Source of the DNA: Pseudoalteromonas viridis
Lineage (GTDB): Bacteria; Pseudomonadota; Gammaproteobacteria; Enterobacterales; Alteromonadaceae
Assembly (NCBI RefSeq): GCF_017742995.1
Contig: NZ_CP072425.1
Coordinates: 2,542,001-2,606,000, forward strand
Length of the DNA stretch: 64,000 nucleotides
Reading direction: 5' to 3'
In this document: positions 1 to 64,000 of the stretch, one piece after another
Layout: the number at the start of each line of letters is the position of its first letter
Position numbering within the stretch: position 1 is the first letter of the stretch
Program-made: the position numbers and the translations under genes
Notes under the pieces: model-generated
Seen by the model: only the letters and a program-made list of their open reading frames with translations
Told to the model about the DNA's origin: nothing
The model's database searches: none

Positions 1-183
1 CGGGTAAAGAGCAGAATGTGATAGCAATTCAGATGCAACATAACACAGCGAGTGTGTGTCGTTTTGCTGATTGTATCTGCTGGCATAAATTCGCTATTTA
101 GTTGGTTGCATTATTGCTGGGCTCGCAATGTGTTGAGCCTGTGCTATTCTGATTAGATCATTCAAGCTGTATGACTGGCGCAT

Positions 184-1842
184 GTGAAGTTAAAACATCT
201 GCTTATCGCAACCTTTATCTTAGTGACGGCACTGCCTCTTTTTATTGGGCTGTATTCCCTTAACAGCTACATGGGCGTGCAGTATCGGGAGCAGGTTAAG
301 TCTAATCTGAGCGCCATTTCTCAAATTGCTAAACTGCGGATCCTTGCCGGGGTTGAGCGGGCAAACGACAATGTCGCGCAAATTGCCAGCAGAACCCAGT
401 TACGTCGCTTGCTGGTGCTTTGGAATGACACACGCGACGCGCAATATCGGGCGCAACTTACCCGGATCATCAATGATGCAGCCTTAGACAGGTCCTATCT
501 TAGAAGTATCGGGGTGTTTGACCACCAGGGTCAGTTTGTGACAGCAACGCATGGGTTTGAAAAGCTCAGCAGCCTGGCGTCTGCACAATTTGAAGATCGG
601 CCGATCCGTCTTGAGCAGCATAATGGGGTTGTGCAGTTGAGTCGGGTTGCGCCTTTGCTGCTGGACGGGCGGTTAGCGGGTTATGTTAAGGTTGACTTCT
701 CAACTCAGTTTTTGAATCAGCTGGTTCGGGACCGTACCGGTCTGGGCCAGACCGGAGAGTGGCTGATAGCCATGCAGGACGACAATGGTGATGCGTTGTT
801 TGCGACTCCTTTGAAATACGATCCCAAAGCGGCATTCACGCGCACAGTGGCCTTTACACAAGGCACTGTGCCCATCATACAAGCTCTGTCCGGTAATGAA
901 CTTGTGCTTGAGCAATCTCCGGATTATCGCGGTGTCCCCGTGCTGGCATCAACCCGCTATATTGACCAGCTGGGGTGGGGACTGGTGGCCAAGATGGATG
1001 AAAGCGAAGTGAATGCCATGGTGTATGCCAATCGCACGGTCATTTATGCTGCTGAACTTGGGATTGTTCTGCTGGCCGTGATTGTTGGTGTTGGCTTGTC
1101 GATCTACATTTCTCAACCGATTGAAAACCTGAAGACTTATATTGAGAAAGTCACCCATGAAGGAGAGCTGATCGATCCCCCAAGGGTGACGCGTGGCTGG
1201 CAGGAGGTTCGCGAACTGACCGCACATTTTAGTTATATGATGCACACACTCAGGGCACTGAATGAAAACCTGCAGGACAAAATTGATGAGCGCACCGCAG
1301 AGCTGACACAGGCGAATGCCTTGCTGGAAAAAACGGCAAACCAGGATCCGCTGACAAGCCTGTTTAATCGACGCTTTTTCACCCTGCGTTTTGAGCAGGA
1401 ACTGGACCGTTCTACGCGCTACGGGTGCTTGTTTGCTTTGGTTCTGCTCGATATTGATTACTTTAAAAAGATCAATGATCAGTGGGGCCATGATATGGGT
1501 GATGAGGTGCTCAAAGAGGTGGCGCGATTCTTACTGGCGTCCAGCCGTAGTTCTGATTTGGTGGCGCGCATTGGCGGCGAGGAATTCTGTATTTTGATCC
1601 CCGAATGTGAGCAAGATAAAGTGCTGGTTTATCTGGAGCGTTTGCGCTGTGACCTGGCAGAGTTAAGCTTTACTGCAAAAGATACATTATTCACAATTTC
1701 GGCAAGTTTTGGTGTGGCTTTTTATCAGCCTGGCATGAAAAGTGGTAAAGTGCTTTTAAAACAAGCGGATGAAGCTTTGTATGAGGCAAAACACGCAGGC
1801 CGTAACCAAGTGTGTGTTTATCAGGGACAATTGCCCAGCTAA
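184..1842 (+). CDS. Membrane diguanylate cyclase (Cache-HAMP-GGDEF)
   Basis: Makes cyclic di-GMP from two GTP in response to a periplasmic signal. The 552-residue protein starts at GTG with an N-terminal membrane segment (about 7-28), a periplasmic double-Cache-like sensor to about 280, a second membrane helix (about 284-308), a HAMP-like linker and coiled coil to about 380, then a GGDEF domain. The active-site motif is GGEEF at residues 464-468, and an RxxD inhibitory site (RSSD, 455-458) lies exactly five residues before it, so the enzyme should be active and subject to product feedback. There is no EAL domain. It stands alone. The sensor ligand cannot be told from sequence. Confidence 0.93.
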   Translation: MKLKHLLIATFILVTALPLFIGLYSLNSYMGVQYREQVKSNLSAISQIAKLRILAGVERANDNVAQIASRTQLRRLLVLWNDTRDAQYRAQLTRIINDAALDRSYLRSIGVFDHQGQFVTATHGFEKLSSLASAQFEDRPIRLEQHNGVVQLSRVAPLLLDGRLAGYVKVDFSTQFLNQLVRDRTGLGQTGEWLIAMQDDNGDALFATPLKYDPKAAFTRTVAFTQGTVPIIQALSGNELVLEQSPDYRGVPVLASTRYIDQLGWGLVAKMDESEVNAMVYANRTVIYAAELGIVLLAVIVGVGLSIYISQPIENLKTYIEKVTHEGELIDPPRVTRGWQEVRELTAHFSYMMHTLRALNENLQDKIDERTAELTQANALLEKTANQDPLTSLFNRRFFTLRFEQELDRSTRYGCLFALVLLDIDYFKKINDQWGHDMGDEVLKEVARFLLASSRSSDLVARIGGEEFCILIPECEQDKVLVYLERLRCDLAELSFTAKDTLFTISASFGVAFYQPGMKSGKVLLKQADEALYEAKHAGRNQVCVYQGQLPS

Positions 1843-2140
1843 CCGACTACTTATGCTCGTGGTCTGAACAGTGACTACCAGCTCGCTCTTGAATAGTAGT
1901 ATAAGCTTTTGTTATTTAGACATTTGATTGTAATTTGTCGCAATATATTTTATAACGATGCCTTTCATATTAATATTTTCATGGTAACTTAAGACTGGAT
2001 GTATCTGTCAAACCAGCTTGGTCATAGCTATTTCAGTTGATTTTTTGTTAAATTAAGATTGAGAGTTTAGCTTCGCTTGTTTAACATCACTATAGCAAGT
2101 GGCTGGGCTGCACTATCCAATGAAACATAAGGAAAAAACC

Positions 2141-2317
2141 ATGAAAGCTACTACAAAACAAATTGGTCGCCGTTTAAGTGTGAAATCGAAGAAGCTCAAA
2201 CAACTGAACGGTTTTAACCTACCGCATGAAAAACTTGCTGAGGTTTTTGGCGGTGGCAGTACCGGTGATGGACTTCAACCAAAGCAGATGCGTATCTTGA
2301 GCGCTGATAACTGCTAG
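2141..2317 (+). CDS. Small double-glycine leader peptide, RiPP/lanthipeptide-like precursor
   Basis: A 58-residue peptide. ATG at 2141 is preferred because AAGGAA lies about eight bases upstream; the frame stays open to a TTG-type start at 2099, but with no ribosome site. The basic N-terminal half (RRLSVKSKKLKQLN) followed by a hydrophobic stretch and EVFGGG resembles the leaders of class I lanthipeptide-like precursors common in Pseudoalteromonas and Bacteroidetes. The tail after GGG (STGDGLQPKQMRILSADNC) would be the core and has a single Cys at its end. No LanB, LanC, LanM or peptidase-ABC transporter gene is visible in the window. It is followed 25 bases later by a membrane-protein gene, suggesting one operon. 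Leader identity is inferred from pattern only. Confidence 0.6.
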   Translation: MKATTKQIGRRLSVKSKKLKQLNGFNLPHEKLAEVFGGGSTGDGLQPKQMRILSADNC

Positions 2318-2342
2318 TACGGAGACTTTAAAAGGACTAAAC

Positions 2343-2894
2343 ATGAATGAGTTTTATGTAGTAACCGGGTGGGCTCTGCGCTTGTTGCAGCTGATGGTTG
2401 TGGTGTATTTGCTGTATTACTTTAAACAGCACAGGTTCAGCTTGTTTTTTGGCGGCAGTGCCTCGTTGAAAACGCCCGAAGACCACAAGCTACATTCATG
2501 TTTTCTAACGGCAGTTGCTTGTCTGACCTTTTACATAATAAGTAGCCAGGTGGCTGATTTTATCTTGTTATCTGAAATGGAAAGGCTCGCCAAAATTAAA
2601 ATATATTATTTTACCTTAGTGTGTACTGGTACTTCATTCGCTGTGACTTTGTATTTGTTGCACATCATCAGGGGGTGTCAGTTTTTCTCGGCTGCGCGAT
2701 ACTCTATCTACCTGGTTCTTTTTCTCGTATTACTCAACGCAGCTCAGCTGATGTTGCGTGGTTACTTTAATAATGACTTGCTGTTCAATGTGTATGGCCC
2801 AGCTACCGTTGTGACGAACCTGTTAGAGTGGCTGATTGTTATCAAATATCCATTTTATAAATTTATGGAATCTCGTATCCGTCAGGAGGCGTAA
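2343..2894 (+). CDS. Hypothetical polytopic membrane protein beside leader peptide
   Basis: 183 residues with about five hydrophobic segments (near residues 8-25, 55-75, 85-108, 118-138 and 150-168), so an integral inner-membrane protein. I do not recognise the family. AAAGGAC lies just before the ATG, 25 bases after the stop of the small leader-peptide gene, and the next gene begins two bases after its own stop, which argues for a three-gene operon. The context would suit a role in handling, sensing or immunity for the peptide, but nothing in the sequence proves it. Confidence 0.75.
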   Translation: MNEFYVVTGWALRLLQLMVVVYLLYYFKQHRFSLFFGGSASLKTPEDHKLHSCFLTAVACLTFYIISSQVADFILLSEMERLAKIKIYYFTLVCTGTSFAVTLYLLHIIRGCQFFSAARYSIYLVLFLVLLNAAQLMLRGYFNNDLLFNVYGPATVVTNLLEWLIVIKYPFYKFMESRIRQEA

Positions 2895-2896
2895 TT

Positions 2897-3235
2897 ATGT
2901 TGTTAGTCATTGCTTGTTTGGCAATACTTTTAGTTGTGGGGATCGCGATTGGTGTGTGTATTAAGGGCACGCAGTTACATGGGCCTGAGCAAAAAGTACA
3001 GGACTTTTTCATGCGTTTTCGTGCTGAAGAAGACACTAAACAAGAATTATATGATACCGCTTATAGAATAGTGATGGACCTGGGAGAAGCGCTGGATGAG
3101 CAAGATATTATTGCCCAGTGTGATGCGGTACGCAGTGCCCATGACAGAGCGCGGGCTTTCAAAGCCAGAGCGACAGAACAACCCATCCCTGAGCCTGCCA
3201 GAGCTTCTGGTCAGGGCCTTAAGGTGGTCAAATAA
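2897..3235 (+). CDS. Hypothetical membrane-anchored small protein
   Basis: 112 residues: one strongly hydrophobic N-terminal helix (about 1-24), then a charged, mostly helical soluble part with Asp, Glu and Arg runs. The N-terminus may be an uncleaved anchor. Function unknown. It begins two bases after the preceding membrane-protein gene (GGAGG at the end of that gene serves as its ribosome site), so the two are translationally linked and probably form the end of the leader-peptide operon. Confidence 0.7.
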   Translation: MLLVIACLAILLVVGIAIGVCIKGTQLHGPEQKVQDFFMRFRAEEDTKQELYDTAYRIVMDLGEALDEQDIIAQCDAVRSAHDRARAFKARATEQPIPEPARASGQGLKVVK

Positions 3236-3243
3236 TCTGGTTT

Positions 3244-3277
3244 AAAAGCTGACCTGCCAAGGCAAGCCAGCGCTTTT
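3244..3277. terminator. Bulged hairpin between convergent genes
   Basis: AAAAG-CTG pairs with CAG-CG-CTTTT around an inner TGCC/GGCA stem, in the 54-base gap between the convergent 112-residue gene and the phosphatase gene. The A/T-rich flanks would allow action in both directions. The stem is imperfect, so this is a moderate call. Confidence 0.4.
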
Positions 3278-3289
3278 GAATCAGTACAA

Positions 3290-5002
3290 CTAGAAAGTAA
3301 TAATGGTCGATACCGCCTCTTCTTCGGCAGTTTCTATCGACATTTTGATAGTCCGCTTTTGCCAGTCTATATCCAGCATGCCATAGTTACTGCCAGACTT
3401 ATTGATCAGGTGGCGGTTGCTGGTGGTGAGGTTTGCGATATCTTTACTGACGACACCAACCTGACCGGTCGGGATGTCTGCACCGCTTGCAGCACAGTTA
3501 CCCCATTCACCTTTCACACCATTGCCACTCTCATCGACTTTGGTGTAACACCAGGGCTTGTCATGATCCTTGGTAATACATCCCTGGTAAGTCACTGCTG
3601 CATATTTAGCGGGGAATTGACATTGTTTGGTGTAGTTGCCATCGCCTTTGGTATCGGCATAAACAGGCAGGCGTAACGGGTTTTCGATGTGATAGGGCCA
3701 ATTTTGTCCAAATCCGGAAGCGGTGACCTCGTAGACTCTGGCCATCTTGCCATGCGCGTTACTGGCGGGAATATCCTTTTGTAGCAACTCACCCCAATGC
3801 TGATCGCCTGACAAGAAAATAACCGCTTTGGCGTTGCCTGCATTGATAGACTTTTGCACAAGTCTTAGTAGTCGTTCACGCTCCAGCGGCACTTCGGCCC
3901 AGGATTCGTAACTGGTGCCCGACATCTCGGATTCTTGCAGGTTGTTCAGCGCCTGCTCGAACTTTTTGCCATCGCCATAGGCACAGTAACTACTGCGGCT
4001 ACGTCCCTGATATAAGGGGGGTAAAACCTGGATCCCACTGGCGATCAGCTTAATTTCTGATGGCTTGCTAAGCTCCTTTTCCAGCCATTGCCATTGCTCC
4101 TCACCCAAAATCGTGGTGTTGTCACCTTCACATTCCCCATAGTTTGAAAAGGTCGGAGAGCGAAAGTAGCGTGCATCCAGCGTGATCACATGCGTCTGCT
4201 CACCTTTTTGCCCTAGCATTTTGGCCTCATAAATCCCTGTCCGGCCATTGAGTCTGGGGTCATCGGCCGGAGCATCAAAGTGGCGCAAGTATTCCAGCTG
4301 GCTTTCAGCGCGTTTAGGGTAGTGTTTGCCGTCGTTGTTACGGCCATAGTCATGGTCATCCCAGGTGGCCATAACCGGGATTTTGGCAGCCAGAAATTTT
4401 TGATAGTCAGCGTTACGTTTTTTGTCATCATATTTCTGACGCATGGTACTCATATCTGTGGTATCGGCGTAAATATTGTCGCCCAGCCAGAAAAACAAGT
4501 CCGGTTTATGACCTATCAGACGTGCCAGTGCAGCAGGCATGTCGCCTTTTGTTTTAAAGCAGGAGCCCAGTGCGACTCGGTCGAGGCGCTTACTCTGTTG
4601 TGGATGCGTATGACTCAGCAGGGGCTCAGGCGTTTCGGTTGCGCACTCTTCCCAGCTCCCTTGCTCGTCAACATAGCACCAGGGCGTGCTATGATTGCGC
4701 GTAGAGCAACCGTAAAACTGTTCGCCCTGATAGTTGGAAGGGGTATTACAGCTTTTACCTGTGATGGTGGTAAATTCTGGGATGGTTTCAACCCGAACAT
4801 TACCCCAGCTTGAACCATCAATAGCTTGCTTGAGGTAACACCATTGACTACCTGAGTTATTTTTATCCGTTGTGCCCTGGTAACTGGCACCCAGATAGCT
4901 AAAAGTGCTCTGGCACTGATCATAGTGCACTTCCGGGGCGCTGAACGCGTGAACAGAGCAAAGTGCAGTACTGATGCTGAGCAATAAAAGTGTTTTTTTC
5001 AT
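3290..5002 (-). CDS. Secreted PhoD-family metallophosphatase with FN2/kringle-like modules
   Basis: Start placed at the ATG that opens a clear signal peptide (MKKTLLLLSISTALCSVHA), with AGGT upstream; the frame extends 39 codons further, but that part is not signal-like. 570 residues. The catalytic part has PhoD-type alkaline phosphatase/phosphodiesterase motifs: a GSC motif, GDNIYAD (about 174-180), WDDHDYG (about 211), LDARYFRS and LSGDQHWGE (about 401). Two cysteine-rich modules with the WCY...W pattern of fibronectin type II/kringle domains precede it (about 28-125), and a third (about 456-507, QCQFPAK..., PWCYTK..., WGNC) sits inside the C-terminal part of the phosphatase. Likely exported phosphodiesterase; the modules may bind a polymer or surface. 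Confidence 0.88.
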   Translation of the reverse strand: MKKTLLLLSISTALCSVHAFSAPEVHYDQCQSTFSYLGASYQGTTDKNNSGSQWCYLKQAIDGSSWGNVRVETIPEFTTITGKSCNTPSNYQGEQFYGCSTRNHSTPWCYVDEQGSWEECATETPEPLLSHTHPQQSKRLDRVALGSCFKTKGDMPAALARLIGHKPDLFFWLGDNIYADTTDMSTMRQKYDDKKRNADYQKFLAAKIPVMATWDDHDYGRNNDGKHYPKRAESQLEYLRHFDAPADDPRLNGRTGIYEAKMLGQKGEQTHVITLDARYFRSPTFSNYGECEGDNTTILGEEQWQWLEKELSKPSEIKLIASGIQVLPPLYQGRSRSSYCAYGDGKKFEQALNNLQESEMSGTSYESWAEVPLERERLLRLVQKSINAGNAKAVIFLSGDQHWGELLQKDIPASNAHGKMARVYEVTASGFGQNWPYHIENPLRLPVYADTKGDGNYTKQCQFPAKYAAVTYQGCITKDHDKPWCYTKVDESGNGVKGEWGNCAASGADIPTGQVGVVSKDIANLTTSNRHLINKSGSNYGMLDIDWQKRTIKMSIETAEEEAVSTIITF

Positions 5003-5538
5003 TATTTTACCTGGTATTAACGCAAGCTGAGCGAGATATCGCACGCATGCGGGTCTGATTTGTTTTTCCTTTGTTAGTTCGACCCAGATTATCTTTGCAA
5101 ATTGCAGAGTTTGTTGCACGGGAAGCCTCTTCCAGCTGAGGAAGGCGCCATTTTAGAGACGAGATGTGAAAGAATGCTTGCAGCTATGTTTCAAAATCAA
5201 GTCGCATGGATTGTTGTAGATTACTGTTGTGTTTTTTGCTTTCATTTATGTCTAAAATAAATCAATGCGTAATTGTAAAGATTGAAATGGCCTGCAGAGC
5301 CTGGTTATTTGTATTCATTATGTTGATATAGATTTTTATTTGTTGAATTTTATTTTCTATGAATATTTTCATTGCTAAAAATGAACTTATCAACCTCATG
5401 ATGTGTGAGTTAGATGCTGCCCAGTATTCAGGCTGGGAGCAGTTATGAACGGGCGTTTTTGTTTTTACAAATTTTGTATTGCAAAGTTTTTTTTATTGTG
5501 ATTAAACTGGTTTTGATTTCACAAGAAGGAAACTAAAA
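5003..5538. other. Gene-free AT-rich stretch between divergent genes
   Basis: About 540 bases separate the phosphatase start from the leader-peptide relic. I see no convincing reading frame. It is AT-rich from about 5200 on and should hold the phosphatase promoter near its left end and the original promoter of the peptide gene near its right end. Confidence 0.5.
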
Positions 5539-5685
5539 ATTTAACTATCAGTTAAAAAACAAAAGCTTAAAAACCTAAATGACAGTATGAATATCAATGC
5601 GAAGGAAACCATGAAAATCGCTGGTGGTGGTACTGCGACCTCTGCACTGAGCAGCTGCAAAGAAGTACCTTGCCAACCTCACTAA
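5539..5685 (+). pseudogene. Leader-peptide precursor gene with destroyed start codon
   Basis: Read in frame, this encodes LSVKKQKLKNLNDS, then MNINAKETMKIAGGG, then TATSALSSCKEVPCQPH and a stop. The leader clearly resembles that of the small peptide at 2141 (LSVK.KKLK.LN...GGG), and the tail has Ser, Thr and two Cys as in a lanthipeptide core. A good ribosome site (AAGGA, 5526-5530) sits eight bases before the place where ATG-AAA would be expected, but the bases there read ATT-TAA. The start is lost and the second codon is a stop. The only internal ATG (5587) lacks a ribosome site and would give 32 residues. A terminator follows at 5763. Most likely a recent pseudogene. Confidence 0.55.
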
Positions 5686-6145
5686 CTGTATTACCGGCCT
5701 GTTTTATTCACTTCCTTATTAGCTAATGGAAAATAAAACGCCTAGAGATACCTTTTACTTTTATCGGGCCATAAATGTGGCCCGATATATTTTTAAGCTC
5801 CCACCTTTACGTTTCCTGTGCGCTCTATTGGTCATACCTGATTGACATCAAAAACCAACCTTATATTACTAGTATCAAAGTATTAAACGGTGTAGGTTAT
5901 TTAATGTATTTAAATAATTTGAATACCTTTAATAATAATTAATGCATGTCTCAGGCGCGGCTGTTGTGAAAACTTTCTCACCTTAGTTCTGCCCGTTTGT
6001 AATACGACATGGTGTATTAGCTACTGTTGGCGCAACGGATCTTTGAGTGCATTGACATCAAGGGGTTCAGGGTCACAGTGGCTGTGGTATGCATTTGCCG
6101 CTCCCCATGCCCGGAGCGGGTTTGCTTTGTGCTGTAGGAGTTCAC
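5686..6145. other. Intergenic region holding a terminator and the chemoreceptor promoter
   Basis: No gene supported. The first part contains the terminator at 5763-5794. The middle (5880-5945) is very AT-rich. The last bases carry the TAGGAG ribosome site of the chemoreceptor. Confidence 0.5.
5763..5794 (+). terminator. Strong intrinsic terminator
   Basis: Perfect nine-base arms ATCGGGCCA / TGGCCCGAT around a six-base loop (TAAATG), followed by a T-rich run ending TTTT. It lies 78 bases after the relic peptide gene, which supports the view that this was once a transcribed unit. Confidence 0.8.
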
Positions 6146-8452
6146 GTGCAATTAAAAAACCGTCTGAGTATCCTTGCTGTTCTGCTTGCTGTTATTCCTT
6201 TACTTATTACCTGCTTTGTTATTGGTTTACTGGCGTATCAGGAAGGCAAAGCCGCTGTTACAAAGGAAATTGAAAATAATCTGGTGTCGCGTCGTAATGC
6301 GATGCAAACTCAGGTTGAACGTTATTTCAAAACTATCTCAGATCAGGTGGTTACACTGGCCGGCTCTACCATGGTGATTGACGCCAGTCGGGCATTTTCA
6401 GACGCATTCGCCCGTTACCCGCATGCAGGTGCCTCAGAGCATGCGTTGAAGCGATTTTATGAAACTCAGTTTCTTGAGCAGTACAAGCAAAAGAATCGTG
6501 GCGATAGCCTTAGCGTAAATGCACTTATGAGCCAGCTGAGCCCGACGGCACGCGCGCTGCAAGCCCAGTACATTGCCGCCAACCCGAACCCGCTTGGCAG
6601 TAAAGATCAGTTACTGGATGCCGGGGACAGCAGCCCTTACAGTGCCGTGCACCGTCGTTATCACAAAGCATTGCGCGAGTTTCAGGCGCGTTTTGGCTTT
6701 TACGATGTCTTTATTACTAACCCTCAGGGCGACGTGGTTTATTCGGTATTCAAAGAGCTGGATTTTGCCACGTCTTTAACCAGCGGCCCGTTTCGGGAGT
6801 CTGGTTTGGCACGTGCCTATCAGGCTGCGCGTACTCAGCAGGTACGTGAAGGGCACTTTATCGATTTTAGTCCTTACATGCCCTCTTATAACGCGGCGGC
6901 AGGATTTATCAGTTCCGCTATTCTGGCCGACGATGGTAGCTTGCTTGGCACTTTGATCTTTCAATTGCCAGTGGACGAGATTAATCGGATGCTGACGCTG
7001 GATGGCCAATGGCGTGAACAGGGGCTTGGTGACAGTGGCGAGCTTTATCTGGTGAATCAGAACAAGTTGCTGCTGAACAACAGCCGGTTTTTTGTGCAAG
7101 ACTCAGATGGTTTTATTGCTCAGCTTAGAACATTTGATGTTGATAAAGCCATGGTGGATAACATTGAACAGCAGCAATCCACTATTGGCACTTTGCGTAT
7201 TGACTCGCCGGGCACGCGCGCGGCGCTGGCCGGGCAAAGCGGGTTTGCTATCTTTGCCGACTATCGGTCGGTGTCGGTGGCATCGGCTTTTGCGCCGCTC
7301 GATATTGATGGGTTGCACTGGGCCATCATCAGTGAAATTGATGAAAGCGAAGCCTTTGCGATGATTTCACAGCTGAAGTATTCCGTACTTCGCTCGTCGC
7401 TATTATTTGTGTCTGTGGCGGCCATTATCGCCAGCCTGGTGGGCTTTTTCGTGGCGAACCGGGTAACACGCCCTGTGATAGCCGCCAGCAAAGCGATCCG
7501 TGGCATTGCAGATAACAACGACTTCAGGCTGCGTGCGCCCGACGAAGGCGATGATGAGATCCGCGATTTAAGCCGTTCGGTCAACAACCTGGTCGAGCGC
7601 TTACAACAAAACTTTGCGGACTTATTACATAGTGCCCATACGCTTAAAGAAATGTCGACGACTTTGTCTGAGCGGGTGGCGGGCCTGATTGATGGCGTGA
7701 ATAAACAGTCGCTCGACTGTGAGCAATCGGCCACTGCCGGTCAGCAAATGCAACATACAGTGCAAGAAGTGGCAAGCAGTGCACTGAATACCTCAGAGCA
7801 AACCCTGCAGGTCAGCTCGCTGACCAGTCAGACTAATCAGCTGGTGGAACACTGTGCTGAGATCTCCGAACAACTGGCAGAAGAAATGGATAAAGTCGGC
7901 GGCGTTATGAACGGGCTATCGTCGCAGAGTGAGCAGATAGGCAGCGTGCTGGATGTGATCCAGTCCATTGCAGAGCAAACCAATTTGCTGGCGCTGAATG
8001 CGGCCATTGAAGCGGCGCGGGCAGGAGAGTCGGGACGTGGCTTTGCGGTCGTGGCAGATGAAGTACGGGGCCTGGCACAGCGCACCCAGCAAGCAACAGA
8101 AGAAATTGAACAGATGATCAACGCCCTGCAAAGTGGTGTTGGCGAGGCGCGTCAGTCGGTGCAGCAAAGTCGCGAGCGCTCTGTCGATAATGCGCAAACG
8201 TCCGAGCGGGCTAAAGACTCATTGATGGAGGTGTCTGGTGCGATTGAGCAGATTGTGGCAATGAATACTCAGGTTGCGACCGCCGCGGAAGAGCAGTCGG
8301 CGGTAGTTGCACAAATCAGTCAGGCCATTAGTGCCATCAGTGAAGAGGCCAATGGTAACCTGGGGCGCAGTCAGGATATTGATGACCGCTCACAGCATCT
8401 TGCTAAATTGGCGGTACAACTGGACGATATCCTGGCCCGTTATCAGGTTTAG
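6146..8452 (+). CDS. Methyl-accepting chemotaxis protein, double-Cache type
   Basis: Chemoreceptor that controls the CheA kinase. GTG at 6146 is chosen because TAGGAG precedes it by five bases and the next residues ([14 protein letters not shown]) start the first membrane helix; an earlier in-frame start would add 19 unlikely residues. 768 residues: membrane helix about 9-32, a large periplasmic sensor (about 35-415) of double-Cache size, second membrane helix (about 417-440), HAMP, and the cytoplasmic signalling coiled coil with the conserved tip [19 protein letters not shown] followed by [12 protein letters not shown]. There is no C-terminal CheR-binding pentapeptide. Ligand unknown. The gene stands alone, convergent with the SRAP gene. 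Confidence 0.93.
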
Positions 8453-8458
8453 CTTTGT

Positions 8459-8501
8459 CCTGTCGCCACGCATCACATCAAACCGCGATGCGAGCGGCAG
8501 G
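8459..8501. terminator. Imperfect hairpin between convergent genes
   Basis: CCTG-CGC-CGCATC pairs with GATGCG-GCG-CAGG with two small mismatches, just after the chemoreceptor stop and before the SRAP stop. There is no T-run, so termination is uncertain. Confidence 0.35.
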
Positions 8502-8511
8502 GTTGCCCGGT

Positions 8512-9225
8512 TCACACTCTGTTACGGGGCGGATCTTTGGCGATATAAGTGATCTCACTTACAGGGTGATGCTGGCTGGGCTTGTCTATCTGAACAGCAG
8601 CCAGACGCTGATAGAGGTGCGGGATCAGCAAATGCGTAAAGCGCCCGCCATCGTGTTGTGTGCTGTCCAGCCAGGCGTCGAGTTCAGCTGAGTTGGGTGG
8701 CAGGATCAGCGGGCTCGCTTTATCGTGATAACGGCGTAGTTTAGGGTGTGCCGGCAGCGTGATCACTGAGCAGGAGTAGTGCTTTTGCCCGCTGTCCGGA
8801 TGGTGCCATACCTTATATAACCCACCCAAACATAAAGCCCCGTCTGCGGCGATAAAGTCGTAATAATGGTGTGGTTTGCCCTGCACAAACTGGGTTTCAC
8901 CAAATCCTTTTACCACAATAACACAGCGACTGTAGTGGAAAGGCCGGTAGGCAGCGCTACCCTTGACATGCAGCTTATCGTAGCGGCTGTTAAAAGAGGT
9001 GTATTTGGATGGCTTAAACCCCTGTCCTGGTTGCGGGTCCAGTAGCAGCCACCAGGTTGCGTCGCTGAGTTGCCGCTGGCCGTTTTCTTCATGAACAATG
9101 CTGATGCTGTCAGTGGCCTTTTTAAAACGGCCAAAGCGCATGTCTGCTCTGGGGTTTGCGATGCCCAGCCCTGTTAAGATCTCGATCACAAAAGGGTCAT
9201 CGGTGATATTTAATCGTCCACACAT
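8512..9225 (-). CDS. SOS response-associated peptidase (SRAP/YedK/HMCES family)
   Basis: SRAP proteins crosslink through Cys2 to abasic sites in single-stranded DNA. The 237-residue protein begins MCGR, giving the essential Cys2, and shows the other family positions: Asn and Arg in FNSRYDK (in place of the usual NARxE), Glu in GFGET and His in YHDKASPLIL. Key residues are thus kept while the surrounding motifs have diverged from E. coli YedK. It is transcribed away from the LexA-boxed imuA-imuB-dnaE2 cassette, a known type of association. The LexA box is about 150 bases from its start, so shared SOS control is possible but not shown. Confidence 0.9.
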   Translation of the reverse strand: MCGRLNITDDPFVIEILTGLGIANPRADMRFGRFKKATDSISIVHEENGQRQLSDATWWLLLDPQPGQGFKPSKYTSFNSRYDKLHVKGSAAYRPFHYSRCVIVVKGFGETQFVQGKPHHYYDFIAADGALCLGGLYKVWHHPDSGQKHYSCSVITLPAHPKLRRYHDKASPLILPPNSAELDAWLDSTQHDGGRFTHLLIPHLYQRLAAVQIDKPSQHHPVSEITYIAKDPPRNRV

Positions 9226-9377
9226 ACTATGCTCCCGTTGTCTTTAATCACTTTAGCTAACTTCGTGTGTAACTGCTTGATCTGGATTAACTGTTTGATA
9301 CTTTCTTGACGCCTGCAAAAGGCTGCCTGGTGCGTACCATGCACAGCATGCTTGCACTTTGCTCAACAGTAATTATA

Positions 9378-9393
9378 CTGTATAAATATACAG
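9378..9393. promoter_or_regulatory. LexA box (SOS operator)
   Basis: CTGTATAAATATACAG is an exact CTGT-N8-ACAG match to the gammaproteobacterial LexA operator. It ends 13 bases before the imuA start codon. It should repress the imuA-imuB-dnaE2 cassette until DNA damage. Confidence 0.9.
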
Positions 9394-9406
9394 TTTGAGG
9401 TGTGCT

Positions 9407-10099
9407 ATGAGCAATTTAATTGAACTACTACAGCGCCAGGATCTGGTATGGCAGGGCACCGGGCTTGCAGAGCGCCAGCAGCAAGGCGCATTGACCACAA
9501 CGGGATTCGCTGAATTAGACAAACACCTGCAAGGCGGTTTTCCTGCCGTGGGGGTGGTCGACTTGCATACCGATCTGGGGATCGGCGAGCTAAGACTGTT
9601 ATTGCCGAGCCTGATGCGGCAAAGCGGCCTGACGGCAGTGATTTCGCCGCCGGCACGGCTAAACGCCGATGCTTTACAGCGTACAGGCATGGATACCAGT
9701 AAACTGCTGGAGATCACACCTGAATGCCCACAGGAAGCGCTGTGGGCTGCTGAGCAGTGTCTGAAAAGCGGTGCCTGTAACAGTGTGTTGCTCTGGCATG
9801 GTGCGTTACAGGTTCATCAGGTTAAGCGCTTGCAACTGGCGGCTCAGACAGGCGAAGCGTGTTTGTACTTGTTGCGCCATGCCCATCATGCTCAGGGCAC
9901 CTTGCCGGTTTCTTTAAGCCTGGGGCTTAGCCCACATGCGCGTGGCCTGAATGTCACCGTTAAAAAGCGTAAAGGCGGCTGGGCGCAGGCTCAGTTTGCA
10001 TTAGATTTGTCATCGCGCTGGCCGGAACTGACCGAACACTTCCACACTCAGAGCAAAGAGATGCCACAAGCCGCGCGGCAATACCGTACAGGCAGGTAG
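9407..10099 (+). CDS. imuA: ImuA, RecA-like accessory factor of the mutasome
   Basis: First gene of the SOS mutagenesis cassette. ATG at 9407 follows TTGAGG with proper spacing; a TTG start at 9395 lacks a ribosome site. The 230-residue protein has the RecA/SulA-like layout: the TTGFAELDKHLQGGFPAVGVVDLH stretch is the counterpart of the RecA ATP-binding entry, with a degenerate Walker A region. ImuA acts with ImuB and DnaE2 in damage-induced mutagenesis. It directly follows a LexA box and lies 5 bases before imuB. Confidence 0.88.
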   Translation: MSNLIELLQRQDLVWQGTGLAERQQQGALTTTGFAELDKHLQGGFPAVGVVDLHTDLGIGELRLLLPSLMRQSGLTAVISPPARLNADALQRTGMDTSKLLEITPECPQEALWAAEQCLKSGACNSVLLWHGALQVHQVKRLQLAAQTGEACLYLLRHAHHAQGTLPVSLSLGLSPHARGLNVTVKKRKGGWAQAQFALDLSSRWPELTEHFHTQSKEMPQAARQYRTGR

Positions 10100-10104
10100 T
10101 TACA

Positions 10105-11607
10105 GTGACTTTGTGGTTGTATTTACACTTTCCAGCTATTCAGCTCGATAAACTGAAAATGGCTGCACAGGTACAAACCCCCGATGGAGCGCAACCTGGC
10201 GATGACCTCAGCGCATTGTCCCGGCCCTGCATTATTGTCGGAGGCCATGATAACCGAGTGATGCAGCTGGATCAGGCTGCCGCGCAGGCTGGTATTAAGA
10301 TCGGCATGGGGCTGGCAGGTGCCGCTGCGCGCAGCCGCGAGTTGCTCGTACATCCCTATGATGAAGCTGATGAAAAGCGCACGATACGTGAAATTGCACA
10401 GTGGCTGTATTTGATCACTGCTGATATTGCTTTGTTTGCCCCTCAGGGACTATTGCTGAAGGTCAGCGGTATGCTGGCCATGTATCGGGATTTGTCTCAT
10501 TATTTGAACACACTGCACGCGCACCTGGATACGCAGTCATTCAGCTATCGCTTTGCCTGTGGCTACTCTCCGGAGGCGGCCCGGCTGCTGGCAGAGCACC
10601 ATGGTGCCTTAGTGAGTCAGGATCCTAAAGTGCTTGAAAGCGCCTTGCTGGGCTTGCCTTTAACGGCCTTGTCGCTGCCAGCCAAAGCGCTTGAACGATT
10701 ACGCAGGGTTGGCTTTAAGACGGTGGCCGATCTGTTTGCTTTGCCTTTGGTGGAGCTGGGTAAACGCTTTGATTGCGAGCTGGTGCAGTATGTGTCCCGG
10801 TTGCGCGGCAAGGTGCCTCATCCGGTGACCTTTTATCAGAGCGAGCCGGAATTTGAGCGCCACCTTCCTTTGCTATACGAGATAGAAAACCTCGACTGGT
10901 TAAACAAGCCTTTGCTCAAACTATTGGTGCAGCAGGAGCAATTTCTGCGCTTGCGCAATCGCCATGCGACACAACTCACGCTGACCTTGCATCAGCGGGA
11001 TGCCGAGCCGCTGGTGTTAAGCATTGGCCGGGGAGAGGGCACAGACAGGGCCGACCTCTGGCTGACCTTGTGCGACCTCAAACTAAGTACAGTGACACTG
11101 AGTGGCCCGGTACAGGCGATAGGGCTGAAAGTAGCTCAGATGTGTCAACCCGATGAACTGATGACAGACTTATTCGCCGAGCGACGAGGCACCATGACGC
11201 CTGCCGGTCTGGTTGCGGTGCTGCAGGCCAGGTTAGGAGAGCAGGCTGTACAGGGCGTGAAAGCCTGTGACGATCTGCGTCCTGAGCGGGCCAGCGCATA
11301 TTGCACACCACTGAGTGTGTCGGGGACACCATTGGCGGGGACTCCTTTTTCGGGGACACCTTTGTCGGATGATATGATGGCATCGTCTGCAATGGGCTAC
11401 CTTCGGCCTGCCTTTTTGCTACCAACTATTCAGCCCTTACAGCACAAAGTGACAGTGCACCTGGGGCCTGAGCGGATCTGCACTGGCTGGTGGGATGCCC
11501 ATGGGATTGAGCGCGACTATTTTGTTGCGCAGGATCAACAGGGGCGCTGGTTATGGGTATTCAGAGACCGCCAGCAGCGCTGGTTTTGTCATGGGGTTTT
11601 TAGCTGA
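10105..11607 (+). CDS. imuB: ImuB, catalytically dead Y-family polymerase subunit
   Basis: GTG start, 500 residues. ImuB is the adapter that links DnaE2 to the beta clamp and ImuA. The fold is Y-family (palm/fingers to about 230, then little-finger-like region), but the acidic metal ligands are missing: the N-terminus reads LYLHFPAIQLD where an active enzyme has Asp, and the later Ser-x-Asp-Glu site reads LLLKVSG. This loss is normal for ImuB. The C-terminal part holds a small in-frame tandem repeat (SGTPLAGTPFSGTPL, 11321-11365). Overlaps dnaE2 by one base (TGATGG), so translation is coupled. Confidence 0.92.
   Translation: MTLWLYLHFPAIQLDKLKMAAQVQTPDGAQPGDDLSALSRPCIIVGGHDNRVMQLDQAAAQAGIKIGMGLAGAAARSRELLVHPYDEADEKRTIREIAQWLYLITADIALFAPQGLLLKVSGMLAMYRDLSHYLNTLHAHLDTQSFSYRFACGYSPEAARLLAEHHGALVSQDPKVLESALLGLPLTALSLPAKALERLRRVGFKTVADLFALPLVELGKRFDCELVQYVSRLRGKVPHPVTFYQSEPEFERHLPLLYEIENLDWLNKPLLKLLVQQEQFLRLRNRHATQLTLTLHQRDAEPLVLSIGRGEGTDRADLWLTLCDLKLSTVTLSGPVQAIGLKVAQMCQPDELMTDLFAERRGTMTPAGLVAVLQARLGEQAVQGVKACDDLRPERASAYCTPLSVSGTPLAGTPFSGTPLSDDMMASSAMGYLRPAFLLPTIQPLQHKVTVHLGPERICTGWWDAHGIERDYFVAQDQQGRWLWVFRDRQQRWFCHGVFS
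11321..11365 (+). repeat. Three 15-base tandem repeats inside imuB
   Basis: Three copies starting CGGGGACACC, CGGGGACTCC and CGGGGACACC with a period of 15 bases, encoding GTPL/GTPF/GTPL units in a probably flexible linker. The period keeps the frame, so copy number could vary without breaking the gene. Confidence 0.75.
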
Positions 11608-14600
11608 TGGCAGTGCATAAGTCGTCCATGTTTACGCTGCCAGCTGCGCACTTGGCGGCAGAGCAATCGGCGAGCCAGGGCAAAGGTGAGCCGCCGGGAG
11701 ACACTCAGCGCCCGGGTTATGCGGAGCTGTTTTGTCAGACTAACTTCTCGTTCTTACAGGGGGCATCCCGGCCAGAAGAGCTGGTGCGACAGGCCGATTT
11801 CCTCGCTTACACTGCATTGGCGATCACCGATGAGTGCTCGCTGGCAGGCGTGGTCCGGGCACATACGCTGATTAAAAACCAACAGCTGGACTTACAACTG
11901 ATAGTGGGCAGCCTGATGCGCTTTGAAGCCCTTGAAGTGGTGCTACTTTGCCCGGATAAAGCCGCCTACAGTGAGTTATGCCGGGTGATCACCAATGCCC
12001 GGCGGCGGGCTGAAAAAGGCCACTATCAATTAGCCGAATGGGATTTACTTTCATTGCGCCACTGCCTGCTCATTTGGTTACCGCAAGGCTGCGAGCAGGA
12101 TGCGCACTGGGGTGCCTGGCTGATGCGCCATCATCAGGGCCGCAGCTGGGTTGGCATTCAGCGTCATCTGGTAAATCAGGAGCAGCGTTTTATCGCCCAC
12201 TGCGAAGCACTGGCTGCCCGTTATCAGTTGCCTGTTACTGCTTGTGGCGGGGTGCTAATGCATCACAGTGAACGGCTCAGGTTACAACATACACTGACGG
12301 CCATTCGCCTTAATCAGCCGATTGAGCAGGTGAAAGGGGCGCTGCTGGTAAACGCTGAGCGGGCCCTGCGCAGCCGCGATAAGCTTGGCAAGTTGTTTAA
12401 GGCCCCCTGGCTGGCAGAGTCTTTACGTATTGCCAGGCGCTGCACATTTGATCTCGACTCACTGCGTTATCAGTATCCGGCAGAGCTGGTTCCTGAGGGG
12501 AAAACCGCGATGCAGCATTTGCGCGCTCTGGTACAGGCCGGTCAGCAGCGGCGCTTTCCTCAGGGGGTACCTGCTGAAATTGCCCAGATAATAGATAAAG
12601 AGCTGGCATTGATTGAGGAGTTAGACTATCCCTACTTTTTCCTCACCATTCATGATCTGGTGTGCTTTGCTCGCAGTAAAGGCATTTTGTATCAGGGACG
12701 TGGCTCGGCGGCTAATTCAGTGGTGTGTTACTGTCTGGAAATTACGGCAGTAGATCCTTGCCAGGTGTCGGTATTGTTCGAGCGCTTTATCAGTAAGGAG
12801 CGTAATGAGCCACCGGACATAGATGTCGATTTTGAACACGAAAGACGCGAAGAAGTGATCCAGTACATCTATCACAAATATGGTCGTAAGCGTGCCGCAC
12901 TGGCTGCAACGGTGATCAGCTATCGTTTTAAAAGTGCGCTCAGGGATGTGGGCAAGGCGCTGGGCATTGAGGCCACTCAGCTGGATTACTTTATTCGCAA
13001 CGTGAATCGCCGCGACCGGGGGCAAAACTGGCAAACTCAACTGGCAGAGCTGGGCTTGCAGAGCGAGTCGCACAAAGGACAGCAGCTTATTTCCCTGGTT
13101 GAAGAAATCATGGGCTTTCCCCGCCATCTTTCTCAGCATGTGGGCGGCTTTGTGATCTCGGCAGGCCCGTTGCATGATCTGGTCCCCGTCGAAAATGCCG
13201 CGATGGCGGAGCGTACGGTGATCCAGTGGGATAAGGACGACCTGGAAAGCCTCAGGCTACTCAAAGTGGATGTCCTGGCACTGGGGATGCTCAGCGCTAT
13301 CCGCAAAACATTTGCGCTGATTGCCCGGCACACATCAAGACAGCTGGACCTGGCCGAGTTAACCCGCATGGGTGATGACCCTCAGGTATACAAAATGCTT
13401 CAGCGCGCAGATACCGTCGGCGTGTTTCAAATTGAATCGCGGGCACAAATGAGCATGTTACCGCGGCTAAAACCGGCCTGTTATTACGATTTGGTGATCC
13501 AGATAGCCATTGTCAGGCCCGGGCCCATTCAGGGGGATATGGTGCACCCCTTTTTAAAACGCCGTAATGGTGAGGAAGCCATTACTTATCCTTCCGAGGA
13601 GGTCAAGTCGGTCTTGTCGCGCACTATGGGCGTGCCTATTTTTCAGGAGCAGGTGATCAAACTGGCGATGGTCGCGGCTGGTTTTTCCGGTGGAGAGGCA
13701 GATCAGCTGCGCCGGGCAATGGCGTCGTGGAAAAAAAGCGGCGAGCTGATGCAGTTTAAAGAAAAGCTGATCAATGGTATGCAACAGCGCGGTTATGAAG
13801 TGAGTTTTGCTGAGCGTATTTTTGAGCAGATCTGTGGCTTTGGCGAATATGGATTCCCGGAAAGTCATTCAGCCTCTTTTGCTGTGCTGGCTTATGCATC
13901 AGCCTGGCTAAAATACTACTATCCGGCGATGTTTTATACCGCCTTGCTTAATAGCCTGCCAATGGGGTTTTACAGCGCCTCTCAACTGATCCAGGACGCC
14001 AGGCGCCATCAGATAGAGGTGCTGCCGGTGTGTGTTAATGCCTCTGAGTACGACCATCATATTTGTCAGCAGCAGGGTAAGTTTGCAATTCGCCTGGGCC
14101 TGCGCCTGGTTAAAGGGCTACAGCGTCACAGTGCAGAGCAGCTACTGGCTGCCCGGCCAGACACTGGTTTTTCTGATATGTCAGCGTTACAGCGTCTCGG
14201 ACTGCCTGCTAATACATTGGAAAGCCTGGCATCGGCCAATGCGCTTAAAACGTTGCAGGGCGATCGCTACGCCGCGCGCTGGGCGCTGATGGATAAGGAA
14301 CACACTTTGCCTTTGTTTGCCGGGCACTCAGTTGCAGAGCCGGCATCTTGTGTGTTCCAGCCGGATGACATGGACGACCTGGTAGAAGACTATGCTGCGC
14401 TGGGCCTCACATTGGGTCAGCACCCAGTCACCTTGCTCGACAAGGCCGGTAAACTGGGGCGTTTTACGCGTATGGCGCAGCTCAGTGCCTGTCGACATAA
14501 ATCTCTGGTGACGGTTGTGGGCATTGTAACTGGCAAGCAGGCACCCGGAACCGCAGGTGGCGTGACCTTTTTTACGCTTGAAGATGATACGGGTAATATC

Positions 14601-14783
14601 AATGTGGTGGTATGGGCAGGAACGGCACGGGTACAAAAACAGGCTTACCTCAGTGCCAAACTACTGGAAGTAAAAGGGGTTGTTGAAAAAGAGGGGGAGG
14701 TGATCCATGTTATTGCTGGTCGGTTGATTGACCGCAGCGAGATACTGGGCACGCTACACAGCAAGTCACGAGATTTTCATTGA
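11607..14783 (+). CDS. dnaE2: Error-prone DNA polymerase III alpha subunit DnaE2 (ImuC)
   Basis: C-family polymerase for damage-induced translesion synthesis, 1058 residues, the usual DnaE2 length. The PHP domain begins YAELFCQTNFSFLQGASRPEELV (about 32-55). The palm carries PDIDVDFEHERR with the catalytic Asp pair and a downstream IVRPGPIQG; HhH and an OB-type domain (TVVGIVTGKQAPGTAGGVTFFTLED) follow, and it ends with the family's conserved SRDFH. It ends the LexA-regulated imuA-imuB-dnaE2 operon. No lesions seen. The first 25 or so residues are extra compared with core homologs, so a later start cannot be ruled out. Confidence 0.96.
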   Translation: MAVHKSSMFTLPAAHLAAEQSASQGKGEPPGDTQRPGYAELFCQTNFSFLQGASRPEELVRQADFLAYTALAITDECSLAGVVRAHTLIKNQQLDLQLIVGSLMRFEALEVVLLCPDKAAYSELCRVITNARRRAEKGHYQLAEWDLLSLRHCLLIWLPQGCEQDAHWGAWLMRHHQGRSWVGIQRHLVNQEQRFIAHCEALAARYQLPVTACGGVLMHHSERLRLQHTLTAIRLNQPIEQVKGALLVNAERALRSRDKLGKLFKAPWLAESLRIARRCTFDLDSLRYQYPAELVPEGKTAMQHLRALVQAGQQRRFPQGVPAEIAQIIDKELALIEELDYPYFFLTIHDLVCFARSKGILYQGRGSAANSVVCYCLEITAVDPCQVSVLFERFISKERNEPPDIDVDFEHERREEVIQYIYHKYGRKRAALAATVISYRFKSALRDVGKALGIEATQLDYFIRNVNRRDRGQNWQTQLAELGLQSESHKGQQLISLVEEIMGFPRHLSQHVGGFVISAGPLHDLVPVENAAMAERTVIQWDKDDLESLRLLKVDVLALGMLSAIRKTFALIARHTSRQLDLAELTRMGDDPQVYKMLQRADTVGVFQIESRAQMSMLPRLKPACYYDLVIQIAIVRPGPIQGDMVHPFLKRRNGEEAITYPSEEVKSVLSRTMGVPIFQEQVIKLAMVAAGFSGGEADQLRRAMASWKKSGELMQFKEKLINGMQQRGYEVSFAERIFEQICGFGEYGFPESHSASFAVLAYASAWLKYYYPAMFYTALLNSLPMGFYSASQLIQDARRHQIEVLPVCVNASEYDHHICQQQGKFAIRLGLRLVKGLQRHSAEQLLAARPDTGFSDMSALQRLGLPANTLESLASANALKTLQGDRYAARWALMDKEHTLPLFAGHSVAEPASCVFQPDDMDDLVEDYAALGLTLGQHPVTLLDKAGKLGRFTRMAQLSACRHKSLVTVVGIVTGKQAPGTAGGVTFFTLEDDTGNINVVVWAGTARVQKQAYLSAKLLEVKGVVEKEGEVIHVIAGRLIDRSEILGTLHSKSRDFH

Positions 14784-14813
14784 GGCAAAAAGTGAGTCAA
14801 AGCAGCGTGGAAA

Positions 14814-14841
14814 TCAGGCACAGCAAGGGCGCTGTGCCTGA
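14814..14841. terminator. Hairpin between convergent dnaE2 and chemoreceptor genes
   Basis: Perfect 11-base arms TCAGGCACAGC / GCTGTGCCTGA with a six-base loop. No clear T-run on either side, so it may stabilise transcript ends rather than terminate by itself. Confidence 0.55.
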
Positions 14842-14853
14842 CTATAGAATAGG

Positions 14854-16866
14854 CTAAGATCTGAGCCTGAACTTGCGCACTAGCTGAGCCAGCTGCTCAG
14901 CCTGTTTATTCAGCTCCTGTGCTGACAACGCGGCAACCTGGGTATCCTGTAAGGAACTCTGGCTGGATTGCTCTATTTTAGAGATGTCCTGCGCCATTTC
15001 ACCGGCAACCACTGATTGTTCCTCAGTTGCTGTGGCAATCGACTGGATCATGGCGGCAATTTCTGACGCACCGCGTACAATATCATCCAGCTGGGCACCT
15101 GCAGCTTCTGCCATAGAAACGCTCTGATCAACCTGAGACACGCTGTTTTGCATTGAACTGACGGCATGTTCGGTCTGAGACTGGATTGACTGCACCGTAG
15201 AGACCACTTCCTCAGTGGCTTTTGAGGTGCGTTCCGCCAGCGTTCTGACTTCATCGGCAACCACCGCAAAACCACGCCCCTGTTCACCAGCTCGGGCAGC
15301 TTCAATAGCAGCGTTTAATGCAAGCAGGTTAGTTTGCTCAGCAATGCTGCCAATCACGCCAATCACATTACCGATTTGGCTACTCAGCTCACCCAGGTGG
15401 GTCACGTTTTCAGCGGTTTTTTGTACGTTCTGCGAAGCGGTTTTGATCTTACTAACGGTCTGCCCAACGGTATCTCCACCTCCGGACGCCAGTATACGTG
15501 CTTGATCGGCATGGCTGGCTGCAACCTGACTTTGCGACGCCACTTCAGAAACTGTGGCGCTCATCTCCTCAATGGCCGTGGCAACCTGAGTTGACTGGTC
15601 GGCCGACGAGCGGCTGCGCGAGGCGATTTGATCATTGGCCTCGGCAATGTCGTGGCTTGAAGTGCGAACATCATCCACCACCTTTGCAATGGCGTGCAGC
15701 AACTCGTTCAAAGAGCGGGCCATTTTATTGGTGGCCTCGGCCAGCCCGTCAATCTCGTCCTGTCCCTTATGGGCAATGTCTTTGTCCGAGATATCTCCGG
15801 CACTGATCCGCTCTGCGACGCCAAGCACCTGATTAAGCCGCAACACAATTGAACTACTGATCAGGTAGGCAATAACCATACCCAGTACGGCAGCAATCAG
15901 AGTGATCACTATGATCACAATCGAGATGGCGCTCAGACCCTCTACGAGTAAGGCAAGGGCGCTAGAGGCATCGTCAATTTCTTCCTGGGCAGAGACATCC
16001 AGGATCTTCGCCACATCCTGAATATGCTTTTTGTTCAGCTCATTGAGCGTGCTCGTTGCTTGCTTGTAAGCCTGAGGGTCATAACTTTTGAATACCGTTG
16101 CCGCTTCATCCTGGATGGTTTTGTACATCCGCTTTATCGTCGCAATATCCTGCAATTCATTGGGCTTTTGCTCCAGTGGAATAAGCAAATTTAAATATTC
16201 CTCAAAGCTGGCAGCATCATCGTTAAAGTCGGCTTCGGCATTGGCGTTACCCGTGGTGTGAGAGGTAATTGCAGCCATCATATCGCCGGCTTCATCAACC
16301 AGCTCCAGATAATAGCGCACACCCGGCAGGTTATCGTTAAGCGACTCCTGTAAATCCGTCGATTGCATAGCATCGTTAAATTCCTGCTCTTTGAGCTTAT
16401 CGAGCAGGGCTTCTAATTGTTCTCCGGTGGTCGACTCCAGGCGGTCAACCCGGGTTTTTATGCGCTGATAAGCATCGGGATCATAGCGCCCAAACACATC
16501 CTGATTTACCCGCTGGTGGTATGTGGTAATGCTCTTGAGGATATGGGCCATTTTTTCCCGGTCGGCCTGTTTGGCAGACTCATAGCGGTACAATTCAGTA
16601 TGTACTTCTTTGAACTTTCGAAAGACCTCATTGAATACGGATTTTTTGCTGGTATCGCCATTCATATACTCGAGCGCGGCACTTTTGAGCTGATGCTCGG
16701 TGTCCAGTAACCGGCTGTAAAGGATCATGCCGGGTAAGTCGTCCCCAGTGACTTCCTGTGCCCGAGCAGTTTCTGTTGAGACCTTAAACCAAACCAAAGT
16801 ACTGGACATCACCATCAGTACAATTAAAACACCGAAGGCTGAGTAGAGCTTATTACTGAGTTTCAT
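14854..16866 (-). CDS. Methyl-accepting chemotaxis protein with helical sensor
   Basis: ATG at 16866 ([14 protein letters not shown]) is preferred over a start 11 codons upstream because the membrane helix begins directly. 670 residues: membrane helix about 7-29, a periplasmic all-helical region of about 260 residues, of the size and style of HBM or tandem four-helix-bundle sensors, second membrane helix (about 318-342), HAMP, and a signalling coiled coil with [19 protein letters not shown] and [18 protein letters not shown]. No CheR-binding tail. Ligand unknown; HBM relatives bind organic acids. A weak sigma28-like promoter lies about 50 bases upstream. Confidence 0.92.
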
Positions 16867-16917
16867 AGGATCACCAAGTTTGAAAGAGGCGTCATCCATG
16901 GCGTACTTTTCATTGTG

Positions 16918-16944
16918 TTATCGTTCATAATTAAAGTCGTTAAA
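16918..16944 (-). promoter_or_regulatory. Possible sigma28 (flagellar) promoter of the chemoreceptor gene
   Basis: On the minus strand the -10 region reads AACGATAA against the consensus GCCGATAA, with a weak TTTA/TTAA element about 15 bases before it. The position, about 50 bases ahead of the start, is right for a chemotaxis gene. The -35 match is poor. Confidence 0.3.
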
Positions 16945-17808
16945 TGCTAAAAGGGGCAAATTTTATCTTGTGTATAGCGAAAAATTGGCACTAGCACGAT
17001 AGTTATCCAGGCTTGATGTACGTACCTCTAGATCGTTCCAAATATTCAGTTAACGTGTAGCATCCGATTACTCTGGCTTACTCTAGTAAGATATGCGTTT
17101 AGGTAATACTGAGGTTTCGGGTAAGTGCATAGAAGAGTCTGGATTAACTTATGCCTATGTTTTTGTGAGTATATCTTTTTGAGTTATGAGATATTTAATT
17201 TGAGGAATTAAATATTTCATGTCGAGGCTGGTTGTCGATAGATTTTTTATAATATGGGCTGTCTTTTTCGGCACAGTCAGGCATGGCTGCTTAGCTACAG
17301 AACCAAGCAGGCCCAGCAGCTGGCTTTACTTCAAATTTATAGATAATTTGACGGTGGCCATCACAGTGGATGCGCTTTCCTGTCGAGGTAATCACAGCTC
17401 TAAGTGCTGTATTTAAGCACTCGCTCACCGTTTTAGATTTCTATGCAATTTACACTTGTATGATTTTTAGATACTCTTTCCTTCGTTTTTGGACAGTGTC
17501 GCTTTTTGCCCTGCGAGCCATGTCCAGCAGACAATTGATGCAAGGAAATGCAATAAAGTATCTGATTTTAAAAACAAAATCTGTGTCCTACCTTATTTGT
17601 ATCCCTGTTTAGCTACTATCATATTTGATATAGAAGCTTGGTGATATTTGCATGATGGGGTTGTGTGGTTATACGGTGATCCTCATTCAAACACGCTGGA
17701 CTGACTGCTCCACAGTACCATCAACATACTCGTTACAGCAGAACGAAATTAACTTAAATTGGTGTCAGTTAAACTGACACCGTACTCTCTTTATAAGGAA
17801 ATGTAATA
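16945..17808. other. Long stretch without a supported gene
   Basis: Two short plus-strand frames occur (17219-17416, 65 codons, with a hydrophobic N-terminus; 17370-17612, 80 codons). They overlap, and neither has a convincing family pattern, though GAGGA lies 11 bases before the first. They could be the remains of a small exported-protein gene. The right end holds the palindrome at 17761 and the ribosome site of the next gene. Confidence 0.4.
17761..17781. promoter_or_regulatory. Perfect palindrome in the leader of the secreted-protein gene
   Basis: Ten-base arms GGTGTCAGTT and AACTGACACC with a single central A, 27 bases before the ATG at 17809 and just ahead of its ribosome site. It could be an operator for a dimeric repressor, or an RNA hairpin (GGTGTCAG-TTAAA-CTGACACC) near the ribosome site. 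No T-run follows, so it is not a standard terminator. Confidence 0.5.
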
Positions 17809-18540
17809 ATGAAACGAACGTCTTATGGGTTAACCGCACTAAGTACATGTGCAGTATTACTGGTATCTACAGCCAATGCCGCTCCCCAACTTGATAGAGC
17901 CATTTTTGAATACAATGCGGGTTTACTTATACAGGAGGAGTTTAATCTGTTTGCAGATGGTAATGTTTCTGATCCTGACTATCCTAACAGCACATTGAGA
18001 ATTCAACTCAATTCGGCAAAGTCCTATGAGCAAATCGGTTTTTACGACCAGATGAACACGACTTATGGTCAGGCCGTTGCTTACAACACGCTGGACAGGC
18101 GCTGGCTTAAGTTTAAGGGCAAGCTGTTGTATTTTTCAGGCGAGTCAGATGGCAGCCGTAAAGTAGATGTGATCCGATTTCGGGTGATCAACCCTGCCAA
18201 CGAAGCGTCCCCGTGGGCGGAGGTAAGGGTGAGCCTGGATCATGCCTTTGATATTGATTATGACGTTTACCCAAGTGATGATACAGCGCAAACATCACGT
18301 AATCAGCCCGTAGAAATATTTGTTAAAGCCAACGATGTGGACGTGCCTTATTATTACGGCGTTGAGATATTTAGCCGCCCTCAACATGGCTCAGTATCTG
18401 TTAATAGCGACTACTCAGTAACTTACACACCTGCTGCCGGATATACAGGTCAGGACTCGTTCCAATACCGTATTAAGGGCAACAACTTATATGACGTTAC
18501 CAGCGCTGTTGCTACTGTATCTGTACAAGTAGCACAGTAG
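17809..18540 (+). CDS. Secreted protein with C-terminal Ig-like (cadherin-type tandem) domain
   Basis: 243 residues. A clean signal peptide (MKRTSYGLTALSTCAVLLVSTANA, cut before APQ) is followed by a region of about 130 residues that I do not recognise, then a bacterial Ig-like module (about 150-243) with the typical end TYTPAAGYTGQDSFQYRI...VSVQV seen in Big/VCBS-type adhesion repeats. Good ribosome site (TAAGGAA). It stands alone between a palindromic leader and a terminator hairpin. Role unknown; an extracellular or periplasmic binding function is likely. Confidence 0.8.
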   Translation: MKRTSYGLTALSTCAVLLVSTANAAPQLDRAIFEYNAGLLIQEEFNLFADGNVSDPDYPNSTLRIQLNSAKSYEQIGFYDQMNTTYGQAVAYNTLDRRWLKFKGKLLYFSGESDGSRKVDVIRFRVINPANEASPWAEVRVSLDHAFDIDYDVYPSDDTAQTSRNQPVEIFVKANDVDVPYYYGVEIFSRPQHGSVSVNSDYSVTYTPAAGYTGQDSFQYRIKGNNLYDVTSAVATVSVQVAQ

Positions 18541-18865
18541 GTTGGCCCAGTAGCCAGCGACCGATATTGTCAGTTGCTGGCATTGTTTTGAGTAGCATAT
18601 ACGGCACTATATTGAGCCATAGCAAATGCTTTGATTGCTGGTGCAATGGGAAAATCAGGGCAAAGTAATTTATATGCCATTTGCCTCTCTTTCACGTGTG
18701 GCTGCTGATATGTGAGTTGTTGTAACAATGGCTTCATTGTATATGCTATCGGCATTTAAACCCGCAAGTCACACTCAAAATTAAAATAGGGTGTAGCGCC
18801 GCCATTGGCTCAACTGGTCAGATGTGTTAGGGTTGGGTGTTATTTCATTCAACAGGTTAAGCGTT
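18541..18865. other. Intergenic region after the Ig-like protein gene
   Basis: Holds the terminator at 18553. A minus-strand frame of 61 codons (18570-18755) shows no family pattern and overlaps that hairpin. Nothing else is seen apart from the promoter region of the following thioesterase gene. Confidence 0.5.
18553..18590 (+). terminator. Intrinsic terminator of the Ig-like protein gene
   Basis: GCCAGCGAC pairs with GTTGCTGGC (one G-U) over an 11-base loop, followed by ATTGTTTTG. It starts 13 bases after the stop codon. Confidence 0.6.
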
Positions 18866-19333
18866 ATGGCAACACCCTTATTAAAAACCTACAAGAAGTT
18901 TAAATGGTTGCCCTTTGGCAACTGGCTATTCAGCAAGGCGGTCTGTAAGCGAGCGCCTTATTTTGGCACCATCAAGCCTAAGATCACTCACCTCAGTGAG
19001 GGGCGGATCACGGCGCAAATGCCCAATAGAAAAGCGGTGCACAACCATATTGGTACTGTGCATGCGATTGCGCAGTGTAACCTTGCGGAGTTGTGCGCAG
19101 GGGTGGTGACCGATGCCAGTATTCCGTCTAAAACGCATCGCTGGATCCCTAAAGGGATGACGGTGCAGTATCTGAAAAAAGCCGATACCGATTTACGGGC
19201 AGAGGCGACGATTTCACTCCCACGCCAGTGGCAGGATAAAGAAGAACTGATAGTGCCGGTTGAGGTGTTCAACAGTGACGGGGTGAAGGTGTTTCATGCC
19301 GATGTCACTATGTATGTTTCAGCGAAGAAGTAG
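18866..19333 (+). CDS. DUF4442 hotdog-fold protein, probable acyl-CoA thioesterase
   Basis: 155 residues from the ATG at 18866 (MATPLLKTYKKF); the frame is open 14 codons further, but this start matches the usual beginning of the family. The pattern KRAPYFGTIKPKI, MPNRKAVHNHIGTVHAIAQCNLAELCAG and WIPKGMTVQYLKKA is typical of DUF4442 proteins in the hotdog thioesterase superfamily. Substrate unknown. Single gene followed by a strong terminator. Confidence 0.88.
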   Translation: MATPLLKTYKKFKWLPFGNWLFSKAVCKRAPYFGTIKPKITHLSEGRITAQMPNRKAVHNHIGTVHAIAQCNLAELCAGVVTDASIPSKTHRWIPKGMTVQYLKKADTDLRAEATISLPRQWQDKEELIVPVEVFNSDGVKVFHADVTMYVSAKK

Positions 19334-19337
19334 TGTG

Positions 19338-19362
19338 AAAGGCCCTGCTAATGTGGGCCTTT
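19338..19362. terminator. Hairpin between convergent thioesterase and beta-barrel genes
   Basis: Perfect arms AAAGGCCC / GGGCCTTT with a nine-base loop, 4 bases after the thioesterase stop and 17 before the barrel gene's stop. The A- and T-rich stem ends suit termination in both directions. Confidence 0.7.
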
Positions 19363-19379
19363 GTTACAGCGAAGTGGTA

Positions 19380-19982
19380 TTAAAAGCTGTAGCGGTATTT
19401 GACTTCCGTTTGTGTGTATTCCACACCATTGGTGTATTCCAGCACCACAGCGGAGCGCTGCGTAAAGTCAAAGCGCAGACCGATATTAATAAAAATACCA
19501 TCGTCATCATCTCTGGAGTTGTCCAGTAACTCATAACCTGCCTGACCATAGGCGCTAATGCGCTGGGAGAAGGCGTGTTCGTACTCACCATAAATACGGC
19601 GTGTATCTATTGTTGAGTTGGCATTTTTCGTTGAAACTTCAAACTCGCCAACCTGAGCCCCTACCGCCAGACGACCATTGTCTGTTGTGCGCAGAATGTA
19701 GCCCAAATTAAAGGTGGTTTCATCAACGTCGTAATCGTCATCGAACAGGTCGTCGAGCACATTCAGGCTGTCTGAGTGTTGATCGATTTTGAGGCCCATG
19801 AAAATGCCGTTAGCAAATTCATAGCTGCCTGCAATAATGAACCCCTGGGGATCTACAGAGCTTGGCGTACCTTCCAGACTGGTCTCACCATACCCTATTT
19901 CAAGGTAGCTTTTGCTCAGCTCTGCTGCCTGAGCGCCTAGAGATGCGGTAGCCAGCACTAGTCCTATTACTGCTTTATTCAC
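19380..19982 (-). CDS. Small outer-membrane beta-barrel protein
   Basis: GTG start at 19982 follows AAGGAT with good spacing and opens a signal peptide (VNKAVIGLVLATASLGAQA); the frame is open for 21 more codons upstream without a ribosome site. 200 residues. After the signal come alternating hydrophobic strands (YLEIGYGETSLEG, FIIAGSYEFANGIFMGLKID, FNLGYILRT, ISAYGQAGYELL, IFINIGLRFDF, AVVLEYTNGVEYTQTEVKYRYSF) and a terminal aromatic residue, the usual signature for the BAM machinery. An 8-10-strand barrel is likely. Function unknown. Confidence 0.78.
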   Translation of the reverse strand: MNKAVIGLVLATASLGAQAAELSKSYLEIGYGETSLEGTPSSVDPQGFIIAGSYEFANGIFMGLKIDQHSDSLNVLDDLFDDDYDVDETTFNLGYILRTTDNGRLAVGAQVGEFEVSTKNANSTIDTRRIYGEYEHAFSQRISAYGQAGYELLDNSRDDDDGIFINIGLRFDFTQRSAVVLEYTNGVEYTQTEVKYRYSF

Positions 19983-20113
19983 TTTATATCCTTTTAATTG
20001 TTCTAATGAAATCTTATGCGTGAAATGTATCACTATTGGATACATAAGTGAAAGGCTAAGTCTATGTTTTATGTTATTAAGTGTTACTTTCTGATAATGA
20101 CTGAAAAGGAGAA

Positions 20114-20488
20114 TCAGCCTTCGTTGGCCTTATCCAGTGGAGTAACATTAGATGGCTTTGCGCGATGATTTAGCTGGCCCTGGATATGCGCGCCGGCTTG
20201 AATGCTCAGTGTATCGTGTTCGATATCACCAGTCACTCTGGCGCTGGGCTCCAGCGTAACACTGTCGGCGTTGATCCCGCCCTGAACTTGGCCACGCACC
20301 TGTACTTGTTTGGCGATAATATTGCCTTCCACAAGTCCAGATTCGCCGATGATCAGTTGAGTGACATTGAGGTCACCCGTTACTTTGCCATCTATCTGAA
20401 GTTCACCATCGCAGTGGATGTTGCCTGTGATTTCGGTGTCGGGAGAAATAAGCGAGAAAGGAAATGAATTTTTCTTTTTATTGAACAC
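20114..20488 (-). CDS. Bactofilin (polymer-forming cytoskeletal protein)
   Basis: 124 residues from a GTG start that overlaps the end of the upstream peptidase gene by 11 bases. The central part has the repeating hydrophobic/glycine rungs of a bactofilin beta-helix (TEITGNIHCDGELQIDGKVTG, LIIGESGLVEGNIIAK, VTLEPSARVTGDI). Bactofilins polymerise at the membrane and position cell-wall enzymes. Pairing with an M23 endopeptidase is a common arrangement, so the two very probably work together in local peptidoglycan remodelling. Confidence 0.93.
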   Translation of the reverse strand: MFNKKKNSFPFSLISPDTEITGNIHCDGELQIDGKVTGDLNVTQLIIGESGLVEGNIIAKQVQVRGQVQGGINADSVTLEPSARVTGDIEHDTLSIQAGAHIQGQLNHRAKPSNVTPLDKANEG

Positions 20489-21584
20489 GTTTGAGCACTC
20501 TTGCCAGTTTTACAGGATTTATATGCTTTTTATCCTGTAACACCTCATAATGCAAGTGTGTACTGGTACTACGACCTGTGCTGCCCATCAGTGCAATCAC
20601 GTCTGACTGTCTGACTGCCTGGCCTTTTTTCACTTTGATGGTGTGTAAATGACCATAACGCGTGACGATACCGTTCGCATGTTGAATTTCAATAAACTTA
20701 CCGTATCCGCCATTTTTACCCGCTCTACTGATCACCCCATCTGCCGGCGCAATGATCTGGGTTTTATGCCAGCCGGCCATATCAACGCCTTTGTGGTAGG
20801 CTCGGCGACCTGTGATAGGGTCTTTACGAAAGCCAAACGCGCTGGAAATATAATATTTGTCGTGCGCGACAGGCATCATTTTGGGGGTGGAGTGTAATAG
20901 GTTCTCTAACTGATTGAGTTGCACTGAGTCATCGATTAGCTGGGTGTAATGTGCACTTAACAGCGTTGCATCAACCTGATGATAAGGACCACCCTGTGCG
21001 GTGTTATTGTCGCTGCTCAAAGAGAGACCTGCTTCGTTAAATCCGGCCATCAACTGGCTATGGCGCGCCGAAATAATCGCTTGCAATGTCTCAAGCAAGG
21101 CGGCCTGGGCATCGTCCAGCTCAGCGCTGTGCGTCTCGAACTCATCGCTGTCATTGATATCCCCAGCACCAGGTTGCGCATCAATGGGCTGTTGGCTTTC
21201 TGGCAGAGGCACTGCTGCGTCTGCCTGCTCTGTAATAGATGTTGGCAGGGCGCTAACAATTTCACTGAGTACCGTGTGTTGTTCGTTCAAAGTGGCAAGC
21301 TGAGTCTGCTGCTGTGACAGACGCTCAGCCAGCTGTTGTTTCTCTTGTGCCCAGGCCTGTTGCTGTGTCTGAAGCTGGGCTTGCAGTGCGCTGACGGTGT
21401 CTTGTTGCTTAAAAAACGCTGATGTACTGATAACTAACCAGGTAAGAGCACTACAAACCAGCACTAGTGCAATAAATTGCAACCAGCCAGGTACAACCAT
21501 CAGACTAACCTGGCCATTCTGGCGCAGCATTAGCTGTTTAGGTTGAAATAATGATGTGATCAGGCGTTTGATATAGCGAAACAT
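20478..21584 (-). CDS. M23 family metallopeptidase (LytM-type) with membrane anchor and coiled coil
   Basis: 368 residues. N-terminal membrane helix (about 29-52), a Gln/Glu-rich coiled coil (about 60-110), a variable linker, and a C-terminal LytM domain with all zinc and catalytic motifs: HKGVD, GHLHTIKVKKGQ and HLHYEV. It should cleave peptidoglycan crosslinks in the periplasm. It overlaps and is cotranscribed with the bactofilin gene, which suggests spatial control of its activity. Confidence 0.93.
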   Translation of the reverse strand: MFRYIKRLITSLFQPKQLMLRQNGQVSLMVVPGWLQFIALVLVCSALTWLVISTSAFFKQQDTVSALQAQLQTQQQAWAQEKQQLAERLSQQQTQLATLNEQHTVLSEIVSALPTSITEQADAAVPLPESQQPIDAQPGAGDINDSDEFETHSAELDDAQAALLETLQAIISARHSQLMAGFNEAGLSLSSDNNTAQGGPYHQVDATLLSAHYTQLIDDSVQLNQLENLLHSTPKMMPVAHDKYYISSAFGFRKDPITGRRAYHKGVDMAGWHKTQIIAPADGVISRAGKNGGYGKFIEIQHANGIVTRYGHLHTIKVKKGQAVRQSDVIALMGSTGRSTSTHLHYEVLQDKKHINPVKLARVLKRVQ

Positions 21585-21651
21585 AACACGTAAAAATTAA
21601 AAATAACGACCCACTTTAACAATTTTTATGCAAAAAGCCAGTATTTACTTA

Positions 21652-21681
21652 CAAAAAAAAGGTGTACTTAAGCACACCTTT
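21652..21681 (-). terminator. Terminator of the fumarylacetoacetase gene
   Basis: On the minus strand, AAAGGTGT...ACACCTTT with an eight-base loop is followed by a run of at least eight T. It lies 31 bases after the stop. Confidence 0.85.
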
Positions 21682-21712
21682 GTTTTCTATAGAAAAGCTT
21701 TTGCGTTTGCGA

Positions 21713-23026
21713 TTACTTCGCTGGCAGGATAGTGCCTTCGACAGAACCGAAGCCGATACGTGCAAAGCCGTTCGCTTCACACCAGCCACGCATAATGACC
21801 TTGTCGCCGTCTTCCAGGAACTTACGCTCTTCACCATTGTCCAGGGTGATGGTTTCTTTGCCGCCACGAGACAGCTCAAGCAGTGAACCCGCTTCTTCAT
21901 GCTCAGGGCCAGACTGAGTACCAGAGCCCAGCATGTCGCCCGGCAGGAAGTTACAGCCGTTTACTGTGTGGTGAGTCACCATTTGTGCCACAGTCCAGTA
22001 GCTGTGCTTGAAGCTAGACTCAGACAGCTTGCTTGGCGCTGCATTGGCTTCACGCATTTTTGCGGTTTCAAGCAGTACGTCCATCTGAATATCGAAAGCA
22101 CCCGATTCACGGTTTTGTGCAGACTCAAGATAGTCCAGTGGCTGAGGGTCTTGCTCGTCACGGTGCCAGTTAGTGCGGTACGGTGCCAGTGCTTCAGTAG
22201 TGACAATCCACGGCGACACCGTTGAGGCAAAGTTTTTCGCCAGGAACGGACCTAACGGCTGGTATTCCCAGGCTTGCAGATCACGGGCCGACCAGTCGTT
22301 GAACAGGCAGAAACCAAAGACATGGCTTTCGGCATCTTCAATCGAGATTGAATCGCCCAGCTCATTCCCTTTACCCAGGTAAATACCTAGCTCCAGCTCA
22401 TAGTCCAGGCGCTTACAAGGACCAAAAGACGGCGTATCCGCATCTGGCGCTTTAGTCTGGCCTTTCGGGCGCGGGAAGCTCTGACCAGATACATCAATTG
22501 ATGAAGCACGGCCATGGTAACCGATTGGTACCCACTTGTAGTTAGGCAGCAAAGGGTTGTCCGGACGGAACAAGCTACCTACCGCAGTGGCGTGGTAGAT
22601 TGAAGTATAGAAATCGGTGTAATCACCAATGTGACAAGGCAATGCATATTCAACGTCAGATTGTGCAACCAACGCCGCTTCTAGTGCACCCTGGTGCTCT
22701 GAGCCTTCACGAAGAGCACGAGACAGTGCCAGGCGCAGTGCTGACCAGTAGTTCTGGCCCATACCCATAAACTCATTCAGTTTAGGTGCATTGGCCGCCT
22801 CTACCGCGTCCTGTGCTTCGCCACTGAAGATGCCTGCTGCGGCAACCACAGCCAGATCCAGTACTTGATCGCCAATGGCAACGCCGCCACGGAACTCTTC
22901 TGCACTGTTTTTACGACGGAATGACGCAAATGGCAGGTTTTGAATAGGGAAGTCAGTCCCGGCCTGGTTAGCGCTGGCAACCCAGCTCTTCAAATTAATG
23001 TCGTGCGTTTCGTTGATAAAAGACAT
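21713..23026 (-). CDS. fahA: Fumarylacetoacetase
   Basis: Hydrolyses fumarylacetoacetate to fumarate and acetoacetate, the last step of tyrosine breakdown. ATG at 23026 follows AAGGAAAG; 437 residues. N-terminal SH3-like part (FGVAIG-type LPFASFRR...RGGVAIGDQVLDL), then the catalytic fold with DYTDFYTSIYHATAVG, PNYKWVPIGYHGRASS, DYELELGIYLG, FCLFNDWSARDLQAWEYQPLGPF and a late GDMLGSGTQSGPE, all conserved in the eukaryote-like FAH type. It follows hppD in the same direction, separated by 156 bases with a hairpin. Homogentisate dioxygenase and maleylacetoacetate isomerase genes are not in the window. Confidence 0.96.
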   Translation of the reverse strand: MSFINETHDINLKSWVASANQAGTDFPIQNLPFASFRRKNSAEEFRGGVAIGDQVLDLAVVAAAGIFSGEAQDAVEAANAPKLNEFMGMGQNYWSALRLALSRALREGSEHQGALEAALVAQSDVEYALPCHIGDYTDFYTSIYHATAVGSLFRPDNPLLPNYKWVPIGYHGRASSIDVSGQSFPRPKGQTKAPDADTPSFGPCKRLDYELELGIYLGKGNELGDSISIEDAESHVFGFCLFNDWSARDLQAWEYQPLGPFLAKNFASTVSPWIVTTEALAPYRTNWHRDEQDPQPLDYLESAQNRESGAFDIQMDVLLETAKMREANAAPSKLSESSFKHSYWTVAQMVTHHTVNGCNFLPGDMLGSGTQSGPEHEEAGSLLELSRGGKETITLDNGEERKFLEDGDKVIMRGWCEANGFARIGFGSVEGTILPAK

Positions 23027-23123
23027 GGTCTTTCCTTTTTGCAAGTTTGAGGCTGTTCTCAGATGTGGTGATAGCGTTCTGATTTTTCAATGCAACACCT
23101 GAGTTTCAGCCAAATTAAACGGC

Positions 23124-23159
23124 AAAAGCAGCCACAAGGCATTGCCTCAAGCTGCTTTT
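23124..23159 (-). terminator. Hairpin between hppD and the fumarylacetoacetase gene
   Basis: AAAAGCAGC pairs with GCTGCTTTT, with an inner AGGCA/TGCCT extension. It lies 24 bases after the hppD stop. The T-run is short, so partial read-through into fahA is possible. Confidence 0.6.
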
Positions 23160-23182
23160 AAATTTCTACTCTCAAAGGAGAA

Positions 23183-24229
23183 TTAGATCACGCCGCGGCG
23201 TTCCTGATCACGCTCGATAGACTCGAACAGTGCCTGGAAGTTACCTTCACCGAAACCACCGTCGTCAACACGCTGGATCATTTCGATAAAGATAGGGCCA
23301 AACAGGTTCTTAGTGAAGATCTGTAGCAGGTAGCAATCTTCGCTCTGGCTGTCTACCAGGATCTGGTGCTCTTTGATCTTTTCACGGTCTTCTTTAACCC
23401 AAGGTACACGGTCAAAGATGGTGTCGTAGTAGTGATCAACAATGTCTAATGTTGCAATGTTAGTCTGGTCAAGTTTGTCCAGTGATGCAACCAGGTCGTT
23501 GGTCAAAAACGCCAGGTGCTGTACGCCCGGGCCATTGTACTCGTCCAGGTACTCATCGATTTGGTTGTTGTTGTCGTCTTTACCTTCGTTAATTGGAATA
23601 GAGAAGGTGCCACACGGAGATTTCAGTGCGTATGACAACAGGGCTGTCTTCTGACCTTTGATGTCGAAGTAACGAACTTCAGTAAAGCCGAATACGTCTT
23701 TGTAGAAGTTTGCCCATGTTTCCATGGTGCCTTTGTATACGTTGTTAGTCAGGTGGTCGATACGCAGGAAGCCTTTGTCTTCAACAACCACTTGCTCTTC
23801 CAAGTCAACAAAGTCTTGCTCGAAGATAGACCCTTTGTCACCGAATACGTCGATGAAGTAGATCAGGCTGTCACCGATGCCGTAGATGGCCGGGTAAGGC
23901 AAGTCTTTGTGGGTTGAATCAGTGGCAGGCTTAGCACCGCGCTCAACCGCGATTTCAAACGCTTTTTGCGCGTCTTCTACACGCCAGCCCATAGAGCAGA
24001 TAGCTGGACCGTGGCTCTTAGCGAATTCAGCAGAGAAACCGCCGCGCTCTTTGTTCAGCAGGAAGTGAATGTCATGCTGGTTGTAGTACAGGATGTCTTT
24101 GTCTTTGAACTTTTTCAGTTTAGAAAAACCAAAATCGGCAAAAATCTTTTCCATGTAGTCCGCATCTGGTGTTGCGTACTCGGTAAACTCAATGCCAACT
24201 AGGCCTAGAGGATTTGTTACTTCACTCAT
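23183..24229 (-). CDS. hppD: 4-hydroxyphenylpyruvate dioxygenase
   Basis: Converts 4-hydroxyphenylpyruvate to homogentisate in tyrosine breakdown. The ATG at 24229 (MSEVTNPLGLVGIEF) is preceded by GGGAG; the frame reaches 21 codons further without need. 348 residues. Two vicinal-oxygen-chelate halves carry the iron ligands: His in IDHLTNNV, His in VQHLAFLTND and Glu in FGPIFIEMIQR. The conserved C-terminal FGEGNFQALFESIERDQ helix is present. A TyrR-type operator candidate lies about 113 bases upstream, and a tyrR gene is present at 47097. Confidence 0.97.
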   Translation of the reverse strand: MSEVTNPLGLVGIEFTEYATPDADYMEKIFADFGFSKLKKFKDKDILYYNQHDIHFLLNKERGGFSAEFAKSHGPAICSMGWRVEDAQKAFEIAVERGAKPATDSTHKDLPYPAIYGIGDSLIYFIDVFGDKGSIFEQDFVDLEEQVVVEDKGFLRIDHLTNNVYKGTMETWANFYKDVFGFTEVRYFDIKGQKTALLSYALKSPCGTFSIPINEGKDDNNNQIDEYLDEYNGPGVQHLAFLTNDLVASLDKLDQTNIATLDIVDHYYDTIFDRVPWVKEDREKIKEHQILVDSQSEDCYLLQIFTKNLFGPIFIEMIQRVDDGGFGEGNFQALFESIERDQERRGVI

Positions 24230-24341
24230 TGTCTTACTCCCGCTTAAAAGCACTGGATCGCTATTTGTTTTGTGCTGTGGATGATTAATCAAAATGGCAA
24301 AAAGGGGAAGCTATGGGCATGATTTAGCAAGCGGGTAAAAT

Positions 24342-24359
24342 GTAAATTCTGTCGTACAA
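24342..24359. promoter_or_regulatory. Candidate TyrR/PhhR operator upstream of hppD
   Basis: TGTAAATTCTGTCGTACA fits TGTAAA-N6-TTTACA with two mismatches and keeps the invariant G and C at positions 2 and 17. It is about 113 bases before the hppD start, suitable for activation. TyrR-family control of hppD is known in related bacteria; here it is a pattern match only. Confidence 0.5.
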
Positions 24360-24608
24360 ATTGTCTGGATTATACGGATTGCGTGAACAGGATAAATTTA
24401 TCGATTAAAAGCCCTTTTTTGTTCTTTAAAATGGATTGTATTTCGGGTGGATTTTCAGCGGGGATTTATTTATCTATCTGAAAAATATCAACTTTAAAGT
24501 TTTGCGTTGACAGCGATATCACTTTGTTAGTGATACGGAGACAGGTACAGAAGAGGCAAAATTTCGCGTTGCTGTATTAATAAGTTTACAAATGAGGGCT
24601 GAAAACAG

Positions 24609-24637
24609 AAAAGCCGCACAAATTTAGTGCGGCTTTT
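24609..24637 (-). terminator. Terminator of the POT transporter gene
   Basis: Perfect 11-base arms AAAAGCCGCAC / GTGCGGCTTTT with a seven-base loop, 22 bases after the transporter stop. T-rich ends on both strands. Confidence 0.85.
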
Positions 24638-24658
24638 ACACGAGTCAGGAACTAGAAA

Positions 24659-26095
24659 TTACTGTCTTTCGCCAGAGATCTCTAGCTCTTTCTCAAGATA
24701 GTGCTCCTGAGTATGCGGCTCATCAGTGGTTCCTTCAGCGCCGTGCATCCAGTCAACCAGCTTGTTGCTAAGCAGGTACATTGCCAGTGCAGACAACAGC
24801 GCTGTTGCTCCCAAACCAATGAAGATGCTCATGGCATTGTTCATTGCTTCCTGGCCTTCGCCGATGAAAGAACCAACAAAGCCCGCGATTTTGTTCGCAA
24901 CCGCTGTACACAGGAACCACAGACCCATTAATAATGAAGCCAGGCGCAGTGGTGCCAGTTTACTCACCATAGACAGGCCAATTGGCGACAGACACAGTTC
25001 ACCCAGCGTGTGGAACAGGTAGAAAAGTACCAGCCACATCATACTGATCTGCAGGTTGCCCGCATCACTGCCTTCGGTGATAAGCGCCATCATCATTGTC
25101 AAAAAGCCCAGTGCCAGGAAGACTAACGCGATGGCAAACTTAACCGGTGAGTTAGGCTCACGTTTGTCCAGTTTCAGCCAGATCATGGCCACCAGTGGCG
25201 CGAAGATGATAATAAAGATAGAGTTCAGAGACTGGAACCATGACGCCGGGATTTCAAAGCCCATCAGCATACGGTCGGTGTAATCAGCGGCAAACAGGTT
25301 CATCAGACCACCGGCCTGCTCAAAGCCCATCCAGAAGATAATACTGAATACACTCATAGTGAAGATAACGCGGATACGGTCTTTTTCTTGACTGGTAAGC
25401 GGCTCTTTGGTGTTGCTGTTAGATTGTTGCTGAGACAGCTTAGCAGCAGGTACCACACCGATGTCGCCAAGATATTTCTGGCTTAATAGTAGCTGCATCA
25501 CAACGGAGATCACCATGCCGATACCTGCAGCGATGAAACCCGCTTGCCAGTTAATTTGTGCTGCCACATAACCTGCGATAAGTGGACCCAACGCACCACC
25601 TAAGTTGATACCCATGTAGAAAATCGTGAAGGCACCGTCGCGGCGCTTATCACCTTCCTGGTACAAGTCACCAACCATGGTCGAGATGTTTGGCTTAAAC
25701 AGACCGTTACCGGCACATAATAATGCCAGACCAATATAGAAAACCTGTTCTTCCATACCGGCAACCAGGCCATGCGGAATACCCATAGTAAAGTGGCCTG
25801 CGGCCATCAGGATACCACCAATGATGATGGCTTTACGCTGACCCAATACGTTATCGGCTAACCAACCACCGATCAAAGGGGTCAGGTAGACCGCCATGGT
25901 AAAGGTGCCGTACAGGCTCAGTGCATCGGCGTTAGTCCAGCCGAAGCCGCCGTTTTGTACCTGAGCAACCAGATAAAGAACCAGGATTGCACGCATTCCG
26001 TAGTAGCCAAAGCGCTCCCACATTTCCGTGCCGAAGAGTAAGAACAGGCCTTTTGGATGGCCCAGAAACTCACCGCGATTAGGTAATGAATTCAT
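24659..26095 (-). CDS. Proton-dependent oligopeptide transporter (POT/PTR family)
   Basis: 478-residue major-facilitator protein importing di- and tripeptides with protons. The first helix carries the family's ExxER motif (TEMWERFGYYGMRAILVLYL), and the second signature (FYMGINLGGALGPLIAGYV, about 158-177) is intact. Twelve to fourteen membrane helices are visible, with a charged cytoplasmic loop (about 218-240). Length matches E. coli DtpA-type proteins. Single gene in the same direction as hppD and between terminators. Peptide uptake would feed amino acid catabolism, but a functional link to hppD is only positional. Confidence 0.93.
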   Translation of the reverse strand: MNSLPNRGEFLGHPKGLFLLFGTEMWERFGYYGMRAILVLYLVAQVQNGGFGWTNADALSLYGTFTMAVYLTPLIGGWLADNVLGQRKAIIIGGILMAAGHFTMGIPHGLVAGMEEQVFYIGLALLCAGNGLFKPNISTMVGDLYQEGDKRRDGAFTIFYMGINLGGALGPLIAGYVAAQINWQAGFIAAGIGMVISVVMQLLLSQKYLGDIGVVPAAKLSQQQSNSNTKEPLTSQEKDRIRVIFTMSVFSIIFWMGFEQAGGLMNLFAADYTDRMLMGFEIPASWFQSLNSIFIIIFAPLVAMIWLKLDKREPNSPVKFAIALVFLALGFLTMMMALITEGSDAGNLQISMMWLVLFYLFHTLGELCLSPIGLSMVSKLAPLRLASLLMGLWFLCTAVANKIAGFVGSFIGEGQEAMNNAMSIFIGLGATALLSALAMYLLSNKLVDWMHGAEGTTDEPHTQEHYLEKELEISGERQ

Positions 26096-26323
26096 ATTAT
26101 TCCCATTTCAATCAAATGTGTTGTTTTGGCCTTAATATTATCGATGCCGAAGGTACTGTTGATGACAGTATTCAGCGGCATACTTTGAACGGGTGGCCAG
26201 TCCCCAAATGATTTCCAAGTTAAGTCAGTGTTGACTAACTATTCATTAAAAGCGCGTCAGTATACCTAGTGGGATGGCGATGGGGAAGCCTTACCAGCTG
26301 GGTTAGGCGCTTTTTGTATACAA

Positions 26324-26350
26324 AAAAACCAGCCTGTCTGGCTGGTTTTT
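26324..26350 (-). terminator. Terminator of the secreted DUF642-like protein gene
   Basis: Perfect arms AAAAACCAGCC / GGCTGGTTTTT with a five-base loop, 25 bases after the stop codon. Confidence 0.85.
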
Positions 26351-26374
26351 GCGCATATAGAGCGAATGTTCCGG

Positions 26375-27583
26375 TTATCGGCAGAAATTGTCGACAAAGG
26401 TCAGGTCGTTAATATGTTCAGGACCTTCCATGACTAAAGTGGCAACCGCTGTGTCTGGATTCATTTGCCAGATCTGTGCATTGCTGTTGGCTTCACGACC
26501 AGAAACATACAGTTTGCCATCAGCCGTAATCGCCAGGCCAGATGCCCAGTTTACGCCGTGCTCGCCAATCTTAGTCAGCTCCATATTGCCTTCATCCAGG
26601 GTATACAGTGACTTGCCGGTTAAAACGTAAAGGACGTTACCGTCTGCTGAGTAAGCAATATCGCCATGGCTGAAGTCGTCACCCGGGTATGACAATTTAC
26701 CCAGCACAGTTTTTTCGCCGCTGGTCATGTCGAAATCATACATGTAGGTTTTACTGGTGCTGCGTAAAGACACGCCATCCGGTGTAACCGCAGAGCGGTA
26801 CAAAGGCCATGACTTCGTATTGGCTATGCTGTATTGCTGGTTGCCATTCAAGTCCAGTGCCCACAAAGTGGATGCTTTGGTTTTACTATTGGTTTGTTCC
26901 ATAAAGTAAAGCACACCGTCTTTGCTGGCGATGTTCGACGCAGTGTGAGTCACACCTGATACTTTGCTGTACTGACCGGCGTCAATGTCAAAGTAATAGA
27001 CATAGCCACCTTCAGCCGAGCCATAATTATTAATCCCGAACAAACCTGTGACGCAGTCAGCGGTAACTGAGACGTTATCCAGTAGTGCACCGTATGAGTC
27101 TGAGTTGCCCGCACCGACAAATTTCAGGGTACTTTCGTCGCTGTTTGCAGTGACGTTAATCGTGTAGTGCTGCCAGCCACGTTGTGTGCCGTTTAGCTCT
27201 GCGATTACCTGGTCGTCCCAGTAAACGGTTGCTTTGTTGGTAGTGTTATTATTGGTAACACGTGGTGAATAGTAGAAGCTCACGACATACTGCTTGCCCG
27301 CTTCAGTCGCAACGCTCTGGTAAGCGCTGTAGTTGCGGGTTGAATCCAGCTCCAGATATTGCTCGCCATCCTGAGCCTGAATAAGGCCAAGGCGGTTAGT
27401 CTGAATTTCAAACTTAGCAGAGCTGCGGTTCCAGCCAGGCAAGGTTTTAAACAGGCTCCATGAACCGTTGACTGTATTTGACTGCTCAAAAGAGCCGTTA
27501 GTGATCAGGTTTTCACTGGCATTTGCAGCAAAGCTGCTGATTAGGGCGGCGCTGAGGCCAAGCGCAAGAACTGATAATTTCAT
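26375..27583 (-). CDS. Secreted protein with N-terminal DUF642/CBM-like and C-terminal propeller-like domains
   Basis: ATG at 27583 opens a signal peptide (MKLSVLALGLSAALISSFAANA); GGAG lies upstream. 402 residues. Residues about 25-175 look like a galactose-binding-fold DUF642 domain (NLITNGSFEQ, LPGWN, DGEQYLELDS, YSAYQSV, YVVSFYYSPR, LLDNVSVT). The rest contains repeated beta-rich units such as DIAYSADGNVLYVLTGKSLY and GLAITADGKLYVSGREANS, typical of a beta-propeller. Probably periplasmic or extracellular; glycan binding is plausible. Function not known. Confidence 0.78.
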   Translation of the reverse strand: MKLSVLALGLSAALISSFAANASENLITNGSFEQSNTVNGSWSLFKTLPGWNRSSAKFEIQTNRLGLIQAQDGEQYLELDSTRNYSAYQSVATEAGKQYVVSFYYSPRVTNNNTTNKATVYWDDQVIAELNGTQRGWQHYTINVTANSDESTLKFVGAGNSDSYGALLDNVSVTADCVTGLFGINNYGSAEGGYVYYFDIDAGQYSKVSGVTHTASNIASKDGVLYFMEQTNSKTKASTLWALDLNGNQQYSIANTKSWPLYRSAVTPDGVSLRSTSKTYMYDFDMTSGEKTVLGKLSYPGDDFSHGDIAYSADGNVLYVLTGKSLYTLDEGNMELTKIGEHGVNWASGLAITADGKLYVSGREANSNAQIWQMNPDTAVATLVMEGPEHINDLTFVDNFCR

Positions 27584-27826
27584 AGATATACTCCAGGGCT
27601 TCACTCTATTTGTGTAAATAAAATGTTATCCCTAATCAATTTTAACTAATCCCATTTTCTTACTTTTACACAGGTTGGTCAATTAGAAATCAAAAAATGA
27701 CTGTTAGTTCCGATTTATACCTCAAGACTGGATGGTAAAAACAATCCCAAAGTATTGGTTTTTGATTGCAGTGTACCTAATACTTTTACATGTCATCGGA
27801 GCTGTGTGGTTTCGCAATTTGCGCAT

Positions 27827-27886
27827 TTTTGCATTTTGAGAGGCCGGAAATGGTCATCTGACTGAGCAAAATGGCAAAATGCAAAA
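27827..27886. repeat. Twelve-base inverted repeat with 36-base spacer
   Basis: TTTTGCATTTTG (27827-27838) and CAAAATGCAAAA (27875-27886) are exact reverse complements. A second partial right arm, CAAAATGGCAAAATG, begins at 27867, giving two ways to pair. Might form a cruciform or RNA hairpin; AT-rich. Confidence 0.6.
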
Positions 27887-27935
27887 CGACACTGCATCTG
27901 AGGCATTCATAGGTGATCAGAGCAAGGAGTGTGCC

Positions 27936-28019
27936 CACATTAGGTGACTCACATTAAGTGATTCACATTAAGTGATTCACATTAAGTGATTCACATTAAG
28001 TGACCCACATTAAGTGATT
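27936..28019. repeat. Six tandem 14-base repeats (CACATTAAGTGATT)
   Basis: Copies begin at 27936, 27950, 27964, 27978, 27992 and 28006, with no spacer. Copies 2 to 4 share CACATTAAGTGATT exactly except for one base at the left edge of the array (CACATTAGGTGACT in the first) and a GACC end in copy 5. Each unit is a near-palindrome around TTAA (CAC-a-TTAA-GTG). The array is bounded by GCCCAC on the left and GTGGGC on the right, so its ends could pair. It lies 24 bases from the stop of the pgsB-like gene. Confidence 0.9.
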
Positions 28020-28042
28020 GTGGGCCTGAGAGTCTGTCCGTC

Positions 28043-31000
28043 CTAATTCTGGTTGCGGTTCAGCCAGCGCTCGGTTAGCCAGCCGGGCTTTTGTCCCCGG
28101 TTCAGTGCACCCAGAACCGAAATGGCGCGCTCCGGGGTGATCCGCTGGGAAGCAATATCCAGATAAACCTGTTGCGCCGTTTTTTTCCGTTTCACGGCCG
28201 CACCGGCATCCAGAAACGACTCGACCACTTGTAACACAAAGCGGGTGAAGCCCGAGAGGTTTTGCCGCTCAGTTGCCTGCTCATCTTTGGCGTTTTGCTG
28301 AGTGAGCCGCTCGGCCAGATGACTGAGTTCGGCCTGAGCAAACTCACTTTGCGCCTGCGGCAGCTTGCCCAGGGTGTGCAGCATCTTAGTGAAATAGTCA
28401 TGCTCAATGCGATTGATCTTATCAAGTTGCGTGAGTTTGTTCAGATCGCGACGAAATTGAGCGTGGCTTATCTGAGGTTCAAGCAGGCGCTCGCAGCTGG
28501 CGTGCAAAGTATGCCAGTGTTGCCAGGCATAAACATAATTAAGCCCCGGGCCTTTAATATTTTGCATGCCCACGATCAGCTGATGTTGCCCGGCAAGGCC
28601 GACACCGGCGATGCGATTGGTGAGCTCGTCTGCGGTGATATGCGGGTTATCCAGCAGCAGTAATTTACTGTGCAGGATACTGCTCAGGACACGTTCCAGC
28701 TGTTTCTGGTGATCCATCAGGTCTTCAAGGCTCAGCAGCGATTGAGCCAGTTGCCAGTTTTGAATGCGCAGCCGGACCAGGCGCTGCTGCGCTTTATCGT
28801 CAATATGTTCAGTCAGTGCAATCCCCAGCAGATCCTCATCATCGAGGTGAGCGGTTTCGAGCCAGGGGCTGTCAAACAGGGCATTGAGCTGCTCGACAAA
28901 TTGCGCAGCGTCGCTGCCACATTTCCACTGCGCCAGCAGGCGCAGCAAATCCTGCTTGTCGTTATTGTCAATCAAACGGTTGATCCGGGTATCCAGCGCC
29001 TGATCCAGATACGCTTCAAAGCCATCGACATTGCTCCCAACCACAACGATATGATCGAAACAGAGATCTTCAATCAGTACCTGAGCGAACACTTTAGAGC
29101 GCGCGACCCGGTCGTTGCGGTTATTGAGCAGGGCAATGGTTTGTGTCTCAGGTTGGTCGTTAAGCTCAAAGAGTCCGAGGCGGCGCCAGTTTTCCAGCGT
29201 GGCAAGGCGCTCATTGGCCGACATACTGTTGACGAAAGACTGAGTCACATGATCCACCGGGGCCGGCGTAAAGTGCTGTAATACGCCCACATCCGGCACA
29301 ATGCGTTCAGCGGTTTCTTTGTACACATAGTCTTTGTCGATACCTATGTACTGCGCCATTTTACATACCAGCGCGATGTTGTCCGGGTGCTCCTCATAGG
29401 GATATAAGGCGCGGATATCCGGGGTGATCTGAAACCCGTCTCCCCAGTGCAACTGGATCAGGGTAGATTGCTTGTGATCTGCCGCGCGGTTAAGGATCGG
29501 GGCCATGGTTTGTTCTGCGGTAAAAATCTGGGTACGGCTGCCAATAAACGCGGCCATTTCCTGCGCGACGTCGACGCCGGTCGGGCCGAGAATATCCTCA
29601 TGATCCGGGTACGTGTTGGTAATGGTGGTAAAATTATCGCGCATCCAGCGGCGCAGGATGCGTACATATCTGGGTGTCAGGCCCATACACTCCCACAAAA
29701 AAACATCTGCACGCACTGAGCGGGCGAAATCCAGCACATCGCTTTGCTCCCAGATACTCGCTTTGTCAAAAGGCCGGAACAGGGGCAGCTCATATTGTTC
29801 TCCCGAGCTGCGGGCGAAAATCATCATGGCTTCACAGCCCGTCGTTTTAGTGACCACGCGCAGTGCCAGGCTACTGAATAAGGCGGCTTTGAGTCGCTCG
29901 GTACCCGACTTGCCACGTGTACCCCAGCCGCCTATGGTGACGGGGATTTGCGCGCGGTTGGTGCGGATTTTACGGTTGAGACGAATGTGCCTCAGCCAGA
30001 AATAGGCGATAAAGGTCGAAACAAAAAACACCAGCTGGCCGATGCTGTTTTGATAAATGGAGTAAAGATACTCCTTAAAGCTGTAACCCAGATTGACCAG
30101 CACACCCGGTACACCGGCGCGGGCAAACAACTTGCTAATGCCCGCCTCAAGGGGAAAGTCACAGTCCAGTTCACTGCCATACGGTTTAAACTCCAGAGCA
30201 AAACCGAGTTTACGTAAGCGTGCCAGGTAGTTTTGCTGCTCCAGTTCATTGCCTTTGCGCAGGGCATCTATTTCGGCATAGTTCACCGACAGCTGCCAGT
30301 AGGCTCGCACACGTTGCCAGACATGCTTTGGCGGGGTGACCACTAAAATGCCATCGGGCGTATAGTTTTTGCAACTGGTTTTAAGGTGATCCTGGCTCAA
30401 TACGGACAGCAGATAGTCGGGCAGCGGCAAATGGGGACGGGCGCTTGCTTCTTTCAGGTGATAGAGCGCTTCACCGGGGACGTTGGTAGCGCTGATCTCG
30501 GCGGTTGTGCAGCTGGGCACATGTAACTGCGCCGAGGGGATTTTAGCACTGGTGTGGCTAAAGCTTTGACGTTTGTCGGTACTTGGGCTGAAAAACTCAT
30601 GCCATACCCGCCAGAATCTGCGCCGGCGTTTATAGCCAACGATGATTCGCCAGCCTTGCTTGTCGCGATACGCATTGAAGCTTTGTTCATGCTGGGCCAG
30701 CATGCTGAGCGCCCGGCCCAATGTGTCTTGGTCGATGTCCCCCGGCAGGTAAACGGTCTCCTGCTCTGTTAACTGCTGGGCAAGCTGGGCATGTAAACTT
30801 TGTTGAGTGAAGCTAATCAGCTGCTCCCGAGTGCGGGTAATATAGCGCCGCACGGCCAGGCTGGGTTCACAGTCCAATGCCTGATTCAGCACCTTGATGT
30901 AGTTTTGTGCCAGTGCAGCATCCTGACTCACCGCATCATCGTCGAGCGGCATCTCAACCGCTTGGTTGAGCATCAGCCTGGGGCTTTGCTCTAACAACAT

Positions 31001-32152
31001 GCGTTTGACTTCAAGGCATTCTTTGCCAAGCAGAAGTGAGCGCCATAAGTTAAATGCGTAACCATCGGTGGCAAAGCGCGCGGCGGTGAGTTGTTTGACC
31101 AAGGTGAAGCGCACGGCATCAACCGTTTCATCGGCAAAGCGTTGTTCAAGCAATGTTTTAGCGAGTTTATCCGGCAGGTTGGGGAGTTGCTCTATGCACA
31201 CTTGCCTCACCCGGGCAAACGGGTGCTGGGCTAACTCCTGTAGCAAAGGAATGTCTCGCTCTGCCAGTGGGTATTTGTTGGCCAGAATGCGCGGCATCGC
31301 GGCGACAATAAACAGCTGGTCGTTACGCTTTTGCGCAGGTGTGTTGTCGCGCTCGCTAGTTTCCACATAGGCCCACATGTAGCTGCGCACAAAGGTCGGA
31401 CGCTGGTGGATCAAAATCTCCAGGATGTCCACCACGGCCTGATAGGGGGTGTTTTCGGCATCCAGCAGCTCAATCAACTCAGCAACCAGCTCACTGTCCA
31501 GTTCCGGATCGGCTTTGAATTCGTTGATCAAAGACACCTGGTTGACCAAGGCGCGGATCATACCGTGGCGCACATGGGCATTGTTACTGGTGGCCATCAG
31601 GCGCAGGAAAAACGGTTGCAGATCCAGTTTCTTCCAGGCTTTATCCAGGTTGTCTTCCGACAGCCTGAGGTAGCGGTTGGTCAGTGCGCCCAGCTTGGCA
31701 ATAAAAAAGCGCAGATCTTGCTCTAAGTCGGCAACTAGGGTTTGATAGCGCCCTATCACGGCGCCTTCGTCAAACCACCGGGAAAAGGCCTGTTTATCTT
31801 GTTGCAGCTGGGTGCCCGAGGCGCCCAGTGTTTCTGCATACTTGAGGATATGCAGTTGTTTCTCGGTGGCCAGCTCAGCCTTACCGAGCCTTTCAACAAA
31901 CGACTGATAATCGGCATCATGGCCCTCGAGCTGCTCATGCAATCGCTCAATTTTATGGCGCAAAAACGCAATGGTCTGCAGCAACTGCCAGTAGTCCAGC
32001 TGCTCGTCTTTTGGCTGGTTTTGTAATAGCTCCCAGCCGGCCAGCTCTTCGAGCAGCTGATGGTATTTGTGACGGTGCAGGTTTAGCCAGAACTTTTCCG
32101 TATCGGCGAATAAAATGGCCTGAAGCTGGGATTTTAATTGATTATCTGCCAT
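28043..32152 (-). CDS. pgsB: Giant PgsB/CapB-like poly-gamma-glutamate (amide) ligase fused to helical-repeat domain
   Basis: 1369 residues, over three times the roughly 390 of Bacillus PgsB. Residues about 700-1110 match the PgsB/CapB Mur-ligase-like enzyme: a membrane helix (LVFFVSTFIAYFWLRHI), the ATP loop GWGTRGKSGTERL (about 740), KTTGCEAM, EQSDVLDFARSVRADVFLWECMGLTPRYV and ITNTYPDHEDILGPTGVDVAQEMA. The N-terminal 690 residues are largely helical, with HEAT-like pairs (HPFARVRQVCIEQLPNLPD); the last 260 are also helical. The family joins glutamates by gamma-amide bonds using ATP. It is the last gene of the operon and overlaps the barrel gene by 11 bases. The actual monomer is not known. 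Confidence 0.85.
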   Translation of the reverse strand: MADNQLKSQLQAILFADTEKFWLNLHRHKYHQLLEELAGWELLQNQPKDEQLDYWQLLQTIAFLRHKIERLHEQLEGHDADYQSFVERLGKAELATEKQLHILKYAETLGASGTQLQQDKQAFSRWFDEGAVIGRYQTLVADLEQDLRFFIAKLGALTNRYLRLSEDNLDKAWKKLDLQPFFLRLMATSNNAHVRHGMIRALVNQVSLINEFKADPELDSELVAELIELLDAENTPYQAVVDILEILIHQRPTFVRSYMWAYVETSERDNTPAQKRNDQLFIVAAMPRILANKYPLAERDIPLLQELAQHPFARVRQVCIEQLPNLPDKLAKTLLEQRFADETVDAVRFTLVKQLTAARFATDGYAFNLWRSLLLGKECLEVKRMLLEQSPRLMLNQAVEMPLDDDAVSQDAALAQNYIKVLNQALDCEPSLAVRRYITRTREQLISFTQQSLHAQLAQQLTEQETVYLPGDIDQDTLGRALSMLAQHEQSFNAYRDKQGWRIIVGYKRRRRFWRVWHEFFSPSTDKRQSFSHTSAKIPSAQLHVPSCTTAEISATNVPGEALYHLKEASARPHLPLPDYLLSVLSQDHLKTSCKNYTPDGILVVTPPKHVWQRVRAYWQLSVNYAEIDALRKGNELEQQNYLARLRKLGFALEFKPYGSELDCDFPLEAGISKLFARAGVPGVLVNLGYSFKEYLYSIYQNSIGQLVFFVSTFIAYFWLRHIRLNRKIRTNRAQIPVTIGGWGTRGKSGTERLKAALFSSLALRVVTKTTGCEAMMIFARSSGEQYELPLFRPFDKASIWEQSDVLDFARSVRADVFLWECMGLTPRYVRILRRWMRDNFTTITNTYPDHEDILGPTGVDVAQEMAAFIGSRTQIFTAEQTMAPILNRAADHKQSTLIQLHWGDGFQITPDIRALYPYEEHPDNIALVCKMAQYIGIDKDYVYKETAERIVPDVGVLQHFTPAPVDHVTQSFVNSMSANERLATLENWRRLGLFELNDQPETQTIALLNNRNDRVARSKVFAQVLIEDLCFDHIVVVGSNVDGFEAYLDQALDTRINRLIDNNDKQDLLRLLAQWKCGSDAAQFVEQLNALFDSPWLETAHLDDEDLLGIALTEHIDDKAQQRLVRLRIQNWQLAQSLLSLEDLMDHQKQLERVLSSILHSKLLLLDNPHITADELTNRIAGVGLAGQHQLIVGMQNIKGPGLNYVYAWQHWHTLHASCERLLEPQISHAQFRRDLNKLTQLDKINRIEHDYFTKMLHTLGKLPQAQSEFAQAELSHLAERLTQQNAKDEQATERQNLSGFTRFVLQVVESFLDAGAAVKRKKTAQQVYLDIASQRITPERAISVLGALNRGQKPGWLTERWLNRNQN

Positions 32153-35100
32153 ACAGGTCCTGCTCTAAAAAATGCGTCAGTTGCAGTGATTCAAAAATGA
32201 TCTCGTCGTGGGCAAATGGCCCAAAGCCACTGCGTTGCAAGTTGCCCAGGGTCACTTCTAAGCGGACGCTGTGATTGTTTCTGAACCAGTCCTGTGTCCA
32301 GCTCAGGCTTACCCAGCCACCGGTGTGCTCAGTGAAGTCAAACAGCGTTTGCCAGCTTACTGTGCTCAGGTATTGCCAGGTTGCGTTAGGTCTGTGGTCA
32401 TCGGCAAATACGTAGCTGCTGCTCAGGCCAGCCGAGAAAATATGGCCCTGATAATATTGCTGCCAGACGCCACTGAGTGACGCCACGTCCAGTGAGGTCC
32501 AGTCCGAGTTAGATGTCGTCGTGAGCTGAGCGCTGAGCTGGCTGTCTACCCGGCTCTGATGACGAATACGATAGCCGCCACGCCAGCCGTCACTGTGGTT
32601 GTGACGATAAAAGTTAAACATGGCATTGCTGATGGTTTCATCCGCCAGGTATTCGGCTTTGTCTATGCTGGTATAGTAATAAAAAGGCTGCCACCACCAC
32701 TGATGACGCCAGTGCTGATCTTCTCGCCAGATCTCGCCTATTGCCACCGTCCACTGACTGGTCAGGTGGGTTTCCCGGCTCTGCGGTGACTCCTGCCAGC
32801 GGTTATACCACTGCGCTTTGGCAAACCAGTCGTCTTCATCATCGAGCCAGTCGTACAAGCCGTTAATGCTGAACGAGGGTTCGCTGGTGCTGTTCAGACG
32901 GAAAAAGCCCTCCAGCCGATACCAGTGCTGTTTATAGCGGTTACGCAGTCGAATGCCAAGGTCCAGCGTATGCTCTGAGCCCAGTGGCTCACTGCTTTGA
33001 TAGATCCCATCACGATTATATTGCATTACGCCTTCCACATGGGTCAGGTTGCCATTGGCCTGCATAACGGGCTCGTGATAGCTGTGCTCAGTCTGGGTAT
33101 ATACCAGTTCAGGATCTGCCACTCGGTAAGGCACGACGGGCGGTGCCACAGCCAGTTTATGGCGATTGGGGTCCAGCTGCCAGCGATAGAGCCTGGCCAG
33201 GCTCGCCGTTTGTGGTGCCAGGGTGATCAGGCCGGCGGGGTAGAATCCCGACTGCTCGCGTCGCGCATTATGCTCGACATATTCCAGCTTGAGCACCGCG
33301 TCTTTACTGAGTTTTGCGGTGATAGGGTTTGCTTCATCGCCATAATAGAACAGCTGCTCAGCCGCTAACTCTATGGCCTGCCAGCGACCCTGCTGATAGG
33401 CCTCGACTTCCACACTCAGCAATTGCGCGGCAAATGGGTTAAGCCAGCGCACTATTAGGTTGCCAGCGTCGAGATCCGCGCGAGTCAGGCCTAGCTCACT
33501 GCGCCCGTCATCAAGCGGCCAGTTAATCGTGCCTGCTGCGCGCTCAATACTGACCTGCGGACGCTCTTGTAGTTGCAGTAGCTCGGCGTTCGAGAAGTGA
33601 AACACCAGCCTGACCTGCAAAGCGGCAAGCTCGCGCAAGTCCAGCGCCAGGCTATGATTGGGACGTAAGATCAGCCCGGGCAGCGCATCATTACGACTTG
33701 TATGACGGCTAAACTGTTCAGCGCTGCTGCGCTTTAATAGCGCAGATAAATCGATCAGCTGAGTGCCAGCATAATTCTGATACGTGTCAAACGCTTGCCA
33801 GTGTCCAAAGCTCTGAATACGGCTATACAGAATATCCAGTGGCGCCACCTCACCGCGCTGCATCAACTTGGCTGACAGGGCGGTGAATTCATGCTCACTG
33901 AGCGACTGGGATTCAAGCCTTAGCAGGGCATTGAGCAGTAAAGTGCGCTGTGCGGCGACCGACGGCTCACCACTCACCGGTGTTTGATAGAGCAGGGACA
34001 TAAAGTCTTGCTGCCAAAGTACACCTGCAAGGTCCTGGCTGTAAGTGAGGCTGTGAGTCGGGGGCAGGGCATCAAATTGCAATAAGAGTAACTGGGTGCT
34101 GCTGAGGGTTAATTGTTCCCCGCCACGCAGTTTGAAATAGCCGCTACTGGCAATAGACAGGCGTGGCTGGTTGTCGTCATCGATATGCAGCATGCTGGAC
34201 GCCGGTACATCGTCAAAAACGGGCATGATTTTACGCAGCTCACCCTGATGTGCATGTAACCAGGAGATCTGACCCTGCTCGGTGTCGACCGCCTTTGCCC
34301 GGGCGCTGACCTTGAGTATCATAGGCTGATGCGCGGTGATGGTAAGTGGCTGGCCAGCAAGCGGGTAGGCACTTGTGTTGCTGGTCTCACTGAGCACGGT
34401 GCTAACGCCAAAGTGACGCACTGAATAATCAAGTACGGGCGGCTCGCTTACCGGTTGCGTATAACCGAGTTGCTCTTTGAGCACTTGCAGGGTGTCATCC
34501 TCAGTGCGCAAGTCATGGCCCAGCCACAATGCAAAGAGGTTTTGCTGAAGCTCTGCAAAGCTTTCGATCAGAGCGTCTCGACAGTCAGGTAAGGCGGTGT
34601 ACCACAGACTGCATAATCCCTGAATACTGTGGATGGCCTGGGTGTTTTGATAGTGCCGCAACAGTTGCTGCGCCGCATAACGTTGTAGCGCCGGATAAGG
34701 GTGGCTCAGCAATGCCCCCAGGTAACGCTCTGCAGTGTTGTGCTCGCCCAGCGCCCGAAAGGCTGCAATGCGCAGCTGCCAGGCTCGGATCACCACTTCT
34801 TTATTCGGGCTGTCAATCAGGGCTTTGAGCACCGGCAGAGCTTGCTGTGGATCTTGCTGAACCTGCATTTCGGCTTCGCCAAGGCGGTAGTGCCAATGGC
34901 TGGCGCTGAGGCTATCCGGGCTGTGCATATGGTCTGTGTGGGTCAGAGAAAAACGAGACAGGCCCTGCTGATAGCTATGAGCAAGGCGTTGTAGTTGTTG
35001 CTCCAGGCGATAGGCAATGGCCGGGCTTTTATCCCGAAGCAGTCCCGGGCGCTGATATAACAGCGCATTATTTGGTAAAGATTGCAGCTCCCTGACCCGC

Positions 35101-36482
35101 AGGGCCAGGTCAACCTGTCCATCATCACTGACGGATACACTGAGCTGCTCGGCATCCAGAGGCAGTGGCAGTGACAGCATGGCAAAGTGATCCGAGGGCA
35201 ACAGGTTGATGGTGTGGCGGTAACTGTCAATGACCAGCGTCAGCTCCGTGGCTGAAGCTGTGCGTACATACAGCCGCAGCCTTGGAGACAAGCGCTGTTG
35301 AGCGGGTAACTCAAACTGCACCGCGCCGGATACCCTGTGATAATGCAAAGTCTGGTCTTGCACAGTAGCATACAGGCGATCTATGGCTGGCCGATAGGCA
35401 TGAACAACCGGCTGCTCGCTGACATGGCTGGTGTAAGGTTGCTCGGACTTTTTGGGCAGTAAGAAGCGCACTGTCGCTAACGTGTCTTGCAGCTCTGACA
35501 GGCGCTGTCGTCCCAGCGCGCTGGCCCTTGCAATATCCGCCGACTGCAGCGCTGAAATATCATGGTGCTGATAGACCTGCTCCAGTTGCCACTGTAAGTT
35601 ATCGGTCCAGTAGGGGTTAAACAGCGACTCCGGCCAGGTTTGCGCGGCATCGGTATCGTATAAGCCCCGCTCCATTTGGATCAGATTAAGCAAGGTATCG
35701 CCTTGCGCCGTAATGCGCAGGTAACTCCCGGCAGGCACCGCGATATAGTCGCTGCTACTCAGACCAAGGACCTGATCATCATCGAAAGTAACATCATGAC
35801 CAAGCCGGTGTTTGCGCAGTTGAGGGGTAAACTCATCGGCAGGCGTGTCGTTCAATGAGAGCTGACTGATCAGCGCATCATCCAGCCTGGCTGTCACTAT
35901 GCCACGCTGAGCTTGCGGCTGAGCCTGGCTGTGCAGAATACGTCGGGCATTTAACCTGAGCTTGATGGCCTTGGCAAAAAACAATTGCACACTCTGGCCG
36001 TCGTTCAGGCGATACAAGGTGGTATGCGTTTGTGCTTCATAGACTTGCATGGCTGGCAGGGCCAGCTTGACCGGAATACGAAACGGGTCTCTGTGACTGT
36101 GAAACTGACCCTGCCAGGCCGACACTGGCTGGATCTCATCAGTGGGATTATAAAAGCGCAGCAGCCGGGTTGTCGCGGTTGCAGGCAACTGGCACTGATG
36201 TTGTTCACAGCGCAACTCTGCGCGGGTAACGCGCTGCATGGCAGAAGGAGATTGCCCCTGAAACACCTGCACGGTGTGCGGTGAGTTTTCCAGGCTCAGC
36301 CAGTTTCCTGCGGGCAGCAAAATAAAGCGCGACCGTCTGGGCTCCAGGTTGATATCCGCGGCACTGTGGCGCAACTGCAGTGTGTCAGGTGCATACCAGT
36401 CGGGGGCGCTGTGCAGTGCGGCAGGTTTTGCCTGCACAGGCAACAGAAGGCTTATCAGAATCAACACAATCAAATAAGGCAT
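32142..36482 (-). CDS. Very large exported protein with helical repeats and C-terminal outer-membrane barrel; candidate polymer exporter
   Basis: 1446 residues with a signal peptide (MPYLIVLILISLLLPVQA). The first 480 or so residues are beta-rich. A helical, TPR/HEAT-like segment follows (about 520-660: EAEMQVQQDPQQALPVLKALI, RAWQLRIAAFRALGEHNTAERYLGALL), then more beta-rich sequence. The last 320 residues alternate amphipathic strands rich in Trp and Tyr (HWYRLEGFFRLN, WFAKAQWYNRWQ, HQWWWQPFYYYTS, GHIFSAGLSSSYVF, WVSLSWTQDWF, HSVRLEVTLGN), as in an outer-membrane barrel. A repeat-plus-barrel layout recalls PgaA, BcsC and AlgK/AlgE, exporters of other polymers. Overlaps both neighbours. Function inferred. 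Confidence 0.72.
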   Translation of the reverse strand: MPYLIVLILISLLLPVQAKPAALHSAPDWYAPDTLQLRHSAADINLEPRRSRFILLPAGNWLSLENSPHTVQVFQGQSPSAMQRVTRAELRCEQHQCQLPATATTRLLRFYNPTDEIQPVSAWQGQFHSHRDPFRIPVKLALPAMQVYEAQTHTTLYRLNDGQSVQLFFAKAIKLRLNARRILHSQAQPQAQRGIVTARLDDALISQLSLNDTPADEFTPQLRKHRLGHDVTFDDDQVLGLSSSDYIAVPAGSYLRITAQGDTLLNLIQMERGLYDTDAAQTWPESLFNPYWTDNLQWQLEQVYQHHDISALQSADIARASALGRQRLSELQDTLATVRFLLPKKSEQPYTSHVSEQPVVHAYRPAIDRLYATVQDQTLHYHRVSGAVQFELPAQQRLSPRLRLYVRTASATELTLVIDSYRHTINLLPSDHFAMLSLPLPLDAEQLSVSVSDDGQVDLALRVRELQSLPNNALLYQRPGLLRDKSPAIAYRLEQQLQRLAHSYQQGLSRFSLTHTDHMHSPDSLSASHWHYRLGEAEMQVQQDPQQALPVLKALIDSPNKEVVIRAWQLRIAAFRALGEHNTAERYLGALLSHPYPALQRYAAQQLLRHYQNTQAIHSIQGLCSLWYTALPDCRDALIESFAELQQNLFALWLGHDLRTEDDTLQVLKEQLGYTQPVSEPPVLDYSVRHFGVSTVLSETSNTSAYPLAGQPLTITAHQPMILKVSARAKAVDTEQGQISWLHAHQGELRKIMPVFDDVPASSMLHIDDDNQPRLSIASSGYFKLRGGEQLTLSSTQLLLLQFDALPPTHSLTYSQDLAGVLWQQDFMSLLYQTPVSGEPSVAAQRTLLLNALLRLESQSLSEHEFTALSAKLMQRGEVAPLDILYSRIQSFGHWQAFDTYQNYAGTQLIDLSALLKRSSAEQFSRHTSRNDALPGLILRPNHSLALDLRELAALQVRLVFHFSNAELLQLQERPQVSIERAAGTINWPLDDGRSELGLTRADLDAGNLIVRWLNPFAAQLLSVEVEAYQQGRWQAIELAAEQLFYYGDEANPITAKLSKDAVLKLEYVEHNARREQSGFYPAGLITLAPQTASLARLYRWQLDPNRHKLAVAPPVVPYRVADPELVYTQTEHSYHEPVMQANGNLTHVEGVMQYNRDGIYQSSEPLGSEHTLDLGIRLRNRYKQHWYRLEGFFRLNSTSEPSFSINGLYDWLDDEDDWFAKAQWYNRWQESPQSRETHLTSQWTVAIGEIWREDQHWRHQWWWQPFYYYTSIDKAEYLADETISNAMFNFYRHNHSDGWRGGYRIRHQSRVDSQLSAQLTTTSNSDWTSLDVASLSGVWQQYYQGHIFSAGLSSSYVFADDHRPNATWQYLSTVSWQTLFDFTEHTGGWVSLSWTQDWFRNNHSVRLEVTLGNLQRSGFGPFAHDEIIFESLQLTHFLEQDLYGR

Positions 36483-37228
36483 AGAGCAAACTGTTCCAGA
36501 GTATCGGGCTGCGCGACCAGCCGCTCGCGCATCGGGCGACTGATCTCAATATGAATAAAATAGCCTGCCGGTAATCCCAGGCGATGCATAACATTGCGTG
36601 TACCACCCAGTTCAGACACCTGCTGCGGGTACTGATAGGTGTGTACGCTCAGCTTTGACAGGCACAGGCGCAATTGTGACAAAGCAGCAGTGCTTTGTCT
36701 GCCCTGACTGATAATGAAATCGGCCTGACGGGCTTGCGGTGTGCGGCGTTTATCCTGAGCAAAGCCATGTAATTGGTACAGATGACGGGTTGGGTAACGT
36801 CTGGCAAACGCCTGCGCGGCCGCCGCATGCAGCCCGCTTGGGCGGTGTGAGTAGTCCATACTATACAAGTCGGGGCTGGGCGCGTTGCGATGTTCGGTGT
36901 TGATCACCATCACCTGACAGTGGGTCGCAAAGACCGCCTTACCTATTTCTCCGGTCAGCATATCGTGAAACTGGTGCGGTATGGACAACATGCAAGCCGA
37001 ACCTTGTGGGCGATAATACAAATCGCCGCCGCCAAAGTGCGCTGAACTGGCCTCTAGTTTGACCAGGCCCGACTGGCTGCGTAATTGCCAGGGCGGCAGG
37101 GCTGCAGGCTTTGCAAACCAGTTGTACAGCATTTGCCAGCTGGGGCTTTGCAACTCAGCCGTTTCGCTGGCCAGTCCATTACCTGTCAGCAGTAATAGTG
37201 ATAAAAACAGCAGTTTTTTAATATTCAT
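36470..37228 (-). CDS. Exported PGA-hydrolase/N-formylglutamate amidohydrolase-like protein
   Basis: ATG at 37228 opens a signal peptide (MNIKKLLFLSLLLLTGNGLAS); GGTGG precedes. 252 residues. Motifs IPHQFHDMLTGEIG (about 83), INTEHRN, YQLHGF and a final GYFIHIEISRPMRERL look like the zinc-binding and C-terminal motifs of the gamma-PGA hydrolase and N-formylglutamate amidohydrolase groups. In the operon it would trim, release or proofread the polymer in the periplasm, as CapD or PgdS do in Bacillus. It overlaps both neighbours. A degenerate copy of the same domain seems to be fused to the CapC-like protein. Family assignment is by eye. Confidence 0.6.
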   Translation of the reverse strand: MNIKKLLFLSLLLLTGNGLASETAELQSPSWQMLYNWFAKPAALPPWQLRSQSGLVKLEASSAHFGGGDLYYRPQGSACMLSIPHQFHDMLTGEIGKAVFATHCQVMVINTEHRNAPSPDLYSMDYSHRPSGLHAAAAQAFARRYPTRHLYQLHGFAQDKRRTPQARQADFIISQGRQSTAALSQLRLCLSKLSVHTYQYPQQVSELGGTRNVMHRLGLPAGYFIHIEISRPMRERLVAQPDTLEQFALCLI

Positions 37229-39515
37229 GTTGCCACCATTGAGGTTGGGGGGGCGGTGTTGCATATTCTTCGAGCAGGGCAAACCACAGGGTCTGCTCTG
37301 CGGACACGCTCAGCTCATTGAGCGCGTCAATATCCGAGCCGATCGTCAGCGTGACAGAGGGATAAGCCGTCAGCGCCGGATTTTTCGGGTGCAGTAAAAA
37401 GGCAGGCAACCCGTGCTCGGGGGCCAGTGCATAACGCTTACGGGCAATGCTGTACTCATCGGTGATACTGTGGCTGAAACGGCCGTCCAGCTTAGTCTGG
37501 ATGAGCAGCGGATCTGCCGAATGTGTGCCTCGGGTAAAGGGTTTTATCACAATCGCCATTGGTTTGTCCTTGCCCCGGTAGTCCTGCTTCAGAGTCTGGC
37601 CCGGTTGTAATTGGAATAAACGCACTTTCCAGTAGTCACGTGGCTTGCCCAGATTGATAAAGTGCCGCGAAGACGGGTCCGATAAATTGGGCAGGGGATC
37701 AAGCTGTGTGATGTCCTGCTCAGTGTAGCGGATCCCGTTATCACTAAGGGTTATGACTCTGGGAATGGGGGCAGTCAAACTTCCCAACTCCTGAATGCTG
37801 CGCTGAGCACTGTGCAATGTCGTCAGGCTAGTCAGCGGCGCATACTGAAACGGCGCTGGGGGCTCTGGTGGGGCAAAGTACTTGGGCGGACTGTAAACCA
37901 GCGCGGTATTGGATACCGGCAGGCGCACAAACAGCGCTTGAGACAAGTAGCCCGTTTGCTTTTCCTCAAGCGGTGGTGGCGCACTGAACAAGCGTACTTT
38001 GAGGATCTTTTGCTGTTCAATAAAATCAAATTCATTGTCGGCACTTTGGCTGAACCAGGCCCCGACCTCAGTAAAGCCGGTTTGTGGTGCATCGCACAAA
38101 GTGGCACACACATAATTCTGATGATGCATGGCGCTGTGTCGGCTTTGCAGTTTTACGGCGACCGCACTGGTGCTGCTGAGCGTGATTCTGTGTGCCTGCG
38201 GGCTTAGGCGCAAAAAGCGCTTTTCGCTATCGGTAATGGCTTCCCGCCGGGTTTCCGGGGTAATTAAGCGGTCGAACCCACCGCTTTGGCCCGACAGAGT
38301 CAGGGTCTCTGTGCGCAAGCGTTGCAGCTGGTTATCATAAATGTTGAGCTGCATGGTGCTGCCGGCCGGGCCGCGCATATCCAGCTGGATATCACTGCCA
38401 CCTTGTACTGTGTAGGCAACCTGACTGGCTTCATCGAGCTGATAATAGTAGCTGTGTAAGGGCGCAATGATCTGATCCTGCTGGTCACGCCAGGTGGTGA
38501 TCATCTCCGTTTGGGAGTGAATTGCTAAAAGTCCGGGTTGTAACTCTGGGAGCAAAAAGCGTGTCGGGTCGTCAGTCTCTGTCAGGTTAAGAGTTTGCGG
38601 CGCCTGACGCTGTGTGAGATCGTGCCATATCAGCTGTAAATCGCTAACATCGCCCTGTGTTTGTACGCTTAAACTACCGGTGTTGGTCAGGCGAATTGAG
38701 GCGGACAGACCCGCCCGGGTATAGTATCCATCCAAATCAAATTGCTCGGCAGAAAAGTCATAGGTGATCACATTGTAGGGCAGGGATTCATACAGAATAT
38801 CGGCGTCAAAATCGATCCCCGGGATCCCTTGCGGGGCGAGTTTTCGCCAGTCGTAAGAGACGGCGTTGGCAACTTGCTGAGGCTGCAAACCGCTGCTGCC
38901 AAGTGTGTGGTAGCTGGTCATCCGCTCCCGCCACTGCTCGGGCAACTTCAGCCAGGTGCGGGTGACATCATCCGCATTGGTAGGGGTTTTCCCATGAATA
39001 CGCACCACCACGCCGCGCAGGCTGGGTTCTTCGGGAATTAATCGCAGAGAAATTTTACTGGCCCGGGTCAGCTGTTGCCAGTCGACGTAAAACGACTGGC
39101 CAGATGTCACGGCCAGTGCCTGTCTGTCTTCAATCAGTTGTTTAACCTGTTGCTGACCTTCTTCCAGTGCAAGTTTAGAGGCATGATGATAGACATGCTT
39201 TTCCAGCTCGTTGTCCTGACTGTCCAGCAAGCGATATTCAATGGCATAATTGATAGGCCGATCAAACACGGTCTGGCTGGCAAAAATGGCATTCGACAAC
39301 ACCCGGATTGCAACGGTCCTGGAAGTGGGGAACGTATAAATGAGCGGGCGGTCCGGGCTGAGCCAGTGCACCACCGAGCGGGTTTCCTCTTCACTGCGCG
39401 CCGCAATGCGCTCAGCTGAATTCAGCCAGACGTATACATGCAGCGCCACACGGTATCCTGCCAGCAATAACACAATCAACAGCAGGGCTTGCAACAGACG
39501 TTTAATCCAGTACAT
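37218..39515 (-). CDS. Membrane-anchored large periplasmic protein of the polymer operon
   Basis: 765 residues. One N-terminal membrane helix (about 5-30) and then a long, beta-rich periplasmic part with no motif I recognise. Segments such as RLTNTGSLSVQTQGDVSDLQ, YTVQGGSDIQLDMRGPAGSTMQLNIYD and HRITLSSTSAVAVKL look like successive beta-sandwiches. A Pro-rich stretch (YFAPPEPPAPFQYAPL) lies near 575, and the end is PPPQPQWWQHEY. GGAGGG precedes the start. Overlaps the CapC-like gene before it by 14 bases and the hydrolase-like gene after it by 11. Likely a periplasmic bridge between the inner-membrane synthase and the outer-membrane barrel; this is inference from position and topology. Confidence 0.7.
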   Translation of the reverse strand: MYWIKRLLQALLLIVLLLAGYRVALHVYVWLNSAERIAARSEEETRSVVHWLSPDRPLIYTFPTSRTVAIRVLSNAIFASQTVFDRPINYAIEYRLLDSQDNELEKHVYHHASKLALEEGQQQVKQLIEDRQALAVTSGQSFYVDWQQLTRASKISLRLIPEEPSLRGVVVRIHGKTPTNADDVTRTWLKLPEQWRERMTSYHTLGSSGLQPQQVANAVSYDWRKLAPQGIPGIDFDADILYESLPYNVITYDFSAEQFDLDGYYTRAGLSASIRLTNTGSLSVQTQGDVSDLQLIWHDLTQRQAPQTLNLTETDDPTRFLLPELQPGLLAIHSQTEMITTWRDQQDQIIAPLHSYYYQLDEASQVAYTVQGGSDIQLDMRGPAGSTMQLNIYDNQLQRLRTETLTLSGQSGGFDRLITPETRREAITDSEKRFLRLSPQAHRITLSSTSAVAVKLQSRHSAMHHQNYVCATLCDAPQTGFTEVGAWFSQSADNEFDFIEQQKILKVRLFSAPPPLEEKQTGYLSQALFVRLPVSNTALVYSPPKYFAPPEPPAPFQYAPLTSLTTLHSAQRSIQELGSLTAPIPRVITLSDNGIRYTEQDITQLDPLPNLSDPSSRHFINLGKPRDYWKVRLFQLQPGQTLKQDYRGKDKPMAIVIKPFTRGTHSADPLLIQTKLDGRFSHSITDEYSIARKRYALAPEHGLPAFLLHPKNPALTAYPSVTLTIGSDIDALNELSVSAEQTLWFALLEEYATPPPQPQWWQHEY

Positions 39516-42500
39516 TTGGCCCTCCCTGCATCATGTTTTCAAGCGCCTCGAGGGTGATTAATCGGTTACGCTGAGCAAGGTACACGGCCGCGGTTTTGCC
39601 GGCCAGTTGCACGTGCAAGCCGAGTAATTGGTTGTCAGACAGGCGGATAGCCTGTAACTGGCAGCGCGGCAGCTCATCACAGAGTGCACTTAGCCAAGGC
39701 AGATGCTGGGTTTGTGCGTAGCGACTTATGGTCCTGTCGAGCTTTTGCATTTGCTCGTCTGATAGCTTAACCCAGTCATTCGGTCCGGTAGCCGCAAGGC
39801 GCAGTGGCATAAACCGGGGCAAGGTGGATACGGCGAGTAACCTTTCCTGCAGCGCTTGTTCGGAAACGGCATAGTGTTGCTTAAAGTCAGAGGCCAGCCA
39901 CAGGGTGGCCAGCTCACTGTCGGGGCTAAACAGGCGATAGCCCGATTGCGGGGATGAGCCAATTTCCAGCCCTCGGGTGGCAACCTGGCCCGACACTTTT
40001 TCGACACTAATGCCCAATCGCGCCATGGCCTTGCGCAGTGCATTAATGGTGGAGATATGACGAAAATCAGGCTGGGTAAATTGATAGGCAAGGGCGCTTG
40101 GGCGGATCTGTGATGGCGCACTGTGGCTGCGAACCTGCAAGCTCAATACCGGCATACCCGGGTTATGACGCACCGCACTTTGGTGCACCACATTATACAG
40201 CGTTCGTGTATTGGTAGGTGCCATCACGTTTGCCTCTTCACTGGCATAAGGGTGAGCACCGGCAATGAGCAATGCCCGTGCACCACTGGTCTGGAACAAA
40301 TCCGTTGCAAACTGCAAGGTATTACTTTCAAACAGGGGCCGGGGCACCTGAATGGTCAGCGGCTGGGTCGTATTGAGGTTGATAGCGTAAAACCCCTGTC
40401 CTTGCTGATAGTAGTGTATTTCGGGTAAAGGACTGATAACCACCAGGCGATGAGCATTGTTGATGACCAGTTGCAGTCGATAGCCCACCATATTGGCCAG
40501 TCGGTTAAGCTGTTCCAGACGATTAAGATCATCTTCATTGATAGCGCGCGAGCGCAAGGCATGAGAGAGCTTAAACAGGGGTTCGAGCACTTCGTATTCC
40601 CACAGCGCAGCTTCATTTTCTTCGAGCATACGAAAATGACCACTGCCCTTGGCGCTGATATGCTGAGAAAACTGAGTGACCAGTTCGTCCAGTGGCAGGT
40701 TAAGTTGCTCAACGGGATATTGCACCGCATTGGCGTTGCTTCTTGCTGTATGTGAAAGCAGCGTGGAGTAACTCAGATTGTCAAAAAAGGTTTCGAGCAT
40801 GGCGCCCTGATAACCTGGATAGGGCAGATTGTCTTCGCTGAGCAGACCAAACTGGCTGCGTTCAAACCCCAGTAACCGCGTGAGCTGGCGCTGTGACAGC
40901 GATTCGGGCAGCTGATTGTAGATCCAAAACTGGCTTTGCTCTGCAAAGCGTGTGAGCTTTAACTGTGGCCGGGTATATTGGTTAATGGCCCTCAGCTGAA
41001 GCACTTCGTCACTGTTCAGGGCGGCAACAAAGGCCTGATAATAGGCACTTTGAGGCCGTGTTTGCTGACTTGCCACTGAGGGCGTCACCCGGGTGCCGAG
41101 CGCCAGGGCTCTGCTGCCTAAAATGGCAAAAAGCTGCCCGGCCGCATCCCCTGCCAGACGTTCACTGGTCGGGTAGGGCACCGTGACTATGTGCTCTCGC
41201 ACGGGAGATTTAGCAAGGGCAAAAAAGCCTCTTGGGTGGGTTGTCTGGGTGTCTTTGATCACCAAAGTGGCCGGGTTATCAATCAGCGCAAAACCCAGCT
41301 CCGCCAGCACCAGCGCGGCGCGCTGCTGAGTGTCCGGGTCCTGACGATTTTCATTCAGTAACCTGATTGCGCTTCTGAAACGTTGTAACTGCTGGGCTTG
41401 CTGGTAGTGACTGAGATTCAGCAAGTCATATCTTGCTGTATAAAGATAGCTTTTGTACTCACTAACGTGGTGGCTAAGCGGTGCGCTTTGGACTTTTTCT
41501 ACCTCGATGGGCTGCACCGGGGGTTGGATCAGCGATGGCACAAACATGATGGCAAAGCCAATGCCAAATGCCAGTAAGCCGCCGACCATCGAGGTCTGGA
41601 AAGTGGCACGCAGCACCAGGCCCAGGGCATTTTTTTGATATATTTTGAGTGCCAGTAACGTTGATAGCATATAGCCAAAGGCAAAGGTATCCGTGGCTTT
41701 AAGGGTTGGGAAATAGTCAACCACGAAGTAATTGAGCACGAGTTTGTAAAAAAAGCCGATATTGAAAAACAATAACAACAGCCGCGCCCCTTCAAAATTA
41801 GCATGCTTGAGGCGGGTCAGATTGAGCAAGATGGCCCCGAGCGATAAGATCACTGTGGTTTCGATAAAGGTGGTGAGCAGTTTACTGGGCTGCATAAGTT
41901 GCAGGGCCAGCAAGGCCGGGAGCATGATGCCATTGAACTCCCAGCCGTAGCGGATATTAGCCCGGGAGGCCAAAAAGGCGGTGATCACCAGAATGATGTA
42001 GGCTTTGGGCGCAGCCAGTATAGAGGCGGCGACGGCTTCATACATGATGGCCAGGTTCGCAATACTGAAATTGGTAAACGGCATCAGGACAAAGCGCACT
42101 AAAATAAAGGTAATGGCCAGCTGTATGAGCGTTACCCGCATACCATAACGAAAACCCCCATTCCACATCACGTTGGCGGTCAGTGCAATGATCACCAGGC
42201 CCAGGCTATATAGCTGTCCGGCGTAATCAAAGGTAATGTCCCACAGCGCCAGTACCTGGCCAATCTGGGGCCAGAACAAGGTATCCATAAATACCCTGAC
42301 CAGAATACTGATCAAAATAATGGCAAAGAACCTGTCTCGGCCAAACATTTCAGCATACCCCAGCCGCTCCATCGCCACTTTGGCGCTGCATCGCATCAGT
42401 ACATAGACCACTATGGCTTCAAGGATAATGACCACGGCGGAGACCGGGCTGACAATCAGCAAAGGCACCAGGTAGCCGGGCACCACCAGACCGGTAAGCG

Positions 42501-42615
42501 GAAAGCCAAACCGCAAGTTCAGCATACATACCACGGCAATCCCCACCCAGACGGTGGTGATAACAGATTGGCCGAGTCCGCTGCCATCCGGGAAAAGTGG
42601 TAACACCCAGTCCAT
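39502..42615 (-). CDS. pgsC: Duplicated CapC/PgsC-like membrane protein fused to large periplasmic domain
   Basis: 1037 residues. The first 370 form about 11-12 membrane helices, with two regions that each resemble CapC/PgsC (normally about 150 residues): GFPLTGLVVPGYLVPLLIVSP near 37 and YGWEFNGIMLPALLALQLMQP near 222. This suggests an internal duplication. The remaining 660 residues are soluble and should be periplasmic. Residues about 755-910 (VPRPLFESNT, AGAHPYASEEANV, TLYNVVHQ, PGMPVLSLQVRSHS) can be aligned by eye with the separate hydrolase-like protein, but its His and Glu motifs are changed. PgsC partners PgsB in chain synthesis. Shares one base with the gene before it and overlaps the gene after it. 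Confidence 0.78.
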   Translation of the reverse strand: MDWVLPLFPDGSGLGQSVITTVWVGIAVVCMLNLRFGFPLTGLVVPGYLVPLLIVSPVSAVVIILEAIVVYVLMRCSAKVAMERLGYAEMFGRDRFFAIILISILVRVFMDTLFWPQIGQVLALWDITFDYAGQLYSLGLVIIALTANVMWNGGFRYGMRVTLIQLAITFILVRFVLMPFTNFSIANLAIMYEAVAASILAAPKAYIILVITAFLASRANIRYGWEFNGIMLPALLALQLMQPSKLLTTFIETTVILSLGAILLNLTRLKHANFEGARLLLLFFNIGFFYKLVLNYFVVDYFPTLKATDTFAFGYMLSTLLALKIYQKNALGLVLRATFQTSMVGGLLAFGIGFAIMFVPSLIQPPVQPIEVEKVQSAPLSHHVSEYKSYLYTARYDLLNLSHYQQAQQLQRFRSAIRLLNENRQDPDTQQRAALVLAELGFALIDNPATLVIKDTQTTHPRGFFALAKSPVREHIVTVPYPTSERLAGDAAGQLFAILGSRALALGTRVTPSVASQQTRPQSAYYQAFVAALNSDEVLQLRAINQYTRPQLKLTRFAEQSQFWIYNQLPESLSQRQLTRLLGFERSQFGLLSEDNLPYPGYQGAMLETFFDNLSYSTLLSHTARSNANAVQYPVEQLNLPLDELVTQFSQHISAKGSGHFRMLEENEAALWEYEVLEPLFKLSHALRSRAINEDDLNRLEQLNRLANMVGYRLQLVINNAHRLVVISPLPEIHYYQQGQGFYAINLNTTQPLTIQVPRPLFESNTLQFATDLFQTSGARALLIAGAHPYASEEANVMAPTNTRTLYNVVHQSAVRHNPGMPVLSLQVRSHSAPSQIRPSALAYQFTQPDFRHISTINALRKAMARLGISVEKVSGQVATRGLEIGSSPQSGYRLFSPDSELATLWLASDFKQHYAVSEQALQERLLAVSTLPRFMPLRLAATGPNDWVKLSDEQMQKLDRTISRYAQTQHLPWLSALCDELPRCQLQAIRLSDNQLLGLHVQLAGKTAAVYLAQRNRLITLEALENMMQGGPNVLD

Positions 42616-44585
42616 TACAGCGTGTGCTCCTCGTTGCTATCTTCATCGCTATCGGGGGAGACCGACGCCAGCTGGTTCAGCAGCGCATGGGGATCATCCA
42701 GTTGTTGTAGCAAGGTGGTGATGTCGATAAATTCAAATAAGATCCCGGCCACCGAAAAGGGCTCGCCTATGGTACTGCTGACCTGGCTGGCAGAGATGGA
42801 GCGAATATTCAGAATATAGGTGTCCTTGCCAAGCGTGGCAGGTAAAAACAGCTCACCCTGTTGCAGGGTCAGATAGCGCAGCTTACCTTTGAGCGTTTCC
42901 TTTGGCATGGCGATGATTTTGTCCAGCAGATCCAGTGCCGTCATTTCGAACAAGGCGAGATGATGCTTTTTGGCCAGTTGTTCGAGCGGCTGGTTGGTCT
43001 GTACCACCTGGCCAAATAAATTAAACAATACTGCGGCGGTACGGATCTGGTTAAAGACCTGCTCCAGCGTAGACAGTTTTTGCTCCATTTCACCGATGGC
43101 GGTTTTTACTTTCTGGCTCAGGGGCTTTTCAAGCGTCAGTGTCAGTGCCCGGGTTAAGGGGCTCAAGGTGGCACGTTGCTGGTTTTGCAGCATTCGGTAG
43201 TGGAATAAGAGCTCACCGATTTGACTGGCAAAGCGGTTAACGTTTTTGACAAACGCTTTCTCGTCGAAATGCGCGTTAGGGATCACCGTCATGGCCCAGA
43301 ACCCCCGAATGTCGCCTGCATACATCAAAGGTACGACAAATTGTCGCTCCTGATCCTGAAGGCCGGTGAAAAAGGGGCGGGCGGTTTGTACTGCGCCAAA
43401 CGCTTTAATGGCATCTGAATAGGGTGGGCGCTGATAATCCCGGCGCTGCTCTAAGATGTCTTCGATATTGCAGTTAATAGCGCGGATCTCTTCAAGCCGG
43501 TGATCGCCTTCAAGGCGTGCGAGAAAAATCGAGCGGTTTAGGGCAAGCTGCTGATTAACTAAGGTAATAATGGCATCCCAGGGGGTACTCTCGGTACTGA
43601 TTGAACGCGGCAGATAGCGACCCATCATGCGCTGGTGGACATTGGCAATGAGTTCCAGCAGCTCGTTTTCTTCAAGCCATTTGCGCGAGAAAAACACCCA
43701 CAACATGGTCATCACATTGATCACCAGCAGCTGGCCTATTGGCAGCAGGTAATGTGCAAACAGCAATACCAGGTAACTGCTCAGCAGGCTGACGGCGGAC
43801 AGGCCAACAGCAATAATGATACTCAAAGTTAGCGTATTTTTTTGATAGATGATCAACAGCAGCGCCAGCAAGCTCAGTTGTAGCGCGACGGATTGCCACT
43901 GTGCCAGGCGCGTTACCAGTTGTGATTTGGCCAGGCTATCGGCAACATAGGCATGCAGATAGACGGGGTTATTGGCAGCGTGTAACTTGGGGGCTCGCAG
44001 CGGTACGCTAAAGCCTAGCTGTTGCTGGGCGATGAGCACTACTTTGCCTGCCAGCTGGCTGATAAGTACATCTTCTTCCAGCAGCCGGGTGCTAGAAAAC
44101 TTGGGCAGGGCACTGGGTGCCAGAGCAAAGTTGATAAGCTTACCTGTGTTGTCTTGCTGTGGCCCGTAAATACGTTCCCAGACATTTTGGCATTGTGACT
44201 GCGGTTTGCCGAGTACCATATTGTAGCCCAGCCAGGGTTGTACGGCCGGCAGACAATAACGGGGGTCGGCAAAGGGGAAATACACATTTGCAAAAGACAT
44301 GCTTTGTTTGGAGGCAACGTCGGACAGCACCACGATGGCTTTGACATCCTGGGTGAGCAACTGACTGATAAGGCTTGACTGCTGCTGTTGCAGATTGGCA
44401 GACTCAATCACCACAATGTCACTGCTTTGCTGCTCAAATAGTTGATTAAACTGGCTATATACATAGGCATTCAGGCGCGCAAAAGAGCCGTGTATGGCAA
44501 TCACCAGCACCACCATAAATAGCAGTAAAATTGACCAGAATGGCTTTTGCCGTTTAATCATAAATACTTGTTGTTTGAGCGACAC
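42615..44585 (-). CDS. CHASE2-like membrane sensor with GAF/PAS-like domains and no output domain
   Basis: 656 residues from a GTG start preceded by GGGGGG. One N-terminal membrane helix (about 14-32), a periplasmic CHASE2-like region (about 35-225, with LAGKVVLIAQQQLGF and LHAYVADSLAKSQLV), then three close membrane helices (about 230-310), the classic CHASE2 topology. The cytoplasmic part has a GAF-like region (about 345-465), a coiled coil and a PAS-like region (about 505-630). No histidine kinase, cyclase or phosphatase motif is present. In the operon it could sense the periplasm or envelope and control the synthase by contact. Role inferred. Confidence 0.75.
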   Translation of the reverse strand: MSLKQQVFMIKRQKPFWSILLLFMVVLVIAIHGSFARLNAYVYSQFNQLFEQQSSDIVVIESANLQQQQSSLISQLLTQDVKAIVVLSDVASKQSMSFANVYFPFADPRYCLPAVQPWLGYNMVLGKPQSQCQNVWERIYGPQQDNTGKLINFALAPSALPKFSSTRLLEEDVLISQLAGKVVLIAQQQLGFSVPLRAPKLHAANNPVYLHAYVADSLAKSQLVTRLAQWQSVALQLSLLALLLIIYQKNTLTLSIIIAVGLSAVSLLSSYLVLLFAHYLLPIGQLLVINVMTMLWVFFSRKWLEENELLELIANVHQRMMGRYLPRSISTESTPWDAIITLVNQQLALNRSIFLARLEGDHRLEEIRAINCNIEDILEQRRDYQRPPYSDAIKAFGAVQTARPFFTGLQDQERQFVVPLMYAGDIRGFWAMTVIPNAHFDEKAFVKNVNRFASQIGELLFHYRMLQNQQRATLSPLTRALTLTLEKPLSQKVKTAIGEMEQKLSTLEQVFNQIRTAAVLFNLFGQVVQTNQPLEQLAKKHHLALFEMTALDLLDKIIAMPKETLKGKLRYLTLQQGELFLPATLGKDTYILNIRSISASQVSSTIGEPFSVAGILFEFIDITTLLQQLDDPHALLNQLASVSPDSDEDSNEEHTL

Positions 44586-44612
44586 ACGCCCCCCGAGTTA
44601 GTATGGATACGT

Positions 44613-46832
44613 CTAGTTGTAAGCAGAAAAATGCAGTGTCAGTGTCACCGAGTTGCTGGCCTGTACGGCGATAAAATCCATCCCATGCATACGTTCTGCC
44701 TGCCATAACCCATTGTTTAGACTAAGAGGTTTTTGCCAGGAGATCAATGCGAGCTGGTCCAACATGAGGGTTGCTTCACCTTTTTCCGGTGGTGCCTGCT
44801 TGAATGCCAGTTTAACGGCGCGTGCTGGCAGTTGTTCCGGTCCCAGGGTCTGACTGTCATCGGGCAGGCTGATATCGTGTCGGAAGGTTTTCCAGTCGTA
44901 GCTGCCAGGTTTAATCAGGCTGACTTCTTCACTAGAGAATTCCAGGTTATCTTCGGCAGTGACTATGGTCAGCTCTGCACTCACATCACCCGCGTTATCC
45001 CCTTTGGCATAGCCAAACAGGCTCAATTCGGAATAGGCCTGAAGTGTCGATTCGGCCGGTGTGATGGGCATAGTCCGAAGTGTTTGTTTAAAGGGCATGC
45101 GCAGCGGGCGATTATTAAACTGGGTACGTGACAGGCACATGCCTTGCAACCCGCGCATTGCACCAGTGAGGCAGGGGCTGATGTCGTCACTTTCATGTTC
45201 CCAGCGGGTTACTTCATTGGTCTCATTATCGTTGTCCCAGTCTTCAAAATCGCCAAACCACATTAAATCCCGACCAAGGGTCATCTCGGCCGTGTCTGTG
45301 CTACTGATCTTACTCACGAAGGCATGGCTGGGTGCGTATTCGCGCAGATCAATGATGTGCTCGCCTGAGGGCAAAGTCAGGGTAACGGTATCAATTTCCT
45401 GAGGGGCGGGGGCTTGGTTAAAATACACATCGCCAAATCCTGGTCCCGGCACAATCGCAACTTCGGGGCCTGAAAATTCGGCCAGCCGGCGGAGCAGGTA
45501 GTCACTTAAAAACCCACCAACCAGCTTGGGTTGGTAGTCTTCCAGATACACAGGATAGGCTCTGGCCGATTGTGTTTTCGGTGTTTGGGTCGGGTCGATG
45601 GTGACTGACACGGCTACGCCCAGCAAGGTTTCATGGCGATTCTGTTCAAACACAAAGTTACCTAGCCCAAGTAATGCGGGCACCTCGTTATAAAGTGCAA
45701 AGCCCTGAGCGACGTGCGGGTGGTGGGCTATCATCAGGTCGGGCTCCCGGCGGCTGACAAACTCAAAGCGGTTGTCTATATAACGCGTAGGGGCATAAGA
45801 ATACTCATCACCACCATGTAGCTGAACGATGGCATAATCGCTGTTATCTCTGGCTTGTTCAACAGCGGCTCTGAGTGCGGTACTGTCGGTCAGATCGGCA
45901 GCACCGCCTTTGTCAGCAGTGGCAATATAAGTGACAAGGTGGTCGTCGCCGGTAATCGACGTGGCTGACACTAGGCCCAGCGTGGTGTTGCCTACCTCAA
46001 CCAATCTGGGTGCATAAGCCTCTGCGGTGTTATTACCGGCACCACTGTGGCTGAAACCCGCTTGCTCGACATATTTTAGGGTGTCTTCCAGCCCTTTTTG
46101 CTGATAGTCAAATACGTGATTATTACCGAGCGCGACATAGTCGATGCCTATCTCTGTTAACCCTTGCAAAGTGTCTGGCAGTGAGAAAAAGGCAAATTCT
46201 TTGCTCGGATGTACAGTCGTGGGGGCTGCAAGGACTGGCGATTCCAGGTTGACCGAGGCAAAGTCGGCGCTCGCCATGATAGGCTTGACAAATTGTGTCA
46301 GCGCAATAGCACTACTGGCCGCGTTTGCGGGCCTGATCATCGCCTCTTCGACATCTGGCAACAGGTTGCCCATGGTGGTCAATGAAGGATCCATGTAACG
46401 CCGACCAAACATGGTATCTCCGCCAAACATCAGTTCACTGCTGGTGGCACTGAGGCGCTTTAACTGAACTGCCAGCGGGTTATCCTGATAATCACGGCTA
46501 TTGACTGTGACTACCGCGCGTTGATAGCCGGGCTTGCTCAGGGTCAGCGTAAGCATGCCAGTGTTGAGATCTGTCAGGGTCAGCTGGCCTTGTTCATCCG
46601 TGCGATACTCGCTGCCCAGCGCTTCTACGCTGACGTCTGACAGGGCTGCATCGCCCGACCCTTGTAATTGCAGGTTTAAGCCACGTTTTTGGTCTTGTTG
46701 TGTTTGTTCTTGTTGCTGTTGCTGCTCTTGCTCTTGTGCCTGCGTCGGGCCGTTCTCATAAGGGTCTTCCACGGAGCAAGCACTCAGAACATACATAACG
46801 GGAACAAATGGAAGTAACTTGTAAATATTCAA
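44613..46832 (-). CDS. capA: CapA/PgsA-like outer-membrane lipoprotein with extra domains
   Basis: 739 residues from a TTG start (AAGGGG five bases before; no in-frame ATG upstream of the signal). Lipobox LSAC with Cys19, then Ser at +2, which favours the outer membrane. A Gln/Glu-rich linker (about 30-52) is followed by a carboxypeptidase-regulatory-like beta-sandwich (about 55-125). The CapA metallophosphatase-like domain (about 130-470) has MFGGDTMFGRRY, VNLESPVLA, ALGNNHVFDYQQKG, LHGGDEYSY, AHHPHVAQGF and GNFVFE. The C-terminal 250 residues look like a carbohydrate-binding beta-sandwich. CapA/PgsA is needed for PGA assembly or transport. First gene of the operon. Confidence 0.87.
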   Translation of the reverse strand: MNIYKLLPFVPVMYVLSACSVEDPYENGPTQAQEQEQQQQQEQTQQDQKRGLNLQLQGSGDAALSDVSVEALGSEYRTDEQGQLTLTDLNTGMLTLTLSKPGYQRAVVTVNSRDYQDNPLAVQLKRLSATSSELMFGGDTMFGRRYMDPSLTTMGNLLPDVEEAMIRPANAASSAIALTQFVKPIMASADFASVNLESPVLAAPTTVHPSKEFAFFSLPDTLQGLTEIGIDYVALGNNHVFDYQQKGLEDTLKYVEQAGFSHSGAGNNTAEAYAPRLVEVGNTTLGLVSATSITGDDHLVTYIATADKGGAADLTDSTALRAAVEQARDNSDYAIVQLHGGDEYSYAPTRYIDNRFEFVSRREPDLMIAHHPHVAQGFALYNEVPALLGLGNFVFEQNRHETLLGVAVSVTIDPTQTPKTQSARAYPVYLEDYQPKLVGGFLSDYLLRRLAEFSGPEVAIVPGPGFGDVYFNQAPAPQEIDTVTLTLPSGEHIIDLREYAPSHAFVSKISSTDTAEMTLGRDLMWFGDFEDWDNDNETNEVTRWEHESDDISPCLTGAMRGLQGMCLSRTQFNNRPLRMPFKQTLRTMPITPAESTLQAYSELSLFGYAKGDNAGDVSAELTIVTAEDNLEFSSEEVSLIKPGSYDWKTFRHDISLPDDSQTLGPEQLPARAVKLAFKQAPPEKGEATLMLDQLALISWQKPLSLNNGLWQAERMHGMDFIAVQASNSVTLTLHFSAYN

Positions 46833-47096
46833 GGCGGCCCCTTAACCTGTACGGCTTAATAACTAGGTCTTTTGTATTGTAAATTGATTATTAACCTTTC
46901 TGCAATCGTTAACTGTGATTATTGCAGCCACCAAAGGCCGGTATTTTTACCTATTACTTTATAAGAGTAAGCGGTTATTTTTATTATAGTTGTTTTGGTC
47001 AAAATCTCTGTCCAAAAATGTTTACGTTTTGCTAGTCTGAGGTCTATTCTTAGAGTATGATCCCGGCAAAAGGTAGAAAACCGTTTTGAGGAACAA
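46833..47096. promoter_or_regulatory. Divergent promoter region of the polymer operon and tyrR
   Basis: 264 bases between the TTG start of the capA-like gene and the ATG of tyrR. The only long upstream region of the 18.8-kb operon, so its promoter must lie here. AT-rich near 46860-46900 and 46960-47000. No operator could be assigned with confidence. Confidence 0.5.
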
Positions 47097-48653
47097 ATGC
47101 GTTTAGAAATTCACTGTGCCGATCGGATCGGTATTGCGCAGGAAATTTTGAATATCCTGGTTAAGTACCGGGTTGACCTAAAAGGAATAGAAGTTGATTC
47201 CGTCAATTGCAGAATGTATGTGAGTTTCCCCCCCATAGAATTTGAACAGTTTCAGAAAATCATGCCTGAGATCAGGTTGATAGATGGGGTTGAGGATGTC
47301 AGAACGACGGCTTTTCTGCCTTCTGAGCGTGAACACAACGAGCTGAATACATTGCTCAGTGCGCTCCCAGACGGCGTTATTTCGATTGATGCAAAAGGCT
47401 GGGTGCGCCACTGTAATGATGCGGCGTGTCGCGATCTGAATCAGCCGGAGCCGGAGATCATCGGGGCAAATATTAATAACCTGCTGAAAGGATTTAATTT
47501 TACTCGTTGGCTGGAAGGTAAAGACGTACTTGGTCAGACAACCCGAGTTGAAGTGGGTGGTGAGGACTTTATTGCCGACATTTTACCTATTTCTGTACCG
47601 CAGGGGCCTGAGGGTGATGTACTGGCAGGTGCGGTGATCAATATAAAGTCACAAAGCCGGCTCGGTCAGCAGGTCAGTGCGTTTCGCCGTTACGGACAGG
47701 AGAGCTTTGCGGCAATTCACAGTCAGAGTACCGCCATGCGACGGGTGGTCCGCGAGGCGCGCAAAATGGCTCAACTGGAAGCGCCTATTTTAATTACGGG
47801 TGAAACTGGCACGGGTAAAGAGCTTCTGGCCCGCGCCTGTCATTATGCATCCAATCGCTCTTTGAAACCTTTTATTGCCTTGTCGTGTGCTTCACTGCCG
47901 GATGATGTCGCCGAATCCGAACTCTTTGGTTATGCCGGTTATGAGGAAAACAGTGCACCTAAACGCGGCGTGCTGGAGCAGGCCGACGGCGGCACGGTGT
48001 TCCTTGATGAAGTTGGTGAGATGTCTACGCAGTTGCAAACCAAGTTACTGCGCTTCTTGCAAGATGGTACCTTCCGTAAAGTGGGCGATGAAAATGAAGT
48101 GAAGGTCAACGTGCGGATCATTGCTGCGACACAAAAAGATCTGCCTGCTATGGTTCAGGAAGGCAGTTTCCGTGAAGATCTCTACTATCGCATTAACGTA
48201 CTGACACTGGAGATAGCCCCATTACGTGACCGTAAGGCCGATATCAAGTCTCTGGCTGAGCATTTCATTTCAAAATATGCGCAGCAAAGTGGTCATTCAA
48301 CACCGGCGCTGGATGAAGAGTGCCTGCAATTTCTGGAGCAATATCCCTGGCCGGGTAACGTCAGACAACTGGAAAATGCCATTTATCGTGCCGTGTCTAT
48401 GTTAGATGATAACGAGTTGCGGATAGAGCATTTGCAGTTGCCTACCTTTACTCATGACCTGGGTTATCTGGAGTCGGATTTTGAGGGCACGCTGGAACAG
48501 GCGGTTAAGCGTTTTGAAGCAACATTACTGCGTAAACTCTACCCAGCTTATCCAAGCTCACGCCAGCTGGCCAAACGATTGGGGCTGAGCCATACCGCCG
48601 TGGCAAACAAACTCAGAGAATACGGGATTAACCGCAAAACCGTAAAAGTATAA
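47097..48653 (+). CDS. tyrR: TyrR-type aromatic amino acid regulator
   Basis: 518 residues. N-terminal ACT domain (MRLEIHCADRIGIAQEIL, about 1-75), PAS domain (about 80-190), AAA+ core with Walker A GETGTGKE (about 235) and GGTVFLDEVGEM (about 300), and a Fis-like C-terminal helix-turn-helix (SRQLAKRLGLSHTAVANKLR). The loop that carries GAFTGA in sigma54 activators reads GYAGYEENSAPKRG, so like E. coli TyrR it should work with the main sigma factor. A likely target in this window is hppD, which has a matching operator. Divergent from the polymer operon. A strong terminator follows. Confidence 0.94.
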   Translation: MRLEIHCADRIGIAQEILNILVKYRVDLKGIEVDSVNCRMYVSFPPIEFEQFQKIMPEIRLIDGVEDVRTTAFLPSEREHNELNTLLSALPDGVISIDAKGWVRHCNDAACRDLNQPEPEIIGANINNLLKGFNFTRWLEGKDVLGQTTRVEVGGEDFIADILPISVPQGPEGDVLAGAVINIKSQSRLGQQVSAFRRYGQESFAAIHSQSTAMRRVVREARKMAQLEAPILITGETGTGKELLARACHYASNRSLKPFIALSCASLPDDVAESELFGYAGYEENSAPKRGVLEQADGGTVFLDEVGEMSTQLQTKLLRFLQDGTFRKVGDENEVKVNVRIIAATQKDLPAMVQEGSFREDLYYRINVLTLEIAPLRDRKADIKSLAEHFISKYAQQSGHSTPALDEECLQFLEQYPWPGNVRQLENAIYRAVSMLDDNELRIEHLQLPTFTHDLGYLESDFEGTLEQAVKRFEATLLRKLYPAYPSSRQLAKRLGLSHTAVANKLREYGINRKTVKV

Positions 48654-48655
48654 TT

Positions 48656-48677
48656 AAAGGGGCGTCGCGCCCCTTTT
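48656..48677 (+). terminator. Terminator of tyrR
   Basis: Perfect nine-base arms AAAGGGGCG / CGCCCCTTT with a three-base loop and a T-run, directly after the stop codon. Confidence 0.9.
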
Positions 48678-48690
48678 GTCACTGGGGCTG

Positions 48691-49182
48691 TTATTGCTTG
48701 GTACCCATATTTTTGGTGACACCGTCCAGCTTAATGTTATCAACGCCTTGCTCGGTAAACTTGATGGTCACGCTGAGGTTATTGCGTACCAGAAAGTAAT
48801 CAATATCATCCAGGCGCAGCACATAGTCTCCTTTGACGGGACTCATAAATTGCTTCTTAAATAGCTCAAGCTTGTGCTCACCAAGCTGCCAGCTGAATCC
48901 TTCTATAAAACCGGGGTTAAACTCCTGAACCCAGACCTTAGAATCATCTTTACTGAGTGTAATGGCAATAGAATACGATTCGGGGATCTGCGCCATGTCA
49001 TAACTGCGCTCACCGATGCGAAATTTTTGCGTGTCACTTTGCCAGCCGAAGCCAAAGTTAAAGTCTTTTGCTACGCCAGTGGGATAAACCAGCTGGCCTT
49101 TACCGGGCAAATCAAAATCAGCCCAGGCATGCCCGGCACTGAACAAGGTCAATAAATACACGAGCTTGGTTAAGTATTTCAT
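48691..49182 (-). CDS. Hypothetical exported protein
   Basis: ATG at 49182 opens a signal peptide (MKYLTKLVYLLTLFSAGHAWA). The 163-residue protein is otherwise beta-rich (AKDFNFGFGWQSDTQKFRIGER, SYSIAITLSKDDSKVWVQEF, HKLELFKKQFMSPVKGDYVLRLDDIDYFLV, NLSVTIKFTEQ), which suggests a small periplasmic beta-sandwich. I do not recognise a family. Convergent with tyrR; no operon partner. Confidence 0.75.
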   Translation of the reverse strand: MKYLTKLVYLLTLFSAGHAWADFDLPGKGQLVYPTGVAKDFNFGFGWQSDTQKFRIGERSYDMAQIPESYSIAITLSKDDSKVWVQEFNPGFIEGFSWQLGEHKLELFKKQFMSPVKGDYVLRLDDIDYFLVRNNLSVTIKFTEQGVDNIKLDGVTKNMGTKQ

Positions 49183-49332
49183 CAAGTTACACTCTTTTAA
49201 GTCTTGCCTAAAAGTTAATGCACAAACGCACTTTTCGCAAGTTACGCGTGTGTAGCATGATTTAATTCCTGCTTGTTGTGAAACCCGGCTGTGCTAAACT
49301 CGGGTTTTATGCTAACTGGTTGGACCAATGAC

Positions 49333-49872
49333 ATGAATTTATACTTCCGTTTATTGTGGTTATTCTGGCGGATCCGTCAAAATAAAGCCACGCAACCTTT
49401 ACTGGATGTGATCGATATTAATTTCAGGGCTCTGCCGAGTGATTGTGATATTAATTTGCACCTGACTAACTCGCGTTATCTGGCCATGATGGATCTGGCG
49501 CGTACCTGGATGACTGAGCGGGTTGGGCTATTTAGTGCGATTATGAAGCGTCGCTGGTTCCCAATCGTGAATGCCACCGCCATTACTTATATTCGCGATA
49601 TCAAGCCATTGCAGGAGTTTACGGTATCGACCCGGTTAGTTGGCTGGGATCACAAGTACTTTTATATCGAACAGAAGTTTCACTCAGAGCGCGGCCTGCA
49701 CGCAATTGCCTATGTACGTGGCGTATTCAGAAGTCGCCAGGGTGTGATCAGTGTGGAAGAAATGCTGGAAGTTGCTGGGTTTAAAGGGGAAGCGCCGGTT
49801 TTGCCAGAAGAAATCGTGCACTGGAAAGCCATGTTGGAGCAGAAAAAAGCCCGTAATGCGAAAGTGGCATAA
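49333..49872 (+). CDS. Acyl-CoA thioesterase-like hotdog protein
   Basis: Start uncertain: 49333 (MNLYFRLLWLFWRI) is preferred because related proteins begin like this, but an ATG at 49309 is possible and neither has a strong ribosome site. About 179 residues. The short hydrophobic N-terminus may bind the membrane. The 4HBT pattern LPSDCDINLHLTNSRYLAMMDLARTWM is clear, with the Asp-x-Asn-x-His core of YbgC/THEM6-type thioesterases, then VNATAITYIRDIKPLQEFTVSTRLVGWD. Substrate unknown. Single gene, convergent with ompW. Confidence 0.88.
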   Translation: MNLYFRLLWLFWRIRQNKATQPLLDVIDINFRALPSDCDINLHLTNSRYLAMMDLARTWMTERVGLFSAIMKRRWFPIVNATAITYIRDIKPLQEFTVSTRLVGWDHKYFYIEQKFHSERGLHAIAYVRGVFRSRQGVISVEEMLEVAGFKGEAPVLPEEIVHWKAMLEQKKARNAKVA

Positions 49873-49919
49873 AGGGCCAGTGTGATGGCCCCTGGGGATT
49901 GAGAAAGTAACTCTGTAGT

Positions 49920-49940
49920 GTGCCCACACGGTGTGGGCAC
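49920..49940. terminator. Perfect palindrome between convergent genes
   Basis: Ten-base arms GTGCCCACAC / GTGTGGGCAC around one G, between the stops of the thioesterase and ompW genes. No T-run; may act as a weak two-way terminator or transcript end stabiliser. Confidence 0.5.
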
Positions 49941-49949
49941 CTTAAATCG

Positions 49950-50624
49950 TTAGAATTTGTATTTTACACCGAACATGGCAACAATTGGGTCTAACTCAAC
50001 ATCTGAAGTTAGCGCTTGCTTGCCGTCTGCGTAAACGGTTGCATCGGTATTGATGTCCATCTTAGAAATCATAGCGTGCAGACCCCACTTATCATTCAGG
50101 TCGTAGTTGAAACCAACCTGAAGAGCGATACCGAATGAGCTGTCCAGGTCGACCTTAACATCGTCAGTACCCAGAACACCTTTAAGTGCCGCGCTGGCCT
50201 CTTCATCGAAGAATACGGTGTAGTTCAGACCAGCACCGATGAATGGACGGAACTTATCATTGGCACCGAAAAAGTGGTACTGAGCCAGCAATGTAGGTGG
50301 CAAGTGCTTAACAGAGGCAATCTCTACACCGCCCAGTTGCGTACTTGGGTTACCCGGAATATAGCCTTCACCTTCAACCGTGTGAGAAAACGGGGTGGCT
50401 GCAATTAATTCAAATACAATGTTGTCGTTGTACTGGTAGTCAAAGGTAATACCCAGTTGTGTGTCTGAGTCAGCGACCAGGCCTGCTGTTTTGATTTCAT
50501 TCAACGCTGAGCCTGTGTCACTAGGGTTTACGTTAATTGCACCAACATTCACACTGAACTGTGCTTGAGCCAGTGGTGCAGTTAACATAAGCGTAGATAG
50601 GATAGCTGCAGTAAGTTTTTTCAT
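49950..50624 (-). CDS. ompW: OmpW-family outer-membrane protein
   Basis: ATG at 50624 (MKKLTAAILSTLMLTAPLAQA) is preferred to the ATG two codons earlier because AGGAG then has a six-base spacing. 224 residues: signal peptide, then the OmpW eight-strand barrel with FSVNVGAINVNPSD, DTQLGITFDYQYNDNIVFELIAATPFSH, HLPPTLLAQYHFFG, FRPFIGAGLNYTVFFDE, FGIALQVGFNYDLNDKWGLHAMISKMDI and the terminal FGVKYKF. OmpW passes small hydrophobic molecules and is often oxygen-regulated; an FNR-like box lies upstream. Confidence 0.95.
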   Translation of the reverse strand: MKKLTAAILSTLMLTAPLAQAQFSVNVGAINVNPSDTGSALNEIKTAGLVADSDTQLGITFDYQYNDNIVFELIAATPFSHTVEGEGYIPGNPSTQLGGVEIASVKHLPPTLLAQYHFFGANDKFRPFIGAGLNYTVFFDEEASAALKGVLGTDDVKVDLDSSFGIALQVGFNYDLNDKWGLHAMISKMDINTDATVYADGKQALTSDVELDPIVAMFGVKYKF

Positions 50625-51028
50625 TTTCATCTCCTGAACCTGTACAAGGTAAATCTTTTTGTTGCAGCTATCATAGGCCGATGCGTTTTTTCAAAAGCTG
50701 TTCTAGATCAATATTCAAATTGCGAAATTTCAGAAAAAATTGAAAATTTGATTTAGATTAAGTTTTGGCAATCAAAACAGGAAAGGTTGAGTAAAAAGGT
50801 GACAGTGGGTGCTCAATAGTGTCATTTTTTATAACAAGTCATTTTGCCGATATGACACAATTGAGCGTATGCCACGTTCAGAATGTATAGAAGCAGCGTA
50901 TTGCGTCTTGAAGAAGTTTGTCAAAAAAGCTGGGCAATAAGAAAAGATAAGGGACTTCGACTGTTATAGCTGCTGATACCCAGGCGGGGGTAAAGGGAAA
51001 TTACATATCTCCCTTAATCTACCAAATA
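50625..51028. other. ompW upstream region
   Basis: No gene supported. Contains the ompW ribosome site, an FNR-like box at 50748, an AT-rich stretch, and on its right the end region of the small exported-protein gene with a weak AAGGGA/TCCCTT dyad near 50995-51016. Confidence 0.45.
50748..50761. promoter_or_regulatory. FNR-type box candidate upstream of ompW
   Basis: TTGATTTAGATTAA matches TTGAT-N4-ATCAA at nine of ten fixed positions, about 125 bases before the ompW start. ompW is under FNR control in E. coli; here it is a pattern match in an AT-rich region. Confidence 0.35.
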
Positions 51029-51334
51029 TTACAGCAATTTGGCGCCAATTATACGACCCTGCTTGTTTGGGTGGTTGACACACTTATCGTAGATCACGAT
51101 CACCTTTTTATCTGACAACTTAGCCGCCAAAAGTAGCGAGAATATCGCATCATATTTTGGGTGGCTACCTTCAAGTTTATAGAGAGAACCGCATTCCTCA
51201 GCTGGCATTTGAACATAAGCTGAACCTGAAGTAATGCCGTATATATGCAGGTTTTTTGGTACTGCTGGTTTTGTTTCAGCTGCCAAGGTGCTAAATGACA
51301 AAAAAGTGGCAAGTGCTATGAGGGCTTTTTTCAT
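51029..51334 (-). CDS. Small exported hypothetical protein
   Basis: 101 residues: signal peptide (MKKALIALATFLSFSTLAA), then an 80-residue domain with two Cys (MPAEECGSLYKLEG; VIVIYDKCVNHPNKQGRIIGAKLL) that could form a disulfide. The layout resembles small secreted OB-fold-like proteins found in Vibrio and Pseudoalteromonas, but I cannot name a family. Stands alone. Confidence 0.7.
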   Translation of the reverse strand: MKKALIALATFLSFSTLAAETKPAVPKNLHIYGITSGSAYVQMPAEECGSLYKLEGSHPKYDAIFSLLLAAKLSDKKVIVIYDKCVNHPNKQGRIIGAKLL

Positions 51335-51423
51335 AATAAATTCTTCCTTTCAAATTATAAAACTGTTCCTTTATTATATCCGAACATTGCCATTAGTTAA
51401 ATGGTGGTAGGGCAAGCTGTTAT

Positions 51424-52188
51424 TTAATTGTCCTGAATAAGCTCGGTTTCGCACCCACCCAGTTGCTTCAAGAGTTCATCAAGATGGCGCTTGGTGGTGT
51501 CATTGAGCATGTCGCGGTTAAAGCGCAGGGCCAGTTGGCACATTTTGGTGTCAACAAAGCCTTCGACTGCCACAATACGCACAGGCACGGCATATAAAGG
51601 TGAGATCAATAAATTGCCGCCGTTGAGTTCGAATACATCCAGCTCCAGCTCATAGGTATTAAACAAATGCATTTCTCGGCTGTAGGGGGATTGCAGCAAC
51701 ATACCAGACTGGCTGATGTTTTTAACTTGGCCGGACAGGGTTCGGCTGCCGGTGCGGATCCGTACGCTGTGCTCAGGCAACCCGGATAAGCGCACCGCAC
51801 CGCGACGACTGATGGTGTTCCAGGATTTGTGAACTGTCTCCTCGAGCTTGTCGGCGGTAAAGGGTTTCATCATATATTGCGAGACCCCGTGTTGAATGGC
51901 ACACACCACATGCTCTCTGTCGCCCAGTGAACTCATCATAATAAAGGGCGTTTTACTGTGTTTTTTTGATTTTCTGACCCTTTTGAGCAGTTCCTCACCA
52001 TCCAGATTTGGCATTTGCCAGTCGGCAATGATGATGTCGATATGCCGGGCATCCAGTAATTCCAGTGCCTCTTTACCATCTTCTGCGGTGTAGACGTTTT
52101 CGGCGCCAAGGCGGTTGACTAAGGTGGTACGTACCAGGTTTCTAACCAGCTGGCAGTCGTCGACGACCAAAAAACTGACATCCTGCAT
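51424..52188 (-). CDS. Response regulator with PilZ-like output domain
   Basis: 254 residues. The receiver domain (1-125) has the acidic pair VVDDC, the phospho-Asp in IIADWQMPN (about 55), Ser in MMSS and Lys in MMKPF, so it should be phosphorylated normally. The second half (about 135-235) looks like a PilZ domain (RLSGLPEHSVRIRTGSRTLSGQVKNISQSGMLLQS), though the usual RxxxR c-di-GMP loop is not clearly present (ISRRGAVRL is the nearest). May couple a histidine kinase signal to motility or surface behaviour. No kinase gene is adjacent. Confidence 0.82.
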   Translation of the reverse strand: MQDVSFLVVDDCQLVRNLVRTTLVNRLGAENVYTAEDGKEALELLDARHIDIIIADWQMPNLDGEELLKRVRKSKKHSKTPFIMMSSLGDREHVVCAIQHGVSQYMMKPFTADKLEETVHKSWNTISRRGAVRLSGLPEHSVRIRTGSRTLSGQVKNISQSGMLLQSPYSREMHLFNTYELELDVFELNGGNLLISPLYAVPVRIVAVEGFVDTKMCQLALRFNRDMLNDTTKRHLDELLKQLGGCETELIQDN

Positions 52189-52531
52189 TACTAGTTCCTT
52201 ATCTTGCAGTAAATAGAACGGAGTCGTGACCTGAGGGAACCCCAGATTAGGCTTTCAATACTAACCTTCACATACTTAGTTCTAGCATATGCAGGGCAAT
52301 TGACAACCTGTTATCGAAATTGACCAATATATTACGCTCTGCTCGGCTTTATTGAGTCCTGTGCAATACATATTTGTCACAAAATTGCCTTGCAGTCGAC
52401 ATGAACTGGTCATGCTCAGGCGCTGTAATCGAGAGCAAATGAGCAACCTCAGGGCATGGAATGATCTGGCTGCGCCTCGATGCTGTGATGCCTGCTGTTG
52501 CTTTTATATCAGAACACAGGAACTGTATGTT
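52189..52531. other. Divergent promoter region between the REC-PilZ gene and dapE
   Basis: The dapE reading frame stays open through most of this region (from 52352), but the extension has Cys-rich, unlikely sequence and no ribosome site, so it is treated as non-coding. No operator recognised. Confidence 0.45.
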
Positions 52532-53710
52532 ATGCCTTCCCCTGCAATAAAACCTTCGGTCAAACACAATACCAGCAGCAATACGGTAAAAACGCTGCGA
52601 CGCTTAATCAACGCGCCCTCTGTAACACCGGATGATGCCGGTACCATTGATTATCTGGCTGAACGTCTGGCGACACTTGGCTTTGAATACACGCATCTCG
52701 ATTGTAACGGTGTGCGCAATCTGGTTGCCTGGCGTGAGTTTGGCCCCGGGCCTGTGATGGCTTTTGCGGGTCATGTTGACGTGGTTCCTGCGAACCCACA
52801 GGGCTGGGTGGCACATCCCTTTGCCGCTGCCGTGATAGATGACGTGATTTATGGGCGAGGCGCGGCCGATATGAAAGGGGGCGTTGCCGCTATGTTGAGT
52901 GCAACCGAGCACTTGTGTGAGCGGGCGCAGCAGTGCCAGGGCACCTTATTCTGGCTTATTACCTCTGATGAAGAGGGGGAAGCTGAGTATGGCTCAAAAA
53001 TCATGGCCGAGTATCTGGCACAACAGGCGATTGTGCTTGACGCCTGTCTGGTTGGTGAACCCACTTCACATCAGCAAGTCGGCGACACTATTAAAAATGG
53101 TCGTCGTGGTGCGATTTCCGGGCGGATACAGATCCGTGGTAAGGCTGGGCATGTCGCTTACCCTGAGCAAACCATCAATGCGGCGCATATTGCCGGTGAG
53201 CTGGTGAATGAGCTGGCCAATATCAGCTGGTGGAAAGATGTGCTGGGGTCGCAAACCAGTTTGCAGGTAACCGGCCTGACGGTGCCTGATATCGTTGACA
53301 ACCTGGTGCCGGCAAGCTGTGAAATTACCTTTAATGTGCGTTACAGCCATGCCTATAAAAGTCAGGAAATCTATCAGATAGTGGCACAGGCTTTGGCGCC
53401 CTGGCACGATAACGTCAGTGTGCAGTGGGAGCGTCCCTGTGAGTCCTACTATACGGGCGGACGTGAGTCGGCGTGTTTTCTCAATTTGGTTGAGCAGGCC
53501 ATTTTGCGTGTGCGAGGACAGTTTCCGGCACTGAGCACCGCCGGGGGCACATCGGATGGTCGCTTTTTTGCCTCCTGTGAGACACAGGTGATTGAATGTG
53601 GCGTAAAGAACGACTCCATTCATCAGGTGAATGAACACGTGTCGGTGGCAGATCTCCACGCCATTGAGGAGATCTACCGCGCGATTTTATGCGACTACTT
53701 TGTTGCTTGA
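52532..53710 (+). CDS. dapE: Succinyl-diaminopimelate desuccinylase-like M20 peptidase
   Basis: ATG at 52532 (MPSPAIKPSV), with AGGA ten bases before; an upstream open extension of 60 codons looks spurious. 392 residues, close to the usual 375-380 of DapE. Zinc ligands and catalytic residues are present: AGHVDVVP (His, Asp), YGRGAADMKGG (Asp), SDEEGEAEYG (catalytic Glu pair) and NDSIHQVNEHV (His near the end). RRLINAPSVTPDDAGTIDYLAERL is the usual DapE N-terminus. Makes LL-diaminopimelate for lysine and cell wall. ArgE-type activity is less likely. Single gene. Confidence 0.9.
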   Translation: MPSPAIKPSVKHNTSSNTVKTLRRLINAPSVTPDDAGTIDYLAERLATLGFEYTHLDCNGVRNLVAWREFGPGPVMAFAGHVDVVPANPQGWVAHPFAAAVIDDVIYGRGAADMKGGVAAMLSATEHLCERAQQCQGTLFWLITSDEEGEAEYGSKIMAEYLAQQAIVLDACLVGEPTSHQQVGDTIKNGRRGAISGRIQIRGKAGHVAYPEQTINAAHIAGELVNELANISWWKDVLGSQTSLQVTGLTVPDIVDNLVPASCEITFNVRYSHAYKSQEIYQIVAQALAPWHDNVSVQWERPCESYYTGGRESACFLNLVEQAILRVRGQFPALSTAGGTSDGRFFASCETQVIECGVKNDSIHQVNEHVSVADLHAIEEIYRAILCDYFVA

Positions 53711-53729
53711 TGGAACTTCATTGCAACGA

Positions 53730-54266
53730 TTATTGCGCCAGCTCGCGGCGCAATTGTGCCTGCATGGCTCTGAGTCCCTGTATTTTATCCCTTGCTTCTT
53801 GCAGTTGCTGTGGCGGCAACTTATGTCTAATGCCCTTTTCAAGTAGTGCTTCCAGCCGTTCAACCTTTTTATCTACTGCGGCAACATAAGCCTGTTTCAT
53901 TTGAGCTGCGCGGGCGGATTGATGTGCCAGGTAGGCTTGGTGATCAGACAAGTCGCCCTGATAGGCTGGCGCAGGTGTAGCGGCTGAAATGGGTGGAATA
54001 TAGGGGGCGTCATCGCTGACTTCTCGCGATTGCGTAACAGGCTGTAAATTGGCAGGAGCTGTGACGGCTTTGGCGGGTGTGGCACTGCCGGCGGGCAATG
54101 CCACAGCCGAAGTCGCTGTTACAGACCCAACGGGCTGCGTTTGCAGGTGCTCTTGTTGCGCCTTTTCTGAGTTCACTCGCAATGGCGAAAGAGTGTGCAA
54201 GGTCCACAATCCATAACCCAGCCCTCCCAGGACGAGGGCAAGCAAAAGTGCTTGTATGCGACCCAT
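53730..54266 (-). CDS. Hypothetical membrane-anchored coiled-coil protein
   Basis: 178 residues: N-terminal membrane helix (about 4-26), a low-complexity Ala/Pro/Thr linker (about 40-110), then a charged helical coiled coil (about 112-178, MKQAYVAAVDKKVERLEALLEKGIRHKLPPQQLQEARDKI). The start codon shares a base with the stop of the foldase-like gene (TAATG), so it is the third gene of that operon. It could be a membrane tether for the foldase or the secreted enzyme. Family unknown. Confidence 0.72.
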   Translation of the reverse strand: MGRIQALLLALVLGGLGYGLWTLHTLSPLRVNSEKAQQEHLQTQPVGSVTATSAVALPAGSATPAKAVTAPANLQPVTQSREVSDDAPYIPPISAATPAPAYQGDLSDHQAYLAHQSARAAQMKQAYVAAVDKKVERLEALLEKGIRHKLPPQQLQEARDKIQGLRAMQAQLRRELAQ

Positions 54267-55456
54267 TAAAGCTTCACTCCATGCTGTTGCTGCCAGTGTT
54301 TAAAGCGCTTTTGATAAGCCGCCGCAGCATGCTGCGTAGTGAGCGATTCCAGCGCCCGATAACGCACGGTCTCACTGTCCTTAGGATAGTAGGCATACTG
54401 AGGCTGCTCTGCATACACAACAGCCCAGCGTCCCTGAGGCGTGCGTACCGGCGAAGTCGCTTTGCCAGGCTTGCTGCTAAACGCCAGCTGGGCAAGCCAG
54501 CGCTGAGTATGCTCGCGGGTAATGGCATGCAAAGCTGCTTTTTCATCCGTAGCAAATTCATTGCGACGTTTTGCCGCCTTTAGCGCAGGTAATGGGCCTC
54601 TTTTTCCAAGCTGTTTATGAAACTGCTTTGCCTCTTTCATGGTATCAAAGGTTACCGCCAGGGCTGACAGCTGAGACTGATACCTGAAATCATCGCGGTG
54701 ACGTTGGTAGTAACGCTGGATTTCGCTGCCAGGGATGTTTGCTCTGAGTGCTTCCAGGTAGGGACTGCGCTCGCCATGAAGCTGCGCTTTGATCCCTAAA
54801 TAAGCCAGCATGGGCGGGCGTAACAGCTCTCCTGTTGCAAGTGCGTTCAGGCGCGTCAGTGTCAGGCCCTGCTGAGCTAAAAGTGGTGTTGCTGCCGCTG
54901 CCAGATCGGCATAATAGCGCCACTCGATTAACTGGTGCGTGAGCAAGCCGATATCGCCCTGGTGAAGGCGAAAGCGGTTTTGCATTGACTGGCTGGTCAG
55001 TAGCTGTGCCAGTGTGACTTTGGGTGTATCCAGCAGTTTAATCTGCGCCCAGTGTGAGAGCTGCTCAGGCTGGTAATCACCGTCGGCCGGATATAAACCC
55101 AAAAGACCAGATAACGCCGCTGCGTCAAAGGGGGCCTCTAGCTGTACTTTAGGCACGGATTTAAGTGCCGGGAATTGATGTATGAGCAATGTCACCATCA
55201 TACGGCGAACATGGTAGTCGTTGTCAAATCCGACACTCGACTGTCGTTTGAGTAACTCGGGGTTAAGCTGGCGTGCTGTTGCCAGCAAAAACTGATTCTC
55301 AAGCAAGTGCTTGTTGAGTTCAGTACCGGATAATGCACGGTCTTGCTGTTGATACAAAGACTGCATCAGAGCCAGCTCAGGCTTGGTCAGTTGAGTCAGG
55401 GATGCCCAACATGGCAGGCTTAAACAGCCTGCCAGGAGTAATACCAGATAATACAT
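54266..55456 (-). CDS. Exported parvulin-type peptidyl-prolyl isomerase-like foldase
   Basis: 396 residues with a signal peptide (MYYLVLLLAGCLSLPCWA). The N-terminal and middle parts are helical, SurA/PrsA-like (SLYQQQDRALSGTELNKHLLENQFLLATARQLNPELL). A region near 255-380 has the pattern of a degenerate rotamase domain (EIQRYYQRHRDDFRYQSQLSALAVTFDTMKEAKQF; TSPVRTPQGRWAVVYAEQ). Begins directly after the stop of the upstream zinc-enzyme gene, and its stop overlaps the start of the coiled-coil gene. A dedicated folding or export factor for that enzyme is a reasonable guess. Catalytic activity as an isomerase is not certain. Confidence 0.6.
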   Translation of the reverse strand: MYYLVLLLAGCLSLPCWASLTQLTKPELALMQSLYQQQDRALSGTELNKHLLENQFLLATARQLNPELLKRQSSVGFDNDYHVRRMMVTLLIHQFPALKSVPKVQLEAPFDAAALSGLLGLYPADGDYQPEQLSHWAQIKLLDTPKVTLAQLLTSQSMQNRFRLHQGDIGLLTHQLIEWRYYADLAAAATPLLAQQGLTLTRLNALATGELLRPPMLAYLGIKAQLHGERSPYLEALRANIPGSEIQRYYQRHRDDFRYQSQLSALAVTFDTMKEAKQFHKQLGKRGPLPALKAAKRRNEFATDEKAALHAITREHTQRWLAQLAFSSKPGKATSPVRTPQGRWAVVYAEQPQYAYYPKDSETVRYRALESLTTQHAAAAYQKRFKHWQQQHGVKL

Positions 55457-56467
55457 TTAACGCGCTACCATCGCATGGTTTAGCATGTGTACAACCATGG
55501 CTATCGCATGAGGAATAACCTGGCGAGCCGTTGTGACACGATCATAGTGGTCTTCTGAGTTTAGTACGATCCCGCCCTGCGAATAGGAATAAGCACCGCC
55601 CTGGGTAAGCAATGGGCGAATGTCTTTGTTCGCGGCATCAGGGGCACTGAAGCTGGCCATGGCTTGTTTCACTAAGCTCAGGTTGTTGAGGTTTTCCTGA
55701 TCATAATAGTCTTTTACCCAGGATTCCCAGCCAGCATGGTTAAGATCTGAGGTTGTCCAGGTATGATGAGGCTGCAGCAGATCTGTGGTGTGAAAGGCGA
55801 ATCCCAGGATCTGTGGATTACCGTTTTGCAAGTAGCTTTGGTACCAGTACTGGCCAAGGTTGTCGATGGGCTGGAACGGCATTTCTTCAAAGTCGTCATA
55901 CATGCTGTATGTAGAGTGACTGTCTATGCGGTAGTTTTTTTCAGTAATACCATAGCTGTCATATTCACTGTCGTCGGCGCTGAACCAGCCTGTTTCACCG
56001 CCTTTACCGTCATCCAGATAGTCGCCTTTTAACCAGGTAGCCGCCATGTTGTCTATGGTGCCCCAGACAGTGAGTTTGTCATAATTATAACCACCAAAAT
56101 CGTTACCATGGGCGTCAGCACCTTGGGTGTGGTTTTGGAAGTGCCAGTAGCTGGTGTATTTGACAATGCTTTCGGCTGCACCCCACAAAGGTGCCTGGAC
56201 ACAGTCGCCTGTAATCGCGCCACAGAAGAAAGTGTCTTCAAAGTCATCAACATCATAGGCGGCTTGTCCCATGACTTCGGCCAGCTGAGAGACGCTCATG
56301 CCGTGTGACTGGGCATAAGCCTGAAGCTTGGCATATTGGGTTGTCGACGGATTTTGTGCCATGTAGTTGACGGCATCGATAACGATACGTTTGTGCGTTT
56401 CCTGACTAAAGGCCTGCGCCCCGGTGGAGGCGAGTGTCAGCGCACAGAGTAATAATTGTATTTTCAT
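55457..56467 (-). CDS. Secreted zinc-dependent phospholipase C/P1 nuclease-like protein
   Basis: 336 residues, signal peptide MKIQLLLCALTLASTGAQA followed by FSQETHKRIVIDAVNYM, placing a His right after the mature N-terminus as in bacterial zinc phospholipase C and S1/P1 nucleases. Further ligand-type motifs: DVDDFED, YWHFQNH, and GFAFHTTDLLQPHHTW, the HxxxD...PHH pattern of the superfamily. A trinuclear zinc site is likely. Which ester it cuts (phospholipid or nucleic acid) is open. It is the first gene of a three-gene operon with a foldase-like and a coiled-coil protein. Confidence 0.75.
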   Translation of the reverse strand: MKIQLLLCALTLASTGAQAFSQETHKRIVIDAVNYMAQNPSTTQYAKLQAYAQSHGMSVSQLAEVMGQAAYDVDDFEDTFFCGAITGDCVQAPLWGAAESIVKYTSYWHFQNHTQGADAHGNDFGGYNYDKLTVWGTIDNMAATWLKGDYLDDGKGGETGWFSADDSEYDSYGITEKNYRIDSHSTYSMYDDFEEMPFQPIDNLGQYWYQSYLQNGNPQILGFAFHTTDLLQPHHTWTTSDLNHAGWESWVKDYYDQENLNNLSLVKQAMASFSAPDAANKDIRPLLTQGGAYSYSQGGIVLNSEDHYDRVTTARQVIPHAIAMVVHMLNHAMVAR

Positions 56468-56648
56468 TGTAGTGTTATTCCTGAGTTAGAATTTACGCTC
56501 TATCAGAGCAGCGTGCATTAGAATGTCATTGTGTTACATTTATATTAAATATAGGTTAAATTAAATCTTAATGTCCATGCCTTGTTGTCCCGACAGAGCT
56601 CAGGTATGATCGGTATTTAATTTAGGCACATGAAAAGTCACAATAACG

Positions 56649-57491
56649 ATGAAAATGATAAAGCTACTTTCTGCTGTGCTGCTTTGCCTGACGCAACAGG
56701 CTTTCGCTGAGCAAAGCGTTACGAATCAGGAAGAGGATTGGCTGGAAGACAATGGACTTGAATGGCAGTTGAGCATAGGTGCTTTTTATGTCGACATGGC
56801 ACTGCCTGAGCTAATTGGCGCCGACAACTCTCCGGCACCACCTACCTTGCGAGCTGATATAAAACTACAGTACAAAAACTTTTATCTGGTGACTTACTCC
56901 GGTGACTTTTTTGGTGGATCTGATTTAGGATATCAATTCATTCAGGAGGAAGAGTGGGGCCTGGATTTCATCTATGGCAGTTATCAACTCGCTTTTACCG
57001 AAACCGGTTACTTCGACACCAATGATCCTGTTGTTAAAGAGTTAGAAGGCATTAGAGACAGAGATCCGGATCAATCGCTGGGGGTCGCCTATTATCGCAC
57101 TGTGGGTGATTACCTGGCTGTGGCTGAGCTAGTCTATGATGTATTCGGCGATACTAATGGCTGGGTGTTCCACCTAGAGGCAACGCGCAACTTTGAACTG
57201 CGCAACTGGGATCTGTGGCTTAATTTTGGCGCCAATTACTATTCAAGCAACTTTAATAACTATTTTTATGGTGTGACTGAGCAAGAACGCAATGATTATC
57301 TGACGCCTTATGAGCCCGGCAGTGGTGCATCGGCGTTTGTTCAGGCACAGCTAAGCTACCCAATAGCAGAAGACTGGGAGTTCAGTGCGGGTCTGTCATT
57401 CCTAGTTGGGTCTAGTGAAGCAAAAGACAGTCCACTGCTCGAATCTAACTATGCCAGAGTGCTGTTTAGTGGAGTGAAATATGTATTTTAA
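56649..57491 (+). CDS. MipA/OmpV-family outer-membrane protein
   Basis: 280 residues. Signal peptide (MKMIKLLSAVLLCLTQQAFA), then barrel strands ending in the family pattern: YFYGVTEQERNDY, AFVQAQLSYPIAEDWEFSAGLSFLV, SPLLESNYARVLFSGVKYVF. MipA-type proteins scaffold murein enzymes or act in envelope stress. Its end overlaps the DUF3019 gene by 11 bases. In relatives this pair often sits next to a two-component system, which is not seen here. Confidence 0.88.
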   Translation: MKMIKLLSAVLLCLTQQAFAEQSVTNQEEDWLEDNGLEWQLSIGAFYVDMALPELIGADNSPAPPTLRADIKLQYKNFYLVTYSGDFFGGSDLGYQFIQEEEWGLDFIYGSYQLAFTETGYFDTNDPVVKELEGIRDRDPDQSLGVAYYRTVGDYLAVAELVYDVFGDTNGWVFHLEATRNFELRNWDLWLNFGANYYSSNFNNYFYGVTEQERNDYLTPYEPGSGASAFVQAQLSYPIAEDWEFSAGLSFLVGSSEAKDSPLLESNYARVLFSGVKYVF

Positions 57492-57882
57492 ATTCACTTC
57501 AGCGATGACTATCGGCGTGTTTTGCATGGCCTCTGCGGCGCATGCAGCAGTAAACGACGATAGGAAAGGGATATTACAGGTTGCACCAAATAAGTGTGTT
57601 GCGTTGCACGAAGGAAGAACTTGCTACGCTGATGTGACGTTTTCAATTTCTGCGCCGCAAGTAGGGGATTATTGCATTAGAGACAGCAACTCGAAAAAGA
57701 TTTTGCAGTGCTGGGCAAATGTGAGCCACTTCGAGTACCTGCTGGCTTTTGGCTCAGCACAAAGCGTCAGCTATGAGTTGATATCTAAATCGAAGCGTGA
57801 TGTCCTGGCCGTGACAACCATTAACGTCAATTGGGTTCATAAGGTACGCAATAAAAAACGCCGCTGGCAGCGCTTGTTTTAG
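57481..57882 (+). CDS. DUF3019 family exported protein
   Basis: 133 residues: signal peptide (to about AHA), then the DUF3019 pattern LQVAPNKCVALHEGRTCYADVTFSI, GDYCIRD, ILQCWAN and a basic C-terminus RNKKRRWQRLF. Four Cys suggest two disulfides. Its ATG lies inside the last codons of the MipA gene, so translation is coupled. Function unknown; genetically tied to MipA-type proteins. Confidence 0.87.
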   Translation: MYFKFTSAMTIGVFCMASAAHAAVNDDRKGILQVAPNKCVALHEGRTCYADVTFSISAPQVGDYCIRDSNSKKILQCWANVSHFEYLLAFGSAQSVSYELISKSKRDVLAVTTINVNWVHKVRNKKRRWQRLF

Positions 57883-57896
57883 CTTGAGAGGAATGC

Positions 57897-57924
57897 ACAG
57901 GCTAGCCTGAGCCAGCCTGTTTTG
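57897..57924 (+). terminator. Terminator of the MipA-DUF3019 operon
   Basis: ACAGGCT pairs with AGCCTGT over a ten-base loop, followed by TTTTGTGTTCTTT. Sits between the convergent DUF3019 and lipoprotein genes. Confidence 0.65.
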
Positions 57925-57930
57925 TGTTCT

Positions 57931-58434
57931 TTACTGACACTGTTCAACCAGGCTACGCAAATGTGTGCCGATATCTTCGCTTTTGCTCTGTCCCTGTTCA
58001 AGTAAAGATTGTACTTGTTGTTGCAGCTCAGCCAGCTCATAATTCGCCAACAGGGTTTTTAAATAAGACATCGTATCCGCGCCTGCCTGTAATAAACCAG
58101 GCAGACTTTCCATTGACAGCTCCTGATCGGCCAGGCCAGTGATCGTATCCATTAAATCAGCCAGATTTGCGCTGTCCTGCAGTGCGCCCTCAACTTCAAT
58201 CATGGCACCCATTGGGTCGCCGTTTAATTGTTTAACGACGCACCCCGCCAGGGTGCCGGCCTCAGCTGACTGACTCATCGCGGTCAGGCCATGCGTCCTG
58301 ATGTCTTCTATGACCTGTTCCAATTCCTGATTATTTGCCAGATATTGCTGCTCTATCTGCGCTTTAGAATCACCAAGAAAGTCGCATCCCGCAAGTGCAA
58401 CTAAACCGATACCGCAAAATAAAAAACGTTTCAT
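57931..58434 (-). CDS. Hypothetical lipoprotein
   Basis: ATG at 58434 gives a short lipoprotein signal (MKRFLFCGIGLVALAGC); lipobox LAGC, with Asp at +2, which in E. coli rules favours inner-membrane retention. 167 residues, almost all helical and acidic (QIEQQYLANNQELEQVIEDI, ELAELQQQVQSLLEQGQ), with two later Cys. No family recognised. Convergent with the MipA-DUF3019 operon. Confidence 0.78.
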   Translation of the reverse strand: MKRFLFCGIGLVALAGCDFLGDSKAQIEQQYLANNQELEQVIEDIRTHGLTAMSQSAEAGTLAGCVVKQLNGDPMGAMIEVEGALQDSANLADLMDTITGLADQELSMESLPGLLQAGADTMSYLKTLLANYELAELQQQVQSLLEQGQSKSEDIGTHLRSLVEQCQ

Positions 58435-58512
58435 ATAAGTATCCAAAATCAATCCACTTGATTGCAGTTTACTGGCTTACGGGTCGGTTGTCATTATCAC
58501 AATATTGGCGTA

Positions 58513-58989
58513 TCAAGTGCGTAAGCGGGCCCTTGTCTGACTCCGAAAGCGTGCTAGCTCCACCACATTCGAAATGCCAAACAGTTCGGATTTCAGAATG
58601 TTAGCAAATACATGTAACGCACGTTTCCAGGCATTACGTACGGCCAGGGTAAATTGCGCGCCCAAATGAAGTTTCAGGACTTCAAGCAAACTATTACAAA
58701 ATACACTGATGTCCTTCACTGAAGGGGCCAAAGAAGCAATCAGGATACTCTGATGGCGCAGGAAACGCGTCAGCTCTTGCTGGCGGGGCAAATGCATCAG
58801 GCATTGCTGCATAAAATCATGCAAGCGATACTCCAGCGACAGCATATGGCGTTCGGACTCAGGCAGCGCCATGGTGACCTTGTGTTGTTTTAATTGATTG
58901 TAAAAGCTGACACAGAAGCAATGAAAGTTTGGCTTCAGGGTCGTGAAAGACTGATTTAATAACTGGTACTGATAAGGTGAAATACTCAT
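58513..58989 (-). CDS. Possible divergent single-domain globin
   Basis: 158 residues, all helical; GGAG six bases before the ATG. The order YQLLNQSFTTLKPNFHCFCVSFYNQL, LTRFLRHQSILIASLAP, CNSLLEVLKLHLGAQFT and VRNAWKRALHVFANIL resembles bacterial haemoglobins (helix A/B with FYxxL, LL...LG..FT before helix H with an AW pair). The proximal His position is unclear: the only candidate (LRHQS) is about five residues out of register, so haem binding is doubtful. Otherwise a hypothetical helical protein. Confidence 0.45.
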   Translation of the reverse strand: MSISPYQYQLLNQSFTTLKPNFHCFCVSFYNQLKQHKVTMALPESERHMLSLEYRLHDFMQQCLMHLPRQQELTRFLRHQSILIASLAPSVKDISVFCNSLLEVLKLHLGAQFTLAVRNAWKRALHVFANILKSELFGISNVVELARFRSQTRARLRT

Positions 58990-59211
58990 AATCGCTCCAC
59001 ATACGATTAGAGCGAATCCGTTTGCTCAAGTAATTGTGCAATCTCATAGGCATCAGCCCCTGGGCTGGCCACAAGCACTGCAGTAACTTGGGTAAAAGTT
59101 GTGTTGGGGCACACTGAAACAGCATGACGGCGAGCGCCCACTTTTTCAGTATAGGTAGACTTTGATCAGTTCGGCAAACTTTATTGTTGTTTGAAATTAC
59201 CTAAAGCAAAT

Positions 59212-59235
59212 CAGCCAGACGCTTAGGTCTGGCTG
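59212..59235 (-). terminator. Hairpin after the carbonic anhydrase gene
   Basis: Perfect nine-base arms CAGCCAGAC / GTCTGGCTG with a six-base loop, 15 bases after the stop on the minus strand, followed by ATTTGCTTT. Confidence 0.55.
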
Positions 59236-59250
59236 CTAGCCTGTCTTCTG

Positions 59251-60030
59251 TTACTTAATAGGGGCAAGTAGCTTCGGGTCGGTGACCAGTTGTCTGACAC
59301 CATGGGCGTGGTCTTCTTCAAAGACGTTGTCCTCACACCACTGGGCCAGGCTGTTGATATCAACCTTGGCGCAGGCGGGCCTGACACTCCAGGTAACCTG
59401 AAGCGGCGAACACTGTTTGTCGTTATAACTGGGCCCTGTGGTTGAACCGAGAAACTCTACAGGCTTACCGGTCGTTTGCGGGATGTATTTGGCCTGATGA
59501 TAGCCATTGACTATGTTACCATCATAGCTTAAGTCATTAAAGTCCAGCGCGTCTTCGTCATTCACAACCAGAAAAACCTGGGTCTCAACGCGTAAGTCCG
59601 GATTGGCACATTCATTACTTAAACAAGACCCCAGGCCTTTGCCGGGCGCAACATCACATGAGCTGTGCACCCAGTGTACCTCTATGGTGTCACCTGGCTT
59701 CACGTTTTTACAGACCTTGCCTTTGGGTGCCCGCAACTCGGCCTCGGTCAGGCTGCTGGTGGCATTACACTGATAGCCTCCGTACTTACCATTACCTGCA
59801 AATACCGAAAAATCTTTTGCTTTGTGCTCTGCGTTTTTATGGAAGTGGATGTTACACAGGTTCATTTCACTGGCCGGGGGAGCAAGCGAAAATACCCGCT
59901 TATTTTCACCATGCAGCTGGTCGATATCACGGGGAGTTTGCGGGCCAAAGCCGTCGCAGCTATTCGCAAGGGTATTAAAGGATAGTAGTGTTAGCGCTGT
60001 CATCGAGACGCCAATTAATGCCTTTTTCAT
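59251..60030 (-). CDS. Delta-class carbonic anhydrase
   Basis: ATG at 60030 opens a signal peptide (MKKALIGVSMTALTLLSFNTLA) with GGAG upstream; 259 residues. The mature start CDGFGPQTPRDID and the motif MNLCNIHFHKNAEHK, with the HxH zinc ligands, followed by VHWVHSSCD, are typical of delta-class enzymes first known from diatoms and found in marine bacteria. Eight or more Cys suggest disulfides, consistent with a periplasmic location. Converts CO2 and bicarbonate. Single gene. Confidence 0.85.
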   Translation of the reverse strand: MKKALIGVSMTALTLLSFNTLANSCDGFGPQTPRDIDQLHGENKRVFSLAPPASEMNLCNIHFHKNAEHKAKDFSVFAGNGKYGGYQCNATSSLTEAELRAPKGKVCKNVKPGDTIEVHWVHSSCDVAPGKGLGSCLSNECANPDLRVETQVFLVVNDEDALDFNDLSYDGNIVNGYHQAKYIPQTTGKPVEFLGSTTGPSYNDKQCSPLQVTWSVRPACAKVDINSLAQWCEDNVFEEDHAHGVRQLVTDPKLLAPIK

Positions 60031-60365
60031 GACTGTTTCTCCATCATTTTGTATTAACTCGATGGGCCGCCAGTATAGATGTTTAACTTTTAAGAACAAG
60101 TTAAATGGTAAAATATTGTAAATCAGCAGTTCATTATAAGTTAATTGCGAAGGGTGTGCTCGCTATTCTCGAGCTTTTTGCTTTTGATGGTAAAGTATTT
60201 ACGACTATTTTAGGCTGGCCACGAGTGTTGAATACCCGCAAGATTGCGTGAGATATAGGGCCGCTTGAAAGCGACTTTTCGGTTAAAGGGCTGAACTAAG
60301 GTTGCGTATTAATACAACTCTCTCTATAATACACGCCAGTTGATGCAGCATTGACTGCACGTTGA
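60031..60365. other. Intergenic region with the metY promoter
   Basis: No gene supported. The left part should hold the carbonic anhydrase promoter (minus strand); the right end carries the tRNA promoter at 60302. Confidence 0.5.
60302..60330 (+). promoter_or_regulatory. Strong sigma70 promoter of metY
   Basis: TTGCGT and a perfect TATAAT with a 17-base spacer, about 35 bases before the tRNA. Expected to start the metY-rimP-nusA-infB transcript. Confidence 0.8.
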
Positions 60366-60442
<77 letters not shown>

Positions 60443-60447
60443 AGCTT

Positions 60448-60504
60448 AAGAAATGGTTCATTTCTTACAGTTCGCGCATTCATCGTAATGCGCGTTTTGC
60501 GTTT
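60448..60504 (+). terminator. Two hairpins after metY, the second a probable terminator
   Basis: AAGAAATG-GTT-CATTTCTT (60448-60466) is followed by CGCGCATT-CATCGT-AATGCGCG (60473-60494) and TTTTGCGTTT. The second should end part of the tRNA transcripts; read-through would feed rimP-nusA-infB. Confidence 0.65.
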
Positions 60505-60658
60505 AAGCATATGCTTATTTAGGCTGATACAGCCCGCAACCAAGCTCGGCCACTGGCCACACAGTTTGTTTTTGGTGTGACGCCCCGCTTGGTTCGGGGC
60601 GTTGTTGTATCTGGAGCTAAGCAACTAAGCCCAGCCCAGAAGCAAACAGCTGAATCAT

Positions 60659-60682
60659 TAGGGCTTTTAGGCCCTTTTTTTG
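60659..60682 (+). terminator. Terminator-like hairpin just before rimP
   Basis: AGGGC-TTTTAG-GCCCT followed by seven or more T, ending only about nine bases before the GGAGG of rimP. Such leader terminators in the metY-nusA operon let NusA level control its own operon; here this is inferred from position. A further hairpin, ACGCCCCG-CTTGGTT-CGGGGCGT, lies at 60579-60602. Confidence 0.75.
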
Positions 60683-60700
60683 TTTGTATGGAGGTAATTT

Positions 60701-61156
60701 GTGACAAAACTCGAGCAAGAATTAACAACTATGTTAGAGCCGGCTGTTGAAGCCTGTGGCTTCGAGTTGCTCGGTCTGGAAGTGATGCAAGCCGGTCGCC
60801 ACTCGACATTGCGCATCTACATTGACCATGAAAATGGCATCAATGTGGACAATTGTGCCGATGTGAGCCGTCAGGTGAGTGCCATTTTGGATGTCGAGGA
60901 CCCCATTACAAACGAATACAACCTGGAAGTGTCTTCACCTGGTGTAGACAGACCATTATTCAAACAAGCTCATTATGAGCAGGCAGTGGGCGAAGAAGTG
61001 CGTTTGCGTACTAAGCTTCCTCAGGAAGGTCGCCGTAACTTTAAAGGCGACTTAGTTGCAGTTAATGGCGATATGATCACGCTAACCGTCGATGGCCAGG
61101 AGCATCACCTTATGCTCAGCAACATCGAGCGCGCGAACATCATCGCAAAATTTTAA
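60701..61156 (+). CDS. rimP: Ribosome maturation factor RimP
   Basis: 151 residues from a GTG start with GGAGG eight bases before. RimP helps mature the 30S subunit. The N-terminal domain (EPAVEACGFELLGLEVMQAGRHSTLRIYID) and VEDPITNEYNLEVSSPGVDRPL are highly conserved, as is the SH3-like C-terminal domain. First protein gene of the rimP-nusA-infB operon. Confidence 0.98.
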   Translation: MTKLEQELTTMLEPAVEACGFELLGLEVMQAGRHSTLRIYIDHENGINVDNCADVSRQVSAILDVEDPITNEYNLEVSSPGVDRPLFKQAHYEQAVGEEVRLRTKLPQEGRRNFKGDLVAVNGDMITLTVDGQEHHLMLSNIERANIIAKF

Positions 61157-61198
61157 AAATTAGGTGCGAAGGAAAAAAGGGCAAGCGAGGCAATACTT

Positions 61199-62698
61199 AT
61201 GGCAAAAGAAATACTATTGGTTGCAGAAGCTGTTTCCAATGAAAAAGCAGTCCCAAGAGAAAAGATTTTTGAAGCATTAGAGTTCGCACTAGCGACGGCC
61301 ACCAAAAAGAAACACGATGGTGAGATCGAAGTACGCGTATCTATTGACCGTAAAACGGGCGAGTATGACACGTTCCGTCGTTGGATGGTGGTTAACCCAC
61401 AAGAAGATGGCTCACTGGAAAACCCGTATGCAGAGATCACATTTGAAGCGGCTCAGGTAGAAGAGCCTGAGATCCAGCTGGGTGACTATGTTGAAGAGCA
61501 AATTGAATCAATTCAGTTTGACCGCATCACAACGCAGATGGCTAAACAGGTTATCGTACAGAAAGTACGTGAAGCCGAGCGTGCGTTGATTGTTGACGCC
61601 TACAAAGATCAGGAAGGCGAGCTGGTTACCGGTGTAGTTAAAAAAGCATCACGCGACACGGTAGTACTGGACTTGGGTAATAACGCAGAAGCCGTTATTT
61701 ATCGTGAAGACATGCTGCCACGTGAAAGCTTCCGTCCGGGCGACCGTGTACGTGGCCTGCTTTACGCGGTTAAACCAGAAGCGCGTGGTGCACAGCTGTT
61801 TGTAACACGCTCTAAGCCTGAAATGCTGATGGAACTTTTCCGTATTGAAGTACCAGAAATCGGCGAAGAGATGATCGAGCTCAAAGGTGCAGCGCGTGAT
61901 CCGGGATCGCGTGCTAAAATTGCGGTAAAATCAAATGATAAACGCATCGACCCTGTCGGCGCGTGTGTTGGTATGCGCGGTGCGCGTGTACAGGCTGTGT
62001 CTACCGAATTAGGTGGCGAGCGTGTTGATATCGTGCTGTACGATGACAACCCGGCTCAGTTTGTGATCAACGCAATGGCGCCAGCAGAAGTAGCATCGAT
62101 CGTGATGGATGAAGACACGCGTACGATGGAAATCGCGGTAGAAGCCGACAACCTGGCGCAGGCGATTGGTCGTAACGGTCAGAACGTACGTCTTGCCAGC
62201 CAATTGACGGGTTGGGAACTGAACGTGATGACAGTGGAAGACATGGAGCGTAAGAGCGCAGAAGAGTCTGACAAACTGATCAACCTGTTCACCGAAGCGC
62301 TGGATATCGATGATGACTTCGCAACGTTACTGATCAACGAAGGCTTCTCAACACTTGAGGAAGTGGCCTACGTACCAGTTGCAGAGTTCCTGGAAATCAA
62401 TGGTCTGGACGAAGACACAGTGGAAGAGCTGCGTAAGCGTGCAAAAGATGCATTGACGACCAAAGCGTTACGTGACGAAGAAAGCCTTGAAGGGGCTGAG
62501 CCTGCGGAAGATCTGCTGAACCTGGAAGGGTTGGATCGTCACCTGGCATTCGTGATGGCCAGCAAAGGCGTCATCACGCTGGAAGACCTGGCTGAGCAAG
62601 GCATTGACGAATTAGTCGAAATCACTGAATTATCTGAACAACAGGCGGGTGACTTGATCATGGCCGCACGTAATATTTGTTGGTTTGGTGAGCAATAG
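61199..62698 (+). CDS. nusA: Transcription termination/antitermination factor NusA
   Basis: 499 residues, full length. N-terminal RNA polymerase-binding domain ([35 protein letters not shown]), S1 domain ([29 protein letters not shown]), two KH domains ([44 protein letters not shown]) and two C-terminal acidic repeats (about 365-499) as in E. coli. Binds RNA polymerase and nascent RNA at pauses. 42 bases after rimP. Confidence 0.98.
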
Positions 62699-62727
62699 TA
62701 GTTTATTAACGGGAGGTAACGCATAAT

Positions 62728-64000
62728 ATGGCAGAAGTGAGCATAGAGAAACTAGCCGAAAACATTGGTACAACTGTTGATAAATTACTCCAGCAGTTGG
62801 CAGATGCAGGGATCACCAAAGCCACTGGCGACCATGTTACTGAAAACGAGAAAGCACAATTGCTGGACCATTTGAGTAAACAACATGGCGGCACCGGTTC
62901 GGAAGGACCGGAGCGTATGACTTTGCAACGCAAGAGCAAGAGCACATTAAGTGTGACCGGCTCGCATGGCAAAGCAAAATCCGTTCAGGTTGAGGTACGT
63001 AAAAAGCGCACTTACGTTAAAAAGAGCGCAATCGAGCAGCAAAAAGAGCAGGAAAGACTCGCTGCAGAGGAAGCTGCGCGCAAAGAAGCAGAGTTGAAAG
63101 CTCAGCAAGAAGCTGAGCAAAAGGCCAAAGAAGAAGCCGAGCGTAAGGCACAAGAGGAAGCCGAGCGTAAGGCAAAAGAGGAAGCTGAGCGCAAGGCTAA
63201 AGATGAGGCAAAACGTACAGCGCAAGCTGAACGTCAAGCGAAAGAACAGCAGAGTGAAGAAGTGGATAGCGCCCAACAAGAGAAAGAGAAACTAGAAGCA
63301 GAGCGTCTGCGCAAAGAAGCAGAAGCGACTGCCCTAAAGAAAGCAGAAGAAGAAGCCAAGCGTAAAGCAGAAGAAGCAAAGCGCTTAGCAGAAGAGAATG
63401 AAGCCCGCTGGAAAGCTGAAGAAGAAGAGCGTGCACGTCGCGAAGCTTCTGCAGATCACCACCTTACGACCTCGACTTACGCGCGTGAAGCCGAAGACGA
63501 GTCAGATGCACAGGAAGAAAAGAGTGCACGTCGTAAGAAAAAGAAAAAGCCAGCTGAAAAAGCGGCTCAGCCTGTGCGTGGCAAAGGTAAAAAAGGCAAG
63601 CTTAAAGCACCTACCTCACTACAACATGGCTTTAAGAAGCCGGTTAGCGAAGTGAAGCAGGAAGTACGCATCAGTGAGACCATCACAGTTGCTGAGCTGG
63701 CATCACGCATGGCAGTGAAAGGCGTTGAAGTGGTTAAGACCATGATGAAGATGGGTGAAATGGTTACCATTAACCAGGTCATCGATCAGGAAACTGCGCA
63801 GGTTGTGGCTGAAGAAATGGGCCACAAAGTTGTTCTGGTAAAAGAGAACGAACTGGAAGAAAAAGTACTGAGCGAGCGTAACGAAAGTGAAGCGCTAGAG
63901 CAACGTGCACCAGTTGTTACCGTAATGGGTCACGTTGACCACGGTAAAACTTCAACACTGGATTACATCCGTAAAGCTAAGGTTGCTGCTGGCGAGGCCG
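62728..64000 (+). CDS. infB: Translation initiation factor IF-2 (5' part, runs off the window)
   Basis: ATG at 62728 with GGGAGG before it; 424 codons are present and the gene continues beyond the window. N-terminal IF2 domain ([24 protein letters not shown]), then a long, highly charged helical stretch with repeated [12 protein letters not shown] units (about 95-250), a second IF2_N domain ([21 protein letters not shown], about 315), and the beginning of the GTPase domain with [13 protein letters not shown]-2 places fMet-tRNA on the 30S subunit, fitting the metY gene upstream. Confidence 0.98.

Follow-up and report, generated by a model that had tools for sequence, protein, structure and literature searches.

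A Pseudoalteromonas operon as a probable trans-envelope secretion system for a poly-gamma-glutamate-type polyamide

Introduction

How could poly-gamma-glutamate leave a cell that is enclosed by two membranes? No described route was found in the literature covered, and in a 2013 review (PMC3815933) Fusobacterium is the sole Gram-negative in the producer table, while the term "outer membrane" is absent from the main text. The question is raised by seven genes of Pseudoalteromonas viridis (Table 1), located in the window analyzed here (the whole stretch of 64,000 nucleotides), which an earlier note had interpreted as an envelope-spanning machine for the synthesis and export of this type of polymer. 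The PgsB match, the conserved neighbourhood and a 14-strand barrel model support this interpretation, and the operon probably encodes a synthase-dependent system that secretes a gamma-glutamyl-type polyamide across the envelope, with poly-gamma-glutamate as the likeliest product. It would constitute a full candidate route, each step of which has a testable part. Full-text searches of one open library yielded no description of the seven-gene set, as judged by title and abstract.

Table 1. Features of the operon in the window, in order of transcription.
Feature	Position	Strand	Details and basis
CapA/PgsA-like lipoprotein	44613..46832	-	739 aa, TTG start, lipobox-like LSAC by eye; PF09587
CHASE2 membrane sensor	42615..44585	-	656 aa; CHASE2 profile match
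Tandem CapC/PgsC polytopic membrane protein with large periplasmic part	39502..42615	-	1037 aa; PF14102
Membrane part of CapC protein, two CapC units	41506..42615	-	residues 1-370; PF14102
Degenerate hydrolase-like copy 1	40972..41310	-	CapC protein, about residues 436-548; hhalign
Degenerate hydrolase-like copy 2	39853..40491	-	CapC protein, about residues 709-921; hhalign
Periplasmic protein with N-terminal membrane anchor	37218..39515	-	765 aa; hydropathy
Gamma-PGA-hydrolase-like protein	36470..37228	-	ATG start inferred; listed ORF 36470-37282, 270 aa
Outer-membrane barrel protein with periplasmic beta domains and helical repeats	32142..36482	-	1446 aa, hydrophobic N-terminus
Helical repeat segment of barrel protein	34470..34904	-	about residues 527-671; AlphaFold
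C-terminal beta-barrel, 14 long strands	32241..33044	-	about residues 1147-1414; AlphaFold, Foldseek
PgsB ligase with large extensions	28043..32152	-	1369 aa; N-terminal about 700 (HEAT-like) and C-terminal about 310 residues
PgsB (FolC/Mur-ligase-type) catalytic domain	28988..30028	-	residues 709-1055; TIGR04012, P-loop GGWGTRGKSG

Results

Operon layout and conservation

The ORF list bears out the earlier claim of seven co-oriented genes on the minus strand. The gap behind the first gene (CapA) is 27 bases, and the overlaps at the following junctions, which had been put at 1-14 bases, are 1, 14, 65, 13, and 11 bases; the one outlier of 65 is reduced to 11 with an ATG start at 37228 for the small hydrolase-like gene. 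This start was chosen because it gives a signal-peptide-like N-terminus (by eye), and the protein is probably secreted. In other Pseudoalteromonas genomes, the order of all seven genes was identical in 43/43 loci, in which PgsB is truncated by the locus end; over these loci, identity falls as low as 26% in the barrel protein and 53% in the CapC protein. Because the patterns of the locus scan derive from the CapC protein of the window itself, the scan favours close relatives. The CapC gene is present in 64 of the 108 Pseudoalteromonas genomes. A six-gene core, with no CapA gene ahead of it, was found again in other proteobacterial families, and the loci of these families retain both the barrel and the CapC genes, as the earlier note had expected of a conserved neighbourhood. 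In one genome (G558), the set is divided into three blocks, namely, CHASE2-CapC-anchored protein, hydrolase-barrel, and PgsB, all of which are retained. The hydrolase-barrel block of this genome is preceded by his-operon-like genes. Neither a glycosyltransferase nor a c-di-GMP receptor (PilZ) was matched by Pfam or NCBIfam in the seven proteins.

The presence of homologues of CapA, CapB, and CapC would also suit an ordinary capBCA capsule locus whose neighbours are unrelated and close by chance. This is highly improbable given the constant gene order within the genus and across families, the fusion of CapC to hydrolase-like domains, the co-retention of three separated blocks, and the fact that the dispensable member is CapA, and not one of the extra genes.

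The CapA and CHASE2 genes

The window CapA matches PGA_cap (PF09587, E 8.9e-50), and CapA is the first gene in 43/43 Pseudoalteromonas loci, whereas a genome-wide search for PF09587 was positive in only 2 and negative in 10 of 12 distant genomes, a set that includes incomplete ones. The earlier note is corrected here in that CapA, a member of the Pseudoalteromonas operons, lies outside the wider conserved core. PgsA is reported to be necessary for synthesis in Bacillus, according to the part of PMC5751247 consulted; CapA is nonetheless absent from most distant genomes, and production without CapA has been reported, as stated in an excerpt of PMC5542703.

The proposed CHASE2-like sensor is confirmed by the CHASE2 profile, with E 0.004 for the window gene and far stronger matches for its relatives L051 (1.3e-14) and L080 (2.8e-13). 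The CHASE2 relatives examined outside the genus are longer than the window protein (679-934 aa), and 3 of the 6 scanned (L060, L053, and L052) weakly match HATPase_c, the histidine-kinase ATPase (E 0.00027-0.0061). A response-regulator gene lies downstream in 7/11 distant loci, and Response_reg is matched in L080 (E 7.1e-22).

The PgsB ligase

The reading of the earlier note required the PgsB-like domain to match the CapB family over its ATP and substrate motifs, and the TIGR04012 match (E 4.9e-62, 209.9 bits, profile positions 5-336 of 380) does span the ATP motif, with the P-loop segment invariant in 11/11 aligned members. HEAT_2 is matched in the N-terminal extension (E 7.2e-5), and the membrane helix expected ahead of the PgsB domain fell under the hydropathy threshold used. 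The score of 209.9 bits is below the curated NCBI equivalog cut-off of 222.7. Strong PgsB matches (188-214 bits) occur in 7/299 Pseudomonadota genomes, own included, with ORFs that are all 1109-1431 aa in length, and all seven miss this cut-off.

Such scores leave some room for a different ligase product, i.e., another carboxylate amino acid, a mixed or capped chain, or short amide chains on an envelope acceptor (lipid, protein, or peptidoglycan), and the portion of PMC4688374 used here gives no proven polyglutamate product for the simple capBCA of Francisella. The gamma-PGA hydrolase motif layout of the companion hydrolase-like protein and the arginines at putative zinc-binding histidine sites of the dead copies, which would fit a polyanion (both below), argue against this alternative; it is considered quite unlikely, and poly-gamma-glutamate is preferred.

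The tandem CapC protein and its degenerate hydrolase-like copies

A duplicated CapC-like protein with a periplasmic part of 660 residues (about 670 in the present analysis) had been described, and this is borne out by PF14102, which matches the window protein in two stretches (104.8 bits, E 4.9e-30) and is matched by 19/19 CapC family members. The PgsC equivalog TIGR04011 scores 42.3 bits, under its cut-off of 96.45. In the membrane part, AlphaFold confidence is mostly <50, so no structural claim is made there. CapC is over the cut-off in 6/398 Pseudomonadota genomes, own included, and is tandem in all six, with ORFs of 1044-1089 aa, save one of 502 aa that is ended by a contig edge. In the sampled Pseudomonadota, strong PgsB and CapC matches are without exception of the fused or tandem form.

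What the earlier description of the periplasmic part had missed is its make-up: profile comparison identifies in it two degenerate copies of the small hydrolase-like protein encoded in the same operon. Copy 1 aligns with the small-protein family at hhalign E 2.6e-6 (prob 88.6%), and copy 2 at E 4.5e-8 (prob 94.9%), the best of 60 column-shuffled controls reaching 0.13. In copy 2, both putative zinc-binding histidines are replaced by arginine (Arg759 and Arg829, invariant in 19/19), the Asp by Glu763 and the Glu by Trp906 (each 19/19). In copy 1, the first His position is variable (His in 4/19) and Arg542 replaces the second His in 18/19. Compared with PF05908 directly, the periplasmic part gave no significant match (hhalign E 0.043), and Foldseek returned nothing at E <=0.001 for its model; the best-ranked rows included zinc-dependent desuccinylases and an aspartoacylase, in addition to unrelated folds.

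The small hydrolase-like protein

The small protein itself shares with the PF05908 hydrolases (PghP, YndL, and YoqZ) the order of the His, Asp/Glu, His-Gly, Asn, and Glu...Arg motifs. Its H88, D92, H157, N215, E231, and R237 (family-alignment numbering) are invariant in 25/25 members, and the conserved residues are presumably zinc ligands, as in PghP. The window protein differs from the PF05908 hydrolases by a His-to-acid spacing that is one residue shorter, by a signal-peptide-like start, and by the two dead copies within the CapC protein. Its family aligns with PF05908 proteins at hhalign E 2.4e-4 (prob 43%) with the motifs in register (best of 60 shuffles, 0.066), and with two template PF05908 proteins at E 0.0023, weakening to E 0.44 in global mode. 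PF05908 itself matches 4 of the 25 relatives at E up to 1 (best E 0.0017); the window protein remains unmatched, under the gathering cut-off, and no PF05908 match occurs in its own whole genome. A search of the PDB with the family profile retrieved no chain at E up to 5. The family occurs in 11/12 distant genomes. Direct family matches lend the term 'hydrolase-like' weak support; the protein retains the motif layout of gamma-PGA hydrolases.

The anchored periplasmic protein and the barrel protein

The position of the anchored periplasmic protein is conserved in the loci of other families, as is the barrel protein gene. The anchored protein and the barrel family align at hhalign E 9.6e-5 (prob 58.6%), and a domain of about 110 residues may be common to the former and the N-terminal part of the latter. 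The barrel protein shows weak HEAT/TPR profile matches, and its AlphaFold model (pLDDT 77.5, pTM 0.40) places a repeat segment of nine consecutive helices (block pLDDT mostly 80-90) ahead of a 14-strand barrel. This predicted structure of the 1446-residue protein supports the outer-membrane exit that had been postulated. The best Foldseek match of the barrel is OmpG (E 7.9e-9; TM-score by target 0.58-0.74 over the first four matches listed), a plain small-molecule porin and not a polymer exporter. PgaA, BcsC, and AlgE, the polymer exporters of the Pga, Bcs, and Alg systems, are absent among the best 50 matches.

The resemblance to OmpG bears on whether the polymer is secreted at all. It might instead be a polyamide that stays in the periplasm as an osmolyte or envelope spacer: PgsB-CapC would make it, the dead domains would hold it, and the small hydrolase would keep it at a set level, with the barrel merely releasing small fragments or anchoring the bridge. 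The same three-part logic is found in rloABC of Pseudomonas aeruginosa, as far as the consulted text of PMC12239564 goes, and the rlo-type PF14402 is present in 0 of 25 sampled Pseudoalteromonas (own genome included) and in 9 of 16 other sampled relatives. However, the two systems are not mutually exclusive, as genome G288 carries both; CapC and the seven-helix transglutaminase protein (PF14402) do not match significantly (E 0.033); and a barrel protein of 1446 residues that includes bridge domains and is retained even when the operon is split would be costly for a plain porin. The periplasmic alternative is judged unlikely, though the least so of those weighed here, and secretion through the barrel is the preferred reading.

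Discussion

A working sequence for secretion can be proposed as follows. The sequence itself shows the gene set and its order, the homologies, the loss of active-site residues, and a barrel-like model; the product, the activities of the enzymes, the assembly of a complex, and the passage of the chain are inferences. On the cytosolic side, PgsB, with its large extensions as a scaffold, would activate carboxylates with ATP and lengthen the chain, forming an inner-membrane polymerase/channel together with the tandem CapC. The chain would then enter the two catalytically dead hydrolase-like domains of the CapC protein, where arginines at the zinc-ligand sites may bind the polyanion and hand it onward. 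The anchored periplasmic protein would form a bridge with the barrel protein, which would contribute its periplasmic domains and helical repeats; the exit itself would be the 14-strand barrel. The small secreted hydrolase may trim, free, or clear chains left in the periplasm, and the CHASE2 protein may serve in sensing and regulation.

The chances are about even that polyamide secretion of this kind represents a new Gram-negative envelope-spanning class, in which tandem dead hydrolase copies on the polymerase membrane protein form a chain-guiding sleeve that leads to a dedicated repeat-plus-14-strand-barrel exporter, and which is the prevailing machinery of the poly-gamma-glutamate type in Pseudomonadota, not a curiosity. 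If so, amide polymers would join the synthase-dependent secretion systems known for polysaccharides, a dead hydrolase would have been reused as a pseudoenzyme to guide a polymer, and marine Pseudoalteromonas would gain a new candidate surface polymer.

Comparison with known systems

With PgsBCA/CapBCA of Bacillus (and, by citation, Fusobacterium), the operon shares a PgsB-type ligase, CapC, a gamma-PGA-hydrolase-like gene and, in Pseudoalteromonas, CapA. In place of compact separate B, C, and A genes, there are a 1369-aa PgsB fusion and a 1037-aa tandem CapC fusion, and there are four additional genes, an outer-membrane barrel among them. The simple capBCA set of Francisella, also a Gram-negative, contains capB and capC genes that are reported to be unnecessary for the capsule (PMC4688374, in the portion used).

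The rlo operon is described in the consulted text of PMC12239564 as encoding a cytosolic ATP-grasp protein, an inactive transglutaminase with seven membrane helices, and a secreted polyglutamate-cutting protease. Common to both systems would be a cytosolic amide-forming type of enzyme, a polytopic membrane protein with an inactive hydrolase-type domain as its fusion partner, and a secreted hydrolase for polyglutamate; the protein families differ at all three positions, and that text describes no barrel or bridge proteins for rlo. Pfam matches to the rlo families (ATP-grasp, inactive transglutaminase-7TM, and retropepsin) were not found in the seven proteins.

The sfz stalk cluster of Zetaproteobacteria is likewise a six-gene candidate envelope polymer locus of marine Gram-negatives; CapC, PgsB, and CHASE2 are not mentioned in the main text of PMC8250860, and the Sfz2 gene is only about 2.1 kb.

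The Pga, Bcs, and Alg systems combine an inner-membrane synthase, periplasmic helical repeats, an outer-membrane barrel, and an operon-encoded hydrolase. The present operon resembles them in that periplasmic repeats and an outer-membrane barrel are predicted within one protein model, and differs in that the barrels of those exporters have 16 or 18 strands, versus 14 in the model, and that the proposed product is linked by amide rather than glycosidic bonds.

Organization of the operon and its surroundings

Seven minus-strand ORFs were found in the order proposed in the earlier note, namely CapA lipoprotein, CHASE2 sensor, tandem CapC protein, anchored periplasmic protein, small hydrolase-like protein, barrel protein (1446 aa), and PgsB fusion, at the coordinates assigned to them. 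Their close packing was also largely as described, with a gap of 27 bases after the first gene and overlaps of 1, 14, 13, and 11 bases, except that the fourth and fifth genes overlap by 65 bases rather than by 1-14; this would shrink to 11 with ATG 37228 as the start codon of the small gene, a start chosen by eye and followed directly by a signal-peptide-like stretch (by eye) that lies below the hydropathy threshold. Family scans agreed with the CapA-like nature of the first protein (PGA_cap, 8.9e-50), the CHASE2-like nature of the second (CHASE2, E 0.004), and the duplicated CapC-like nature of the third (CapC, 4.9e-30, two stretches). The profile search proposed for the PgsB-like protein matched TIGR04012 (PgsB) at 4.9e-62, together with HEAT_2 at 7.2e-5, and its 209.9 bits lie under the curated equivalog cut-off of 222.7. 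The anchored protein matched no Pfam family at E 0.1, family scans of the small protein gave no useful match, and the barrel protein gave weak HEAT/TPR matches. No PDB sequence matched the PgsB protein at E up to 1. Model confidence for the CapC membrane part is mostly below 50, and its fold was left out of account.

The operon may lie within a tyrosine-degradation neighborhood, since a TyrR-like activator is encoded on one side and a dioxygenase and a fumarylacetoacetase on the other (see table). The peptide importer next to a polyamide locus may be there by chance. The G+C content of the operon (~0.50-0.55 in 4-kb steps) is higher than in much of the window, and an equally high stretch occurs at 6-16 kb.

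Coordinates of the features discussed (nucleotides unless marked as residues)
Feature	Location	Coordinates	Strand
Seven-gene operon	window	28043-46832	-
Small hydrolase-like gene	window	36470-37228 (presumed ATG start; ORF to 37282)	-
TyrR-like sigma-54 activator (ACT, PAS, AAA, HTH_50), divergent from operon	window	47097-48653	+
Hydroxyphenylpyruvate dioxygenase and fumarylacetoacetase	window	21713-24292	-
POT-family peptide transporter, downstream of operon	window	24659-26095	-
DUF642 protein, downstream of operon	window	26375-27604	-
Weaker hydrolase-like copy	CapC protein	residues ~436-548	
Stronger hydrolase-like copy	CapC protein	residues ~709-921	
Fourteen long strands	barrel protein	residues ~1147-1414	
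Lipoprotein-like repetitive ORF, 1809 aa	genome G558, contig C67 (locus L079)	8792-14221	-
Divergent PF14402 protein, ~807 aa	genome G276, contig C27 (locus L117)	35160-35804	

A hydrolase-like family and its putative dead copies in the CapC protein

Nine residues of the small protein (H88, D92, T95, Q155, H157, G158, N215, E231, and R237, numbered as in the aligned fragment) are invariant in all 25 aligned members, and these conserved residues are presumably zinc-binding and catalytic, as in PghP. The gamma-PGA hydrolase family PF05908 was matched by four of the 25 members (best E 0.0017), the window protein not being among them, and a search of PDB sequences with the hydrolase profile at E up to 5 gave no match. 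When the small-protein profile was compared by hhalign with six PF05908 proteins (one a 126-residue fragment, two nearly identical), the single-pair E-value was 2.4e-4 (probability 43%, 165 columns), and the motifs fell in register, i.e., PH..D..T with PHGG.IE..T, HG with HG, N with NI, and HIEiS..mR with vQLEls..mR (small protein and PF05908, respectively). None of 60 column-shuffled controls did better than E 0.066; with only two of those PF05908 proteins the comparison gave E 0.0023, and in global mode E 0.44.

The periplasmic part of the CapC protein (660 residues in the earlier note) is matched twice by the small-protein profile, with single-pair E-values of 4.5e-8 (94.9%) for the stronger copy and 2.6e-6 (88.6%) for the weaker one, and it matches itself as a repeat at E 7.9e-13. 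As controls, 60 shuffles did no better than E 0.13, and E-values of 0.26-0.63 were obtained with profiles of four other operon proteins. The stronger copy has Arg759 and Arg829 at the two His positions, Glu763 in place of the Asp, and Trp906 in place of the Glu, none of which varies among the 19 sequences. The weaker copy is variable at the first His position (His in 4/19) and has Arg at the second in 18/19. The arginines of these copies sit where the putative zinc ligands would be. The main new point suggested by these alignments is the fusion of the polymerase subunit to relatives of the putative polymer hydrolase that would be catalytically dead. Counting against this reading, a direct comparison of the CapC periplasmic part with PF05908 was not significant (E 0.043), and Foldseek with the model of that part gave no match at E 0.001 or below; its top 25 rows held succinyl-/formyl-glutamate-type zinc hydrolases and aspartoacylase (E 0.2-1.7) beside unrelated folds. 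This model and that of the barrel protein were built from Pseudoalteromonas sequences only.

The barrel and anchored proteins

Structure prediction for residues 480-1446 of the sixth protein (mean pLDDT 77.5, pTM 0.40) returned the repeat-plus-barrel architecture read from the sequence earlier, with helical repeats, beta domains, 14 long strands, and a short C-terminal helix. Foldseek ranked entries for OmpG, a 14-strand monomeric porin, highest, with E-values from 7.9e-9 to 7.1e-8 and, for the first four rows, TM-scores by target of 0.58-0.74. Within the C-terminal fragment of this barrel protein, H297, D314, N326, D333, D362, R365, and E428 are invariant in all 15 members, seven of which come from other genera. 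A domain of ~110 residues appears to be common to the anchored protein and the N-terminal part of the barrel protein (single-pair E 9.6e-5, 58.6%, a comparison made without a shuffled control), as might be expected if each formed half of a bridge.

Conservation and form of the gene set

Scanning named genomes for patterns taken from the window's CapC protein gave 70 stretches, 44 of them encoding a relative, at 43 distinct loci that all belong to Pseudoalteromonas. All seven proteins occur in the same order in 43/43 loci (PgsB covered only in part), with lowest identities of 26% for the barrel protein and 53% for CapC. Over the genus sample, 64 of 108 genomes yielded the CapC protein and the other 44 did not; this patchy spread might be compared with lifestyle or colony phenotype. 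In the other samples, which like this one were even draws rather than censuses and centered on the Pseudomonadota, it matched 6/274 genomes of the class at E 0.001 (matches covering most of the length in the P. viridis genome itself, G062, G077, and G143, two others short and weak) and 6/247 of the order (P. viridis, one further Pseudoalteromonas, G284, G288, and G378, the sixth match being short and weak). A plasmid search with it gave no match.

The survey of gene order elsewhere revealed that distant loci keep CHASE2, CapC, anchored, small hydrolase-like, barrel, and PgsB genes in this order; the seven-gene set of the earlier note holds outside the genus as a six-gene core, but CapA does not stand in front, and CapA (PF09587) was found anywhere in the genome in 2 of the 12 distant genomes, some of them incomplete. 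Gene order is partial at the loci of G288, G562, G645, G678, and G710, which are cut by contig ends. At five loci (L061, L063, L064, L052, and L053), the initial assignment of some genes relied on position or weak matches only, and these were found again, in searches of three sequences each, with profiles built without the tested sequences, at 5.9e-12 to 1.8e-74 for the barrel protein, 1e-9 to 2.2e-36 for the anchored protein, and 1.4e-19 to 1.7e-88 for the CHASE2 protein. The hydrolase-like family occurs in 11/12 distant genomes, the exception being G678, where only barrel and PgsB genes lie at a contig end and CapC and hydrolase-like genes were not found.

In genome G558 the set is split over three contigs, carrying I) CHASE2-CapC-anchored, II) hydrolase-barrel, and III) PgsB. 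The second block is taken as truly separate because the genes ahead of it are his-operon-like (by eye). Misassembly apart, the retention of all three blocks argues for a shared function. The usual hydrolase and barrel site there, after the anchored gene, holds a repetitive 1809-aa ORF, which was rejected as a barrel substitute, the barrel having been found on another contig.

The CHASE2 protein has 656 aa in the window versus 679-934 aa in relatives outside the genus. Weak HATPase_c matches occur at the C-terminus of three of six scanned relatives (E 0.00027-0.0061), and a response-regulator gene adjoins the CHASE2 gene, between it and the CapC gene, in 7/11 distant loci and not in the window. 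The kinase end and the regulator may have been lost in Pseudoalteromonas.

PF14102 (CapC) matched 7/398 Pseudomonadota genomes, six over the cut-off including P. viridis, and all six have two CapC units per ORF (1044-1089 aa in five; the sixth, of 502 aa, lies at a contig end). TIGR04012 matched 31/299; seven of these, P. viridis included, score 188-214 bits in ORFs of 1109-1431 aa, and the other 24 reach at most 26 bits in ORFs of 426-802 aa, as would be expected of FolC/Mur-type ligases. No short separate PgsB or single CapC was found at family strength in these samples, again draws rather than a census. Simple capBCA sets do exist in the phylum, Francisella carrying one (PMC4688374).

Proposed working and comparison with known systems

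In the proposed working, PgsB and the tandem CapC would build a gamma-glutamyl chain and pass it along. It would be held by the dead hydrolase-like domains and trimmed by the putatively active hydrolase, with bridging and export falling to the anchored and barrel proteins. Zobellella denitrificans is a known producer, and nothing useful on it was among the literature matches listed. Among the papers listed by searches of one open full-text collection, none describes the gene set, as judged by title and start of abstract. The PGA model of a capsule survey, in the part seen, makes CapB and CapC mandatory and CapA and CapE accessory, allows CapD apart, and names no outer-membrane part (PMC5542703). 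Ligase and CapC are already known; the trans-envelope set and the dead-hydrolase fusion are without description among the matches listed. The six-gene sfz stalk cluster of Zetaproteobacteria, considered as a possible match, was dropped, as CapC, PgsB, and CHASE2 were not found in the accessible parts of its paper (PMC8250860) or of PMC10734525, and the 'CapC' of the Lipocone paper is, in the portion available, 'CapCone' and unrelated (PMC12419801).

PF14402, the seven-helix transglutaminase family of the Pseudomonas aeruginosa rlo operon, was absent from 25/25 sampled Pseudoalteromonas and present in 9/16 other sampled relatives, including G288, which carries the operon described here as well. 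Homology of CapC to this family was rejected, a short similar segment not being significant (E 0.033-0.087; reversed control 0.12). The divergent PF14402 protein of G276 scores 136.8 bits versus 339-368 for the other eight and may represent a further rlo-type variant. No protein family common to the rlo and window operons was detected. As far as the consulted part of PMC12239564 goes, rlo combines a cytosolic ATP-grasp protein, an inactive transglutaminase fused to seven membrane helices, and a secreted polyglutamate-cutting protease, and it is the closest parallel in logic to the window operon; hence the main rival to export, a periplasmic polyamide with the hydrolase setting its level.
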